Shown: one piece after another, positions 1 to 61,180 of the stretch
Layout of the letters: each line of letters opens with the position of its first letter
Position numbering within the stretch: the stretch's first letter is position 1
DNA from: Synechococcus sp. AG-673-F03
GTDB lineage: Bacteria; Cyanobacteriota; Cyanobacteriia; PCC-6307; Cyanobiaceae
Assembly (NCBI GenBank): GCA_003211205.1
Contig: QCTJ01000011.1
Coordinates: forward strand, 1 to 61,180
Direction: 5' to 3'
Length of the DNA: 61,180 nt
Notes under the pieces: model-generated
The model's input: only the letters and a program-made list of their open reading frames with translations
What the model was told of the DNA's origin: nothing
Databases searched by the model: none
Made by a program: the position numbers and the translations under genes

Positions 1-1787
1 GGCAACATCAGCCAGACGTTGTCGATGGTGAGGCAGAGCAGCAGCGGGAACTGTCCCGGTCCCTCGCACTTCTCCACGATCACCGCCGGTGTGACGCCAC
101 CACGCAGTTGAGGGGCCTTCAGGCTGACCAGCGTTCCGACGCTCGCAAACTGCAGAGCCAGCGTGAGCTCATGCGCCAGGGTTTCCTCGGCCTGTTGCTG
201 AAGGATGCGCATCAGTCGCCGCTCTTCGCGCAGGCGCCCACGCCGTTTTTCGTAGTCCTCGAAGTCTTCCCACGGCACATCTCCGGCCGACCCTTGCAAC
301 TGCCCGAGCTGCAGATGCAACTGCTCGAGGATCTCCTCCTCTTCGACCAAGTCCAGGCTGGCCAGATAGCGGCCGAAGCTGCGTTCCACCAGCTCGCGCG
401 CCTTGGCCAGATCATGGCGCTGCAGCAGATTGAGGACCATCCCATAGCTGGGTGTGAATTGGCTCACCAGCGGATCTGGAGGACTCGTGGCCAGCTGACC
501 GGCTTCGCGAACTCCTTCGAAACGGCTCTGCACCGTGACCACATAGCCCTGGGAGTCGAGACCTCGCCGCCCTGCTCGACCAGCCATCTGCAGAAACTCA
601 CTGGCCATCAAGGGGCGATGGCCACGCTCTGTGCGTTTGGACAGTGACGCAATGACTGTGGTGCGCGCGGGCATGTTGATGCCCGCCGCCAGTGTTTCTG
701 TGGCAAATACCACCTTCACCAGACCCTGCTGGAACAACTCCTCAATCAGCTCCTTCCAGGCCGGGAGGACCCCTGCATGATGCGCAGCAATGCCACGCAG
801 CAGGGCATCAGCGTGAATACCATCGCGAACAGCTTCAGGATTGGCTGATGTGTAGGCCTTGAGACGCTCACGGATTCGGGCCTGCTCTGCTTCGGTCACC
901 AGGCACTGCACCCCCAGGTCGCGAACGGCCTTATCGCAACCACGACGACTGAAGATGAAGTAGATGGCTGGCAACATGTCACGCTCTGCCATCTGGGCCA
1001 CCACAAAGCTGATCGGTGGCGGTTCGGGCTGCGGAGGCCTGGGGGAACGGCCCTTGCGCTTGTGTCCCTTGGGAGCTCGCCAGACCTTGCAGTTGGGATG
1101 AAGGCCTGTGCCCTGCTCATTGAGCAATGGGTGCAGACCCTTGGCGCTGCAGAAACCGAAATGCAATGGCACAGGCCGGAAGTCACTCAGCACAAGCGTG
1201 GTGGGACCATGCACCTTTTCGATCCAGTCAGTGAGCTGCCCGGCATTGGCCACCGTGGCCGAAAGTGCCACAAGCTGGACAGGCGGCGGTGAATGAATGA
1301 TTGATTCCTCCCAAACGGTGCCGCGCTGAGAGTCATTCATGTAGTGGCACTCATCCAGCACCACGGCCTCCACGTCGGCCAGGGGATCGTCATGCTCGTC
1401 CGCCTCGGCATAGAGCATGTTCCGGAAGATCTCCGTGGTCATCACCACGATTGAGGCATCCCTGTTAACACTCAGATCACCGGTCATCAGGCCTACGTTC
1501 TCCGCACCGAATTGCTCTCGGAAATCGCGCAGCTTCTGGTTGGAAAGAGCTTTCAGCGGTGTGGTGTAAAAAACTTTCTGGCCATGTGCCATGGCGCGAT
1601 GGATGGCGTACTCACCGATCAGGGTTTTTCCAGATCCTGTGGGCGCACTGACCACCACGGAATGGCCTTGGTTCAGAGCGTCGATCGCCTCCAGCTGAAA
1701 GTCATCCAGCGGGAAAGGAAACAACTGCGACGGATCCGGCGCCCCTCCCTTTGCGGGCTCTGAAGCCTGGGTGTCTGGATCCGCCAT
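1..1787 (-). CDS. Ski2/Mtr4-like superfamily II DEAD/DEAH-box RNA helicase (C-terminus outside window)
   Basis: The reverse strand is open from an ATG at 1787 to the left edge, giving about 595 residues without a stop, so the gene is cut by the window. Visible motifs are Walker A APTGSGKT at residues 48-55, the DECH box (VVLDECHYM) near 145, a motif III SAT, and motif VI QMAGRAGRRG near 400. The order and spacing match the Ski2/Mtr4/DOB1 branch of SF2 helicases; the run of charged residues after motif VI is also typical. By family knowledge it unwinds structured RNA with ATP in RNA turnover. It is divergent from bioF, with a 73-bp gap that must hold both promoters. Confidence 0.88.
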   Translation of the reverse strand, partial: MADPDTQASEPAKGGAPDPSQLFPFPLDDFQLEAIDALNQGHSVVVSAPTGSGKTLIGEYAIHRAMAHGQKVFYTTPLKALSNQKLRDFREQFGAENVGLMTGDLSVNRDASIVVMTTEIFRNMLYAEADEHDDPLADVEAVVLDECHYMNDSQRGTVWEESIIHSPPPVQLVALSATVANAGQLTDWIEKVHGPTTLVLSDFRPVPLHFGFCSAKGLHPLLNEQGTGLHPNCKVWRAPKGHKRKGRSPRPPQPEPPPISFVVAQMAERDMLPAIYFIFSRRGCDKAVRDLGVQCLVTEAEQARIRERLKAYTSANPEAVRDGIHADALLRGIAAHHAGVLPAWKELIEELFQQGLVKVVFATETLAAGINMPARTTVIASLSKRTERGHRPLMASEFLQMAGRAGRRGLDSQGYVVTVQSRFEGVREAGQLATSPPDPLVSQFTPSYGMVLNLLQRHDLAKARELVERSFGRYLASLDLVEEEEILEQLHLQLGQLQGSAGDVPWEDFEDYEKRRGRLREERRLMRILQQQAEETLAHELTLALQFASVGTLVSLKAPQLRGGVTPAVIVEKCEGPGQFPLLLCLTIDNVWLML

Positions 1788-1860
1788 GGATCAATCCTAG
1801 GGAGGCCGCCAAAAGGACAGTGCATCTCCAGCACGAACGGCGTAGACCGAGACTGCATGC

Positions 1861-3009
1861 ATGAGCACTCCTCCGGCCCGTCGCCGTCAGCTGCGCACCT
1901 GGTCGCCTGCCAGGGAGCAGGAGCTTGTGCAGGCCGTCACCGCTGGCTCGGCATCTGGCCCGGAGCTGCTTGACCTGGCGAGCAACGATTATCTGAGCCT
2001 CTGCCGGCATCCTTCCCTGATCGCCGCGGCCGAGGCGCAATTGCGATGTAGCGGCGTGGGTGCAGGCGGCTCACGGCTGGTGAGCGGCAGTCGCCCTGTG
2101 CATGACCAATTGGAGTCAGAGCTGGCGCAATGGCTCGGACGCGAGAAAGTCTTGTTGTTTCCAAGCGGGTTTCAGGCCAATCTTGCGGCGGTTAACGCTC
2201 TGGCGAACCGGCACACCACCGTTGTGGCGGATCGGCTGATTCATCACTCACTGTTGGTGGGCGTGCAAGCCAGCGGCGCCCGACTCCGGCGTTTTGTCCA
2301 CAACAATCTTGAGTCGCTAGAGCATCTGTTGCTGCACTATCGCAGCGAGCATCCAGATGCACGCCTGCTGGTGATCACTGAAAGCCTGTTCAGCATGGAA
2401 GGCACCAGTCCTCGGGTGCATGAGCTGGCAACACTCTGCGAGCGCCATGGAGCGAGCCTGCTCCTGGATGAGGCCCATGCCCTCGGTGTACTTGGTGAAG
2501 GAGGCCGTGGCCTGGGCTTTGGAGAACGGAGAGTGACGATGCTCAGCGGCACCTTCGGCAAGGCTTTCGGCAGCGGCGGTGCCTTTCTGGCCTGCGATGG
2601 CGAGCTTGGAGAGCAATTGCTGCAGGAGAGTGGAGCCTTCCGATACACAACTGCACTGGCACCACCGCTGGCTGCAGCAGCTCTTGCCGCTCTGGAGCTG
2701 ATGCGGAACAACTCCGATTGGGGCCATAGACTGGTGGAGCGCAGCAACACCTGGCGTGACCGCTTGGTCGAAGCAGGCTGGGCACGACCGACAGGTGGCG
2801 GGCCGATCTTGCCACTGCTGGTTGGAGAGGATCAGCAATGCCTGAATCTGCAACGCCATCTCGAACTCTCGGGACTTTTCACCGCTGCAATCCGCCCACC
2901 CACCGTGCCGGAAGGACGTGCCAGGCTGCGTCTGGTTCTGCATCGCCTCCTTCCCGATAAGACATTGGAATCACTACTGAGGGCCCTCTCAGATGGCCGC
3001 GTTTCCTGA
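1861..3009 (+). CDS. bioF: 8-amino-7-oxononanoate synthase (BioF)
   Basis: A 382-residue fold-type I PLP enzyme of normal family length. It condenses pimeloyl-ACP with alanine to give 8-amino-7-oxononanoate (KAPA), the first ring-assembly step of biotin synthesis, in the cytosol. The N-terminal third contains DLASNDYLSL and GSRLVSG, the middle has LLLDEAHALGVLGEGG, and the PLP lysine is K234 in SGTFGKAFGSGG. The ATG at 1861 is the first start of the frame. Its stop shares one base with the start of the next gene, so the bio genes are translationally coupled. It leads a bioF-bioK-bioC-bioD operon. Confidence 0.96.
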   Translation: MSTPPARRRQLRTWSPAREQELVQAVTAGSASGPELLDLASNDYLSLCRHPSLIAAAEAQLRCSGVGAGGSRLVSGSRPVHDQLESELAQWLGREKVLLFPSGFQANLAAVNALANRHTTVVADRLIHHSLLVGVQASGARLRRFVHNNLESLEHLLLHYRSEHPDARLLVITESLFSMEGTSPRVHELATLCERHGASLLLDEAHALGVLGEGGRGLGFGERRVTMLSGTFGKAFGSGGAFLACDGELGEQLLQESGAFRYTTALAPPLAAAALAALELMRNNSDWGHRLVERSNTWRDRLVEAGWARPTGGGPILPLLVGEDQQCLNLQRHLELSGLFTAAIRPPTVPEGRARLRLVLHRLLPDKTLESLLRALSDGRVS

Positions 3010-3749
3010 TGAAACAGGTCATCGCCATGCATGGCTGGAGCGGCAATAGCACAGCCTGGTCTCCATGGGAGCGTCATTTCAGCCATCGCGGCTGGCTGTG
3101 GCAAAGCGGCGAACGCGGCTACGGCAACAGGCGATCTTGCAATCCAATCTGGGCAGAGCCAGTCAGCGGCGAAACAAGCCCATGCAGGGCCATGCAGCGC
3201 AGGGTCGTGATCGCCCATTCCCTCGGCCCCCATCTGCTAGAGCCATCTGTGCTGAACCAGGCCACGGATGTGGTGCTGCTCGCCAGCTTCGGGCGATTCG
3301 TTCCGCAGGGGCCTGATGGGAGAGCATTGCGCGCTGGCCTTCGGGGGATGCAGAACGCGATCGGAAGTCCCGGTGAGGCCACGATGCTCAAAACCTTCCT
3401 GAAACGCGCAGCGCAACCCGCTGATCTGGGCGGTCTGCCACCGGGACCGGAACAGCACGGACTCTCCCAGCGTGGGCGGGACTGTCTGAAAGATGATCTT
3501 GAGTGCTTGATCAAAACCTCGGGCCTGCCAACGGGCCTGCCAACAACCGCTCGCGTGCTGGTGGTGGATGGGATGGATGATGCGATCGTTGCGCCGGCAG
3601 CAAGCCGTGAACACCTTTTGGCCCTCACGAGCCACCTGCAGCATGCGCCCGAGCAATGGCAGCTCCAGGATGTCGGACACGCACTGCTGGCCCCGGATCT
3701 ACTCGTGCGGGTCCAGCAGTGGCTGGATCACAACAGTCGAGCAAACTGA
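3009..3749 (+). CDS. bioK: pimeloyl-ACP methyl ester esterase, BioK type
   Basis: A 246-residue alpha/beta-hydrolase between bioF and bioC, the place where picocyanobacteria are known to carry BioK instead of BioH or BioG. The reaction is removal of the methyl group from pimeloyl-ACP methyl ester, ending pimelate chain assembly. Seen in the sequence: an oxyanion-hole-like HGWSGN at residues 8-13, nucleophile S71 in AHSLG (A replaces the first G of GxSxG), an acidic DGMDDAIV near 190, and H224 in DVGHALL. The start codon overlaps the bioF stop and the stop overlaps the bioC start. The function rests on this context and the triad rather than on close similarity I can verify. Confidence 0.85.
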   Translation: MKQVIAMHGWSGNSTAWSPWERHFSHRGWLWQSGERGYGNRRSCNPIWAEPVSGETSPCRAMQRRVVIAHSLGPHLLEPSVLNQATDVVLLASFGRFVPQGPDGRALRAGLRGMQNAIGSPGEATMLKTFLKRAAQPADLGGLPPGPEQHGLSQRGRDCLKDDLECLIKTSGLPTGLPTTARVLVVDGMDDAIVAPAASREHLLALTSHLQHAPEQWQLQDVGHALLAPDLLVRVQQWLDHNSRAN

Positions 3750-4510
3750 TGGACCCCATCGGCAACTGGGGCGACAAAGTCCTCAGACGTTTCGATCAGT
3801 CGGCGCAGAATTACAACGCCTCAGCAACGCTGCAGCATGCAGTGGCCGGTCAGCTGGCGAACCATTGCAGACAACAGGTCATCCCCGCAGGACTTTGGGC
3901 CGACCTCGGCAGCGGCACCGGACACCTGGCTGAGGCGCTGGAAGCCCAGCATCCCGGGCAGCTTGTGCTACGTATAGACGGCAGCGAGGCCATGCTTCGC
4001 CAACAACCACTCTCCTCCAAAACCCAGCAATGGGACCTGAGAGGCCCGTTGCCACGATGGCCGCAGGCTCCCAGTCTTCTGGCATCGAGCTTCTGTTTGC
4101 ACTGGTTACCGACACCCGGAGAGGTGATCAGGCATTGGCTGCACCAGCTCGCTCCGGGAGGATGGTTGGCGGTGGCATTGCCGGTCAAAGGTTGCTTTCC
4201 TCAGTGGCATCGAGCAGCAGAAACCACCGGCATCCGCTGCACAGCTCTTGCCTTTCCAGAGATGGAAGCCCTACTCCGACTGGTCAGGACGGATCAGATC
4301 AGGTTGCAGGAAGAAATGCACTGCAATGCTGTTGCTCCAACCCTGCCCAAGCTGCTGAAACCGCTGCGCAGGGTTGGAGCGGACTGCAGCACTCAGCCTT
4401 CGCTGCCGGTTCGAGACTGGCGCACACTGCAACAGGCCTGGCCCGATCATGATGGTGACGGACAGCTCAGACTCACCTGGGTGATCCAGTTGCTACTGAT
4501 TCAACGATGA
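3749..4510 (+). CDS. bioC: malonyl-ACP O-methyltransferase (BioC)
   Basis: A class I SAM-dependent methyltransferase of 253 residues. BioC methylates malonyl-ACP so that the fatty acid cycle can build the pimelate chain. SAM motif I reads DLGSGTGHLAE near residues 52-62, followed by the acidic post-motif IDGSEAML and by a motif containing LLASSFCLHWLP. An open frame exists further upstream to 3656, but the ATG at 3749 overlaps the bioK stop (TGATG), as in coupled operons, and matches where family members begin (NWGDKVLRRFDQSAQNYN). Its end overlaps bioD by ATGA. Confidence 0.93.
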   Translation: MDPIGNWGDKVLRRFDQSAQNYNASATLQHAVAGQLANHCRQQVIPAGLWADLGSGTGHLAEALEAQHPGQLVLRIDGSEAMLRQQPLSSKTQQWDLRGPLPRWPQAPSLLASSFCLHWLPTPGEVIRHWLHQLAPGGWLAVALPVKGCFPQWHRAAETTGIRCTALAFPEMEALLRLVRTDQIRLQEEMHCNAVAPTLPKLLKPLRRVGADCSTQPSLPVRDWRTLQQAWPDHDGDGQLRLTWVIQLLLIQR

Positions 4511-5178
4511 GACCGAGCTCAGCCGCACTGCGCCTTGTGGTCTGCGGCACCGACACGGATGTGGGCAAAACAGTGGTTAGTGCCCTCCTGGTCCAGGGGC
4601 TCAATGCTGTGTATTGGAAACCGGTGCAGAGCGGTCTGGAGGACGGCGGTGATCGTGAGCGGGTGGTGGAGCTGATCGACCTTCCCTCCGATCGCTGGAT
4701 CGCCGAGACCTATGCCTTTCAGGCAGCTGTTTCACCCCATTGGGCAGCGGAACTGGAAAACAGCCGCCTTGATCCGACGCAGCTGACGCTTCCACCCGCC
4801 GGGACCAGGCCACTGGTGGTGGAGACCGCCGGCGGACTTCATGTCCCATTCACTCGCTCCTGGCAACAGATCGATCAGCTGCAGAAATGGATGCTGCCCG
4901 TTGTTTTGGTGGCCCGCAGCGGGCTGGGCACACTGAATCACGCTCTGCTCAGTCTTGAAGCGCTGCGCAACCGCAAGATCCCTGTGGTCGGCTTGATTCT
5001 GAATGGGCCTACCCATGCCGACAATCCGCGAACCCTCAGTGAGATCGGCGAAGTTCCTGTGCTGGCGGAACTCCCCCCTCTGCATCCCCTTAACGCGGAA
5101 ACTCTGCGCAATGCTTGGCGCAACCAGGGCCTCGGCCCTAAGTTCGAAGCGATTGCGAACCATCTGGACAAGCGATGA
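4507..5178 (+). CDS. bioD: dethiobiotin synthetase (BioD)
   Basis: A 223-residue ATP-dependent enzyme that carboxylates 7,8-diaminopelargonate to dethiobiotin. The N-terminal P-loop GTDTDVGKTVVSALL (residues 14-28) is diagnostic, and YWKPVQSG follows as the substrate-binding stretch. VVETAGGLHVP near 110-120 corresponds to the conserved EGAGG region; here it is ETAGG, a common cyanobacterial variant. It overlaps bioC by four bases (ATGA) and the next small gene in the same way. bioB, which would complete the pathway, is not in this window. Confidence 0.95.
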   Translation: MRPSSAALRLVVCGTDTDVGKTVVSALLVQGLNAVYWKPVQSGLEDGGDRERVVELIDLPSDRWIAETYAFQAAVSPHWAAELENSRLDPTQLTLPPAGTRPLVVETAGGLHVPFTRSWQQIDQLQKWMLPVVLVARSGLGTLNHALLSLEALRNRKIPVVGLILNGPTHADNPRTLSEIGEVPVLAELPPLHPLNAETLRNAWRNQGLGPKFEAIANHLDKR

Positions 5179-5330
5179 CAAGCCGTCAGACCTGGGCCAC
5201 CGTTGCCGTTGTGTTCCTCTGCGGCGGCATCCTCGTGCTGTTCACTGATGTCGAGGTGCAGTTAGTGCGCTGGTTCAATTGCGGACCGATCGCAACTATC
5301 GGTGAACAAGACAGCGAAGTCTGCAAGTAA
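5175..5330 (+). CDS. 51-residue small membrane protein coupled to bioD
   Basis: The ATG overlaps the bioD stop (ATGA), giving 51 codons ending at TAA 5328-5330. It has one hydrophobic segment at about residues 8-24 (ATVAVVFLCGGILVLF) followed by a short acidic, Cys-containing tail. I do not recognise the family. The overlap with bioD argues that it is translated as the last gene of the operon. A role in biotin metabolism is not shown by the sequence. Confidence 0.6.
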   Translation: MTSRQTWATVAVVFLCGGILVLFTDVEVQLVRWFNCGPIATIGEQDSEVCK

Positions 5331-5348
5331 AGACTTCTGGCGCTGATT

Positions 5349-5639
5349 TCAACCCATGGGTCGAGATCGCAAAGGGCATCTGCCCATCAGGAGGGCCACG
5401 TGGCGCACGGCCATGGACAGAGTCCATCCCTGGCGAAGCTGTTCATGGATCTGTTCGATCTGGGAGGGTGACCAGCCACGCATTTCAAGCCGCGCCTTGA
5501 TCGAGGGCCATCCACCTTCAAAAAAGATGCTTCGACAACCATCGCTGCCAGGTCCACAGCGGGGGCGCTGCAAAGCCGGCTCCACAAATCGATTGGACGA
5601 TGACCGCACTCGATGGTTGTCTGTCTGATTCATGGCCAT
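5349..5639 (-). CDS. conserved-looking hypothetical protein, about 96 residues
   Basis: A reverse-strand frame between the small operon-end gene and bioA. ATGs at 5639 and 5633 are both possible; I took 5639. The N-terminal half has CGPGSDGC and SIFFEGGWPSIKARLEMRGWS; the second half is an amphipathic stretch, SQIEQIHEQLRQGWTLSMAV, that reads like a helical bundle. The amino-acid pattern is protein-like rather than a shadow, and nothing else codes here. It is divergent from bioA by about 24 bp. The function is unknown. Confidence 0.5.
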   Translation of the reverse strand: MAMNQTDNHRVRSSSNRFVEPALQRPRCGPGSDGCRSIFFEGGWPSIKARLEMRGWSPSQIEQIHEQLRQGWTLSMAVRHVALLMGRCPLRSRPMG

Positions 5640-5663
5640 GGCTGGCCTCGCAGTCCTGCGCCC

Positions 5664-6977
5664 ATGATGACCACAGGCCTTCAAGCGTGCCCAGTGTCAC
5701 GGAACCATCACCCCAACCTCTGGCCACCCTTCACGTCGATCACCACCACCCCGGCTCTCGAGCAGGTAGTGCGCGGTGAGGGGGCCCTGCTCTATCGAGC
5801 TGAAGGACCACCTCTGATTGATGCGATCAGCAGCTGGTGGGTCACGCTTCACGGTCATGCCAACCCGGTGGTTGCTGCCGCAATCGCTGAGCAGGCCGCC
5901 ACGCTTGAGCAGGTGATCTTCGCGGAATTCACCCATCCCCAGGCGGAACGCCTGGCATCGCGTCTGGCTCAGAGCACTGGACTGGATCGTGTCTTCTTCT
6001 CGGACAACGGCTCCACCGCTGTGGAAGTCGCTCTCAAAACAGCCGTGCAGTGGTGGCACAACCGCGGCGAACCACGCCGGCAACTCATCGCCTTTGAAGG
6101 GGCCTATCACGGCGACACCTTCGGAGCGATGGCGGTCGGGGCACGCAGTTTGTTCAGTGAACCGTTCGATCCAATGCTGTTTCCGGTGCGACGGGTCCCC
6201 TGGCCACAGACCCACTGGAATGACCGGACGGTGGAAGCCCGAGAACAGCAGGCTCTTGATGACCTGGAGCTGGCTCTGCAAACGCCGACCGCGGCGGTGA
6301 TTCTCGAACCGCTCATCCAGGGTGCTGGCGGCATGCGAGTGGTTCGACCTCAGTTTCTGCAGGCCGTGGAACAACAGGTCAGGCGTGCCGGCAGCCTGCT
6401 GATCGCTGATGAGGTCCTCGCCGGTTTTGGTCGTTGCGGCCGCCTGCTGGCGTCCCAGCGAGCGGGAATCCAGCCGGATCTGGTGGCACTGTCCAAAGGA
6501 CTGACCGCCGGATTCCTGCCGATGGGCATCACGATGGCCAGCGAGGCGATCTTTCAGGAATTCCTCGGCAGCGATCCCACCAAAACCCTGTGGCATGGTC
6601 ACAGCTTCACTGCCAACCCACTCGGCTGCGCAGCGGCCAATGCCAGCCTGGATCTACTTGAAGCGGACCCTACCTGTCATGAGCAGTTCGAACAACGCCA
6701 TCAGGTCAGGCTGGAACGGTTGGCCGGCCATCCCAGGGTGCAACGCGTCAGGCTCTGCGGCACCATCGCCGCCTTTGATCTCGTGACCAACGGTGAGCAG
6801 GGCTATCTCAATCCTGCGGGCAAGGTGCTCCGCGGCCTCGTGAGAGATCAGGGTGTGCTGATCCGTCCCCTCGGGGATGTGGTTTATCTGCTACCGCCGC
6901 TCTGCATCAGCGACGACCAGCTGGATCAGTGCTACGACGCTCTGCACAGTGGACTGGATGCACTGCCTGGCCTGTGA
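5664..6977 (+). CDS. bioA: adenosylmethionine-8-amino-7-oxononanoate aminotransferase (BioA)
   Basis: A class III PLP aminotransferase that converts KAPA to 7,8-diaminopelargonate, with SAM as the usual amino donor. With the ATG at 5664 it has 437 residues, the usual length. HPNLWPPFTSI is the typical BioA start, so the longer frame from 5613 is probably untranslated. Motifs include AISSWWVTLHGHANP, the PLP-binding DNGSTAVEVALK, LIADEVLAGFGRCG (Asp contacts the ring nitrogen), and the PLP lysine K278 in ALSKGLTAG. It is separated from bioD by two small genes, so it may have its own promoter. Some cyanobacteria use BioU here; this one keeps BioA. Confidence 0.95.
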   Translation: MMTTGLQACPVSRNHHPNLWPPFTSITTTPALEQVVRGEGALLYRAEGPPLIDAISSWWVTLHGHANPVVAAAIAEQAATLEQVIFAEFTHPQAERLASRLAQSTGLDRVFFSDNGSTAVEVALKTAVQWWHNRGEPRRQLIAFEGAYHGDTFGAMAVGARSLFSEPFDPMLFPVRRVPWPQTHWNDRTVEAREQQALDDLELALQTPTAAVILEPLIQGAGGMRVVRPQFLQAVEQQVRRAGSLLIADEVLAGFGRCGRLLASQRAGIQPDLVALSKGLTAGFLPMGITMASEAIFQEFLGSDPTKTLWHGHSFTANPLGCAAANASLDLLEADPTCHEQFEQRHQVRLERLAGHPRVQRVRLCGTIAAFDLVTNGEQGYLNPAGKVLRGLVRDQGVLIRPLGDVVYLLPPLCISDDQLDQCYDALHSGLDALPGL

Positions 6978-7000
6978 GCCCTGGTCGAAACCACTGATGG

Positions 7001-7267
7001 TCAGGGACCGAGACGGAGTGCAGCTTCCACATCCTCTCTGGTCAGGCCATAGGGGTAGGAACAGGAGCGGGTTGGCCGCTCCGAAGTCCAGATCACTCCG
7101 AGATCCTGCTGATCGAGCCGCAGCAGTGCACTCCAGGCTGGCTGCTCCCAGACCCAGTCGCAGGGGTCCTGATAACTGCGGGTGGCGCCCAGCGCCTGCA
7201 ACCACTGCTCAAGTGCCCGCAGGGAATGCTGGTTGAGCGGCGTGTCCGCTGAAGGAAGTGATGCCAT
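7001..7267 (-). CDS. DUF3143 family protein
   Basis: An 88-residue protein starting at ATG 7267. The N-terminal stretch PSADTPLNQHSLRALEQWLQALGA and the C-terminal RSCSYPYGLTREDVEAAL match the cyanobacterial DUF3143 family as I recall it. The start lies inside the end of the upstream J-domain gene (59-bp overlap), so the two are probably one transcript. The biochemical role is unknown. The linkage to a membrane J-domain protein suggests the two proteins act together, but that is inference. Confidence 0.75.
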   Translation of the reverse strand: MASLPSADTPLNQHSLRALEQWLQALGATRSYQDPCDWVWEQPAWSALLRLDQQDLGVIWTSERPTRSCSYPYGLTREDVEAALRLGP

Positions 7268-7736
7268 CGGAATCACCGGGCTGCGCATCCATGAGCTGAG
7301 TCTGCTCCTCCAACAGCCAACTCGGCTGCACCTGAAGTTCAAGTCCTCGGCTCCAGGCCACACCAACGCCAAGCAGCAGACAGAGCAGCAAAGACCCCAG
7401 TAACAAGAGCAGTGAAAGCCATTCACCACCCGAGAGGGGACGGCGCTGACCGATCGCATAAGGAACAGGCAGGGAAGGAATCACGGTTTGCTGTATCGCG
7501 TCCCTCTCCCGCAGAGCAGCGTCGTACACACGACGACGACCTGGATCGGCGAGCTGCTCATACGCTTCTCGCAGCAGCCGAAATTGGCGAGCCGCATCCT
7601 TTGCCGGCAAGCGGGTGGTGTCTGGGTGCACCGCCTTGCTCAAGCGGCGGAAAGCCTGGCGCAAAGAATCAGCATCAGCACTGCGAGAGACACCCAGTCG
7701 CTCGTAGTAGGTAATGTCCTGAGCCTGAGGGGCCAT
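7209..7736 (-). CDS. membrane-anchored J-domain (DnaJ-like) protein
   Basis: About 175 residues from the ATG at 7736; a GTG at 7751 would add five. The J-domain occupies the first 70 or so residues, DITYYERLGVSRSADADSLRQ in start, with the HPD tripeptide present (AVHPDTT), so it should stimulate an Hsp70. A strongly hydrophobic segment (LSLLLLLGSLLLCLLLGVGV) near residues 105-125 anchors it, and a polar tail follows. It lacks the Gly/Phe and zinc-finger regions of true DnaJ, so it is a type III co-chaperone. It is co-oriented and overlapping with DUF3143. Confidence 0.85.
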   Translation of the reverse strand: MAPQAQDITYYERLGVSRSADADSLRQAFRRLSKAVHPDTTRLPAKDAARQFRLLREAYEQLADPGRRRVYDAALRERDAIQQTVIPSLPVPYAIGQRRPLSGGEWLSLLLLLGSLLLCLLLGVGVAWSRGLELQVQPSWLLEEQTQLMDAQPGDSDGITSFSGHAAQPAFPAGT

Positions 7737-7796
7737 TGCGTTGAGCAGCACCTTGGCTTCAACGCCATTCTAGAAAGGTGTGACGGTTAGGCCGCC

Positions 7797-8561
7797 ATGC
7801 CGGACACATCGCCGTTCGACAATCCAGTACCCGAGCTCTGGACATTGCTCGGATGGAGCCCTGATGCCGGACAGCTGAGACAGTTCATTGAGCTTCAGCA
7901 ACTGCTTGAAGACTGGAACAGCCGCGTCAATCTCACCCGCCTGGTGGACGGGGAAGATTTCTGGATTGCTCAGGTTCTTGACAGCCTCTGGCCTCTGTTA
8001 CCCGAGCTGATGAGCCCAGACACTCCCCGCCGCTGCATCGATGTGGGCACAGGCGGAGGCTTCCCTGGGCTGGCTGTGGCCATTGCTCTTCCAGGCGCTG
8101 AGCTGACCCTGGTGGATTCAGTGGGACGCAAGACCGCTGCCGTCGCTGCAATGGCGAAGTCGCTGGGCTTCGGCGATCGGGTGCTTGTCCGCACAGAACG
8201 GGTGGAACGCACTGGTCAGGATCCGAGCTGTCGAGGCACGTTTGATCTTGCGATGGCCCGTGCCGTGGGCGCAGCTCCGGTGGTGGCGGAATACCTCGTG
8301 CCGTTGTTGCGCAGGAGCGGAGAGGGCTTGCTCTATCGCGGTCGCTGGCACGACACGGATGACATGGAGCTCCAATCAGCACTGAAGCTGCTGAAAGCTC
8401 GCTCTCTGAGAGTGCAACGCATGGAACTGCCCTCCGATCGAGGAGCTCGCACCCTCATCAGGATTGGTCCTGAAGCGGCAACACCCAGTGCCTACCCACG
8501 GGCCACAGGCATGCCGAGCAAAATGCCCCTGGGAGTTCAAGTCGATGACAGTCGCTCCTGA
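7797..8561 (+). CDS. rsmG: 16S rRNA (guanine-527-N7) methyltransferase RsmG
   Basis: A 254-residue SAM methyltransferase, normal RsmG/GidB length. It methylates G527 of 16S rRNA. Typical sequence: [12 protein letters not shown] near residue 40, the SAM loop [18 protein letters not shown] near 82-99, and [12 protein letters not shown]. The late [19 protein letters not shown] is also characteristic. The 3' end overlaps the end of the convergent aldo/keto reductase gene by 25 bp, with no room for a separate terminator. Confidence 0.94.
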
Positions 8562-9745
8562 GGAGAGCCACCCGCCCGCTCACGCAGGCTGCGCAGAAGG
8601 CTGGGAATACGGTCCCTCCAGGGACTGTCATTCAAAACCGACAACAGCAGCTCCTCACTCACACTGGTATCAAGCGCATCGGCATTGGCTCCCGGAAACC
8701 AATGACCGGCACGACCCAGCAAGCCGTAACGCGCTTTGACGAAGCCCTCCAGATCCCATGCCTCAAGAAGGTTGTGCAGCCAAAGCAGCATCGGCAGGTT
8801 GATCTCCCCTGGCGTGTCCTGCCATTCGGGCAATCCCTCTCTCCAACTTCTCAGCCATGAGGAACCAAGGGCATCGCATTCCGCGAGGCGAAGGCGAGAT
8901 TCGATCGGCGCAACCAACTCCTCAGCCTGGTCCAGCAGGGAAACCGCCTCAAGATGCAGATCAAGGTCTTGGGGACGTGCAGCACCAACGCTCAACGTGT
9001 GCACCCGTGGATCACGGAGGCAGAAGAGATCATTGAAAACAATCGGATGTAAGGGTTGCGTGAGCTCCAGCAGGCGGAGACCGGGGGTGTGCAGGTGCCC
9101 TCCCTTATCGGTGGGACTGATGATGAACACGCCCATGTCCTGAAGACTGGCTGCTGCGATTGCCGGCTCGTTGTCCTGACGGATGAAGTACCAGTGCAGG
9201 TTCACGTAATCGAAAACGCCCGTTTCGATGGCATCGACAATCAGATCGGTGTCTCCATGGGTGGAGAAGCCCACATGACCGATCCGACCTTCGGCCTGCC
9301 AGCGACGCACGACATCAAGGCAGCCTCCGGGTCGGATCGTCTGATCGAGATGGGAATGGAGATTGATGCCATGAATCGACAGCAGATCGACACGATCCAC
9401 ATCGAGACGGGTGAAGGACAGTTCGAGATCAGCTTCGAAAAGCGCCGGATCGGACTGAGGTGGAATCTTGGTCTGCAGGATTCGCGTGGGATCAGGACAA
9501 TCAGGAAGCGCCCAGCCCAGCTGTCGCTCTGAACTGCCGTAGTGGCGGGCGGTTTCCACATGATGAAAGCCCGTCTGCACCGCTCGTTCCAGCGTGCTCT
9601 GCAACAACTGCTGGGATTGAGCTGTGATCGCGTCAGCCGCCAGATCACTCCAGCTCTGCTGAAAGCGCATGCCACCCAGTGACAGCACTGGCATTGAGAT
9701 CTCGGTGCGCCCAAAGCGTCGGGTTGGCAGACAGGAAGTCCCCAT
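8537..9745 (-). CDS. aldo/keto reductase
   Basis: A 402-residue NAD(P)H-dependent oxidoreductase with the aldo/keto reductase barrel at the N-terminus: [20 protein letters not shown], then [15 protein letters not shown] containing the catalytic Asp/Tyr region, and IHGINLH. The C-terminal third (about residues 280-402) is a helical extension as in the ferredoxin-linked AKR family. No CxxCxxC cluster is seen in it. Its start shares a base with the stop of the upstream ferredoxin gene, so the pair is coupled and ferredoxin is a plausible electron partner. The substrate is unknown. Confidence 0.85.
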
Positions 9746-10143
9746 CAGCCGTGATGAGTGTTGCGGGGAAGCTGACGACGCGGTCGAGCCGGCGACGGGA
9801 CACCCATCGGCAGCAGTTCTTGGGCATCCAGCTCACGCTTGAGCCCTGGCAAATCATTAAAAGCAACCCAGTGGATGCAGTCCACTGGACAAGTTTCGAT
9901 CGCTTCCTGAATGCAATCAGAGGAATCGCCATCCTGACGAATTGCCCTGGAGCGTCCGAGATGTGGCTCAATGACAAAGGTGTTCGTGGCCACATTGGCG
10001 CAGTAACGGCAACCAATACAGGCCGCTTCATCCACCCACACCGCCTTGGACTGAAGCCTGCCGCCCAGAACAGGTTCTAATCCTGTCCGCTCGTCTTGAT
10101 CAAAAGACGTTGCTACATAGGCGGCAGCCGCTGGATTATTCAC
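9745..10143 (-). CDS. ferredoxin-like iron-sulfur protein
   Basis: A 132-residue protein with a GTG start at 10143. The cluster motif CIGCRYCANVATNTF near residue 42 is followed by a distal CPVDC, the pattern of cyanobacterial Fd-like proteins with one or two [4Fe-4S] clusters. The first half is Fd3/ferredoxin-like and the C-terminal 40 residues are basic. It is coupled to the aldo/keto reductase downstream (one-base overlap), which suggests electron transfer between them. Confidence 0.85.
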   Translation of the reverse strand: MNNPAAAAYVATSFDQDERTGLEPVLGGRLQSKAVWVDEAACIGCRYCANVATNTFVIEPHLGRSRAIRQDGDSSDCIQEAIETCPVDCIHWVAFNDLPGLKRELDAQELLPMGVPSPARPRRQLPRNTHHG

Positions 10144-10173
10144 AGAATCGACCTTGTAGGGAAAGGACCTGCT

Positions 10174-10566
10174 TTAGGCGTCCCAACGGGTCACCACCAG
10201 CTCGATAGATCCATCCTGGCAATCACGTTGCTCTGTGACATCAAATCCTTCATGACGAGTGGCTTCTAGCACTGACCTCAACGCATAGCGCTGAGTCAGA
10301 CGAGAAAGGAAACGCTCAACAGGCACAGGTTGGCGCCACAGATCCAGATCAGTGACGAACTCGTAGGCATGATTCGATTCATTCCAGCGGAACCCGAAGT
10401 CGGCTCCACCGTCAACGGCGACTGCCAGCTCAGCCTCGACGGTCTGTCCTTTGTAACCACGCACGGTCTGCTGACTGACGCCAGGCGTGTAACCCAGATC
10501 CTCGAGAGCTCCACGCAGCGGAGCCAGCTGACGGAGTTCGGTTTTAACGGTACTGAAATGAGACAT
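10174..10566 (-). CDS. ycf35: Ycf35 / DUF1257 protein
   Basis: A 130-residue protein. MSHFSTVKTELRQLAPL at the start, LEDLGYTP near residue 20 and the C-terminal HEGFDV...DGSIELVVTRW are typical of Ycf35, a family found in cyanobacteria and algal plastids whose function is not established. The start overlaps the stop of the DUF2997 gene upstream, the usual partner of DUF1257. Confidence 0.9.
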   Translation of the reverse strand: MSHFSTVKTELRQLAPLRGALEDLGYTPGVSQQTVRGYKGQTVEAELAVAVDGGADFGFRWNESNHAYEFVTDLDLWRQPVPVERFLSRLTQRYALRSVLEATRHEGFDVTEQRDCQDGSIELVVTRWDA

Positions 10567-10769
10567 CAGGAAGACTCGACGGACTGGGACTGAGTGACGG
10601 GTTGGGTTGAGGTGAAAGCCTCTGAAGTGGGCTGGCGCCGTTCGACAGTGCCAAGCGCTGATTCAAGACGATTTGTGAGTTGCAGACAGGCGTCACCGGT
10701 GACACCTTCAACCCGCTCCTCAACACGACCGTCGGGGCGAATGCGAAATCGCACTGTGCGCTGAGGCAT
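10566..10769 (-). CDS. DUF2997 protein
   Basis: A 67-residue protein. TVRFRIRPDGRVEERVEGVTGDAC is the DUF2997 signature region; the last 25 residues are Thr/Ser/Gln-rich and probably disordered. It overlaps ycf35 and is its standard neighbour in cyanobacteria. The function is unknown. Confidence 0.82.
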   Translation of the reverse strand: MPQRTVRFRIRPDGRVEERVEGVTGDACLQLTNRLESALGTVERRQPTSEAFTSTQPVTQSQSVESS

Positions 10770-10840
10770 GCACCATCACAGAATTAAACCCATGTTAAAG
10801 GCAAGTGATAGGAGCCGGAGTTCCCTGTTACGTGATCGGA

Positions 10841-11650
10841 TCAGATCAACAGACCTTCGTCCAGAAGAGTCTGGAGACGATCCACGAGCTCGGGATTATC
10901 GAGCTGCTCAAGGGCAGTGCGGGCTTCATCACTCACCGTCGTTTCACGATCCTGAAGCAGAGCTGCCACGAAAGCTTCAACCATTTCATCCTGGCGGGGC
11001 TTGACAAGCTGTTCATGCAGTCGTCCCAGGGCCCAGATGCAGTTGCTGCGCACAACGGGTTCACTATCGATCCTCAGGCTCAGCAGCAGCTGACCTGCCG
11101 CCAGATCAGCCTTCACAGCCGAGGTGCTGCCGGCCTCTGCGAGTGACACCGAAGCCCAAAGACGCACAGATGCCACATCCACCTGCAGAGCCCTGATCAA
11201 TGGATTGAGCACGGGCGCATCCGGGTAATTACCAAGGCTCCACGCTGTGGCCTTACGGACGTAAGCGTTGCTGTCGAGCTGCAGAAGCCGTAACAAAGCT
11301 TCCACAGCCTGCAGGGAAGGGTTCCGACCCAGTGCATAAACAGCACTCATCCGCACCACCGGACAGGTTTCATCAAGCAGGGGTAGGAGCAGGGGAACGG
11401 CACGGGGATCGCGATGTTCACAGAACACCCTCAGCCCCTGAAGGCGCTGGTCATGTCCCTGCTTGAGCCATTCCAGGCCCTGATCACAAGCTCGAACCGC
11501 TTCTAAGGCATCCCCTTCAGGATCATCCGGGGCAATCTCATCGAGGGGATCGCCCATGAGCTCTGCGGCGAGTTCACGCTCCAGCACATCAGGATCAATG
11601 GCCAGCTCAGCCATGAGGTCCTCGTTCTGGATGCTGGATGAATCGCCCAT
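10841..11650 (-). CDS. HEAT-repeat protein (phycobilisome lyase-like)
   Basis: A 269-residue, almost all-helical protein. After an acidic N-terminus of about 50 residues come about five HEAT repeats, seen as VVRMSAVYALG, YVRKATAWSLG, SVRLWASVSLAEAG and VVRSNCIWALG, each about 31 residues apart. Such repeats occur in bilin lyases of the CpcE/F type and in NblB-like proteins, but they are general protein-binding scaffolds. No phycobilisome gene is adjacent, so no specific function can be given. Confidence 0.8.
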   Translation of the reverse strand: MGDSSSIQNEDLMAELAIDPDVLERELAAELMGDPLDEIAPDDPEGDALEAVRACDQGLEWLKQGHDQRLQGLRVFCEHRDPRAVPLLLPLLDETCPVVRMSAVYALGRNPSLQAVEALLRLLQLDSNAYVRKATAWSLGNYPDAPVLNPLIRALQVDVASVRLWASVSLAEAGSTSAVKADLAAGQLLLSLRIDSEPVVRSNCIWALGRLHEQLVKPRQDEMVEAFVAALLQDRETTVSDEARTALEQLDNPELVDRLQTLLDEGLLI

Positions 11651-11665
11651 GAATCGATCGTAATC

Positions 11666-11791
11666 TCAGCTGATCGGAGCAGGCGCCAGCATGTCGCCTG
11701 GGAGCCAGATGCGAGCGCTCACAGCGACAAGGGCCAGTGCGAACAGTGCCACGATCAGGATGGGAAGCAGGGTGCTGCGGAAAAAAGCCAA
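11666..11791 (-). CDS. possible 41-residue membrane peptide with TTG start
   Basis: Between the symporter and the HEAT-protein gene, one frame encodes a strong transmembrane segment: a TTG at 11791 starts LAFFRSTLLPILIVALFALA and continues to a TGA at 11666-11668. The frame is the same one as the symporter, just after its stop. No in-frame ATG or GTG lies upstream. An ATG at about 11810 is one base out of frame, and a run of six T lies where the two frames could be joined. It may start at TTG, use a slip, or be a relic. No clear Shine-Dalgarno is visible. Confidence 0.35.
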   Translation of the reverse strand: MAFFRSTLLPILIVALFALALVAVSARIWLPGDMLAPAPIS

Positions 11792-11830
11792 ATCGCTGCC
11801 GGATTTCTGAGCATTGTGACTGGCGTCCGA

Positions 11831-13594
11831 TCAGACCGGAGCAGCGGATCGTCCGCTCCAGCGCAGGAGCATCAGAGAAACCACAGCCAGAACCAGGCCG
11901 AACCAACCCATCAGCTGCTGATGCAACAGGAATGCCCCTGATCCAAGCAAAGCTCCGAACAGCAGTCCGGAACTGAATAGGAAACGAGCAAGCAGATCGG
12001 AAAGGGATTCCGAAGCGGTCGCCTCAAGGCCTCGGCGCCACTGGCTCCAGCCAGGTCCGGGAGGACGGACCTTCAGCACGAACCGTTCCAGAACAGCAGG
12101 GGACTCCGGCGGGGTCAGCAGCATCACCGTGATCCAAACCACCGCCGTGAAGCCTGTGGTCACCATCAATCGTTCTCCGTAGTCAGCGATCTGGAGCAGG
12201 GGAACCACCGAGGTCACCAGGCCCACCACAAACCCGCAGAGCATGGCGGCCAGCTCCGCTGCAGCATTGATCCGCCACCAGAACCAACGCAGCACGAGGA
12301 CTACCCCCGGGCCGGTGCCGATGGCGATCACCAGCCGAAAGACTGTGCCGATGCTGTCGCTGATCAGCGCGGTGACCACCCCCAGCACGAGCAGCAACAC
12401 ACTCATCAGCTGACCCACCAACAGAAGCTCCCGCTGAGACGCATTCGGGCGCAGGAAGCGCTGATACAGATCATGAGTGAGGTAGCTGGCTCCCCAGTTC
12501 ACAGATGTACTCACGGTGCTCATGAAGGCAGCGACCAGGGAGACCACCACCAGTCCGAGCACCACCGGAGGCAGAAACTGAACCGCGAGTGTCGGATAGC
12601 TGAGTTCCCAGTCGGCTTGGTCAGGAAGCAGCACCAGTGCGGCCAGGGCCACAATTACCCAGAGCCAGCTGCGCAGCAGGTAGTTGACCACCAGGAACAC
12701 CCAGCCAGCGAGCCGCGCCTGCTGCTCATCCTTGGTGGCCAGCATCCGTTGGATGAACTCACCTCCGCCGTCACTGCGGCGGAAACTCCACCACTGCACG
12801 GTGAGGTAAGCCAGAAAGGTGGAGACACTGATTCCCGCACCGCCGATCCAGTCGAAACCATCGGAGCCCCAGCGCCAGGGCACGATCGACAACAGTTCAG
12901 GGCGGCCCAGCGCATCCAGCTGATCCAGCAGTGATTGCATTCCCCCGGCTGCATGAACAGCAGCCCACGCGACGGCACCTGCCCCCAGCAGCGCCAGCAG
13001 GAGCTGAATGAAATCGGTGATCACCACTGCCCACAATCCACCGGCAACGGTGTAAGCGAGCACCAGGGCGGCCACGATGATCAGCAGCACCAACGTGTCG
13101 GAGAGGCCACCGGCTGCCTGAATCGGCTGATCGGAGACGATGCCCAGTGCCTCGACCACCTTGCGCATGGCGAGGAAGGCATAACCGATGCCGATGCAGT
13201 TCACCGGTAACGCCAGCAGAAAAGCCTTGATACCGCGCAGCCAGGCAGCGGCAGGGCCGCCATATCGCAGCTCCGTGAATGCGGCATCAGTGAGGACGCC
13301 GCTGCGTCGCCATAACGGTGCGAACACCACGGCCATCGCCACGTGCGCCAGCCCGAAGCCCCACCACTCCCAGTTCGCCGCAAGGCCCCTCGTGCCCACG
13401 ATTCCCGCAACATAAAGAGGGGTATCGATTGAAAACGTGGTGGCCGCCATCGACGCACCGGCGAGCCAGCCGCTGAGCCGTCGGCCAGCCACGAAGTAAT
13501 CGTCCTCGCCGCGGTTGCGTCGCGCCAGCCAGAGACCGAGGGCCAGCGTGGCCGCCAGATACACGATCAGAATGATCCAGTCGATCGGAGCCAT
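11831..13594 (-). CDS. sodium:solute symporter (SSS family)
   Basis: A 587-residue inner-membrane transporter with about 13-14 hydrophobic segments from the ATG at 13594 (MAPIDWIILIVYLAATLALG). A TTG four codons earlier is the only alternative. RRNRGEDDYFVAGRRLSGW after the first helix is the SSS signature, followed by AATTFSIDTPLYVAG. The length and long C-terminal helical hairpin resemble cyanobacterial SSS proteins of unknown substrate. The gene sits convergent to nothing and is followed by the possible small membrane peptide. Confidence 0.88.
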   Translation of the reverse strand: MAPIDWIILIVYLAATLALGLWLARRNRGEDDYFVAGRRLSGWLAGASMAATTFSIDTPLYVAGIVGTRGLAANWEWWGFGLAHVAMAVVFAPLWRRSGVLTDAAFTELRYGGPAAAWLRGIKAFLLALPVNCIGIGYAFLAMRKVVEALGIVSDQPIQAAGGLSDTLVLLIIVAALVLAYTVAGGLWAVVITDFIQLLLALLGAGAVAWAAVHAAGGMQSLLDQLDALGRPELLSIVPWRWGSDGFDWIGGAGISVSTFLAYLTVQWWSFRRSDGGGEFIQRMLATKDEQQARLAGWVFLVVNYLLRSWLWVIVALAALVLLPDQADWELSYPTLAVQFLPPVVLGLVVVSLVAAFMSTVSTSVNWGASYLTHDLYQRFLRPNASQRELLLVGQLMSVLLLVLGVVTALISDSIGTVFRLVIAIGTGPGVVLVLRWFWWRINAAAELAAMLCGFVVGLVTSVVPLLQIADYGERLMVTTGFTAVVWITVMLLTPPESPAVLERFVLKVRPPGPGWSQWRRGLEATASESLSDLLARFLFSSGLLFGALLGSGAFLLHQQLMGWFGLVLAVVSLMLLRWSGRSAAPV

Positions 13595-13622
13595 GGAGGC
13601 GCGCAAATCGTCGCAGTCTCCC

Positions 13623-20936
<7,314 letters not shown>

Positions 20937-20984
20937 TGACAGTTAAGGAAGAGGGAGCGGTTTATCGGTTCGTTCGTTGATCCG

Positions 20985-23900
20985 TCAGTCCTCGTCGTAG
21001 TCAGCGACACCCAGAGATTCGTAGGTGGGTCTACTGGGGGTGCTGCGTCGCGGATTCACGTCCTGCATCAGGTCCACTTCCTTGCCTTCATCGGTGAACA
21101 CGGCAATGTCCAGACCCAGCGACTGAAGCTCGCGCATCAGCACCTTGAACGATTCCGGCGTCCCCGGGCGGGGGATCGGCTTGCCTTTAACGATGGCGTT
21201 GAGAGCCTCGTTACGTCCCTGCATGTCGTCGGACTTGACAGTCAACAGCTCTTGGAGGGTATAGGCGGCGCCGTATGCCTCGAGAGCCCACACCTCCATC
21301 TCTCCGAGACGCTGACCACCCTGCTGGGCCTTGCCCCCCAGAGGTTGCTGGGTGACCAGGGAGTAAGGGCCGGTCGAGCGGGCGTGGATCTTGTCGTCGA
21401 CCAGGTGAACCAGCTTGAGGAAATGGGAGTAACCCACCGCCACAGGCTGATCAAAAGGTTCACCGGTACGGCCATCGATCAGCTGAAGCTTGCCGGGGTC
21501 GTCCGGGTTGTAGATCCACTCCTTACCAGGCTGTTTGGCCGCTGTCTTCAGGAAGGTTTCGACAGTTTGCTGGGACATTTCAGGGCCATACATCTCATCG
21601 AAGGGCACGACCTTCACTCGGCAGTCGAGATTGGAAGCGGCCCAGCCCATCAGGAGCTCGAACACCTGGCCGACGTTCATTCGGCTGGGAACGCCCAGAG
21701 GATTCAGCACGATGTCCACCGGAGTGCCATCGGGGAGGTAAGGCATGTCCTCACGAGGGAGGATTCGACTGATGATTCCCTTGTTGCCATGGCGGCCGGC
21801 CATCTTGTCGCCAACCTGGATCTTGCGGCGTTGAGCCACATACACACGCACCACCATGTTGGCGCCGGGAGGCAGTTCATCACCCTGTTCACGGGTGTAG
21901 ATGCGAACATCCACGACACGTCCACGTTCGGTGCTGGGCACCCTCAGTGAGTTGTCGCGCACGTCACGGGCTTTTTCACCGAAGATCGCGCGCAACAGTT
22001 TCTCCTCGGGGGGCTGATCGGATTCGCCCTTCGGCGTCACCTTGCCGACAAGGATGTCGCCGCTCTCCACAAATGCACCGATGCGGATGATGCCCATCTC
22101 GTCGAGGTTGCCGAGGCTTTCCTCTGCAACGTTGGGAATCTCTCGGGTGATCTCCTCTGGCCCCAGCTTGGTCTGACGAGCCTCGATCTCGTACTTCTCG
22201 ATATGCACCGAGGTGTAGAGGTCGTCGTTGACCAGACGCTCACTGACAAGAATGGCGTCCTCGTAGTTGTAACCCTCCCAGGGCATGTAAGCGATCAACA
22301 CATTCTGACCAAGAGCGATCTCACCGCCTTCACAGGCGGAACCATCAGCAAGCACCTGACCGACGATCACCGGGTCTCCCTGGCGAACAATCGGACGCTG
22401 ATTCAGACAGGTGTCCTGATTGGAACGCTGGTACTTCTGGAGGAAATGGTTGTGTTCGAGACCGTCCTCGTCCTCTACCACAATCGCGGTGGCATCAACG
22501 AAGGTGACGGTGCCATTCACCCTGGAGATCGGAACCATGCCCGAGTCGCGGGCAACCTGGGTTTCCAGACCTGTTCCGACTAGCGGACGCTCAGGACGCA
22601 ACAGCGGCACAGCCTGACGCTGCATGTTGGAGCCCATCAACGCGCGGTTGGCGTCGTCGTGCTCCAGGAAAGGGATCAAGGAGGTGGCAACGGAGATCAC
22701 CTGCACGGGTGAGAGCTGCACGTAGTCCACCTGCTCGGGGGGGACCTTCTCAAAATCCTGGCGATATCGGACAGGGATCAGATCAGCGAGGATCGTTCCG
22801 TCGCTGTCGGTCGCCACATCTCCAGGAGCGACACGGCATTCGTCCTCGAGGTCAGCTGACAGATAAATCGGATCGCCCTGCTTGAGCACCCGCCCCTCCT
22901 CAACTTTCCAGAACGGGGTTTCGATGAATCCGTATTCATTCACCCGGGCATGGGTGGCAAGCGAATTGATAAGTCCAGCGTTAGGGCCCTCAGGCGTCTC
23001 GATCGGGCAGAGACGGCCGTAGTGGGAAGGATGAATATCACGCACAGCAAAGCCTGCACGCTCGCGGGTCAGACCACCGGGGCCAAGCGCTGAAATACGA
23101 CGCTTGTGCGTGAGTTCAGCCAATGGATTCGTCTGATCCATGAATTGACTCAGCTGACTGGAGCCGAAGAACTCCTTGATGGCGGCGACGAGCGGCTTGG
23201 GATTGACCAGCTGGGCAGGGGTAAGCGAGTCGGTCTCACCGACCGTCATCCGTTCCTTGATGATTCGCTCAAGGCGATTCAGACCCACACGCACCTGATT
23301 CTGAAGCAGCTCACCCACCGAGCGGACCCGGCGATTGCCCAGATGATCGATGTCATCGAGGCTGGCACCACCAACATCCAGCTCAAGATTGATTAGGTAA
23401 TCAAGAGTTGACAGCACATCCTCATGGGTGAGGGTGCGCACGGAGTCTGGAATCGTGAGACGGAGCTTCTTATTGATCTTGTAGCGACCCACTCGGCCGA
23501 GGTCGTAGCGCTTGGGATCAAAGAAACGGGTCTGCAAAAGCTGCTGTCCCCCGCTGACTGATGGCGGCTCACCCGGACGCAGCTTTTTATAGAGCTCAAG
23601 CAAAGCCTGATCCTCGGAGCTGATGCCCTCGTCGTTGGCGGCTTCAATCGACTTTTTGTAGTACTCCGGATGCCGAAGCTTGTCGATCACATCGTTGTCC
23701 GACAGGCCCATGGCGCGCATGAGCACGTGGGCATTGATCTTGCGGGTCTTATCAACCCGAACATGCAGAAGATCGTTCTTGTCAGTCTCAAACTTCAGCC
23801 ACGCGCCGCGATTCGGAATGACGCTGGCGTTGTAGGTGCGACGTCCGTTCTTGTCCATTTCATCTTTGAAATAGACCCCGGGGCTGCGCACGATCTGGTT

Positions 23901-24278
23901 CACGATCACGCGCTCTGCGCCGTTGATGATGAACGTCCCCCGCTCCGTCATCAATGGCAGCTCACCGATAAACACCTCTTGTTCCTTGATCTCGCCGGTC
24001 TCCTTGTTGACCAGACGGCAGGTCACATACATCTGTGAAGCAAACGTCGCATCACGACGCTTGGCCTCTTCCACGTCGTGGCGAGGTCGCTTCAGCCGGT
24101 ACTCGCTACCGACGAAATGGAGTTCGAGCTTGCCGGTGTAATCGGTAATCGGCGAGAAGCTCTCAAGCTCCTCGATTAGACCTCTCTCAAGAAACCACTT
24201 GAAACTGGCACGCTGTACCTCCACCAGATCGGGCAGATAGGTGGCGGTCTTGGCGACCTGAATCGCGCTGCTGCTCAT
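20985..24278 (-). CDS. rpoB: RNA polymerase beta subunit (RpoB)
   Basis: A 1097-residue protein, typical of cyanobacterial beta (shorter than the E. coli subunit). Landmarks are the rifampicin-pocket region [20 protein letters not shown] and [21 protein letters not shown], the [21 protein letters not shown] loop and the C-terminal [20 protein letters not shown]. It is the first gene of the operon, with about 270 bp of upstream sequence free of genes. Confidence 0.98.
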
Positions 24279-24515
24279 GCGGAGACCTGCAGGTGTTGGA
24301 GGGGACAGTGGGGCCTGAAGAAGGCAGCCAGTTCAACCGTGGAGTGAGCTTTCAACCAAAACAGCGGCGACCATCCCTTAGGCAGGGACGACCTCCGCAA
24401 TAACTGGCTTCAGAAGACTCGGGTCAGAACAGCTGACGTCGTCAATGCACCGGACGGTAATGGACGCTTCGGGAGCCCAAGCACAGAAAACCATGCTTGG
24501 CCAGGCCAATAAGTC

Positions 24516-24521
24516 ATCTTA
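24516..24521 (-). promoter_or_regulatory. possible -10 element for rpoB
   Basis: On the reverse strand the sequence TGTAAGAT forms an extended -10-like hexamer (TAAGAT) about 240 bp upstream of the rpoB start, in the only sizeable gap before the operon. A convincing -35 at 17-bp spacing is not visible, so this is a weak call. Confidence 0.25.
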
Positions 24522-24549
24522 CACTTTCGCACTCCCGCAATCTGCAAGG

Positions 24550-25335
24550 TCAGGGAAGCCTGAACAGACGCCTTGCATTGGCAGTGCTGTCCTGAGCGAC
24601 CTGCTCAAGCGACTGCTGGCGTAGTTCTGCAACACGTGTAGCCACCGAAGCCACGAACGCAGGCTCATTGCGTTTGCCCCGTCGAGGCACCGGCGCCAGA
24701 AACGGACAATCGGTCTCCACCAGGAATCGATCCTGAGGAACCTCCCGCGCACAGTCATGGGTCGGCACCGCCTTGGGGAACGTCACGGTGCCGCTGAAGC
24801 TGATGTAGAACCCCAGCTCCAAAAACTGGTGCATCTCATCCGGGGTTCCTCCCCAGCAATGCATCACGCCGGCAGGACAACGTCCTTCGAGCCGTCGTGC
24901 ACGCAGTTCAGTCAACATTGGCTCTGCCGCATCGCGGCAATGGATGATCACCGGCAGGTTGAGCTCCACAGCAAGATCGAGCTGGGGCCGCAGAATCGCA
25001 AGCTGCTCATCCAAATTCTTGTCTCGGAAAAGATCGAGACCGAGCTCGCCGATGGCCACCACCCGACTGTCATCGAGCGCTGCCAGGCGCAACACATCGG
25101 GTGTGTCCTGACTCCAGTGCTTGGTATCCAATGGATGAACACCGACGGAGTAACGCATCTCCGGAAATCGATCTGCCAGCGAGCGGATGGCCGGGATCTC
25201 ACTCGGCTCGACACAAGCATGCAGGAGCGACTTCACACCGGCCCCTCGCCAACGCTCGGCAACAGCCTCAAGGTCCTCTTCAAAGGTTCGAAAGACGATG
25301 TGGCAGTGGCTGTCGATTAACACCGGAGTGGCCAT
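24550..25335 (-). CDS. TatD family metal-dependent deoxyribonuclease
   Basis: A TIM-barrel hydrolase of 261 residues from ATG 25335 (MATPVLIDSHCHI). An ATG 10 codons earlier is also open. Metal ligands seen are the HxH of DSHCH, the Glu of AIGELGLD, the His of VIIHCRDA and of GVMHCWGG, and the late Asp of LVETDCPFLAP. Family members are 3'-5' exonucleases or related hydrolases. It is co-oriented with the rpo operon and upstream of it by about 270 bp, so probably a separate unit. Confidence 0.9.
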   Translation of the reverse strand: MATPVLIDSHCHIVFRTFEEDLEAVAERWRGAGVKSLLHACVEPSEIPAIRSLADRFPEMRYSVGVHPLDTKHWSQDTPDVLRLAALDDSRVVAIGELGLDLFRDKNLDEQLAILRPQLDLAVELNLPVIIHCRDAAEPMLTELRARRLEGRCPAGVMHCWGGTPDEMHQFLELGFYISFSGTVTFPKAVPTHDCAREVPQDRFLVETDCPFLAPVPRRGKRNEPAFVASVATRVAELRQQSLEQVAQDSTANARRLFRLP

Positions 25336-25408
25336 CGGATCCTGAAACGCGCCTTCAGGATCCATTCTGCAGGGATTGAGTCCTTAGACCCGACCCAGAC
25401 ATCGCGAT

Positions 25409-25792
<384 letters not shown>

Positions 25793-25823
25793 CTAGCGTG
25801 AAGAGACCTGATGACGGGCGTTG

Positions 25824-27146
25824 ATGACCACCCTGAGCACGGAGCCAGCGGCGAGCGGTCTGCCCAGGTGCCTCGAGAGCGCAGCCGGGGCTGAGCAACA
25901 GCTCGATCGGATTTCAACCCGCACCACTGGTCAGGCCCAGAGGGAGGCGACTGCAACGGTCGAAGCCATCATCGAACGCATCCGCCATGAAGGTGACCGT
26001 GCCTTGATGGCGCTGACTGAACAGTTCGACGGTTTCCTTCCGGAGCCGTTGCGCGTTCCAGCGATTGAGCTGCAACAAGCCTGGGAGAGCAGCGCGGCGA
26101 ATCTCAGAGACGCCCTGGAACTCGCCCATCGTCGGATCCAGGATTTTCACCAGCGTCAGAAACCACAGGATATCGATGTGCAGGGCGTTCATGGCGAACG
26201 ACTGGGACGGCGATGGCGACCGGTGCAGGCTGCGGGTCTGTATGTACCTGGTGGGCGGGCCTCCTACCCGAGCACGGTGCTGATGAATGCAGTGCCTGCA
26301 AGAACAGCCGGCGTGGAAAAAGTGGTGATGGTCACTCCGGCAGGACGGAATGGCCAGGTAAACCGCACGGTGCTGGCGGCAGCACACCTGGCAGGGGTGC
26401 AGGAGGTCTATCGAATCGGAGGCGCTCAAGCGGTCGCGGCTCTTGCCCTGGGCACCGAGACCATCCCCCGCGTCGATGTCATCAGTGGGCCAGGAAATCT
26501 CTACGTGACTCTCGCCAAAAAGCTGGTCTACGGGCAGGTCGGAATCGACTCTCTCGCTGGACCCAGCGAAGTGCTGGTCATCGCCGACGGCTCGGCCAAA
26601 GCTGCTCAAGTCGCTTCGGATCTTCTGGCTCAGGCGGAACACGATCCACTGGCTGCCGCCATCCTGCTCACCACATCCCAGTCTCTGGCTGATTCCCTAC
26701 CTGCTGAGCTCGAAGCTCAACTCAGCGGGCATCCCCGTGAGGCCATTTGTAGGCAATCCCTCGGTCAGTGGGGGCTGGTCGTGGTCTGCGACAACCTTGA
26801 AACCTGCGCACGCCTCAGCGATCGATTTGCACCGGAACACCTGGAGCTGCTTGTCGAGCGACCGCGGATGTTGGCGGATCGCATTCAGCAGGCAGGCGCC
26901 ATTTTCATCGGTCCCTGGAGCCCGGAGGCGGTCGGTGACTACCTCGCCGGCCCTAACCACACCCTGCCCACATGCGGTTCAGCGCGTTACAGCAGCGCTC
27001 TGAGCGTGGAAACCTTCATGCGCCACACCTCTGTGATCGAATTCAACAGGGAAGCCCTCGAAGCCACGGGCGGAGCTGTGGTGGAACTCGCCGACAGCGA
27101 AGGACTGCACAGCCACGCCAACTCGGTGAAGGTCAGGCTGGACTGA
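25824..27146 (+). CDS. hisD: histidinol dehydrogenase
   Basis: A 440-residue zinc- and NAD-dependent enzyme that oxidises L-histidinol to histidine in two steps. Key blocks are [50 protein letters not shown], the catalytic GPSE region followed by LLAQAEHDP, and the catalytic Glu-His pair in RFAPEHLEL. Two ATG codons are adjacent (25821, 25824); I used the second. It converges on rpiA, with only three bases between the two stops. Confidence 0.96.
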
Positions 27147-27149
27147 CGA

Positions 27150-27866
27150 TCAGCTTGCTTTGTCCAATCGACGAACACCGGCCACACCGTCGTTCACTTC
27201 ACCAACAAGCACCTCATCGGCGAGGTTCACGAACAAGCCGTTCTCCAGCACACCAGGGATGTTGTTGATGCTTCGCTCCAGATCCAAAGGATTGGTGATC
27301 CCTGCTTCGAAGCGAACATCCAGCACCAGATTGCCCTGATCGGTCACCACGGGACCGGCCTTGCGATGAGCCATGCGCAGTTCGGCTTGTCCATTCATCG
27401 CCGCCAACTGTTGTTGGACCTGACGCCAGGCTCCAGGCAGAATCTCAACGGGCAGAAGAAATTCAAGATTCAGGCGATCCACCAGCTTGGTGGAGTCCAC
27501 AACAACAACGAAACGTTCGGCGCGCGCGGCGACAAGCTTCTCCTGGACGTGGCATGCACCGCCGCCCTTGATCAACTGGAACGCAGGATCCACCTCATCG
27601 GCACCATCGATGGCCAGATCGATCCGATCCACAGCATTCAGGCTGCGCAGGGGGATACCCAGCTCTGCAGCAAGCACTTCACCCTGAAACGACGTGGTGA
27701 CTCCGACGATGTCCTTGAGCTGTCCGGATGCCAGGCGCTGCCCTAGTCCCTTGATCATCAGAGCTGCCGTGGAACCCGATCCCAGCCCCACGATCATGCC
27801 GTCACGGAACTGTTCAACCGCCGCTTCCGCGACGGCCTGTTTCATCTGGTTCTGAAGATCTGACAT
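27150..27866 (-). CDS. rpiA: ribose-5-phosphate isomerase A
   Basis: A 238-residue enzyme interconverting ribose-5-phosphate and ribulose-5-phosphate in the pentose phosphate and Calvin cycles. [18 protein letters not shown] near residues 26-43 is the phosphate-binding loop, [13 protein letters not shown] near 80 holds the catalytic Asp, and [16 protein letters not shown] near 98-113 carries a conserved Glu and Lys. It is convergent with hisD. Confidence 0.96.
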
Positions 27867-27903
27867 CGCTCAGGTTTAAACCGGCGAGACCGTAGCAAGG
27901 GTT

Positions 27904-32690
<4,787 letters not shown>

Positions 32691-32871
32691 GAGACCAAGA
32701 TTTGCGAGGTATTGGAATCATTGCCGCCGACGATGAAATCAAGAACCCTTCATTCCTAGGGTTTACAGTTAAATCCAGACACATATCTGAACAACAAATT
32801 CATCAGAAATTCACACCTTAGAAACTGTTGAGTCACACAATGATGATCACCATTTCTTCTCGAGCATCGTT

Positions 32872-33576
32872 TCAGTCAACCCAGTGACGCCTGATTCCCT
32901 CCACCGCAGCGGCGGTGCGGTCCCTCACATTCAGCTTGCGCATGATCGACTGCACATGACCTCTTGCAGTGGTTTCAGCGATCAAGAGCGTCTCAGCAAT
33001 TTCCTTATTGGTCCTGCCATCGCAAAGCAGTTTCAACACCATGCGTTCGCGATCCGTCAGGGCATGGGCGTCAGAAGGATCTCTATGACAAATGGCATAA
33101 GGGATGAATGGATCCACAAATCGCTCACCAGCCTGGATCGCCTGCATGGCATTGGCGATCGACATCAGATCCAGGCTGCGTTGCGTGAGAACAACATCCG
33201 CAGGACTGGAAAGGGCCTCCCGCATCAGAGTCGGATCAGCCCCTTTGAGGGTGAACACCGTGTCGATTGGAGAATCAGGAACAGAGCGTCGCTTGAGGTC
33301 TTCAACCAGCTCCAGCCCACGGCATTCCTCCAGCTGCTCACTGACGAAGGCCAGTACCGGTTCGCTGATGCCATCCAGACACGCCAGTGCTTCCTCACGG
33401 GTCGAAGCGATCCCGATCAGAGGGCACGTTTGTTCAGTGGTTTGCAGAGCGAAGAAACTGGCCAGCGCCAGGGCATAGGGACGGTTGGCCGTTGCGACAA
33501 GGATGCGATGGCTGCTTGAGAGATCGCGCAGATGCTGGCTGAGATGACGGAAGGACTCATCAATGGTTATCAGCAC
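32872..33576 (-). CDS. LuxR/NarL-type response regulator
   Basis: A 234-residue protein with a GTG start. The C-terminal 65 residues are a LuxR-type helix-turn-helix: LTDRERMVLKLLCDGRTNKE followed by IAETLLIAETTARGHVQSIMRKL. The first 150 residues look like a receiver-like fold (SSSHRILVATANRPYALALA), but I do not see a clear phospho-acceptor Asp in its usual context, so it may be a pseudo-receiver. It sits 180 bp upstream of the chitinase gene on the same strand and 190 bp from the divergent grr locus. Control of either neighbour is only a possibility. Confidence 0.82.
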   Translation of the reverse strand: MLITIDESFRHLSQHLRDLSSSHRILVATANRPYALALASFFALQTTEQTCPLIGIASTREEALACLDGISEPVLAFVSEQLEECRGLELVEDLKRRSVPDSPIDTVFTLKGADPTLMREALSSPADVVLTQRSLDLMSIANAMQAIQAGERFVDPFIPYAICHRDPSDAHALTDRERMVLKLLCDGRTNKEIAETLLIAETTARGHVQSIMRKLNVRDRTAAAVEGIRRHWVD

Positions 33577-33765
33577 CTGGCAACTCCATTGCTATCGCTC
33601 CCTCAGGATGGGGCTTGGCTTGGGCGATCGCAGCTCAGGCGCGGGGATCAATCAGAACGACATGATGATGCCCGTCAGGCTGATCCTGATCGGGCAGGTT
33701 TCCAATTTCTCGAACTGATCGCTTCGGCAAGCCGTGCCTAGTGGTATGAACAAACCGATCCGACG

Positions 33766-34698
33766 GTGTCATCACAATGCGCCCTGATCCAGAAGGCTGC
33801 AACCGGCCTGCTCGCTCTGTCCACAATCGCCCTTGTGGGCTGTCAGAACGAGAAGCCTGCAGCGGATGACTCCAACCAGAGTTCCTCAGCGAAGAGTGTC
33901 TATGACACCGGCAAGCTGAGAGCTGTGGACATTGGTGATTCATTGCCGATGGTCAAGAAGGACGGCGGCAACTACGACGGGTTGTCATTCGTGGTTCTCG
34001 AAGCGATTCGGGATCAGATCAATGTGTCGCCGAAGAAAAAAGATTTAGACGTCAGCATTGAGCCAGTCGCTGCTAGTTCCGCCCGCAACGGACTGGACAT
34101 GATCCGCTCCGGAGCTGCTGACATCGCCTGCGGTGTTGCCTTCACCTGGCAGAGACAGCGCTCACTGACCTAAACACTGCCGTTCTCCGTAGGCGGCGTG
34201 AGGCTCCTGGCCCCAGCGGGCATCGATGGCACTCCCAAGAGCCTGAACGGCAAAACGGTCGGTGTCGTGAAAAACAGCATGGCGGCCAACGTGCTGGCGG
34301 CATCGGTGGATGCCGCCAATTTCCAGTTTTTCGACACGCCTGATCAAGCTCTGGCGGCCGTCAAGGATGGCAGCGTTGAGATTCTTGGCGGCGACAGTCT
34401 TTGGCTGAGAGCGAATAAGGCTGCTATGGCACCGGACAACTCATTGGTGCCTGACAAACCTTATGCCCGCTCCGGAGTGGGTTGCGTGGTGGCTGATACC
34501 ACTCCCCATCTGCTCAACATCAGCAATCTGGGCATCGGCCGTCTGCTCTCGGGATACATCAACGACGACGACGGAGTCCGCTCGGCCATTAACACCTCGA
34601 TCGGCACTGGCAGCACCGTGGGCCTGAAGGACGGACAAATCAACCGCTTCTTCACGATCGTGCTCTCCACTGCCGCTGAATTCAATCCGCAGTCCTGA
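33766..34698 (+). pseudogene. grrP: GRRM-system orphan periplasmic substrate-binding protein, interrupted by a stop
   Basis: One reading frame from a GTG at 33766 to TGA 34698 (about 310 residues) is broken by a single TAA at 34171-34173. Before the stop is a lipoprotein signal (LALSTIALVGC), then DTGKLRAVDIGDSLPMVKKD and GLDMIRSGAADIACG; after it, in the same frame, TLPFSVGGVRLLAPAGID and GKTVGVVKNSMAANVLA. Both halves together read as one solute-binding protein of the type found as an orphan beside GrrA/GrrM. The stop sits where a Tyr codon is expected (LT-Y-TLPF). Alternatively it is a sequencing error. Confidence 0.82.
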
Positions 34699-34734
34699 CC
34701 TTGATTTCTGATTGATCCATCGTTTCTCTCAACC

Positions 34735-35025
34735 ATGAACAAAACAAGCCTTCTCACCTTCGCCGCCGTTCTGGCAACAAGTGCGGTGCTCTGTGAATCG
34801 TCCAGAGCCGCCGTGCACAACGAACCCGATCTGGGCAACTCTCTCGAACAACGCATCGAGCGCATGAGTCCTGAGGCCTGGGCCGTCATGCAACGCAATG
34901 GCGTTCTGACTGACGAGGAGATCGCTCGTGCCTGGGGCAATGGCGGCGGAGTCCGGCGACGGGCTTGGGGCAATGGTGGCGGCGGCTTCGCCAACGGCTA
35001 CCGCGGTGGATTCGCCAACTGGTGA
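34735..35025 (+). CDS. grrA: GrrA-type glycine-rich radical-SAM RiPP precursor
   Basis: A 96-residue secreted peptide precursor. The first 26 residues form a signal-like leader (LLTFAAVLATSAVLC then SSRAA). Residues 40-65 are a helical leader region (MSPEAWAVMQRNGVLTDEEI). The last 30 residues are Gly/Asn-rich with aromatic-x-Asn motifs: WGN twice and FAN twice, plus YRG and a terminal W. Such Omega1-X-X motifs are substrates for three-residue cyclophane formation by GrrM-type rSAM/SPASM enzymes. Its TGA overlaps the GTG start of grrM. The precursor is intact although both partner genes are broken. Confidence 0.85.
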   Translation: MNKTSLLTFAAVLATSAVLCESSRAAVHNEPDLGNSLEQRIERMSPEAWAVMQRNGVLTDEEIARAWGNGGGVRRRAWGNGGGGFANGYRGGFANW

Positions 35026-36165
35026 ACCATTCCGATTACGGCCCGATCGGCCTGCTGGTGATCCAATCGACGTCGCTCTGCAACCTCGACTGCAGCTACT
35101 GCTACCTGCCGGATCGCCAGCGGCGCAATGTGTTCAACCTTCAGCAGCAGCTACCACTGCTGCTGGAGAGAGTTTATGAAAGCCCGTTCTGGGGGCCCAT
35201 CTCTCGATCCTCTGGCACGCCGGTGAGCCTCTGACGCTACCGACCAGCTTCTATGACCAGGCCAGCGCGATCATCAAGCGCCAGACCGCGGGCCTGCAAG
35301 AGCAAGGGGTGGTGATCGAATAACACCTGCAAACCAACGCAACGCTGATCAACGAAGACTGGTGAGACTGCTTTATGCGTGACCTCATTGTAGTTGGTGT
35401 GAGTGTCGACGGGCCTGAAGACATTCACGACAGCCACCGACGCTTCAGGAACGGCAAGGGTTCTTACGCCCAGACCATGCGCGGTATCCGCACACTGCGC
35501 GAGCGCGGCATCAACTTCCATGCGATTGCCGTTCTGACCGCTGATGCTCTGGAGCAACCAAAGCGGATGTACACCTTCTTCCGTGATGAAGGGATTCATC
35601 AACTCGGTTTCAACGTGGAAGAGCAGAAAGGAGTGCACACCAACTCGTGCATGCAGGGCCTGTTGAAGGAAAGGCTTTATCTAGACTTACTGTCACGGTT
35701 CTGGGCCTGCAGTGAAAGGATGGTTTCCCCATCCAGGTTCGTGAGTTCGATCAGGTGATGGGCATGATCGCCGGAGGCCAACGCCTCCTGCAAAACGAGA
35801 TGAACCGTCCCTACGCAATTCTCAGCGTGGACGCCAAAGACAACTTCTCAACATTCGATCCAGAACTGCTGTCGGTCGAAACCGAACGCTATGGGATGTT
35901 CAATCTGGGCAACATTCGCGATGTGTCGCTGATGGAAGCCACCCAGACAGAGCCTTTTCAGAAACTGCTTCGTGACATGTCTTCCGGGATGAAGCGATGC
36001 AAACAAGAGTGCGAATACTACGGGTTCTGCGGTGGTGGAACCGGCAGTAACAAGTACTGGGAGCACGGCAGTCTGGATGCCACAGAAACCTGTGCGTGTC
36101 ATTTTTCCAGTCAGATCCCCGTGGATGTGCTGCTGGAGAAGCTGGAAACAGCAGTCGGCCCCTGA
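35022..36165 (+). pseudogene. grrM: GrrM-type radical SAM/SPASM maturase, degraded
   Basis: The start is a GTG at 35022 overlapping the grrA stop. The radical-SAM cluster motif is intact (SLCNLDCSYCYLPD), but the frame is lost by a one-base deletion in the GGGGGCCC run near 35191-35198. The correct sequence (SILWHAGEPLTLPTSFYDQA) continues in the -1 frame, then meets TAA 35321-35323 and TGA 35363-35365. GVSVDGPEDIHDSHRRFRNG follows, and a second one-base deletion near 35718 moves the frame again. The rest (VREFDQVMGMIAGG...) ends at 36165 with a SPASM cysteine region (CKQECEYYGFCGGG, CAC). Four lesions mean no functional maturase can be made. Confidence 0.88.
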
Positions 36166-36268
36166 TCAAGGCATCGCATCACAAGGTGACCGAACTCCGC
36201 TCAGAGATGGGGGGTCGGCAATCCTTTAAATTGAATCCACGGCCTGGTGAGATCCTCTCTCCGGGAGG

Positions 36269-36790
36269 GTGATCAACGCATCCACCATCGGGCCTGAGCC
36301 CGAGACCACCCTTCCCGCGCCCTTGCCACATCCACTTCTTCCGGATCTCACGTCTTTGGCCAAGGCCACGGCTGAAAGCCATGGATTTGCACTGGTCAGT
36401 GCTCAGGTGCTGACACATTTGCAGCCGATGACCCTGCAGGTGCAGATCCGATGCTGCAATGGAGATGACGTGTCCCTGGATGACTGCGCGGGTTTTAGCG
36501 CACCGATGGGAGAGGCCATCGAAGCTTCTGCTTTGCTCACGGAGGCCTATGTTCTGGAGATCAGCAGCCCCGGGATTGGGGACAGGCTCCAGTCAGACAG
36601 GGATTTTCAGACCTTCCGGAGCTATCCCGTTGATGTTGTCCATCAGGACGACGAAGGCCGGGAGCAGCGTTTGTCGGGAACCCTGCTGGAACGCACCGAA
36701 GACCACGTGCAGATCAACATGCGCGGCCGGGTCAAACGGATCCCGAGAGATTCAGTGATCAGCGTTGAACTCACAAGCCCCACAGGCTGA
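36269..36790 (+). CDS. rimP: ribosome maturation factor RimP
   Basis: A 173-residue protein, GTG start at 36269; a TTG at 36323 is the other option because homologs start near LPHPLLPDLTSLA. RimP helps late 30S subunit assembly. Recognised blocks are TLQVQIRC, DDCAGFSAPMGEAIEASALL, YVLEISSPGIGDRLQSDRDF and FRSYPVDV. It is the first gene of the rimP-nusA-ylxR-infB cluster, conserved in bacteria. Confidence 0.92.
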   Translation: MINASTIGPEPETTLPAPLPHPLLPDLTSLAKATAESHGFALVSAQVLTHLQPMTLQVQIRCCNGDDVSLDDCAGFSAPMGEAIEASALLTEAYVLEISSPGIGDRLQSDRDFQTFRSYPVDVVHQDDEGREQRLSGTLLERTEDHVQINMRGRVKRIPRDSVISVELTSPTG

Positions 36791-36844
36791 ACAGATCACA
36801 ACCGCTCCCGATTTTCCTCTCCTTCACTCCTCCTCCTCACCGCC

Positions 36845-38308
36845 ATGGCACTCGTTCTTCTTCCCGGCCTCACCAACCTGATTGATGACATCAGTGAGGA
36901 GAAGAAGCTTCCTCCTCAGGTGGTTGAAGCCGCTTTGCGGGAAGCACTGCTCAAGGGCTATGAGCGCTACCGCCACACTCTGTATCTGGGCATCGGGGAA
37001 GACCCGTTCGACGAGGAATACTTCAGTAATTTCGACGTCGCTCTCGATCTGGAAGAAGAGGGCTACAGGGTCCTCGCCAGCAAGATCATCGTGGAAGAGG
37101 TTGAGAGCGAAGACCACCAGATCGCACTGGCTGAGGTGATGCAGGTGGCTGAAGACGCCCAGGCTGGCGACACAGTTGTCCTGGATGTCACCCCGGAGAA
37201 AGAGGATTTCGGCCGCATGGCTGCGGCTACAACCAAGCAGGTGTTGGCCCAGAAGCTGCGTGATCAACAGCGGCGGATGATTCAGGAGGAATTCGCCGAC
37301 CTTGAAGATCCAGTCCTGACGGCCCGAGTGATCCGCTTCGAACGCCAGTCCGTGATCATGGCTGTGAGTTCAGGCCTGGGGCGGCCTGAAGTGGAAGCGG
37401 AGCTTCCTCGTCGTGATCAGCTACCCAACGACAACTATCGCGCTAACGCCACCTTCAAAGTCTTCCTCAAAGAGGTCAGCGAGGTGCCAAGGCGAGGTCC
37501 TCAACTGTTCGTGAGCCGCGCCAATGCCGGTCTTGTGGTGTACCTCTTTGAAAATGAGGTGCCGGAAATCCAAGAAGGATCCGTTCGCATCGTTGCCGTA
37601 GCCAGGGAAGCCAATCCCCCTTCACGATCTGTCGGCCCCCGCACCAAAGTTGCCGTGGACAGCATCGAGCGCGAGGTGGACCCTGTCGGAGCCTGCATCG
37701 GCGCCCGCGGCTCCAGGATTCAACAGGTGGTGAATGAACTCCGCGGAGAGAAAATCGATGTCATCCGCTGGTCGCAGGATCCTGGCCAGTACATCGCCAA
37801 CTCGCTTAGTCCTGCCAGAGTTGATGTGGTTAGGCTCGTCGACCACGTTGGTCAACACGCCCACGTGCTGGTTCCCCCGGATCAGCTGAGCCTGGCGATT
37901 GGCCGCGAAGGTCAGAACGTGCGGCTGGCCGCACGACTGACCGGCTGGAAGATCGACATTAAAAACGCGAGCGAATACGACCAGGCTGCCGAGGATGCCG
38001 TTGTTTCGGAACTGATCGCCCAACGCGAGGAGGAGGAAGCCCTGCAGCATGAAGCCGAGGAACGACTCGCTGCTGAGCAGGCCGCCAGAGCGGAAGAAGA
38101 TGCCCGCCTTCGCGAGCTGTATCCCCTGCCGGAAGACGAGGAGGAGTACGGCGAACAATCGGACGAAGCAATGGCAGATGCTGACGTTTACGAGGAATCA
38201 GCTGAATCAGAGGCCGCTGACTCAGAGCCATCGGACGCTGCCACAGAAGAGGAAGAGGGTGAGACTGAAGAGGTGGTTAGTGATTCCAACGAGGATGGAA
38301 CCCGGTGA
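36845..38308 (+). CDS. nusA: transcription termination/antitermination factor NusA
   Basis: A 487-residue RNA polymerase-associated factor. The N-terminal domain (ALVLLPGLTNLIDDISEEKK) binds polymerase; an S1 domain (about residues 135-205) and two KH domains follow, the second with VDPVGACIGARGSRIQQVVNEL and the third-type LAIGREGQNVRLAARLTGWK. The last 100 residues are strongly acidic (Glu/Asp-rich) and probably disordered, as in other picocyanobacteria. Its stop overlaps the ylxR start (GTGA). Confidence 0.95.
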   Translation: MALVLLPGLTNLIDDISEEKKLPPQVVEAALREALLKGYERYRHTLYLGIGEDPFDEEYFSNFDVALDLEEEGYRVLASKIIVEEVESEDHQIALAEVMQVAEDAQAGDTVVLDVTPEKEDFGRMAAATTKQVLAQKLRDQQRRMIQEEFADLEDPVLTARVIRFERQSVIMAVSSGLGRPEVEAELPRRDQLPNDNYRANATFKVFLKEVSEVPRRGPQLFVSRANAGLVVYLFENEVPEIQEGSVRIVAVAREANPPSRSVGPRTKVAVDSIEREVDPVGACIGARGSRIQQVVNELRGEKIDVIRWSQDPGQYIANSLSPARVDVVRLVDHVGQHAHVLVPPDQLSLAIGREGQNVRLAARLTGWKIDIKNASEYDQAAEDAVVSELIAQREEEEALQHEAEERLAAEQAARAEEDARLRELYPLPEDEEEYGEQSDEAMADADVYEESAESEAADSEPSDAATEEEEGETEEVVSDSNEDGTR

Positions 38309-38586
38309 ACACCTCACGCCCTGTCCTGCGTCGGTGCGTCGCCTGCCGAGAGCTGTTTGATCGCAGCATTCTTTGGCGGGTCATCCGCGACCATCGGGAC
38401 GGGGTTCTCCTCGATCAGGGCATGGGTCGTTCGGCCTATCTCTGTCGCAAGGAGAGCTGTCTTGAGGAAGCACAGCGCCGAAAACGCCTGCATAAAGCCC
38501 TGCGATGTCAGGTGCCCGACAGCGCGATTGAGGAGCTGAGAACGCGACTGAAACCAAACAAGGAATCAGCCGCTGAGGCAAGATGA
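38305..38586 (+). CDS. ylxR: YlxR/DUF448 RNA-binding protein
   Basis: A 93-residue protein with a GTG start overlapping nusA. RRCVACRELFDRSILWRVIR and GRSAYLCRKESCLEEAQRRKRL are the conserved YlxR segments. YlxR (RnpM) binds RNA and is conserved between nusA and infB. The following 62-bp gap leads to infB. Confidence 0.9.
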   Translation: MNTSRPVLRRCVACRELFDRSILWRVIRDHRDGVLLDQGMGRSAYLCRKESCLEEAQRRKRLHKALRCQVPDSAIEELRTRLKPNKESAAEAR

Positions 38587-38648
38587 ACACTGGCCCCACC
38601 TTGTGTGGTGCCCCGAGCACCAAGTGCCCGGACCGACCGGAGACCTGA

Positions 38649-41600
38649 ATGACCAGCAGCGGCAAAGTCAGAATCTATGAGCTGTCCAAGGACCTTGGCC
38701 TGGACAACAAAGACGTGCTGGATGCCGCTGAGAAGCTGTCCATTGCGGCCAAGAGCCACAGCAGCTCGATCAGCGAATCCGAGGCAGGCAAGATCCGCAC
38801 GATGTTGAAGAGCGGTGGTGCTCCCCGTCCTGCTGCAGCTCCTTCGAAACCCGCACCAGGGAAGGCAATCCTTTCGGTGAAGAAGGCCGCCGGCACTGAA
38901 GTCTCTGCACCAGTCAAGCCAGCACAACCAAAGCCAGCTCCTGCTCCAGCCGCACCCACCCGTGCTGCCGCTACGCCTCAGCGACCACCTGCAAGGCCCT
39001 CCGCTCCCGCAAAACCTGCAGCACCTCAGGCCGCTGCGCCCCAGAAAACAGCACCACAAAAACCGGTGGCACCACCACAGACACTGGTTCGTAAGGAGCC
39101 TCCTCTGAAGCAGCCTGCTCAGAAACCGGTTGAGCGCCAATCTCAGGCACCCCAGCAGCCCACACCTCGACCCGCTGCTGCCCCAGGGCCAAATCGCACC
39201 GCCAGCAGGCCAACCGCGCCGCCGGCTAGACCCAGTGCATCCTCACCATCAACAGCAGCCAAACCCCGCAATACAGCGCCGATCCGTCGAGCACCAAGCG
39301 AAGGAGGTGCGCGCCCAACTCCTCCACCGCCAGGACGGCCCCAGCCCAAATCACCGGTGAACCGAACGGTGCCAGCCCCGCAGAGGCCGGCAAAGCCTGA
39401 AATGGTGGGCCGCCCCCAACAGAAGCGGCCTGGAACAGGTGCACCGCCAAGACCAGGGGCTCCCAGACCCGGAGCTCCCGGTGGTCAGCGCGCCGGCTCA
39501 CCCCAGCGGCCAGCTGGAGCACAACGTCCAGGTGCACCCACTCGACCGGGCTCACCATCTGGCCGGCCAGGTGCCGGACGCCCCGGTAGCACCCTTGAAT
39601 TGGTGGGCAAGCCGATCCGTCGCGACAGCAATAGCAACCGCGATGAAGGAGGGCGGCCTGGCGCGGGTCCCCGCAGTGGAGCTGGCTCCAATCGACCTGC
39701 AATGCCGCCCGGCATGCGTAAGCCGGTGGCTCCCGGTGAGCTCATGCAACTGCAGAAGCCCACGGGTCGACCAGCCGCACCGCCCCCGCGCCGTCCCGAT
39801 GGCACTCCTGTCTCTCCCCGTGGGGATGGCCCCAAGGCCACACCACCGGTTAATCGGCCAACCCCCTCTCCGGCAACGGCCCCACGTCGTCCGGGCTTCC
39901 GTCCTGGAGCAGGTCCTGGCGGACAACGACGCCCCGGTCGACCCGACTGGGATGACAGTGCAAAGCTCGAGGCACTGCGCAATCGCTCTCCTCAGAAGCA
40001 ACGCCAGAAGGTCCACATCATCGGCGAAAACGATGATTCGCTGGCAGCGCAGACCGGTGGTTTTGCCGGTGAACAGGAAAACATGGTGTTGTCGGCGAGC
40101 CTTGCTCGCCCCGCCAAACCCAAATCCCAGCAAAGAACCACACCCAAACCTGTGGCGGCCATGCGCAAGCGGCGCAAGGAAACCGCCCGCCAGCGTCAGC
40201 GCCGCAGGGCCATGGAGTTGCGTGCAGCACGCGAAGCCAAGCAAGTGCGGCCGGAGATGATTGTTGTGCCGGAGGACAACCTCACGGTTCAGGAGCTTGC
40301 CGACATGCTCAGCGTGGAGAGCTCAGAAATCATCAAATCCCTCTTCTTCAAGGGGATCATCGCCACGGTTACCCAGACCCTGGATATGCCAACGATCGAA
40401 GCGGTGGCCGAAGAATTCGGTGTGCCGGTCCTTCAAGACGACGTTGAGGAAGCGGCCAAGAAGACCGTCGAGATGATCGAAGAAGCGGATCGGGAACACC
40501 TGATCCGACGTCCACCCGTGGTCACAGTGATGGGCCACGTCGATCACGGCAAAACAAGTCTTCTGGATGCGATCCGTAAAGCAAGAGTCGCCGCTGGAGA
40601 AGCCGGTGGAATCACCCAGCACATCGGTGCTTATCAAGTCGAGATCGAACACAACAACACAGCACGCAAGCTCACCTTCCTTGATACGCCTGGTCACGAA
40701 GCCTTTACGGCCATGCGTGCAAGGGGAACCAAGGTCACCGACGTCGCCGTTCTGGTGGTGGCAGCCGATGACGGTGTGCGCCCGCAGACCCTTGAAGCCA
40801 TTAGCCACGCCCGCGCTGCAGAAGTGCCGATCGTGGTGGCCATCAACAAGATCGACAAGGAAGGAGCCTCTCCTGACCGCGTCAAGCAGGAGCTGTCTGA
40901 ACAAAACCTGCTTGCAGAGGAGTGGGGCGGCGATGTGGTGATGGTGCCTGTGAGCGCCATCAAGGGAGAGAACATCGACAAGCTGCTGGAAATGCTGCTG
41001 CTGGTCACCGAAGTGGAAGACCTCCAGGCCAATCCCGATCGCATGGCCCGCGGCACGGTGATCGAAGCGCACCTCGACAAGGCCAAAGGTCCTGTGGCCA
41101 CGCTCCTGGTTCAGAACGGCACATTGCGAACAGGTGATGTGGTGGCAGCTGGGCCTGTGCTTGGGAAAGTACGGGCGATGGTCGACGATGCGGGAATGCG
41201 CTTAAAGGACGCTGGCCCCTCCTTCGCGGTGGAAGCTCTCGGATTCAGCGAGGTCCCCACGGCCGGCGATGAATTCGAGGTCTACGCAGATGAGAAGTCC
41301 GCACGGGCCGTTGTCGGCGATCGAGCCTCCGACGCCCGAGCGACCCGCCTCGCCCAGCAAATGGCGTCCCGCAGGGTTTCGCTCACGGCGATGTCAGGAC
41401 AGGCCAACGAAGGAGAGCTCAAGGAGCTCAACCTCATCCTCAAAGCCGACGTCCAGGGTTCTGTGGAAGCCATTCTCGGTTCTCTGGAGCAACTACCCAA
41501 GGACGAAGTCCAAGTGCGAGTTCTGCTTTCAGCACCTGGGGAAGTCACCGAGACCGATGTGGACCTCGCGGCTGCTTCCGGAGCCGTGATCATCGGCTTC

Positions 41601-42035
41601 AACACCTCGATGGCTTCAGGCGCCAGAAAGGCTGCTGATGCCAACAGCGTGGATGTCCGTGATTACGACGTGATTTACAAGCTGCTGGAAGACATCCAGT
41701 TGGCGATGGAAGGCCTACTCGAACCCGAGCTGGTCGAGGAAGCCCTGGGTGAAGCTGAGGTCCGCGCCGTCTTCACCATTGGCAAGAGTGCTGTGGCCGG
41801 TTGCTATGTCACCACTGGCAAAATTCAGCGCAACTGCAAGGTTCGGGTCCGCCGCGGCAAGGAGATTGTCTATGCCGGCGATCTCGACTCACTGCGTCGC
41901 AACAAAGACGACGTCAAGGAAGTGGCCACCGGTTTCGAGTGTGGTGTGGGCACCGATCGCTTCGCCAACTGGCAAGAAGGCGATCGCATCGAAGCCTTCA
42001 AGATGGTCACTCAGCGCCGCAAGCTCACCACCTGA
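38649..42035 (+). CDS. infB: translation initiation factor IF-2
   Basis: A 1128-residue GTPase that brings initiator tRNA to the 30S subunit. The N-terminal IF2N motif ([19 protein letters not shown]) is followed by a very long Pro/Ala/Arg/Gly-rich linker at about residues 60-430, typical of cyanobacterial IF-2. A second IF2N region precedes the G-domain: [19 protein letters not shown] near residue 627, DTPGHEAF and NKIDKEGA. The C-terminal IF2-C1/C2 domains complete it. Confidence 0.97.
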
Positions 42036-43258
42036 TGATCAGCCGCCGAGAGCCACTGCTCTGGCTTCAGTTGATGGCGCTAGCCGTCATTCCTCTGGAG
42101 CTCGAGCTGATGCGGCTCATGTTGGCCGGACCTGCATTCGGACCGGCCCCAGCTCTCGAGCGTCTGCTGATCTGGGGCCTGGCGGTCGTCGCACCCGGCG
42201 TGCTGCTGTGGCGGCGCTCCGCGGACTGGGCATCACTGCTCCTGATTCGTATTGCGCCTACCAAGCGAAGTCTTGATCAACGCCGCATTAGCGCCATTCA
42301 GCAGCCACTTGGCCTAAAAGCAGCACTGATCATCGGCATTGGGCTGCTATTACCGCTGTTTTGGTGGGTCGACCAATCGGCTCTATTGGTCGTGAACTTC
42401 TCGCCAACGCAGAACAGCAGCCGGCTGACGGCGTTGCTGCTGGCAGGACCGTTGCTGACACTCATCCTCTGGCAATGGCAACAGCTCTTCCAGGCCATCT
42501 GGCTGTTGACGCGCAGCGACCAGAGCTTCGCAGAGCTCACGCCGATCATCCCTGCCGAGCTGCAGACCACCCACCTGTCCCTTGGCCTTGGGCTGCTGCA
42601 ACCGCCGCTTCTGGAATGGGAGGCCGCAGAGAAACCTGGACAGCCATCAAAGGCATCACCCAGAGAAGAGAGCGAAGACGAACTCAAGCCATCAGCACCT
42701 GATCCAGCGCCCGATCCCCAAACTGATACTGCTGAAACCGATGCTGATGAGGTCATCTCAGCAGACGATCAAGACGCGGATGACGCAGTGGCCTCTGCTG
42801 ACGTCGAACCCATCGACGTTGAACAAGATCTCCTCAAAGATCCCTACGACGACAACGATCAGGATGGCCAGGGCGCTGTAGAAAGCGCTGTCGCCGGCAG
42901 CAGTGCTGACACTGATCAGCAATCAACTCAGCTATCAGCTCTCAATTCAGAACCGAGCTCCCAGCCAGAGCCAACAGAGACGACGGCTGATTCAGACTTA
43001 CCTGAAGAGAGCTCGGAGAAGACCAAAACCAGCTCTGCAGCGAACGACGATGAAACAGCTTCAGCCGTCGCCCCGATCGCGATCGAACCAGAGCAATCCC
43101 CCGAAGAGGACCACAGCCCCGACCTGAATGGCCAGGTCAGTACCGAAATCACTAGTACCAGCAGTGATGCTGAAGCTCATCACAAAGAGGCCGAGACCTC
43201 CGGAAGCGAACAAGGCGATCCAGAGCAACCGTCGCAGCCCCCGCCAGGGGGTGCGTGA
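42035..43258 (+). CDS. low-complexity-tail membrane-associated protein
   Basis: A 407-residue protein whose ATG at 42035 overlaps the infB stop (TGATG); the frame runs further upstream inside infB, but only the part after 42035 looks coding. Residues 10-180 hold about four hydrophobic segments (LALLWLQLMALAVIPLELEL type, and LKAALIIGIGLLLPLFWWV). The last 220 residues are acidic, Ser/Thr/Asp/Gln-rich and low in complexity. Similar cyanobacterial proteins lie after infB; the function is unknown. The last 198 bp are antisense to the DUF3493 gene. Confidence 0.72.
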   Translation: MISRREPLLWLQLMALAVIPLELELMRLMLAGPAFGPAPALERLLIWGLAVVAPGVLLWRRSADWASLLLIRIAPTKRSLDQRRISAIQQPLGLKAALIIGIGLLLPLFWWVDQSALLVVNFSPTQNSSRLTALLLAGPLLTLILWQWQQLFQAIWLLTRSDQSFAELTPIIPAELQTTHLSLGLGLLQPPLLEWEAAEKPGQPSKASPREESEDELKPSAPDPAPDPQTDTAETDADEVISADDQDADDAVASADVEPIDVEQDLLKDPYDDNDQDGQGAVESAVAGSSADTDQQSTQLSALNSEPSSQPEPTETTADSDLPEESSEKTKTSSAANDDETASAVAPIAIEPEQSPEEDHSPDLNGQVSTEITSTSSDAEAHHKEAETSGSEQGDPEQPSQPPPGGA

Positions 43259-43324
43259 TTCACGCAGCAGCCGTTCACGCATGGCCGGGTCCAACCCCTG
43301 ATCTCCCTCGGGTTCAGCGCTCAA
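43061..43324 (-). CDS. DUF3493 small membrane protein
   Basis: An 87-residue protein, ATG at 43324. MRERLLRESRTPWRGLRRLLW followed by two hydrophobic segments (IALFASGGLGLFVMSFSI and IQVGAVVLFGGLLWF) and the end DRDRGDG matches DUF3493, related to LPA1/REP27-like photosystem II accumulation factors of plants. A PSII role is a family-based guess. The 3' 198 bp overlap the tail of the preceding gene on the other strand. Confidence 0.82.
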   Translation of the reverse strand: MSAEPEGDQGLDPAMRERLLRESRTPWRGLRRLLWIALFASGGLGLFVMSFSITAGTSDFGTDLAIQVGAVVLFGGLLWFDRDRGDG

Positions 43325-43364
43325 AAGCTGTTTGCGTAAACCTGAATGTTAATTTCCTATGGTC

Positions 43365-43437
43365 GCCGATGTAGCTCAGCCGGTAGAGCAACGCTTTCGT
43401 AAAGCGTGGGTCGCCTGTTCAAGTCAGGTCATCGGCT
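43365..43437 (+). tRNA. tRNA-Thr (CGT anticodon)
   Basis: A complete cloverleaf: acceptor GCCGATG pairs with CATCGGC, D-arm AGCTCAGCCGGTAGAGCA, anticodon stem ACGCT/AGCGT with loop TTCGTAA giving anticodon CGT, and a TTCAAGTC T-loop. CCA is not encoded. The 3' half is the attachment site of the 13-kb element, which leaves the tRNA intact. Confidence 0.95.
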
Positions 43438-43438
43438 T
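43391..43438 (+). repeat. attL: left attachment repeat within tRNA-Thr
   Basis: A perfect 43-bp direct repeat (43396-43438) of the sequence at 56562-56604, running from the anticodon loop to one base past the tRNA 3' end. Extending five bases to the left adds a single mismatch (T/C). This is the classical attachment-site arrangement for tyrosine recombinases that use the 3' half of a tRNA gene. Confidence 0.93.
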
Positions 43439-43445
43439 AAGACTC

Positions 43446-43490
43446 AAACCCAGTTGCAGTAGGAGTTTTCCGCTGTCGCTGGGTTTTTTA
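43446..43490 (+). terminator. terminator after tRNA-Thr, supplied by the element
   Basis: AAACCCAG (43446-43453) pairs with CTGGGTTT (43479-43486), followed by a T run: a rho-independent terminator just inside attL. The corresponding original host terminator now lies beyond attR (56615-56655), so the element appears to carry its own. Confidence 0.78.
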
Positions 43491-43521
43491 TTTGCCTTGA
43501 ATTTCGACGAGTTTCGGGGTT

Positions 43522-43579
43522 TGCTCTCACCCTGCTCTCACTATGTGCTTATATTTGACCCACGCCTAACTGCTCTCAC
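43522..43579 (+). promoter_or_regulatory. left arm-type sites: three copies of TGCTCTCAC
   Basis: The 9-mer TGCTCTCAC occurs at 43522-43530, 43533-43541 and 43571-43579, all in the same orientation; the first two start 11 bp apart, about one helical turn. The third ends three bases before the integrase ATG, so protein bound here could also repress int. Three more copies lie inside the right end. By analogy with lambda Int these would be arm sites or accessory-protein sites. Confidence 0.7.
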
Positions 43580-43582
43580 CCC

Positions 43583-44761
43583 ATGGCTGACACAGCCAAA
43601 TGGATCACCAGACTTCGCAACAGCTGCCCTAAGGGCTGGTCTGTCCGCAACATGCGAGGCAAGGTTTTCCTGAGCGTTCGTTCCGGCAAGGGAGGCACCA
43701 CCGCCACGACCGTGACGCTGCCAACCGCCTGGGCTGCCGACACCGTTCCCGAGACAGTGCAGCTGATCACCGAACTGCACAAGCTGGTGGGCGAAGGTTT
43801 CGACCTGCGGGATGCGGTCGCCAAGTCCACTCAGCCAGCCGCGGCCACACGCCCAACAGTGACCAGCGAATGGCCAGTGCTGGTGGAAAAATTCCAGGCT
43901 GACCGGGAGGTGCTGGCACCCGTCACCGAGACCAGCTGGAAGCGCAACTATCAGCCGTTCCTAGAGCGCATCGTTCTGCTGATGGGCACGTCATCGCCAC
44001 CGGCCAATGCACGGGCGCTGGCCATCCGTCTGATTGAACCTTGGGCTGAAATGCCAACCAACAGGGGCAAGGCAATCAAGTGCCTGCGGTTGTTCCTTGA
44101 GTTCGGCGTTGAGGAATGCGGGCTGCCACCAGAAAGCTGGACCCTCACCGACCGTGCCGTGAAGCAACTGCGTGGCGCGAAGGCTGAACGCCGCACCGTG
44201 GCCACCATCACCGACGCTGAAATCCTGCACCTGTTGGATTCACTGGCCGACACCGACGCTGCCAACCGTTGGCGCAATGCAATCCAGCTAATGGCGCTTT
44301 ATGGGTTGCGGCCTGAAGAGCTGAACCACCTTGTGGTGAAGCAGCACCCAACGACAAAGCAACCGGCGCTGTTCTGCACCTACCAGAAGGTCTGCAACCG
44401 GGTGAAGACAAAACAGCGGTGGCTGATGCCCTTGCCGCTCACAGATGCCTTTGGCGAACAGGTGGACTGGAACCTTGCTGGTGCGATGGCCATCGGCCAG
44501 TTGCCGCTGCCACCCCTGGCTGACAAATACGCAGTGCGAACATTCCTTGAGCGCCAGAAGTATTGGCTGGAACTTAAAGAGCAATACACGGCATGCGGCG
44601 AATGGGTCAGGCCGTACAGCTTCAGGAATGCGTTTTCACTGCGTGCGCATCACTTAGGCCACCGCAATGACGTGATCTGTTTGGCCATGGGCCACAGCCT
44701 GAGCACACACGAAAGCAGCTACGAATGGGCTCGCAATGAGTCAGTCCTGGAGCATGTTTAA
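43583..44761 (+). CDS. tyrosine recombinase/integrase
   Basis: A 392-residue integrase reading away from the tRNA. The C-terminal catalytic domain has R243 (ALYGLRPEELNHL), R348 (YSFRNAF, the second Arg; the usual His three residues before is Tyr), H371 (AMGHS) and the nucleophile Y380 (HESSYEWA). The N-terminal half (about residues 20-200) contains a SAM-like core-binding domain, TETSWKRNYQPFLERI. Position next to attL supports that it integrates this element at tRNA-Thr. Confidence 0.92.
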   Translation: MADTAKWITRLRNSCPKGWSVRNMRGKVFLSVRSGKGGTTATTVTLPTAWAADTVPETVQLITELHKLVGEGFDLRDAVAKSTQPAAATRPTVTSEWPVLVEKFQADREVLAPVTETSWKRNYQPFLERIVLLMGTSSPPANARALAIRLIEPWAEMPTNRGKAIKCLRLFLEFGVEECGLPPESWTLTDRAVKQLRGAKAERRTVATITDAEILHLLDSLADTDAANRWRNAIQLMALYGLRPEELNHLVVKQHPTTKQPALFCTYQKVCNRVKTKQRWLMPLPLTDAFGEQVDWNLAGAMAIGQLPLPPLADKYAVRTFLERQKYWLELKEQYTACGEWVRPYSFRNAFSLRAHHLGHRNDVICLAMGHSLSTHESSYEWARNESVLEHV

Positions 44762-44947
44762 GCCATACCAGCGGAATTCAGGAAGGTATTAGCTGCCCAA
44801 CACTTGCATTGGCTTGCAGTCTTTGTAGTCTGAGATTGGAAATGAGGGGCACTGTTTTCAGTCCTCACCGTCCACCTCCATCAGTGGATGAGCGCGGCAG
44901 CTGGAAGGCTTGCCCGGAGCGGTCCTTGTTCTCGATGCAGAAGTGCC

Positions 44948-45301
44948 ATGGCACGTCGAACAAGACGCCTACTGACGGTCAACCACCCGATCACGGGAAA
45001 GTTGATTGAGGTTCGTACTCCGAGGGGCACAATTCCTGCGGACAAGCTTGTTCGTGCCTTTAAAAAAGCGCGCACTGTTCAACCAGATGGAACGGTTCGT
45101 TTCAGTTCAAAGCCGGTTCAAGCCGTGTTGGAGCCCTACTCCAAAGAATTGAAGCAAGCCGCTGAAATCCAAGAGCAAATGCAACGTGTCAATTGGCGCC
45201 AATGGGAAGAACAAGGGCTGAGTGACAACGGTTGGATTCAATTCCACCGTGTGCTCCGAAGGCTCTTAGACGCTTTTGCCTTCTCCTCTGCATCGAGTTA
45301 G
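44948..45301 (+). CDS. hypothetical basic protein of the element
   Basis: A 117-residue protein from ATG 44948; an in-frame ATG 20 codons earlier gives a less convincing, Cys-rich N-terminus. The start MARRTRRLLTVNHPITGKLI is basic, and the middle includes a predicted helix (YSKELKQAAEIQEQMQRVNW). I recognise no domain. It lies between the integrase and the excisionase-like gene and could be a DNA-binding accessory protein; that is inference from position and charge. Confidence 0.55.
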   Translation: MARRTRRLLTVNHPITGKLIEVRTPRGTIPADKLVRAFKKARTVQPDGTVRFSSKPVQAVLEPYSKELKQAAEIQEQMQRVNWRQWEEQGLSDNGWIQFHRVLRRLLDAFAFSSASS

Positions 45302-45320
45302 TCCCCTCTACTAACTCTCA

Positions 45321-45533
45321 ATGTCTGAAACAACTTGGCTGCAGACAGGGCCAATGGCGAATGAACTCGGAATTTCTGTCCGAACCATTCACCACTACAG
45401 GGCGTCTGAACAATCTCCCTGGATTCAAGGACGCCATTACAAACGCCGCACCCCGGCGAAAAGATCCCCATGGATCTGGAACCGCGATCTCACGTTGAAA
45501 GCCTGGGATCAGGCAAAAGGAGGTGCTGCGTGA
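45321..45533 (+). CDS. excisionase-like helix-turn-helix protein
   Basis: A 70-residue protein. MANELGISVRTIHHYRASEQ is a winged-HTH/MerR-like recognition segment, followed by a short basic wing (YKRRTPAKRSPW). The size, the fold type and its place between integrase and primase fit an excisionase (Xis), which would bend DNA at the arm sites. A transcriptional regulator role is equally possible. A strong AGGAGGT at 45518-45524, near its end, serves the next reading frame. Confidence 0.65.
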   Translation: MSETTWLQTGPMANELGISVRTIHHYRASEQSPWIQGRHYKRRTPAKRSPWIWNRDLTLKAWDQAKGGAA

Positions 45534-45595
45534 GCGACATCGTCCTTTCCGTTGCCATTCAACTCAGTGTTGCCGTCGCGAGGCGGACGGGGTGA
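45530..45595 (+). CDS. possible 21-residue leader peptide before the primase
   Basis: A GTG at 45530 follows the ideal Shine-Dalgarno AGGAGGT (45518-45524) at 5-6 bases. Its frame, VSDIVLSVAIQLSVAVARRT plus G, ends at TGA 45593-45595, overlapping the GTG (45592) that I take as the primase start. This looks like leader-coupled initiation. It may instead be chance, with the primase using another start. Confidence 0.4.
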   Translation: MSDIVLSVAIQLSVAVARRTG

Positions 45596-47964
45596 TCCAG
45601 CCAAAGCAAGAACTCATTGATTCGGGGTTGCCCCCTGCAATCCATAGCCGTCTGGGATACCGCTGTATCTCAGCAGAAGAGTGCAACAAGCTGATGGGTT
45701 TCAGCTTGTCTGGCTGGGTTGTTCCCATGAACGATTTAGAAGGCAAACCGTTCACTCACAACGGCAAGCCCTTCTATCGACTCAAGCCGGATCCTGGACA
45801 ATTCAATACTGACGATCCACCGAAATACCTTTCACCGACAGGCGGTGGATGCCGACCATATTTCTCACCCCTTCTGCCTGCGAAAGCCTTTGCGATAGGT
45901 CGAGACATTGACATCACCGAAGGCGAGAAAAAAGCTGACTGCGCCAATTACCACGGCTTCCCCACCATCGGCCTCTCAGGTGTTGATGCATGGCGCGACA
46001 AGCGCAATTGCAAAGCTGGTGAACACTCCAGGCCCCTACCTGAACTTCAAGTCATCAACTGGATGGGGCGCAAGGTTCGCCTTGTTTTCGATTCTGATGT
46101 CACGTCGAAGGATTCAGTCCGGCGTGCGCTCGTAGACCTATCTGCGTGGCTGACTGATCAAGGCGCTTCTGTGCTGATCGTTCTACTGCCCTGTGAAATC
46201 GATGGCAGTAAAAACGGCGTAGATGATTTCATCTGCCGCCATGGCCCCAAGGCTTATGGCCGTTTGCGAAGCATTGCCCGTCCTAGCTGCATTGGTGGAT
46301 CATTCATCTGGAAACCGGAGCCGAAGGAATCTCACCACAAGGCACTGACCGCCTGGACCATCTTTAACCACAACTACGCCTATCGGCCCGGCTTTGGGCT
46401 GTATCGCTGGGCGAACACTCACTGGCAACTTGCACCCGGCAGGGGAGAAAAGTCGCTTGATAAGCCTCTCCATCAATGGATGGATGCAATGCAATGGGAC
46501 AAACGTTCATCACATGTCATCGGTTCTGTTCGGGCTGAGCTGATGGCTCGCCTTGAGCACAACGACTGGAATCCTGCAGGCATCACTGCTTTCAAAAATG
46601 GCACTGTTCGTGACCACCAGTTCACGGCTGATCATTGCCACGATGACTGGCTCACCTTCTGTTTTCCCTTCCCTCGTGATCCAGGGGCAAAGTGCCCGCG
46701 CTGGCATCAGTTCCTCAGAGAAACATTGGTAGCTGATGATTTGATTTGTCTGCTACGCGCAGCAATTCGATGGTCAATCCTCCCCAAGGATCCTGAAAAG
46801 CCTTTCATTCATGAGCTGGCTTTTGATGTGATCGGCCAACGCCGTTCAGGGAAAGGCACACTCTCGGAAGTGCTGCAGGCCATCTGCGGAGGAAAACATG
46901 GTGTTGGGCTGATCAAGTCCAGCAGTTTCTCCAACCCCAACGCTCTTCAATCACTGATTGGCAAACGGATTGCGATTGATCCAGACGCATCCGGGCGAGT
47001 GTCAGATCCGGGAGTTTTCAACGCAGTGGCTTCAAACGAACCGGTGGAAGTCAAAAAGCTGTACGAAAATCACGACTGCGCACGCCTGGGAATTGTTGTT
47101 TGGCGATTTTTCAATGACACCCCAGGCGCTTCCGGTGGCGGCATGGAAGGCATGGGCCGCCGCATTGTCACCTTCGGGTTTGAGCGGTCAATCGCCAATC
47201 CCGATGGACAGCTCAAGGCCAAACTGACTGCGGAAGCAGCAGGCATTTTTTGGTGGGCATGGTCCATGCCAGAAGAGGAGATGCATGATGCCCTGGTTCA
47301 TCGCGGCAAAGTCTCTGCTGTTCTCAACGCATCCGTTGATGGTGCATTGGAACGAGACCATGTTCTGCGCTTCTCCACTGTTGTGAATCAGGGGAAATAC
47401 AAAGCTGCAGACCTCTATGACCGTTATCGCCAGTGGATGACCAGAGAAGGTCATCAAGCAGCATCATCAACCAAATTCGGGCGTGAAATCAAGAAACTCG
47501 GTTGGGTCAAACCCACCACCACAAAGGTCGGCTCCTGGTATGAACTCACCACTCCAACTCGCCACCAAGTGGCGATCCATCTCGGAGTGGACATTGAGGG
47601 CAACCGTGATGGTGAGTTGAACTCATCACAAAACCCAACTCACCACCAGAACCCACCACCGCCAAATCGCCTTCAACTCAAGCGAACTCAGCAGGATGTG
47701 GCGAGTGTGGTGAGTTCTTCTCTTGAAAACTCAGAAGGAGAAGAAAAAGAAATAAAGAGAGGCATGCAAAGAGAACAAAGAAATTTGGCGTCGCACTCAC
47801 CACACCCAACACCACATGGGCACATGAGTAAAGCTGTACCCGTGTTTGTCGACGGGCAAGGCGGTTGGTACTCACCCTCCGGACGTATTCCAAAGGGTGG
47901 AGGAGTCACCCTGATCGACCCCAACGGTGATTCACGTTGCATCGATGCCAAGCAGGTCTCTTAA
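45592..47964 (+). CDS. DUF3854/TOPRIM and D5/SF3 helicase replication protein
   Basis: About 790 residues from GTG 45592; an open frame runs 23 codons further upstream but overlaps the HTH gene. The N-terminal part is a DUF3854 Toprim-like domain: DITEGEKKAD near residue 108, LVFDSDV near 163 and NGVDDFI near 208. The C-terminal part is a phage/plasmid-primase (P4/D5 family) helicase with Walker A GQRRSGKGT near 414, then KRIAIDPDASGR and RRIVTFGFERS. The tail (about 680-790) is polar with His/Asn/Gln runs. Such proteins replicate satellites and plasmids, which suggests the element can replicate after excision. Confidence 0.85.
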   Translation: MIQPKQELIDSGLPPAIHSRLGYRCISAEECNKLMGFSLSGWVVPMNDLEGKPFTHNGKPFYRLKPDPGQFNTDDPPKYLSPTGGGCRPYFSPLLPAKAFAIGRDIDITEGEKKADCANYHGFPTIGLSGVDAWRDKRNCKAGEHSRPLPELQVINWMGRKVRLVFDSDVTSKDSVRRALVDLSAWLTDQGASVLIVLLPCEIDGSKNGVDDFICRHGPKAYGRLRSIARPSCIGGSFIWKPEPKESHHKALTAWTIFNHNYAYRPGFGLYRWANTHWQLAPGRGEKSLDKPLHQWMDAMQWDKRSSHVIGSVRAELMARLEHNDWNPAGITAFKNGTVRDHQFTADHCHDDWLTFCFPFPRDPGAKCPRWHQFLRETLVADDLICLLRAAIRWSILPKDPEKPFIHELAFDVIGQRRSGKGTLSEVLQAICGGKHGVGLIKSSSFSNPNALQSLIGKRIAIDPDASGRVSDPGVFNAVASNEPVEVKKLYENHDCARLGIVVWRFFNDTPGASGGGMEGMGRRIVTFGFERSIANPDGQLKAKLTAEAAGIFWWAWSMPEEEMHDALVHRGKVSAVLNASVDGALERDHVLRFSTVVNQGKYKAADLYDRYRQWMTREGHQAASSTKFGREIKKLGWVKPTTTKVGSWYELTTPTRHQVAIHLGVDIEGNRDGELNSSQNPTHHQNPPPPNRLQLKRTQQDVASVVSSSLENSEGEEKEIKRGMQREQRNLASHSPHPTPHGHMSKAVPVFVDGQGGWYSPSGRIPKGGGVTLIDPNGDSRCIDAKQVS

Positions 47965-48017
47965 TCCAACATTTTAAAAAGCCAATTCACACTGATCACG
48001 CCTGCCAGAATTGATGA

Positions 48018-48362
48018 ATGGGAAAGAAATGCACAAAGGCTGAGAAAACAGCGCGCGTTGAAGAGCTAGCCAATCTGATCGTCAAAGGGTTATCCCAACG
48101 GCAGCTCATGCACCATGTGACCACTTCCTGGGGGCTATCAGCAGAACAGGCTCACAGATACGTCCGCGAAGCAAGGGACGTCGTTAAAGCTGATCTCAGA
48201 GACATCGACCGAGTCGACATGCTTGCCAGCAAAGTTCAGATGCTTGAGCAGATCGCAACTGATGCTGTTGCCGCAGGCAGGGAGAGCAATGCGATTGGTG
48301 CTATTCGCTTGCTGAATGAACTTGTGGGCTTTGGAGCAGGACAGAAGTCAGGAACCTATTGA
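48018..48362 (+). CDS. small terminase-like DNA-packaging protein (TerS)
   Basis: A 114-residue protein. The N-terminal half has an HTH of the TerS kind: ARVEELANLIVKGLSQRQLM and then SWGLSAEQAHRYVREAR; the second half is a helical oligomerisation region (VQMLEQIATDAVAAGRESNA, IGAIRLLNELVGF). No large terminase is present, so if this really is TerS it would redirect a helper phage's packaging, as in PICI-type satellites. An ordinary HTH regulator is the alternative. Confidence 0.62.
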   Translation: MGKKCTKAEKTARVEELANLIVKGLSQRQLMHHVTTSWGLSAEQAHRYVREARDVVKADLRDIDRVDMLASKVQMLEQIATDAVAAGRESNAIGAIRLLNELVGFGAGQKSGTY

Positions 48363-48691
48363 TGAATCGATCACAGGCTCTCCAGTACATCGAGCAGCTA
48401 TTGGAGAAGGGGGAATTAGAAGAAGCAACTCATCGCTATGCACTGATCGTCGCTGATTTGATCAGCGATGCAGGAAATGAACAGCTGTCGCGCTGCCTTA
48501 CGCCGGAAGAGCTATCGGCCTGGATACGGCGTGATGCACTCGCCTGGCAAGCAAAGCTGAGCGAGGAGGCATTCGCAGAGCAATTTGAGGTTGGGCACGG
48601 CAATGCCTATGGATGCATCGAACAGATGCTGAGCTGTGTTGACTACGAGTTTGTGCTGGATCTGCTGGCCTCTATGCGTCAGTCGGACTAG
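48362..48691 (+). CDS. hypothetical helical protein coupled to the TerS-like gene
   Basis: A 109-residue acidic protein from ATG 48362, overlapping the previous stop (TGATG). It is rich in helix formers (ALQYIEQLLEKGELEEATHR, DALAWQAKLSEEAF). No motif is recognised. The overlap suggests co-translation with the TerS-like protein. Confidence 0.6.
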   Translation: MNRSQALQYIEQLLEKGELEEATHRYALIVADLISDAGNEQLSRCLTPEELSAWIRRDALAWQAKLSEEAFAEQFEVGHGNAYGCIEQMLSCVDYEFVLDLLASMRQSD

Positions 48692-48709
48692 CCACTAAGG
48701 GCTTGTGCC

Positions 48710-49051
48710 TTAAAGCATCCCGAAATTCTCGCTGGCAACTGCCTCCAAAACCTTCAACGCTTGAAGGTTCTCAAGACGTTTCTGCGCTTGGGTCAGCATG
48801 GCTCTGCCGTGGGGCGCACAGGCATCAACGAGTGCTGCACCCTCTGATGCTTCTGCTTTCACCCGCTCGATACACAGGTCGATCTGAGCCGCAACTTCTG
48901 TCGCTTGGGCATAGGCACTGGAGTTAGGACCTGCCACCTCTGAAAGCAGCTTCAACAGTGCCTGGCGAGTGTCTTCAGGGGTGGGCTGCACGGATAAGTC
49001 TCGAAGAACCAGAAGTTTGGCAAGACCTGGAGTGCTCAGAAGGCTGATCAA
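48710..49051 (-). CDS. hypothetical helical protein on the opposite strand
   Basis: A 113-residue frame, the only reverse-strand candidate in the left half of the element. It reads as two long helices (TRQALLKLLSEVAGPNSSAY, and VAAQIDLCIERVKAEASEGA). It has no recognised domain and no visible signal or HTH. Being opposite in direction to its neighbours, it could be a control gene, or it may not be a gene. Confidence 0.4.
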   Translation of the reverse strand: MISLLSTPGLAKLLVLRDLSVQPTPEDTRQALLKLLSEVAGPNSSAYAQATEVAAQIDLCIERVKAEASEGAALVDACAPHGRAMLTQAQKRLENLQALKVLEAVASENFGML

Positions 49052-49102
49052 TCACCCATTCGGGGGATGCTCTCAACCCTCTGCAAGCGGGAAACTGCCT
49101 CC

Positions 49103-49246
49103 ATGAACCGAGAACAGCGCGCTGCAGCGTTGAAGCTGTTGGCTGCGCTCAATGGAGACGCAGATGCAGAGCAATCAACAGTCACCTATGGAGATTGGCT
49201 CCAACACCTCACTGCGCAAGTCGAAGACGAGCTGAATGAGGACTGA
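49103..49246 (+). CDS. 47-residue acidic small protein heading the nuclease operon
   Basis: ATG 49103 to TGA 49246. It is acidic (E, D) with a helical start (MNREQRAAALKLLAALNGDA) and a YGDWLQHL motif. It overlaps the next gene by 11 bp if that starts at 49236. No family is recognised. Its position resembles that of small regulators or antitoxins at the head of coupled operons. Confidence 0.5.
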   Translation: MNREQRAAALKLLAALNGDADAEQSTVTYGDWLQHLTAQVEDELNED

Positions 49247-49817
49247 ATCAACGATGAATTCCAACCCACAACCACTGCAGGGAATCGGCTACGTCTACGT
49301 AGTCAGACACGCCAATGCCAGAGGCTTGACCAAGATCGGGCTCACTCGGCACCCACAGAAAAGAGAAGAACAACTAGGCGGTGACGACTGCGAGGTTCTG
49401 TGTCGTTTGCTGGTTCTCAGACCAGAAAGAGTTGAGGCCATGCTGCACAGCATCTTCAGCGCACAACGGGTTCCACAATCGGAATGGTTCGACCTTGGCG
49501 ATGAGCAGATCCGCGAAGCCTGCAATCTCCTAACTGAGGCTTACGGAGAAGTCACAGAGTTCTGTGTTCACTACAAGGCCCCAGAAGTCCCATGCTTGCG
49601 GGCGGAGTTGGAGCCCGAGGAAAAACCAAAGGGAAAGCCAAGGCCATTCAGAACGGAGCGGAGCAAACCAACGCAGACAGATAACGGATTTCAGCCAACG
49701 GCAGTTGGCTGGCTTGAAGAACAACGATTGAGGCGTGAGGCCGAAACTAAAAAGCGCGAACAAGCTTGGAATCAAGAGCTTGAGGCCAGGCGGGCCAAAG
49801 GGAGGCTTTGGGAATGA
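49236..49817 (+). CDS. GIY-YIG-like (T5orf172/MUG113-type) nuclease-domain protein
   Basis: A 193-residue protein; ATG 49236, or 49254 if shorter. The first 90 residues carry a GIY-YIG relative: GIGYVYVV near residues 17-23, TKIGLTRHPQKREEQLGG near 32-49, an acidic RVEAMLHSIF, and QSEWFDLGDEQ. This is the pattern of the T5orf172/MUG113 domain. The rest is a charged Arg/Lys/Glu-rich tail, coiled-coil-like at the end. It overlaps the next gene by ATGA. The nuclease function is inferred from motifs. Confidence 0.75.
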   Translation: MRTESTMNSNPQPLQGIGYVYVVRHANARGLTKIGLTRHPQKREEQLGGDDCEVLCRLLVLRPERVEAMLHSIFSAQRVPQSEWFDLGDEQIREACNLLTEAYGEVTEFCVHYKAPEVPCLRAELEPEEKPKGKPRPFRTERSKPTQTDNGFQPTAVGWLEEQRLRREAETKKREQAWNQELEARRAKGRLWE

Positions 49818-50248
49818 AATCCGCAGCAATTAAACGTCTAGTGCCAGAACTGTTCAGGGTCATCGCTGAACTTGAAGCAGCAGCCCCTGGCAGACACTTC
49901 ACACCTGATGGTCATCTCATCGGAAGCATTGGCGAAGTCACCGCGGCAGATCGCTACGGGTTGACTCTGACCACTGCCAGCACCAAAGGGATCGACGCAC
50001 ACGATGCCCAAGGGCGAGCCGTTGAAATCAAGTGCACTGGCAAAGGCAAAGGCGTTGCCCTGCGTGGCTATGAGCCATCAGCAGAACGCTTTATCGCGTT
50101 GCAAATCAACCGCGATGGTTCAGCTGTTGAGGTCTACGACGGTCCCGCTGCACCTATCTGGGCTGCAGTCGCACACAAGGCAATGCCATCTAACGGGCAA
50201 CGCACCATCACCCTCAACCAGCTGCGGCGACTGCAGGAGGTGGATTGA
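49814..50248 (+). CDS. DUF6998/restriction-endonuclease-like protein
   Basis: A 144-residue protein starting at the ATG that overlaps the previous stop. GSIGEVTAADRYGLTL is followed by GIDAHDAQGRAVEIKCTG: an Asp and an E-x-K spaced like a PD-(D/E)XK active site, as in DUF6998-type proteins. I recall the family from such motifs and am not certain of the exact assignment. It sits between two GIY-YIG-like proteins and overlaps both. Confidence 0.68.
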   Translation: MKSAAIKRLVPELFRVIAELEAAAPGRHFTPDGHLIGSIGEVTAADRYGLTLTTASTKGIDAHDAQGRAVEIKCTGKGKGVALRGYEPSAERFIALQINRDGSAVEVYDGPAAPIWAAVAHKAMPSNGQRTITLNQLRRLQEVD

Positions 50249-50949
50249 TGGGGTACGTCTACTTGGTCCGTAATGGCGATCTTTTCAAAATCGGGCGCAC
50301 TGAGAATCTTCAGCGTCGTCTCAAGCAACTACAGCCAGGACATTTAATACAAGCTGCACAAACAGATCGAAGCCGTGATTTGGAGTACGAATTGCACGCA
50401 CGATTTAAAGGCGTGAGGATTCCGCAGACTGAATACTTCCGATTAAATGACTACCAAGTTGAGCAGGTAAGAATTGCTCTTGGCTGGGCGAAGCCAAAGC
50501 CAATTCCACCAGTAGTGAAGCAAACTACCGAGGTTGTCAAAAGCAAACCTGAAGAATGGAAAGAGCAAGCTTCCATTTCAGATCAAGTCAACAAAAGCAA
50601 TCACAACTGCAAGGTTGCTGGTACTAATGAATACTCTCGATACACTGACCCAAAAACCAACTACAGCAACAGCGACTGGTATAAGCAACAAAGAATAGAA
50701 AGAGAGCGCGAAATAAAAAAGCAGGAAGAGCGGAGACAAGAACAACTCATTCAGAGAAAAGCAGAAAGGAGAAAAGAGAAGTTCCTCAGAGATTACGAAG
50801 CCGCAAAAAAGGCCAAAGCTGATGCAGCGAAGGAGAGTAAAGAATCAGAGGATGCAATACCTCCATTAGATGTTGGTGCTTTTGAACGCTGGAGGCAGCA
50901 ACTGTCCTTATCAAAACAATTTTTCAACTCAAATAAGGAAAAGGACTGA
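50248..50949 (+). CDS. second GIY-YIG-like (T5orf172-type) protein with charged tail
   Basis: A 233-residue protein. The N-terminal 85 residues repeat the fold of the upstream protein: MGYVYLVRNGDLFKIGRTEN, then RRLKQLQPG, DLEYELHARF and PQTEYFRLNDYQV. The remaining 150 residues are a Lys/Glu/Arg-rich, probably coiled-coil tail (RIEREREIKKQEERRQEQLI), unlike that of the first copy. The start overlaps the previous stop (TGATG) and the stop overlaps the SNase start. The gene is notably A-rich compared with its neighbours. Confidence 0.72.
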   Translation: MGYVYLVRNGDLFKIGRTENLQRRLKQLQPGHLIQAAQTDRSRDLEYELHARFKGVRIPQTEYFRLNDYQVEQVRIALGWAKPKPIPPVVKQTTEVVKSKPEEWKEQASISDQVNKSNHNCKVAGTNEYSRYTDPKTNYSNSDWYKQQRIEREREIKKQEERRQEQLIQRKAERRKEKFLRDYEAAKKAKADAAKESKESEDAIPPLDVGAFERWRQQLSLSKQFFNSNKEKD

Positions 50950-51287
50950 TGCTGCTTGCTGCCCTTGCCTCAGTCCTGATTGCCTCCTGCTACGACGGCG
51001 ATACCTGCACCACAAGTGCTGGCGAGAAGGTCCGGCTTGCCTGCATCGACACGCCAGAACTGCGTGGCAAACGTGCCAACCCTGTTCCTGCCAAAGCAGC
51101 ACGGGACTATCTGCGCGGGCTTGTCGTTGGTCGTGACGTAGGCATCAGACGCATCACCACTGACCGCTATGGGCGAACGGTGGCTGAGCTGTTTGTGGAT
51201 GGCTCAAACGTGCAGCAGCAACTGGTCGCTGCTGGTCATGCAGACATCTATTGGAAGTACGCGCACCAATGCGGGTGGACGCAATGA
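50949..51287 (+). CDS. staphylococcal nuclease-like (SNase) protein
   Basis: A 112-residue short SNase homolog. A hydrophobic N-terminus (MLLAALASVLIAS) may be a signal peptide; CYDGDTCTTSAGEKVRLACI then DTPEL is the SNase start with the catalytic Asp region, and RYGRTVAELFVDG matches the RDKYGR-type motif region. It is shorter than S. aureus nuclease (about 150) but within the range of the family. It is coupled to both neighbours. Confidence 0.82.
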   Translation: MLLAALASVLIASCYDGDTCTTSAGEKVRLACIDTPELRGKRANPVPAKAARDYLRGLVVGRDVGIRRITTDRYGRTVAELFVDGSNVQQQLVAAGHADIYWKYAHQCGWTQ

Positions 51288-51493
51288 GCACCGCCGTCGC
51301 CACTTACTCCGGCTGCTATCCCGATGGCGGCACGCAGCAGATGGAGATCGATCCACCAGCTGATCGCACAACACCTGAAGGCGTTGCCTCCTATCTGCGG
51401 TTTGGCGGTCGAATCTCCGACTCCGTTCTGGAGAGCTTCACCTGGGAAGGGCAGACCTATAGCCCGATGGGCAAGCCCAGGACTACGCAGTAA
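51284..51493 (+). CDS. hypothetical 69-residue protein ending the nuclease run
   Basis: ATG 51284 overlaps the SNase stop (ATGA). MSTAVATYSGCYPDGGTQQM and LRFGGRISDSVLESFTWEGQ are its recognisable stretches; no family is known to me. The position suggests it is part of the same transcript. Confidence 0.5.
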   Translation: MSTAVATYSGCYPDGGTQQMEIDPPADRTTPEGVASYLRFGGRISDSVLESFTWEGQTYSPMGKPRTTQ

Positions 51494-51642
51494 GCACTGG
51501 CTGGAGGAACAGAGCAAAGGGCGACCCAAACGGGGGAGTCAAGCGGCTGGAAGATCACTCTTCCGGGTGATGTGAATCCGATTGACTCCGGAGATGGTGA
51601 AGAGGTCCAGGAGGGATGACCTCCACTAACTAAATCAATCAA

Positions 51643-51987
51643 ATGAAACTTTCTACTTTCGTCGCTATCGCTGCTGTTATCGGCGGTTCTTTTTTAATCA
51701 CACCAACAGCTGCAGAAGCTCGCAGAAACTGCCCTGCAGGCACTAGCTATCACAAAATCAAGTCCGGTGGCCTTCTCTTCAAACGCACTGTTGCTGAAGG
51801 ATGCTTCACTGACTACGAAGCAAGTAATTTGAAAATGAATGCCAATAATGCTCACAGGGCGCGCGTTCAACAAAATATTCAGAACGCCAATAGGCAGATG
51901 TGGGACAACATCAATAGCAACAACAACAGAACACGCAACTGCACAACCAACTTCGTCGGAAATACTGCGTACAGCAACTGCTACTGA
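51643..51987 (+). CDS. secreted Cys-containing protein
   Basis: A 114-residue protein with a clear signal peptide (MKLSTFVAIAAVIGGSFLI then TPTAAEARR, cleavage near AEA). The mature part has cysteines at CPAG, EGCF, NCTT and NCY, perhaps two disulfides, and an Asn-rich stretch. No family is recognised. It probably acts outside the cytoplasm. Confidence 0.62.
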   Translation: MKLSTFVAIAAVIGGSFLITPTAAEARRNCPAGTSYHKIKSGGLLFKRTVAEGCFTDYEASNLKMNANNAHRARVQQNIQNANRQMWDNINSNNNRTRNCTTNFVGNTAYSNCY

Positions 51988-51998
51988 TTGACTATCTC

Positions 51999-52102
51999 TT
52001 TGTCGGGAAGCCTGAAGCCATGAAAGCGAGGCTGAGAGCTATACAAGACCCGAAAGGGAAAAGCAGGGGGCGTTGAGTAGTCGCTATCGATCTCCCGACA
52101 AA
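51999..52102 (+). ncRNA. candidate structured RNA of about 104 nt
   Basis: Closing arms TTTGTCGGGA (51999-52008) and TCCCGACAAA (52093-52102) are perfect reverse complements. Inside lie AGCCT/AGGCT and a CCC-GAAA-GGG hairpin with a GNRA tetraloop, so a multi-branched fold is possible. It starts 12 bases after one gene stop and ends 28 bp before the ATG of the next small gene. It matches no riboswitch I know. It could be a regulatory leader, an sRNA, or a small inverted-repeat element. No reverse transcriptase is nearby, so a retron is unlikely. Confidence 0.45.
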
Positions 52103-52129
52103 ACAATCCAACAAACAAGAGAAATCTAA

Positions 52130-52315
52130 ATGAATAAATCAATGTCAGGAACAACCGCAAAAGCCCATCTACTGGAACTGCTGCTCGAACCACTAAAAGG
52201 TTGCACCGGGCTCTACAACTACAGGCAGGATCTAATGAAAAAGATCATGGCGATGCCCGATCTGAAAGTGAGGGAGTATCTGGACTATCACGAGCGGTGC
52301 AACGCTCCCAGCTAA
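52130..52315 (+). CDS. hypothetical 61-residue protein
   Basis: ATG 52130 (MNKSMSGTTAKAHLLELLLE), with a helical C-terminal part (DLMKKIMAMPDLKVREYLDY). No domain is recognised. It follows the structured RNA candidate and is followed by a terminator at 52325, which supports it as a transcription unit. Confidence 0.5.
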   Translation: MNKSMSGTTAKAHLLELLLEPLKGCTGLYNYRQDLMKKIMAMPDLKVREYLDYHERCNAPS

Positions 52316-52324
52316 TACACCAGA

Positions 52325-52345
52325 CCCGCCAAGCGCGGGGCTTTT
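52325..52345 (+). terminator. terminator
   Basis: CCCGC (52325-52329) pairs with GCGGG (52335-52339), followed by CTTTT. It closes the unit of the 61-residue protein. A near-identical hairpin recurs at 52588. Confidence 0.6.
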
Positions 52346-52483
52346 GCTGACCTGGAGCAATGGCATCACCGGCGTCCGCGTGAGCTGAATTTCTAGCGAG
52401 CGACTGTGTCATTCGGTTTCCCTGCCTTGTGCCAATCTTCCATTCGTCCTTAGCTAGGTCTGAAGGGACCCGGAGGTAGGCGG

Positions 52484-52579
52484 ATGGTCGATGTTGACTG
52501 GGCTGGTGTATTTGCACTTCTCTCGATAATCACCTTGATAACAGTGATCGGATATCGAGAAGGACACTCAACTCTTTAG
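52484..52579 (+). CDS. 31-residue single-helix membrane peptide
   Basis: ATG 52484 lies six bases after a strong GGAGGT (52472-52477). The peptide MVDVDWAGVFALLSIITLIT, then VIGYREGHSTL, is one transmembrane helix with a short charged end. A terminator (52588-52609) follows its stop directly, so this is a compact one-gene unit. The strong RBS and terminator support expression; the function is unknown. Confidence 0.55.
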   Translation: MVDVDWAGVFALLSIITLITVIGYREGHSTL

Positions 52580-52587
52580 TCCTTTAC

Positions 52588-52609
52588 CCCCGCCAAGCGC
52601 GGGGTTTTT
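52588..52609 (+). terminator. terminator of the 31-residue peptide gene
   Basis: CCCCGC (52588-52593) pairs with GCGGGG (52599-52604), then a T run. Almost the same hairpin as at 52325, so the two are probably duplicates. Confidence 0.75.
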
Positions 52610-52632
52610 ACTGTCTGGCCACTCGGGCTGAA

Positions 52633-52671
52633 TCACCACTTAGGCGGGCATCGCTTTATCCCGCCCACTGC
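52633..52671 (-). pseudogene. relic of a DUF1651-like C-terminus
   Basis: The reverse strand here ends GGIKRCPPKW-stop, nearly the same as GGWKRCPPRW-stop of the gene at 54632. No upstream part of the gene is present. It is a short remnant of one of several duplicated DUF1651-like genes in the right half of the element. Confidence 0.5.
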
Positions 52672-52679
52672 AGGCAAAC

Positions 52680-52705
52680 AAAACCCCCACTCGGAAGGAG
52701 CGGGG
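52680..52705 (-). terminator. terminator of the following reverse-strand gene
   Basis: On the reverse strand CCCCGCTC and GAGTGGGG form an 8-bp stem with a G-T pair, followed by TTTT. It lies 22 bp after the stop of the gene at 52728-53405. Confidence 0.7.
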
Positions 52706-52727
52706 CATTGCGTTGAAACGTCGTGGC

Positions 52728-53405
52728 TCAGATGTCGTCACCACCGGGATCAGCACTGCCGGTGAGGTTGTTAGTGGGCATCTCGAACTGTCCTGTCATG
52801 TAGGTCGAACCACCAGGACCAGCAGTGCCGGCGAGTTCAAGAACAGGGTTGAGTGATTCCCCGAAGCTGGTCATCTCAGCGAGTGGTTCGAAGCGTTCGA
52901 TTACAAACCTGTTATCGCTTATGAGACCAGTTGTTTGTAATTCGCCCTTGATGTCGCCAAGCTTCATAAAGCCATCGACATCTTCGTCGACATAAGCATT
53001 GCTCTGGCTGGCGTTCTTTGCTGTCAGGTAACTCGAACCAGGACCACCATTGGCTGCAGTCCAGTCGATGTTCTCCCTAACGCCGAACACCGCATCGTTG
53101 GCGTCAAAGTCCAGAGCCAGTCGATCTTCAAAGGTGCTGGCACCACCGTTTGTCCAGATTTTCGTTGGACGACCATCACCTGTGATGGAGTCGCCGTCGC
53201 CACCTGTTGTGAAGTGGTTATCCATGACGATCACGCTGCCTTTGGTGTCGATGTCTTGAGTCTTGAAGACACCGTTACCACTGATGGGACCCAGGATTTT
53301 GGGATCAAAGTTGGTTGTTTCGTTCAGTGCATCGACTTTGCCGGTCAGCTCATCAATGGGCTGAGCAGAGAGGTAAGAGCCGCCATAGGTCGTGTAGTGA
53401 GGCAT
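52728..53405 (-). CDS. hypothetical acidic Gly/Asp-rich protein
   Basis: About 225 residues from ATG 53405 (MPHYTTYGGSYLSAQPIDEL); a TTG at 53489 would extend it by 28 residues. The composition is acidic with many Gly, Asp, Asn and Thr; short patterns such as GGSYLSAQ, GSSYLTAK and GGSTYMTGQ recur at intervals, suggesting an internal repeat unit. There is no signal peptide or recognised domain. It has its own terminator. The repeats resemble secreted or surface proteins, but that is weak. Confidence 0.55.
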   Translation of the reverse strand: MPHYTTYGGSYLSAQPIDELTGKVDALNETTNFDPKILGPISGNGVFKTQDIDTKGSVIVMDNHFTTGGDGDSITGDGRPTKIWTNGGASTFEDRLALDFDANDAVFGVRENIDWTAANGGPGSSYLTAKNASQSNAYVDEDVDGFMKLGDIKGELQTTGLISDNRFVIERFEPLAEMTSFGESLNPVLELAGTAGPGGSTYMTGQFEMPTNNLTGSADPGGDDI

Positions 53406-53560
53406 TGGTCTAAAAGCGGTGGAGGGTTGTTCCCTCTCGATGGACACACCATCTCCGGATTCAGCAGCTGACTTGATGACCCATCTCAACCGGTGCTGTG
53501 AGGTTGGTCACAGGGTCTTGCAATCGGATCGGGGATGGTGAATCCAGACAGGAGAACGCC

Positions 53561-53617
53561 ATGGAACCGATCACCGCCACCGTCGTCATCGTTGCTCTTG
53601 TGGCACTGGCTTGCTGA
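53561..53617 (+). CDS. possible 18-residue hydrophobic peptide
   Basis: ATG 53561, preceded by AGGAGA at a reasonable distance, encodes MEPITATVVIVALVALAC. It is wholly hydrophobic, like a short membrane peptide or a stray signal-like ORF, and overlaps a DUF1651 relic on the other strand. Confidence 0.3.
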   Translation: MEPITATVVIVALVALAC

Positions 53618-53757
53618 GCGTCACCACCCGGGCTGACAGAGTTTCCCAGGCTTCGATGGCGTTATGGCGCAACATGCGCGTGACCGCAGGCTGACCATCA
53701 CCCCTTAGCGGACTGGTCTCCACACCGAACCGTAGTGTGAGTTCACTGGTTTCAGCG
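53586..53757 (-). pseudogene. DUF1651-like gene fragment (5' end lost in the riboswitch region)
   Basis: The reverse strand reads LRFGVETSPLRGDGQPAVTR and MLRHNAIEAWETL, almost the same as VVETRPLRGGGQPVVRRMLR and HNAIEAWETM in the gene at 54632. The DNA is also repeated: 53644-53671 and 54681-54708 are 28 identical bases. The upstream part runs into the cobalamin riboswitch on the other strand, and the C-terminal end (KPVPQEQR-stop) differs. It is a truncated paralog. Confidence 0.55.
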
Positions 53758-53862
53758 GGAATCAGCCGCTGAAGGAAACGGGGAAAGAACGGTGCGAATC
53801 CGTCGCTGTCCCGCAGCTGTGAAACGTCGGCTTTCCGCCCGCGTCAGTCAGAACGCCCGCCA
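53745..53862 (+). promoter_or_regulatory. cobalamin (B12) riboswitch
   Basis: The leader carries the conserved B12-element boxes: GGGAA near 53781, GGTGCGAATCCG at 53791-53802, then GCTGTCCCGCAGCTGTGAA, and a late GTCAGTCAGAACGCCCGCC at 53843-53861 (the GCCAGGATACCTGCC-type box). It ends 24 bp before the hupE ATG. Binding of adenosyl- or other cobalamin would fold the leader and reduce expression of the gene below. Confidence 0.88.
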
Positions 53863-53885
53863 GGATTCCTCACGACGCGGATCGT

Positions 53886-54521
53886 ATGAACTACTTGTCC
53901 AAGTCCAGCCCCATGCTGCGGGCTGGTGTGATCTCCACTGCGGGATTGCTAGCCGCTTCTCTGCTCAGCCCTGCCCATGCCCATCACCCCTTCGGAATGG
54001 GAGACAGCACAAACCTCACCGCTCTGCAGGGCTTATTGAGTGGCATCGGCCACCCGCTACTGGGACCTGACCATCTGCTGTTCCTACTGGCCATCGCTTT
54101 GATCGGCCTACCGCGACCCCGCACCTGGGTGCTGCCCTTGCTAGCGGCTGGTCTGAGCGGCAGTGTTCTGTCTCAATTCATTCCCCTGCCGGATGCCATG
54201 GGTCCCTGGGCGGAGGCACTGGTGTCTCTCACTCTTGCTGCAGAAGGCTTGATGGCTCTTATCGCCATACCTACATCTCTTTTATTCCCGTTGGTGGCCG
54301 TGCACGGTTTTCTGCTGGGGAGCACGATTGTTGGTGCCGAACCCACGCCTCTGGTGACTTATTTCCTGGGCTTGCTGATCGCTCAGGGAGCCTTGCTCCT
54401 GGTGGTCACCAGCTGGTCCAAGGCCCTGCTGAAGCGCATCGGCGCTCAGGGGCAACGTCTTAGTGCTGGTATCTGGATTGGCATTGGTATGGCGTTTGCC
54501 TGGGTAGCCCTGATCGACTGA
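53886..54521 (+). CDS. hupE: HupE/UreJ family permease under B12 control, probable cobalt transporter
   Basis: A 211-residue membrane protein with a cleavable signal (AGVISTAGLLAASLLSPAHA), a His-rich mature start (HHPFGMGD), about six hydrophobic segments and the family motif GIGHPLLGPDHLLFLLAIAL. HupE/UreJ proteins move nickel or cobalt. Since a B12 riboswitch precedes this one, cobalt is the likely substrate (inference from established riboswitch-HupE associations in cyanobacteria). It is a cargo gene of the element. Confidence 0.9.
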   Translation: MNYLSKSSPMLRAGVISTAGLLAASLLSPAHAHHPFGMGDSTNLTALQGLLSGIGHPLLGPDHLLFLLAIALIGLPRPRTWVLPLLAAGLSGSVLSQFIPLPDAMGPWAEALVSLTLAAEGLMALIAIPTSLLFPLVAVHGFLLGSTIVGAEPTPLVTYFLGLLIAQGALLLVVTSWSKALLKRIGAQGQRLSAGIWIGIGMAFAWVALID

Positions 54522-54631
54522 TCAAGAGTGTCAAACGTCTTAATGCCACTGAGGCCGAATGACTCAATGCTGTGACATCAACCGTGCGGGATGACCCCGA
54601 GTGGACCTGAAAAATCCCACAGCGACGTTGT

Positions 54632-54988
54632 TCACCACCTAGGCGGGCACCGTTTCCACCCACCTGACTTCTGCATGGTCTCCCAGGCTTCGATGGCGTT
54701 ATGGCGCAGCATCCTTCTGACCACAGGCTGACCACCACCGCGTAGTGGCCTGGTCTCCACAACAACCCACTGCGCGTGTGCCGTTGGATTGGCATTGGTG
54801 AAGCTGCAGACGTTTTGCTCTTGGTCGTTCATCAAGCAGCCAACACCTTTCTTCGGTACTGAAGACGATCCGCACCGGGGCCCATGCTCGGAGGTCACTT
54901 GATTGATACGACAAGCACCAGGCGACCCTGGTTGCGCAACGCATACCGTTGCTATGACTTCAGAAGTCAATTTGAACTCATCGCCCAA
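54632..54988 (-). CDS. DUF1651-like picocyanobacterial protein
   Basis: A 118-residue frame; the conserved part begins near residue 45 (KKGVGCLMNDQEQNVCSFTN), so translation may start later. The second half, AQWVVVETRPLRGGGQPVVR, then HNAIEAWETMQKSGGWKRC, matches my recollection of the DUF1651 family of marine Synechococcus and Prochlorococcus. The function is unknown. Three damaged copies lie in the same 4-kb stretch. Confidence 0.6.
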   Translation of the reverse strand: MGDEFKLTSEVIATVCVAQPGSPGACRINQVTSEHGPRCGSSSVPKKGVGCLMNDQEQNVCSFTNANPTAHAQWVVVETRPLRGGGQPVVRRMLRHNAIEAWETMQKSGGWKRCPPRW

Positions 54989-55082
54989 AAACCATTCAAG
55001 GTCTTACTGGTCTAAGGCACAAAAGAGGCAATCAAGGTGATATTGACCACCACTAACCAACCACAAACAACAGCGAATACAC

Positions 55083-55463
55083 ATGCCATCAGCAAAATAC
55101 ATCCAGGGCATGCAAGAAATGCAAAAGCATTTTGGCCATGCTGCTGAAAAATGGATCAAGGCAATCTATGACATTTACCCTGAGTTTGCGAAGGTAAATG
55201 TAGAATTTCCGTTTGGTGAATTATATCGAAGAGATGTTATTGACGACAAAACGCGTGAGCTGTGCACGGTGGCAGCGCTGACAGTCCAAGGCTTTTCGAT
55301 GCCAGAACTAAAGGTGCATATAAAGGGCGCATTAAACACAGGAAGCAACAAATCAGAAATCCTCGAAATCATCACCCAAATGATTGCATATTGCGGATTT
55401 CCAGCTGCAACGAATGCACTTTTAGCTGCGCAAGATGTTTTTGATGAAGTTGAATGCAACTAG
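55083..55463 (+). CDS. carboxymuconolactone decarboxylase (CMD)-like protein
   Basis: A 126-residue protein. RELCTVAALTVQGFSMPELK, then VHIKGALNTGSNKSEILEII and GFPAATNALLAA, is the CMD/AhpD fold pattern. The usual CxxC redox pair of AhpD is absent; a lone Cys is in ELCTVAA. It could be a decarboxylase-like or oxidative-stress protein. The gene is AT-richer than its surroundings. It precedes a cupin gene by 9 bp, suggesting a two-gene operon. Confidence 0.85.
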   Translation: MPSAKYIQGMQEMQKHFGHAAEKWIKAIYDIYPEFAKVNVEFPFGELYRRDVIDDKTRELCTVAALTVQGFSMPELKVHIKGALNTGSNKSEILEIITQMIAYCGFPAATNALLAAQDVFDEVECN

Positions 55464-55472
55464 CTTAAAACC

Positions 55473-55895
55473 ATGAAAAATGACGCTGTAAATTTTTGGC
55501 GTGTGTGGGTAAATGGTCAAGGTGAAAGTTGTCAGAGCCTCCACTCACTTACAGGGCATCAGCAATCAGTCTTTGCGCAGGGAGCAGCTCCAATCTGGAG
55601 TGCAGTTCACTACGAGGGAAACGCTAAATTAATAACTTTGATATTAATGCCGGGTGAAATTGGGGACTGGCATGAAAATCCAATGCCTCAATGGATCATT
55701 CCTTTACGTGGGCGCTGGAGCGTAGAGACAATGGATGGTGTCATTGTGGAGATGGGGCCCGGAGATATCAGCTTTGGGGGTGATCAGGGAACAAAAAATA
55801 AAAAAGGCCATCGTTCTTGGGCCGTCGGTCAAGCACCAGCCGAACTTCTTTTGATTCAAGTGCCAGAACCTCCTCCATGGAACCCCCACGCGTAA
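55473..55895 (+). CDS. cupin-fold protein
   Basis: A 140-residue protein. The cupin pattern is visible: LMPGEIGDWHENPMPQWIIP, then LRGRWSVETMDG and MGPGDISFGGDQGTKNKKGH, with His residues in motif 1 and a late His as possible metal ligands. It ends in PEPPPWNPHA. Paired with the CMD-like gene; together they may act on a small organic molecule, but the substrate is unknown. Confidence 0.82.
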   Translation: MKNDAVNFWRVWVNGQGESCQSLHSLTGHQQSVFAQGAAPIWSAVHYEGNAKLITLILMPGEIGDWHENPMPQWIIPLRGRWSVETMDGVIVEMGPGDISFGGDQGTKNKKGHRSWAVGQAPAELLLIQVPEPPPWNPHA

Positions 55896-55920
55896 GTTTT
55901 GATGATATTCGCGCCACGGG

Positions 55921-56142
55921 CTATTCACCGCTCCGCAGCAGTCGGGTCTTAACGACGACCCATTGAGCCTGCGCCGTGGGCGATTCATTCGTGAAGCCGC
56001 AGACCTTCCCCTGCTGGTCATTCAGCAACCAGCCGACACCCCTCTTTGGTGGGTGCCGTTCAACCTGTGGGCGGTCCTTGTTTGGCATCCCGACACGATG
56101 GCGAAACGGCCTTGCAAATGCTGGGCAAACTGAAACCTGCAA
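55921..56142 (-). pseudogene. DUF1651-like gene truncated by a stop
   Basis: The reverse strand reads KRGVGWLLNDQQGKVCGFTN, then ESPTAQAQWVVVKTRLLRSG, closely like the gene at 54632 (GVGCLMNDQEQNVCSFTN, AQWVVVETRPLRGG). It then stops at TAG (RSGE-stop); the sequence after the stop begins PVAR, resembling QPVVRR, and then diverges. It is another damaged copy. Confidence 0.6.
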
Positions 56143-56152
56143 TCAGTTGTTC

Positions 56153-56419
56153 ATGCCAGAAACCACCAGCCCGAAAGTCGAACTGACGTGTCTGCAGGGG
56201 TTGGCTGATCTGGAACGAATCGAAGGGCCATTTCTGAATGCACTGACCGCAAGCGACCCCGAAGGAGCGGCGGTCATGCTGCGTTTGTTGCTGGCCCACA
56301 TGGCATCGACCAGCAAACGGGTGATGTTGGCAATGGTGCTGGACCGCGTGGATGCAGATGAATTGGGCCTTTGCGAAGGGCTCATTCATGAAGATGCGCA
56401 AAGTCCTGCAGAAGCTTGA
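56153..56419 (+). CDS. hypothetical helical protein near the right end
   Basis: An 88-residue protein from ATG 56153 (MPETTSPKVELTCLQGLADL); the longer open frame from 55976 overlaps the DUF1651 relic antisense, so I used the inner start. It is helical (LNALTASDPEGAAVMLRLLL, MLAMVLDRVDADELGL) with no recognised family. It is the last gene before the right arm sites. Confidence 0.5.
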   Translation: MPETTSPKVELTCLQGLADLERIEGPFLNALTASDPEGAAVMLRLLLAHMASTSKRVMLAMVLDRVDADELGLCEGLIHEDAQSPAEA

Positions 56420-56436
56420 AACAGGTCTGCAAAAGG

Positions 56437-56508
56437 GTGAGAGCAGTGCTCTCACTTTTTCGTCAAACCCTGCCTGCAGCGGATTGCAGACACCTGCGGG
56501 TGAGAGCA
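56437..56508 (+). promoter_or_regulatory. right arm-type sites: three copies of TGCTCTCAC
   Basis: GTGAGAGCA at 56437-56445 and TGCTCTCAC at 56447-56455 form an inverted pair one base apart; a further GTGAGAGCA is at 56500-56508. With the left set, the consensus is CTGCTCTCACCC. The right set lies 54-125 bp from attR. Confidence 0.7.
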
Positions 56509-56556
56509 GAAATCCAGTCCCTGACTAGAAAACCCTTGCAATGACTGGGCTCAGGG

Positions 56557-56604
56557 ACGCCTTCGTAAAGCGTGGGTCGCCTGTTCAAGTCAGGTCATCG
56601 GCTT
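56557..56604 (+). repeat. attR: right attachment repeat
   Basis: Bases 56562-56604 are identical to 43396-43438 in tRNA-Thr. This partial tRNA copy lacks the 5' half, so it is not a functional tRNA. It marks the right boundary of the element. Confidence 0.93.
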
Positions 56605-56614
56605 CGCTGTTGAA

Positions 56615-56655
56615 CCCTGTTGCAGTCGATAATTTTGGCTGGAACAGGATTTTTT
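56615..56655 (+). terminator. terminator beyond attR (original tRNA-Thr terminator)
   Basis: CCTGTT (56616-56621) pairs with AACAGG (56643-56648), followed by ATTTTTT. It has the same AACCC(A/T)GTTGCAGT start as the terminator at 43446, consistent with a native terminator and an element-borne relative of it. Confidence 0.6.
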
Positions 56656-57032
56656 GATGCACAACCAAGACTGAGCGTCGCAGCTTTTCACCCTGCTCTG
56701 CCTGCAGCTCCAGCCTCCATGCATCCGCTTCTGAGAGATGGGCTTGGAGCTGACGCACGGATCGGGGAGCTCCTGGCCCTAACAAAACGGCTAAGCCCCC
56801 ACCCTCACCTGAAATTTCAACACAAAAGTTGGTGCCACCAGATTATTCCTTCTGAAAAGCATTTAGATCCGTAAAGCGACACCACAAACCAACTGTTTTG
56901 TGACGCCTATTTCATGAACCTGTGCAACAAGGGCAGGAGTGAGCGCTCAAACGGCAAACTTTCGAAATGCTGGGCCTTCGGATTTCCTTTAGATTTCCCC
57001 CAACGTTGTTTCTGGGCCCCGCCCTTCGACTC

Positions 57033-57128
57033 ATGGCCAAGAGTAAAAAAGAATTGGCGTTTCTTGGTGGCACGTTCCTGTTCGGACTTGGAGCCCTGGA
57101 AGTGTGCCTTCGATTCGGAGGGTTCTAA
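57033..57128 (+). CDS. possible 31-residue membrane peptide
   Basis: ATG 57033 encodes MAKSKKELAFLGGTFLFGLG, then ALEVCLRFGGF: a basic start and one hydrophobic segment. There is no clear Shine-Dalgarno. Weak call. Confidence 0.35.
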   Translation: MAKSKKELAFLGGTFLFGLGALEVCLRFGGF

Positions 57129-57199
57129 AACGAACACAATCAAGACACCCACTCAGATATCGTCCGCCGGCAATGAGCACGAAGCAAGTTTGCTCGCAT

Positions 57200-57224
57200 A
57201 AAAAAAGCCCCGCATTGGCGGGGC
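57200..57224 (-). terminator. terminator of the 48-residue gene
   Basis: On the reverse strand GCCCCGC and GCGGGGC form a perfect 7-bp stem around CAAT, followed by a run of seven T. It lies 28 bp beyond the stop of the small gene at 57253. Confidence 0.8.
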
Positions 57225-57252
57225 AAGAATTCACGAAATGCGATCACTGAAA

Positions 57253-57399
57253 TCAGATTGCGCAATCCACCAGCTTGGTCGGTGACATGTGTGCCGACGT
57301 GACATCACAACCCTCAGACGAAGCAGCAAAAGAATGCTGAGCGTCATGAAGACGACGAGCTTTGAGCTCTTTTTGTTTGATCATTGCGAGGGTGTTCAT
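57253..57399 (-). CDS. 48-residue small protein with strong RBS and terminator
   Basis: ATG 57399 follows TAGGAGGTTCTA on the reverse strand. The peptide MNTLAMIKQKELKARRLHDA is basic and helical, and the second half has two Cys and ends LVDCAI. A near-perfect terminator follows. The strong RBS and terminator make a real gene likely; I do not recognise it. Confidence 0.62.
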   Translation of the reverse strand: MNTLAMIKQKELKARRLHDAQHSFAASSEGCDVTSAHMSPTKLVDCAI

Positions 57400-57814
57400 T
57401 AGAACCTCCTACAGCGCCTCAAACCCCGTTGCCTGTTTGAGATCGAACTGCGCCCTTTTTAGAGCCAACGTGCTTCAACCTTAATCGATCCAATGGAACA
57501 TGTAGAGGTGAATGCCGAACAACTTGTCCCAGGAAGACCGCACTGCCCACAAGAGCACGATTCAAGCCCCATAAGCCCCATAAGCCTGATGAGTCATGGC
57601 TCCAAGCATTGGAGAGCCTGCTGGGGAGGAACGCCAAGCTCGATGCACACACCTCCTGGAAGCGTCGGTGGACAAAGACCACACAAGGGCACCAACTGAA
57701 TCCAGACAATGGATAACAGCGCGATCAAGGCAACGCATCCTCACTGGCCGGGAATCATGGACTGCGGATGATGGCCTGTTCAGACAGTTTCCCGTTATGG
57801 TCACCGCTGCAGGA
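57400..57814. other. gene-poor stretch, nothing supported
   Basis: No convincing gene or RNA was found. It has a short tandem repeat (CCCCATAAG repeated near 57568) and open frames without coding character. It contains the upstream regions of the two flanking small genes. Confidence 0.4.
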
Positions 57815-57952
57815 ATGGATTCAATGGGCGACTACACCGTTGCAATTTGGGCCACCATCGGGCTTGTTGTGGTGTTCACGGTGCCAGTCGTCTGGCAATT
57901 CATGCAACCCAACGACGATGACTTCGGTGATCTGACCAAGCGTCGCAAATAA
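57815..57952 (+). CDS. 45-residue single-helix membrane protein
   Basis: ATG 57815 (preceded by GCAGGA). MDSMGDYTVAIWATIGLVVV then FTVPVVWQFMQPNDDDFGD ends with TKRRK: one membrane helix, then an acidic and a basic end. The longer open frame from 57596 does not look coding. It resembles small cyanobacterial membrane proteins but I cannot name it. Confidence 0.6.
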   Translation: MDSMGDYTVAIWATIGLVVVFTVPVVWQFMQPNDDDFGDLTKRRK

Positions 57953-58834
57953 ACGTTGCCTGTGACTTCACAGGACAGTTGATCCCCATAGGGACAACAG
58001 AAGGAATGGTTGAGACTTTAAGTAGCAATCTCAATTAGCTCAAAGTTCAAGCAAACTTTAATCGTTGCAAAATCAACCTTTTAATTTCAAGCATTCCTAT
58101 ATACTGCGCTGTTCCGCACATCGATTTCAATAAAGGCAGGACATTAAACGAGTCACTCTCCTGACACCCAAAATAATAGATTCAGGAGCGAGCCAATAAA
58201 AAGAAAATAATGCTAAATCACATGAATTTGATGCTTTATCGTCTTTCGAAATTAATTCAAGAAAACATTCATTATTATTTAAAAATTTAACCGCTGCCAA
58301 ATTAATTTTCAAGCTGAGACTTCCTAGCTTTTGAAAGGCTGTGCTTTGAAGACAGCTGCAACAAACTCGATGCTTTTTCCTGTTCTTCAACTCTAGCTAG
58401 ACGATTCACAAGATCCCAGGTGTCTTGGGCAGACATTTCACCATCTGCTTCCCACTCCAAAGAACACAAGTTAGAGGGAGACATCGCGCAGAAGACGGCT
58501 CCACAACTTAATGGAAGGACTGCTGGAATCCACCATTGCAACAGCAATCAAATCTTTAATGATTTGGAAGTTGGTACTGACAAATACGATCACCCTTGAT
58601 TTTGGCTGAGTGAACTCACCCCAGCGCTCGTTGCCAAAAGCTGTGGCGAAAGCACGACCTTCCGACAATCCAGAAAAACTCATAAAACGATGTACAGCAG
58701 TGACGTTATTGCATTCGTTGAGTCGTTGGCTCAGCTTGTGATGCACAGAACAGCAGACAACCAACCGTTGAAAAGCTCAGAACAATTCGTGAATCCTTAG
58801 ATCGGAAATCTTTGCGTCACTCAAACCTGAACAG
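57953..58834. other. AT-rich stretch with only weak reverse-strand reading frames
   Basis: This 880-bp stretch is visibly richer in A and T than the flanks. On the reverse strand, 58302-58484 (MSPSNLCSLEWEADGEMSAQ, 60 residues, ending KARKSQLEN) and 58471-58764 (97 residues, containing MSFSGLSEGRAFATAFGNER) read somewhat like protein, but neither has a clear RBS or a family I recognise. They may be decayed genes. Confidence 0.35.
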
Positions 58835-60028
58835 GTGAGCGCTAACAATCAGACTGCCCTCACCATTGACGAGTTCATGGAGTCGGGCAGCTTGTCCAGC
58901 CGCAAAATCAGTCAACTACGTCGCAGTCACATGCGCGATGCCACCTTGGACGAGGTGTTCATTGTGCTCAGTATTGGAGCAAGCCTGATCTCGACCCTGG
59001 GCCTGCTTGCTAACAGCTCTGCAGTGGTCATCGGCGGCATGGTGGTGGCGCCATGGATCATGCCTCTCAGGGCCGCAGCCTTCGCCATCCTGCTGGGGGA
59101 AGTAAGGCTGCTGGGTCGATCTCTGCGCACTCTGCTGGTGGGGGTTTTGAGCACCACCCTGCTCTCCTTTCTGCTCGGTTCAGTCACTGGCTTGCCACAG
59201 TTCGGCACTGAGGTTCTGGCCAGGACCTCGCCCAATTTGCTTGATCTGGGAATCGCACTCGTGGCAGGAGGTCTAGCGACCTATGCGAAGTTGCGAAGCG
59301 ATGCCGTGAGTTCGCTGGCGGGAACGGCAATCGCCGTGGCTCTAGTGCCTCCTGTCTGCGTGATGGGACTGTTGCTCTCTCACCAGAGCTGGGGTGATGC
59401 ACGCGGAGCTGGATTGCTTTTCGCCACCAATCTTCTGGGAATTCTCACGGGCGGGTTGGTCCTGATGGCCTGGAAAGACCCCGAATTCCGCCATGAGCTG
59501 ATCCGAAGTCGACTTAGTGTGGCCAGCTTTACACTCACAGGCCTGTTGCTGATTCCACTGGGAGGCAGCTTCATCGGATTACTGACTCAAGCCAATCGAG
59601 AAAATAGGCAATCCATGGTGGAACAAACGGTTCGTAAATTTCTTGTCAATGAAACTCTGACCTTCAGCGATTCGGAATTAGTTGACGTGGAGCATGTTGA
59701 CATTGACTGGAAAACGACCCAAACGGGTAAGAATAAAAAAGAAGGCATTATTCGGATCATTGTTCGTGTGACAGATCCCGACCTTCCGAGCTACAAACAG
59801 GTCACCTTGGTACAAGAGGAGATTAACAAACTCTTACAGAGTCATTACCAGCTTGTCGTCCAACGCACCGCTGTCGATGTGGTTGGGCCGAAAAAAGTGA
59901 TTCCTCCTGCTCAGGAATTCGAGCAGCCTGAGATCGAACGACCCTCACCAATCAACAAGGCTGAGACTGGCCAACCCGAAAACAATCCGCTGTCACAAAA
60001 TTCCGGCAATGCGTTCGATGCCCCATGA
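58835..60028 (+). CDS. DUF389 family membrane protein
   Basis: A 397-residue protein, GTG start. The first 55 residues are polar; then about six hydrophobic segments, beginning DEVFIVLSIGASLISTLGLL then ANSSAVVIGGMVVAPWIMPL, the DUF389 signature, and VSSLAGTAIAVALVPPVCVM. From about residue 260 it is soluble and ends in a Pro/Gln-rich tail. The function of DUF389 is not established; it appears as a transporter-like protein. It is the first gene after the sparse stretch. Confidence 0.88.
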   Translation: MSANNQTALTIDEFMESGSLSSRKISQLRRSHMRDATLDEVFIVLSIGASLISTLGLLANSSAVVIGGMVVAPWIMPLRAAAFAILLGEVRLLGRSLRTLLVGVLSTTLLSFLLGSVTGLPQFGTEVLARTSPNLLDLGIALVAGGLATYAKLRSDAVSSLAGTAIAVALVPPVCVMGLLLSHQSWGDARGAGLLFATNLLGILTGGLVLMAWKDPEFRHELIRSRLSVASFTLTGLLLIPLGGSFIGLLTQANRENRQSMVEQTVRKFLVNETLTFSDSELVDVEHVDIDWKTTQTGKNKKEGIIRIIVRVTDPDLPSYKQVTLVQEEINKLLQSHYQLVVQRTAVDVVGPKKVIPPAQEFEQPEIERPSPINKAETGQPENNPLSQNSGNAFDAP

Positions 60029-60151
60029 CAGTTTTGCTGAGTGGAAACCATCTTATTGCCAGTTGTTGAAGGGATTACAGGACTCAACCTTCAGCAAATC
60101 ATCCGGAATCTGATGCCATCCATGCATTGATTCCGGCCATAAACTCGGCAG

Positions 60152-61180
60152 ATGAACCCGACCGGTCGCCGAACTTTTCTAAGGCTGATCGCTGGCGCAG
60201 CTCTTTCAGGCGGAATCCTGGATGGCCTGTTGCGAAAAACCGGATCACAACAGCTGGGCTCAGTCTCCACTCAGACCCTTGACGGGTTGAAACTGGGCTT
60301 GATCAGCGACCTCAACGGTTCCTACGGAAGCACGAGTTACAGCAGGGCCGTTGAGCGTGGAGTGGCGTTGCTGTTGCGGCAACAACCCGACCTTGTGCTT
60401 TGTGCTGGAGACATGGTGGCTGGCCAGAAAAGATCGCTGACCAACAGGCAGCTCAAGGCGATGTGGGCTGGTCTTGAACAAACGGTTCGATCACCGCTTC
60501 AACAAGCAGGGATTCCTTTGCTCCCCGCCATTGGCAATCACGATGGATCGAGTCAACAAGATCAAGGAGGCTGGATCTATGGGCGTGAGCGCCAGCAGGC
60601 TGATCTGTTCTGGCACGAGAATCGCGGAGATCTGCAATCCGGGTTCATTCAAAGCGACCGATTTCCCTTTCAGTACGTATGGAGACGTCCTGGACTGTTT
60701 TTGGTCGTAATCGATGCCTCTTCAGCCAACGTTGATTCTTCACAACGACGATGGATCGAGGCAGCATTGAACTCCACCCATCGCCAACCTGACGATCTCT
60801 GCCTGGTGATGGGCCATCTGCCGCTCACAGCCTTCAGCGAAGGGCGGGCGCGCTCTGGAGAATGCATCGCCAATCCTCAGGAGCTGGCCGGTTTGATGCG
60901 GATGGGTGGGGTTGATCTGGTGATCTCGGGTCACCACCACGCCTGGTACCCCTCTGAATCACTGGGTTTACGGCTGCTAAGCCTGGGAGCAATGGGCAGC
61001 GGACCACGCCGGATCATCGGCAGCAGTGTGACTTCACCACCATCTCTGACGCTTCTTGAGTGGTCTCGACCCTCGAAGCTGATTCGGGAAACGACCATTG
61101 ATCTCAACACCATGCAGCCCATGGAAAGTGATGGTCTCCCTGCGCAGGTAAGTGTTTCTGGTTTTCCCGTGGCTCGCCGC
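60152..61180 (+). CDS. metallophosphoesterase, secreted (truncated by window)
   Basis: ATG 60152 leads 343 open codons to the window edge. The start NPTGRRTFLRLIAGAALSGG has a twin-Arg-like RR and a hydrophobic stretch, so it may be exported. The calcineurin-like metal-binding pattern is seen in LISDLNG, AGDMVAG, PAIGNHDG, MGHLPL and ISGHHHAWY (the GNHD and GHxH motifs); the first motif is DLN rather than the common DxH. The substrate is unknown. Confidence 0.85.
   Translation, partial: MNPTGRRTFLRLIAGAALSGGILDGLLRKTGSQQLGSVSTQTLDGLKLGLISDLNGSYGSTSYSRAVERGVALLLRQQPDLVLCAGDMVAGQKRSLTNRQLKAMWAGLEQTVRSPLQQAGIPLLPAIGNHDGSSQQDQGGWIYGRERQQADLFWHENRGDLQSGFIQSDRFPFQYVWRRPGLFLVVIDASSANVDSSQRRWIEAALNSTHRQPDDLCLVMGHLPLTAFSEGRARSGECIANPQELAGLMRMGGVDLVISGHHHAWYPSESLGLRLLSLGAMGSGPRRIIGSSVTSPPSLTLLEWSRPSKLIRETTIDLNTMQPMESDGLPAQVSVSGFPVARR

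Follow-up and report, generated by a model that had tools for sequence, protein, structure and literature searches.

The window analysed here, a stretch of 61,180 nucleotides from Synechococcus sp. AG-673-F03, probably carries an integrative element, seemingly intact and satellite-like, of the tycheposon/PICI type. By comparison of its border repeats, this element of about 13 kb occupies the 3´ half of a tRNA-Thr(CGT) gene, which is complete at the left end (Table 1). The tRNA and its exact 43-bp repeats, already noticed in the first-pass annotation, were confirmed with ARAGORN, Rfam and repeat comparison. The bases bordering the two identical cores differ, with T/C preceding and A/C following them, and the cores lie within a longer repeat pair (43391-43489 and 56557-56655) of 79% identity. 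The chance of an exact 43-nt repeat within about 21 kb is arithmetically of the order of 1e-18, which is negligible, and in its own assembly (81% complete) the tRNA stretch has matches at these two places only (43365 region and 56562 region).

Target site in the host and its relatives

The rebuilt tRNA gene is followed by an element-borne terminator-like hairpin, absent from the list of a simple terminator scan; none of 200 shuffles folds as well, and in alignment it differs from the hairpin of the host. The latter is displaced beyond the right core and aligns with the empty site of the relative G001. Read from these alignments, insertion of the element rebuilds both the tRNA gene and its terminator-like hairpin.

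Empty tRNA-Thr sites, proposed earlier as a check in close relatives, were found in 12 of the 17 loci fetched; each contains one core copy, and the DUF389 gene follows 0.04-2.2 kb on. In G001 and G010 the empty site has alignable flanks. One locus has a single core without DUF389 match. The remaining four are occupied by elements with 96.7-99.5% identical integrases and different replication, packaging and cargo genes. The hallmarks of tRNA-sited integrative elements are thus all present: the 3´ end of the tRNA is directly repeated at the two borders, an integrase lies near one end, and relatives have an empty site. On these comparisons, the same-site elements form a family in which integrases and ends are much alike and the genes for replication, packaging and cargo vary. 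Integrase dS (0.13-0.62) is lower than that of flanking host genes (0.29-3.18) in all of the same four pairs, which fits horizontal movement. In G016, two right-end/core/left-end junctions form the pattern expected from tandem insertion; an "attP-like" junction in L049 was dropped, as an integrase remnant sits 1.8 kb away. The earlier interpretation as a mobile tRNA-sited element is strongly supported: the site is empty in some relatives and occupied by sister elements in others, integrase dS is low, and the element brings a hairpin of its own.

Table 1. Features of the element and its borders (positions in the window)
Feature	Positions	Strand	Evidence
tRNA-Thr(CGT), integration target, complete at left end	43365..43437	+	ARAGORN; Rfam RF00005 65.5 bits
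att core, left copy, 43 nt	43396..43438	+	exact repeat
Element-borne terminator-like hairpin and T run 3´ of tRNA	43446..43489	+	fold -22.9 kcal/mol, z -4.7
Tyrosine recombinase (integrase), 392 aa	43583..44761	+	PHROG 1 "integrase" 1e-6; invariant catalytic residues
137-aa ORF	44888..45301	+	homologues 58% in L062, 54% in L087
Excisionase-like protein	45321..45533	+	DUF1233 1.8e-4 (21.5 bits, cut-off 22); PHROG 539 excisionase 3e-4
Primase-helicase, DUF3854 and D5_N, 813 aa	45523..47964	+	Pfam, PHROG
114-aa HTH-like and long-helix protein, candidate TerS	48018..48362	+	PHROG 34910 1e-10 (uncharacterised family); AF2 pLDDT 85
110-aa partner ORF overlapping 114-aa gene	48359..48691	+	beside that gene also in L201, L202, L203, L207, L208
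T5orf172/GIY-YIG-type nuclease 1	49236..49817	+	Pfam MUG113, T5orf172
DUF6998 protein, perhaps PD-(D/E)XK nuclease (motif by eye)	49808..50248	+	Pfam 1.7e-41
T5orf172/GIY-YIG-type nuclease 2	50245..50949	+	Pfam MUG113, T5orf172
Staphylococcal-nuclease-like protein	50949..51287	+	SNase 2.6e-13
Small ORF, signal-peptide-like start (by eye)	51643..51987	+	50% homologue in G024 element
253-aa ORF	52728..53489	-	38% homologue near right end of G011 element
Cobalamin riboswitch	53730..53878	+	RF00174 53.2 bits
HupE/UreJ-type transporter under riboswitch	53886..54521	+	Pfam 4.4e-14
DUF1651 gene	54632..54988	-	Pfam 3.7e-5
Carboxymuconolactone-decarboxylase-like cargo	55083..55463	+	Pfam 3.2e-19
Cupin-like cargo	55473..55895	+	Cupin_2 2.3e-5 (24.5 bits, cut-off 27.2)
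Conserved right-end ORF	55976..56419	+	at four sister right ends fetched (L040, L050, L048, L049)
att core, right copy, 43 nt	56562..56604	+	exact repeat
Displaced host terminator-like hairpin and T run	56616..56655	+	-19.9 kcal/mol, z -3.7
DUF389 gene, host flank; adjoins tRNA-Thr in empty-site relatives	58835..60028	+	Pfam

The integrase and its family

As the first-pass annotation stated, the integrase reads from the tRNA end, its ORF pointing away from the tRNA. Pfam gives no match for it at E<=0.01, and it possesses the residues by which tyrosine recombinases are recognized (catalytic R, K, H/YxxR, H/W and Y): R243, K269, Y345xxR348, H371 and Y380, which we take to be the catalytic motif, are invariant across 31 aligned sequences. 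Prochlorococcus relatives are 26-30% identical, plus one partial match at 38%. Integrase matches occur in 367 of 400 family genomes, the weak ones probably including Xer recombinases. The integrase clades are tRNA-specific. A same-strand tRNA lies within 700 bp upstream of 37 of the 98 distinct integrases and is absent there from the other 61, a count in which some loci end near the integrase and L063 is entered as "no tRNA" though a tRNA-Arg(CCT) is located about 1 kb off. Wherever a tRNA was found, the integrase is downstream of tRNA-Thr, -Arg, -Gly or -Val.

Scans of viral contigs revealed neither the att core nor a close relative of the integrase, primase or 114-aa protein; the scan with the integrase alignment yielded five distant loci at 30-33%. 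ORFs were listed for all five and ten proteins scanned, nine of them from three loci. Because one locus (L164) contains TerL, portal and head genes, the distant integrases of the family are, judged by their gene neighbours, not confined to satellites.

Replication, putative packaging and cargo genes

Family scans agree with the first reading in an excisionase-like ORF, a DUF3854 and D5 protein, nucleases and a metal transporter. The excisionase-like gene recurs near the integrase in the four sister elements, and in two elements at tRNA-Arg (L062, L087) a homologue of the 137-aa ORF separates the integrase gene from xis.

The 114-aa gene occupies the place of the terminase module in sister elements. 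Three of the four sisters (L040, L037, L035) encode a 220-237-aa protein and TerL (PHROG 2 at 6.9e-15, 2.7e-12 and 2.1e-12) directly behind the primase/helicase; TerL of G011 matches 178 phage records, with 23 of the matches covering 80% or more of its length. The 220-237-aa proteins, which match "Rnase E" PHROGs (2.5e-6 to 2.7e-4) and one uncharacterised family, are called putative TerS by position only, and for the 114-aa protein gene position and helix layout are what suggests a small terminase. It gave no significant match to PDB folds and no profile match to the 220-237-aa proteins; of its viral fold matches, two reach E<=0.001 and neither bears the name of a terminase, TerS-named entries appearing from E 0.27 on. 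In phages, tblastn found none at E 0.01 and three chance-level matches at E 6-8. A TerL-model match lies within 1.5 kb of the 114-aa gene in one of 30 loci, so that the pair is seldom together; in this exceptional locus (same place in L210) the gene precedes the C-terminal part of TerL by 61 bp. The protein may instead act in replication or regulation, because nine of the ten loci read with the gene behind a primase/helicase-like ORF are without TerL match in the stretch read. G016 carries a broken copy of the gene (one stop) about 12 kb beyond TerL; the two kinds of module are therefore not strictly exclusive within one region.

In the four-gene nuclease cluster, the DUF6998 protein weakly matches PADLOC mREase_II (3.8e-4), and its gene lies together with that of an SNase also in L250 and L252, two of 15 further DUF6998 loci inspected. 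According to PMC10448857, conflicts between phages and satellites involve proteins derived from T5orf172. In the PLE system described there, it is the phage that encodes the T5orf172 nuclease Odn, and CapR of PLE shares only its DNA-binding part with Odn, whereas the two T5orf172 proteins of the window, of putative activity, are encoded by the element.

By analogy with PMC7689651, the HupE/UreJ-type transporter probably serves cobalt uptake. The B12-riboswitch/HupE cassette sits elsewhere in the closest relative. The hupE copy of G001 is flanked by 42-nt direct repeats and may itself be an insertion there; transfer could have run either way, and capture of an ancestral core hupE by the element was set aside. 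DNA related to the DUF1651 gene is present at 53641-53731 and about 55914-56050. DUF1651 matches within 20 kb of integrase places number 9 of 127 in 20 genomes (3.2 expected; 49 of 5000 rotations reach 9), and within 10 kb 5 (1.7 expected; 249 of 5000 rotations). The 31 places, in 12 of the 20 genomes, comprise 29 rows at E<=1e-20 and two remnants in G016. Weaker rows were left out, many being ordinary Xer recombinases as judged from where they lie and how they recur, and four genome lengths were rounded. With such modest enrichment and most DUF1651 genes located elsewhere, DUF1651 was not pursued as an element marker.

Nature of the element

No head or tail PHROG was detected among 19 element ORFs scanned, and no head or tail family among 20 sister ORFs, TerL apart. 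The name "satellite" is plausible because three same-site sisters carry TerL and these 20 ORFs include no head/tail family. In a satellite-like element, induction, probably by phage infection, would let Int and Xis excise a circle, to be replicated by the DUF3854/D5 primase-helicase; the 114-aa HTH-like protein would act as small terminase and steer the packaging machinery of a helper phage onto element DNA. The nuclease cluster may hinder phage or competitor DNA, and the right-end cargo (cobalt uptake and others) could benefit the host. Both excision and packaging are thus predictions.

It is conceivable, though on balance rather unlikely, that we deal with an integrative cargo element (a tycheposon in the wide sense) and not with a phage satellite. 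The 114-aa protein would then be a replication or regulatory factor, and movement would depend on excision and replication, with vesicles, generalised transduction and uptake as passive routes. The negative TerS tests (PDB, profile, tblastn), the primase/helicase-linked loci without TerL, the cargo-rich right end and the lack of close relatives in the viral contigs scanned agree with this; TerL in three same-site sisters, the TerL part adjoining the 114-aa gene in L210 and distant family integrases in contigs with tailed-phage genes argue against it. Such integrases, together with an integrase and primase of phage type, might also be expected of a prophage that has lost its structural genes, but no break interrupts the ORFs for integrase, excisionase-like protein and primase, and, as far as contigs reach, the window's element and the four same-site elements show no head/tail family in the ORFs scanned (19 and 20), TerL apart, so decay is very improbable. 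A tRNA site, integrase and cargo are common in IMEs; as Pfam scanning of 19 element ORFs detected neither a relaxase nor a coupling protein nor any type IV secretion family, a conjugative or mobilisable element (IME/ICE) is extremely improbable.

The preferred, satellite-like reading invites comparison with known systems. Hackl et al. (Cell, 2023) reportedly described Prochlorococcus tycheposons, some of them as viral satellites. A picocyanobacterial host, a tRNA-sited tyrosine recombinase, replication genes and nutrient-type cargo are common to these and to our element. The int - regulator/xis - primase plan without virion genes is that of PICIs, and int, xis and primase without virion structural genes are what the family scans found here. 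PICIs also carry terS; our element differs in having no known helper, a TerS candidate only, and metal-uptake cargo. Elements of the cfPICI type bear capsid and packaging genes, whereas no head family is present among 19 ORFs of the window's element and TerL is the only such gene seen in 20 ORFs of same-site sisters. PICMIs (PMC10803314) share this gene plan, likewise lack virion genes and have no terS homologues. For tycheposons, PMC10872708 gives a tRNA border, a tyrosine recombinase and a size of 4-200 kb; these features, and the replication genes and cargo that also belong to the definition, are all found here. "Tycheposon-like" describes the element well by these features, while membership proper, defined by an integrase within the tycheposon recombinase clade, is a possibility; it differs in its Synechococcus host and its tRNA-Thr(CGT) site. 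A further picocyanobacterial integrase family, distinct from tycheposon integrases, is described in PMC10187409: divergent tyrosine recombinases at tRNAs in Prochlorococcus and Synechococcus, with clades following the tRNA, likewise as here. By that description they lie upstream of tRNA-Phe or tRNA-Cys, which sets them apart from the downstream integrases of the present family.

Only tentatively, and with more doubt than confidence, we suggest that one Synechococcus tRNA-Thr site hosts a satellite family which keeps integrase and ends and swaps its whole packaging module (small and large terminase without capsids, or a lone 114-aa HTH-like factor). Different helper phages might thus be hijacked at different steps, by elements that also carry nucleases directed against phages and a cobalt-uptake cassette that relocates. 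The B12-riboswitch/HupE metal-uptake cassette is placed differently among close relatives, either within a mobile element or at another chromosomal position. If the satellite-like reading of the window is right, satellite-like tRNA elements would be extended to Synechococcus with a defined target, ends and empty sites, and five comparable same-site elements would be available for a direct test of picocyanobacterial island movement and of possible preying on cyanophages.

Site, ends and gene content of the insertion

The host genome (2.0 Mb in 82 contigs, 81% complete) belongs, like two named genomes of its genus, to a Synechococcus, which we take to be marine. The first-pass annotation had described the 3' half of tRNA-Thr(CGT) as exactly repeated at the far end of the insertion, and the repeat proves to consist of the last 42 tRNA bases and the base that follows. 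The gene set it had listed (integrase, DUF3854/D5, nucleases, metal-uptake cargo) is likewise all present between the att copies. From left to right, the element carries an integrase, a 137-aa ORF, an excisionase-like gene and a DUF3854+D5 primase-helicase, followed by a gene for a 114-aa HTH-like protein that overlaps the gene of its 110-aa partner. Next come a nuclease cluster with overlapping or abutting frames (T5orf172, DUF6998, T5orf172, SNase protein), several small ORFs, and a right part composed, in order, of a cobalamin riboswitch with HupE/UreJ, DUF1651, a CMD-family gene, a cupin-like gene and a conserved right-end ORF. GC content is 53.5% in the element and 57.8% in the rest of the window; as it is 51.4% in the right host flank, base composition says little.

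Coordinates of features in the window and in stretches fetched from other contigs and genomes
Feature	Location	Remark
tRNA-Thr(CGT)	window 43365-43437	integration target
Exact second copy of tRNA end	window 56562-56604	
114-aa protein gene	window 48018-48362 (+)	candidate TerS
DUF1651-related DNA, three times	window 53641-56050	around HupE and CMD-cupin cassettes
Glutamine-II riboswitch match	window 57418-57473 (-)	right host flank; 36 bits, cut-off 33 bits
Second element of own genome (G000), contig C21	L201:2631-8271	32% integrase, helicase-like ORF
Endonuclease-VII-like gene, G011 element	L040:10997-11653	3' of terminase genes; PHROG 1035, 1.3e-24
Nif11-leader RiPP precursor genes	L037:5747-6019	TIGR03798
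Nif11-leader RiPP precursor genes	L035:13402-13674	
Nif11-leader RiPP precursor genes	L048:4686-6276	
Nif11-leader RiPP precursor genes	L208:12228-14515	
366-429-aa secreted-looking protein, G006	L205:954-7828	five tandem copies; one checked, without Pfam match
Repeats around HupE cassette, G001	L239:8334-8375 and 9677-9718	by eye, coding-sequence 3' end restored with synonymous changes, as in a second att-type insertion, at a gene end
Distant integrase and tailed-phage genes, viral contig IMGVR_UViG_3300009794_000011	L164:3768-15272	TerL (PHROG 15, 1.5e-250), portal, head/head-protease, sigma factor, minor tail genes

The tRNA with its left flank was compared with 99 genomes, own included, and matched in 78; 17 tRNA-Thr loci were taken from the best matches, three other regions of the same fetch containing further repeat copies. 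The empty site sought in close relatives was seen in 12 of the 17, with one core copy, a DUF389 gene 0.04-2.2 kb on and no integrase match. Four loci are occupied (G011, Synechococcus sp. UW105; G015, Synechococcus sp. AG-679-A04; G016; G024), and one, in a genome of another genus (G034), has a single core with neither DUF389 nor integrase match. In the closest relative, G001, the left flank (93.5% over 490 nt) and the right flank (91.5% over 2126 nt) are joined near the core. Immediately 5' of the core, attL and both empty sites aligned have T and attR has C, which fits attR holding the element's own copy. The insertion is a real mobile element, probably intact.

Directly 3' of the left core lies the element's own hairpin with a T run (-22.9 kcal/mol, z -4.7, none of 200 shuffles as good). 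The host hairpin, pushed to the element's right end (z -3.7, 1/200 shuffles as good), is similar to that of the empty site in G001 (z -3.4, 1/200). A simple consensus terminator scan listed neither hairpin of the window, perhaps on account of interrupted stems. On insertion, the element restores the tRNA-Thr gene together with a terminator-like hairpin.

Sister elements and the putative small terminase

The integrase and the excisionase-like gene (70-84% in the sisters) are common to the window's element and the four others at the same site, and the right-end ORF was present at all four right ends fetched (L040, L050, L048, L049); of the sisters, only the G011 element was fetched complete in a single piece. 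Replication genes are DUF3854+D5 in the window, DUF5906/primase in G011, DUF3854+AAA_25 in G015, DUF3987 in G016 and AAA_25 in G024. G011 and G015 have a topoisomerase gene of PHROG 6247, and G016 a larger topoisomerase-VI-like fusion. G011, G016 and G024 next carry a 220-237-aa protein and a 487-490-aa TerL, the latter matching PHROG 2 (6.9e-15, 2.7e-12 and 2.1e-12, respectively). A search with the G011 TerL matched 178 phage records, 23 with an alignment covering 80% or more of the protein, and identity was below 60% in every case; among the 20 phage matches listed, all are below 30% identity and 17 are annotated as terminase. When four TerLs were compared, three were 85-88% identical to the first, one of the three coming from a tRNA-Arg element (L087). 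In PHROG, the 220-237-aa protein matches 'Rnase E' and a family of unknown function; it is TerS only by position. Scanning of 20 sister ORFs, a subset of all, gave no head or packaging family except TerL. Nif11-leader precursor genes, presumably prochlorosin-like, are repeated beside the elements in G016 and G024, and a single copy of the protein found in tandem in G006 also lies 3' of the terminase genes in G011 and G016.

In the window and in G015, where the copy is cut by the contig end, the 114-aa gene stands in place of the TerL module. A TerS role of its product is favoured by this position and by genome G281 (L210), where 61 bp separate a homologue from the downstream C-terminal part of a TerL; fold, profile and phage searches gave it no support. 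In the AF2 model (pLDDT 85), a helical N-terminal part precedes a long helix and one further helix. A PDB fold search with it returned nothing at E<=0.001, and BFVD two viral proteins (E 2.4e-4 and 8.5e-4), neither named terminase. VIA-align gave no clear match, hhalign no match, and tblastn against phages either none or chance level only. The alignment matched in 75 of 400 family genomes; a TerL-model match within 1.5 kb was seen at one of 30 loci fetched (L172, the same place as L210), and a primase/helicase-like ORF lies close upstream in ten loci read (window, L034, L201, L202, L204, L205, L209, L210, L214, L218). G016 has a broken copy ~12 kb beyond its TerL. Alternatively, the protein would be a replication or regulatory factor; we consider TerS the likelier assignment. 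A close copy of the gene, with the 110-aa partner, is present in the second element of the own genome, where the module follows a different integrase.

Integrase family and movement between lineages

Ninety integrase homologues were found. In a FastTree phylogeny of 98 distinct integrases, seven from tRNA-Thr, the window's included, group in a single clade (support 0.999). The eighth tRNA-Thr integrase, L064, falls elsewhere, together with L063, a neighbour of tRNA-Arg(CCT). Gly(CCC) (n=9) and Gly(TCC) (n=4) integrases form exclusive clades, those at Arg(TCT) (n=15) are scattered, Val(TAC) is represented once, and for 61 of the 98 no tRNA lies directly upstream. Five distant relatives (L160-L164, 30-33%) come from viral contigs. 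Because L164 has structural genes as well as its integrase, a distant member of the family resides on a tailed-phage contig, a putative temperate phage whose host is perhaps cyanobacterial.

In every pair computed, the integrase has a lower dS to the window than the host flank genes have: 0.62 in G011 (DUF389 3.18, DUF3493 1.79), 0.13 in G015 (0.34 and 0.29), 0.18 in G016 (0.48 and 0.62) and 0.35 in G024 (DUF3493 0.69; DUF389 not computable). Horizontal spread between lineages explains these values; homologous exchange at the tRNA-Thr site would look alike. The excisionase-like gene is not as low (0.96 in G011; 0.53 in G015, above both flank genes), so that parts of the element differ in history. 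G016 has two right-end/core/left-end junctions followed by integrase remnants, an arrangement that fits tandem insertion and later decay. On its contig C1, the tRNA-Thr end with integrase (L037) lies at 2515 kb, the right end (L048) at 2737 kb and DUF389 at 2747 kb; the two ends, ~220-230 kb from each other, point in opposite directions, suggesting an inversion whose breakpoint lies within the element array.

Cargo and nature of the element

The HupE gene lies directly downstream of the cobalamin riboswitch. Among cyanobacterial HupE homologues controlled by this type of riboswitch, some have been named cobalt transporters, with evidence from Synechocystis mutants (PMC7689651). Among 31 genomes of the genus, counting the window's own, 27 have a homologue. 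In G001 the cassette (1.03 kb, 96% identical) is bounded by 42-nt direct repeats with 88% identity and lies ~1.06 Mb away from tRNA-Thr; the window's genome, at the corresponding place, has a single repeat copy and lacks the cassette. The G015 tRNA-Thr element carries the cassette at its right end, and in G010 the cassette lies ~5 kb from another integrase of the family; it therefore occupies differing places among relatives. Its dS to the window is 0.023 in G015, below the host's 0.29-0.34, and 0.054 in G001, near the host's 0.06-0.10. Cassettes look as if swapped at the DUF1651-related repeats; as element markers, DUF1651 genes show a modest link (9/127 within 20 kb of family integrases). 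DUF6998 occurs in 14 of 300 family genomes; SNase accompanies it in two further places, ~0.6 kb away in G016 (L250) and overlapping it in G010 (L252). T5orf172-derived proteins are described as taking part in phage-satellite conflict (PMC10448857), and the nuclease cluster may have an anti-phage role.

We found no published description of this element in the picocyanobacterial island and satellite literature, covered mostly by titles and abstracts, with few subscription papers. Overall, a satellite-like integrative element is a fairly probable reading, weakened slightly by the lack of PHROG support for the sister 'TerS' and by the broken copy of the 114-aa gene not far from the G016 TerL; the satellite label is an inference, excision and packaging being putative. 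The element belongs to a known kind, the tRNA-sited satellite-like or tycheposon-like elements. Less usual are the differing packaging modules behind one integrase and a cobalt cassette that apparently relocates.
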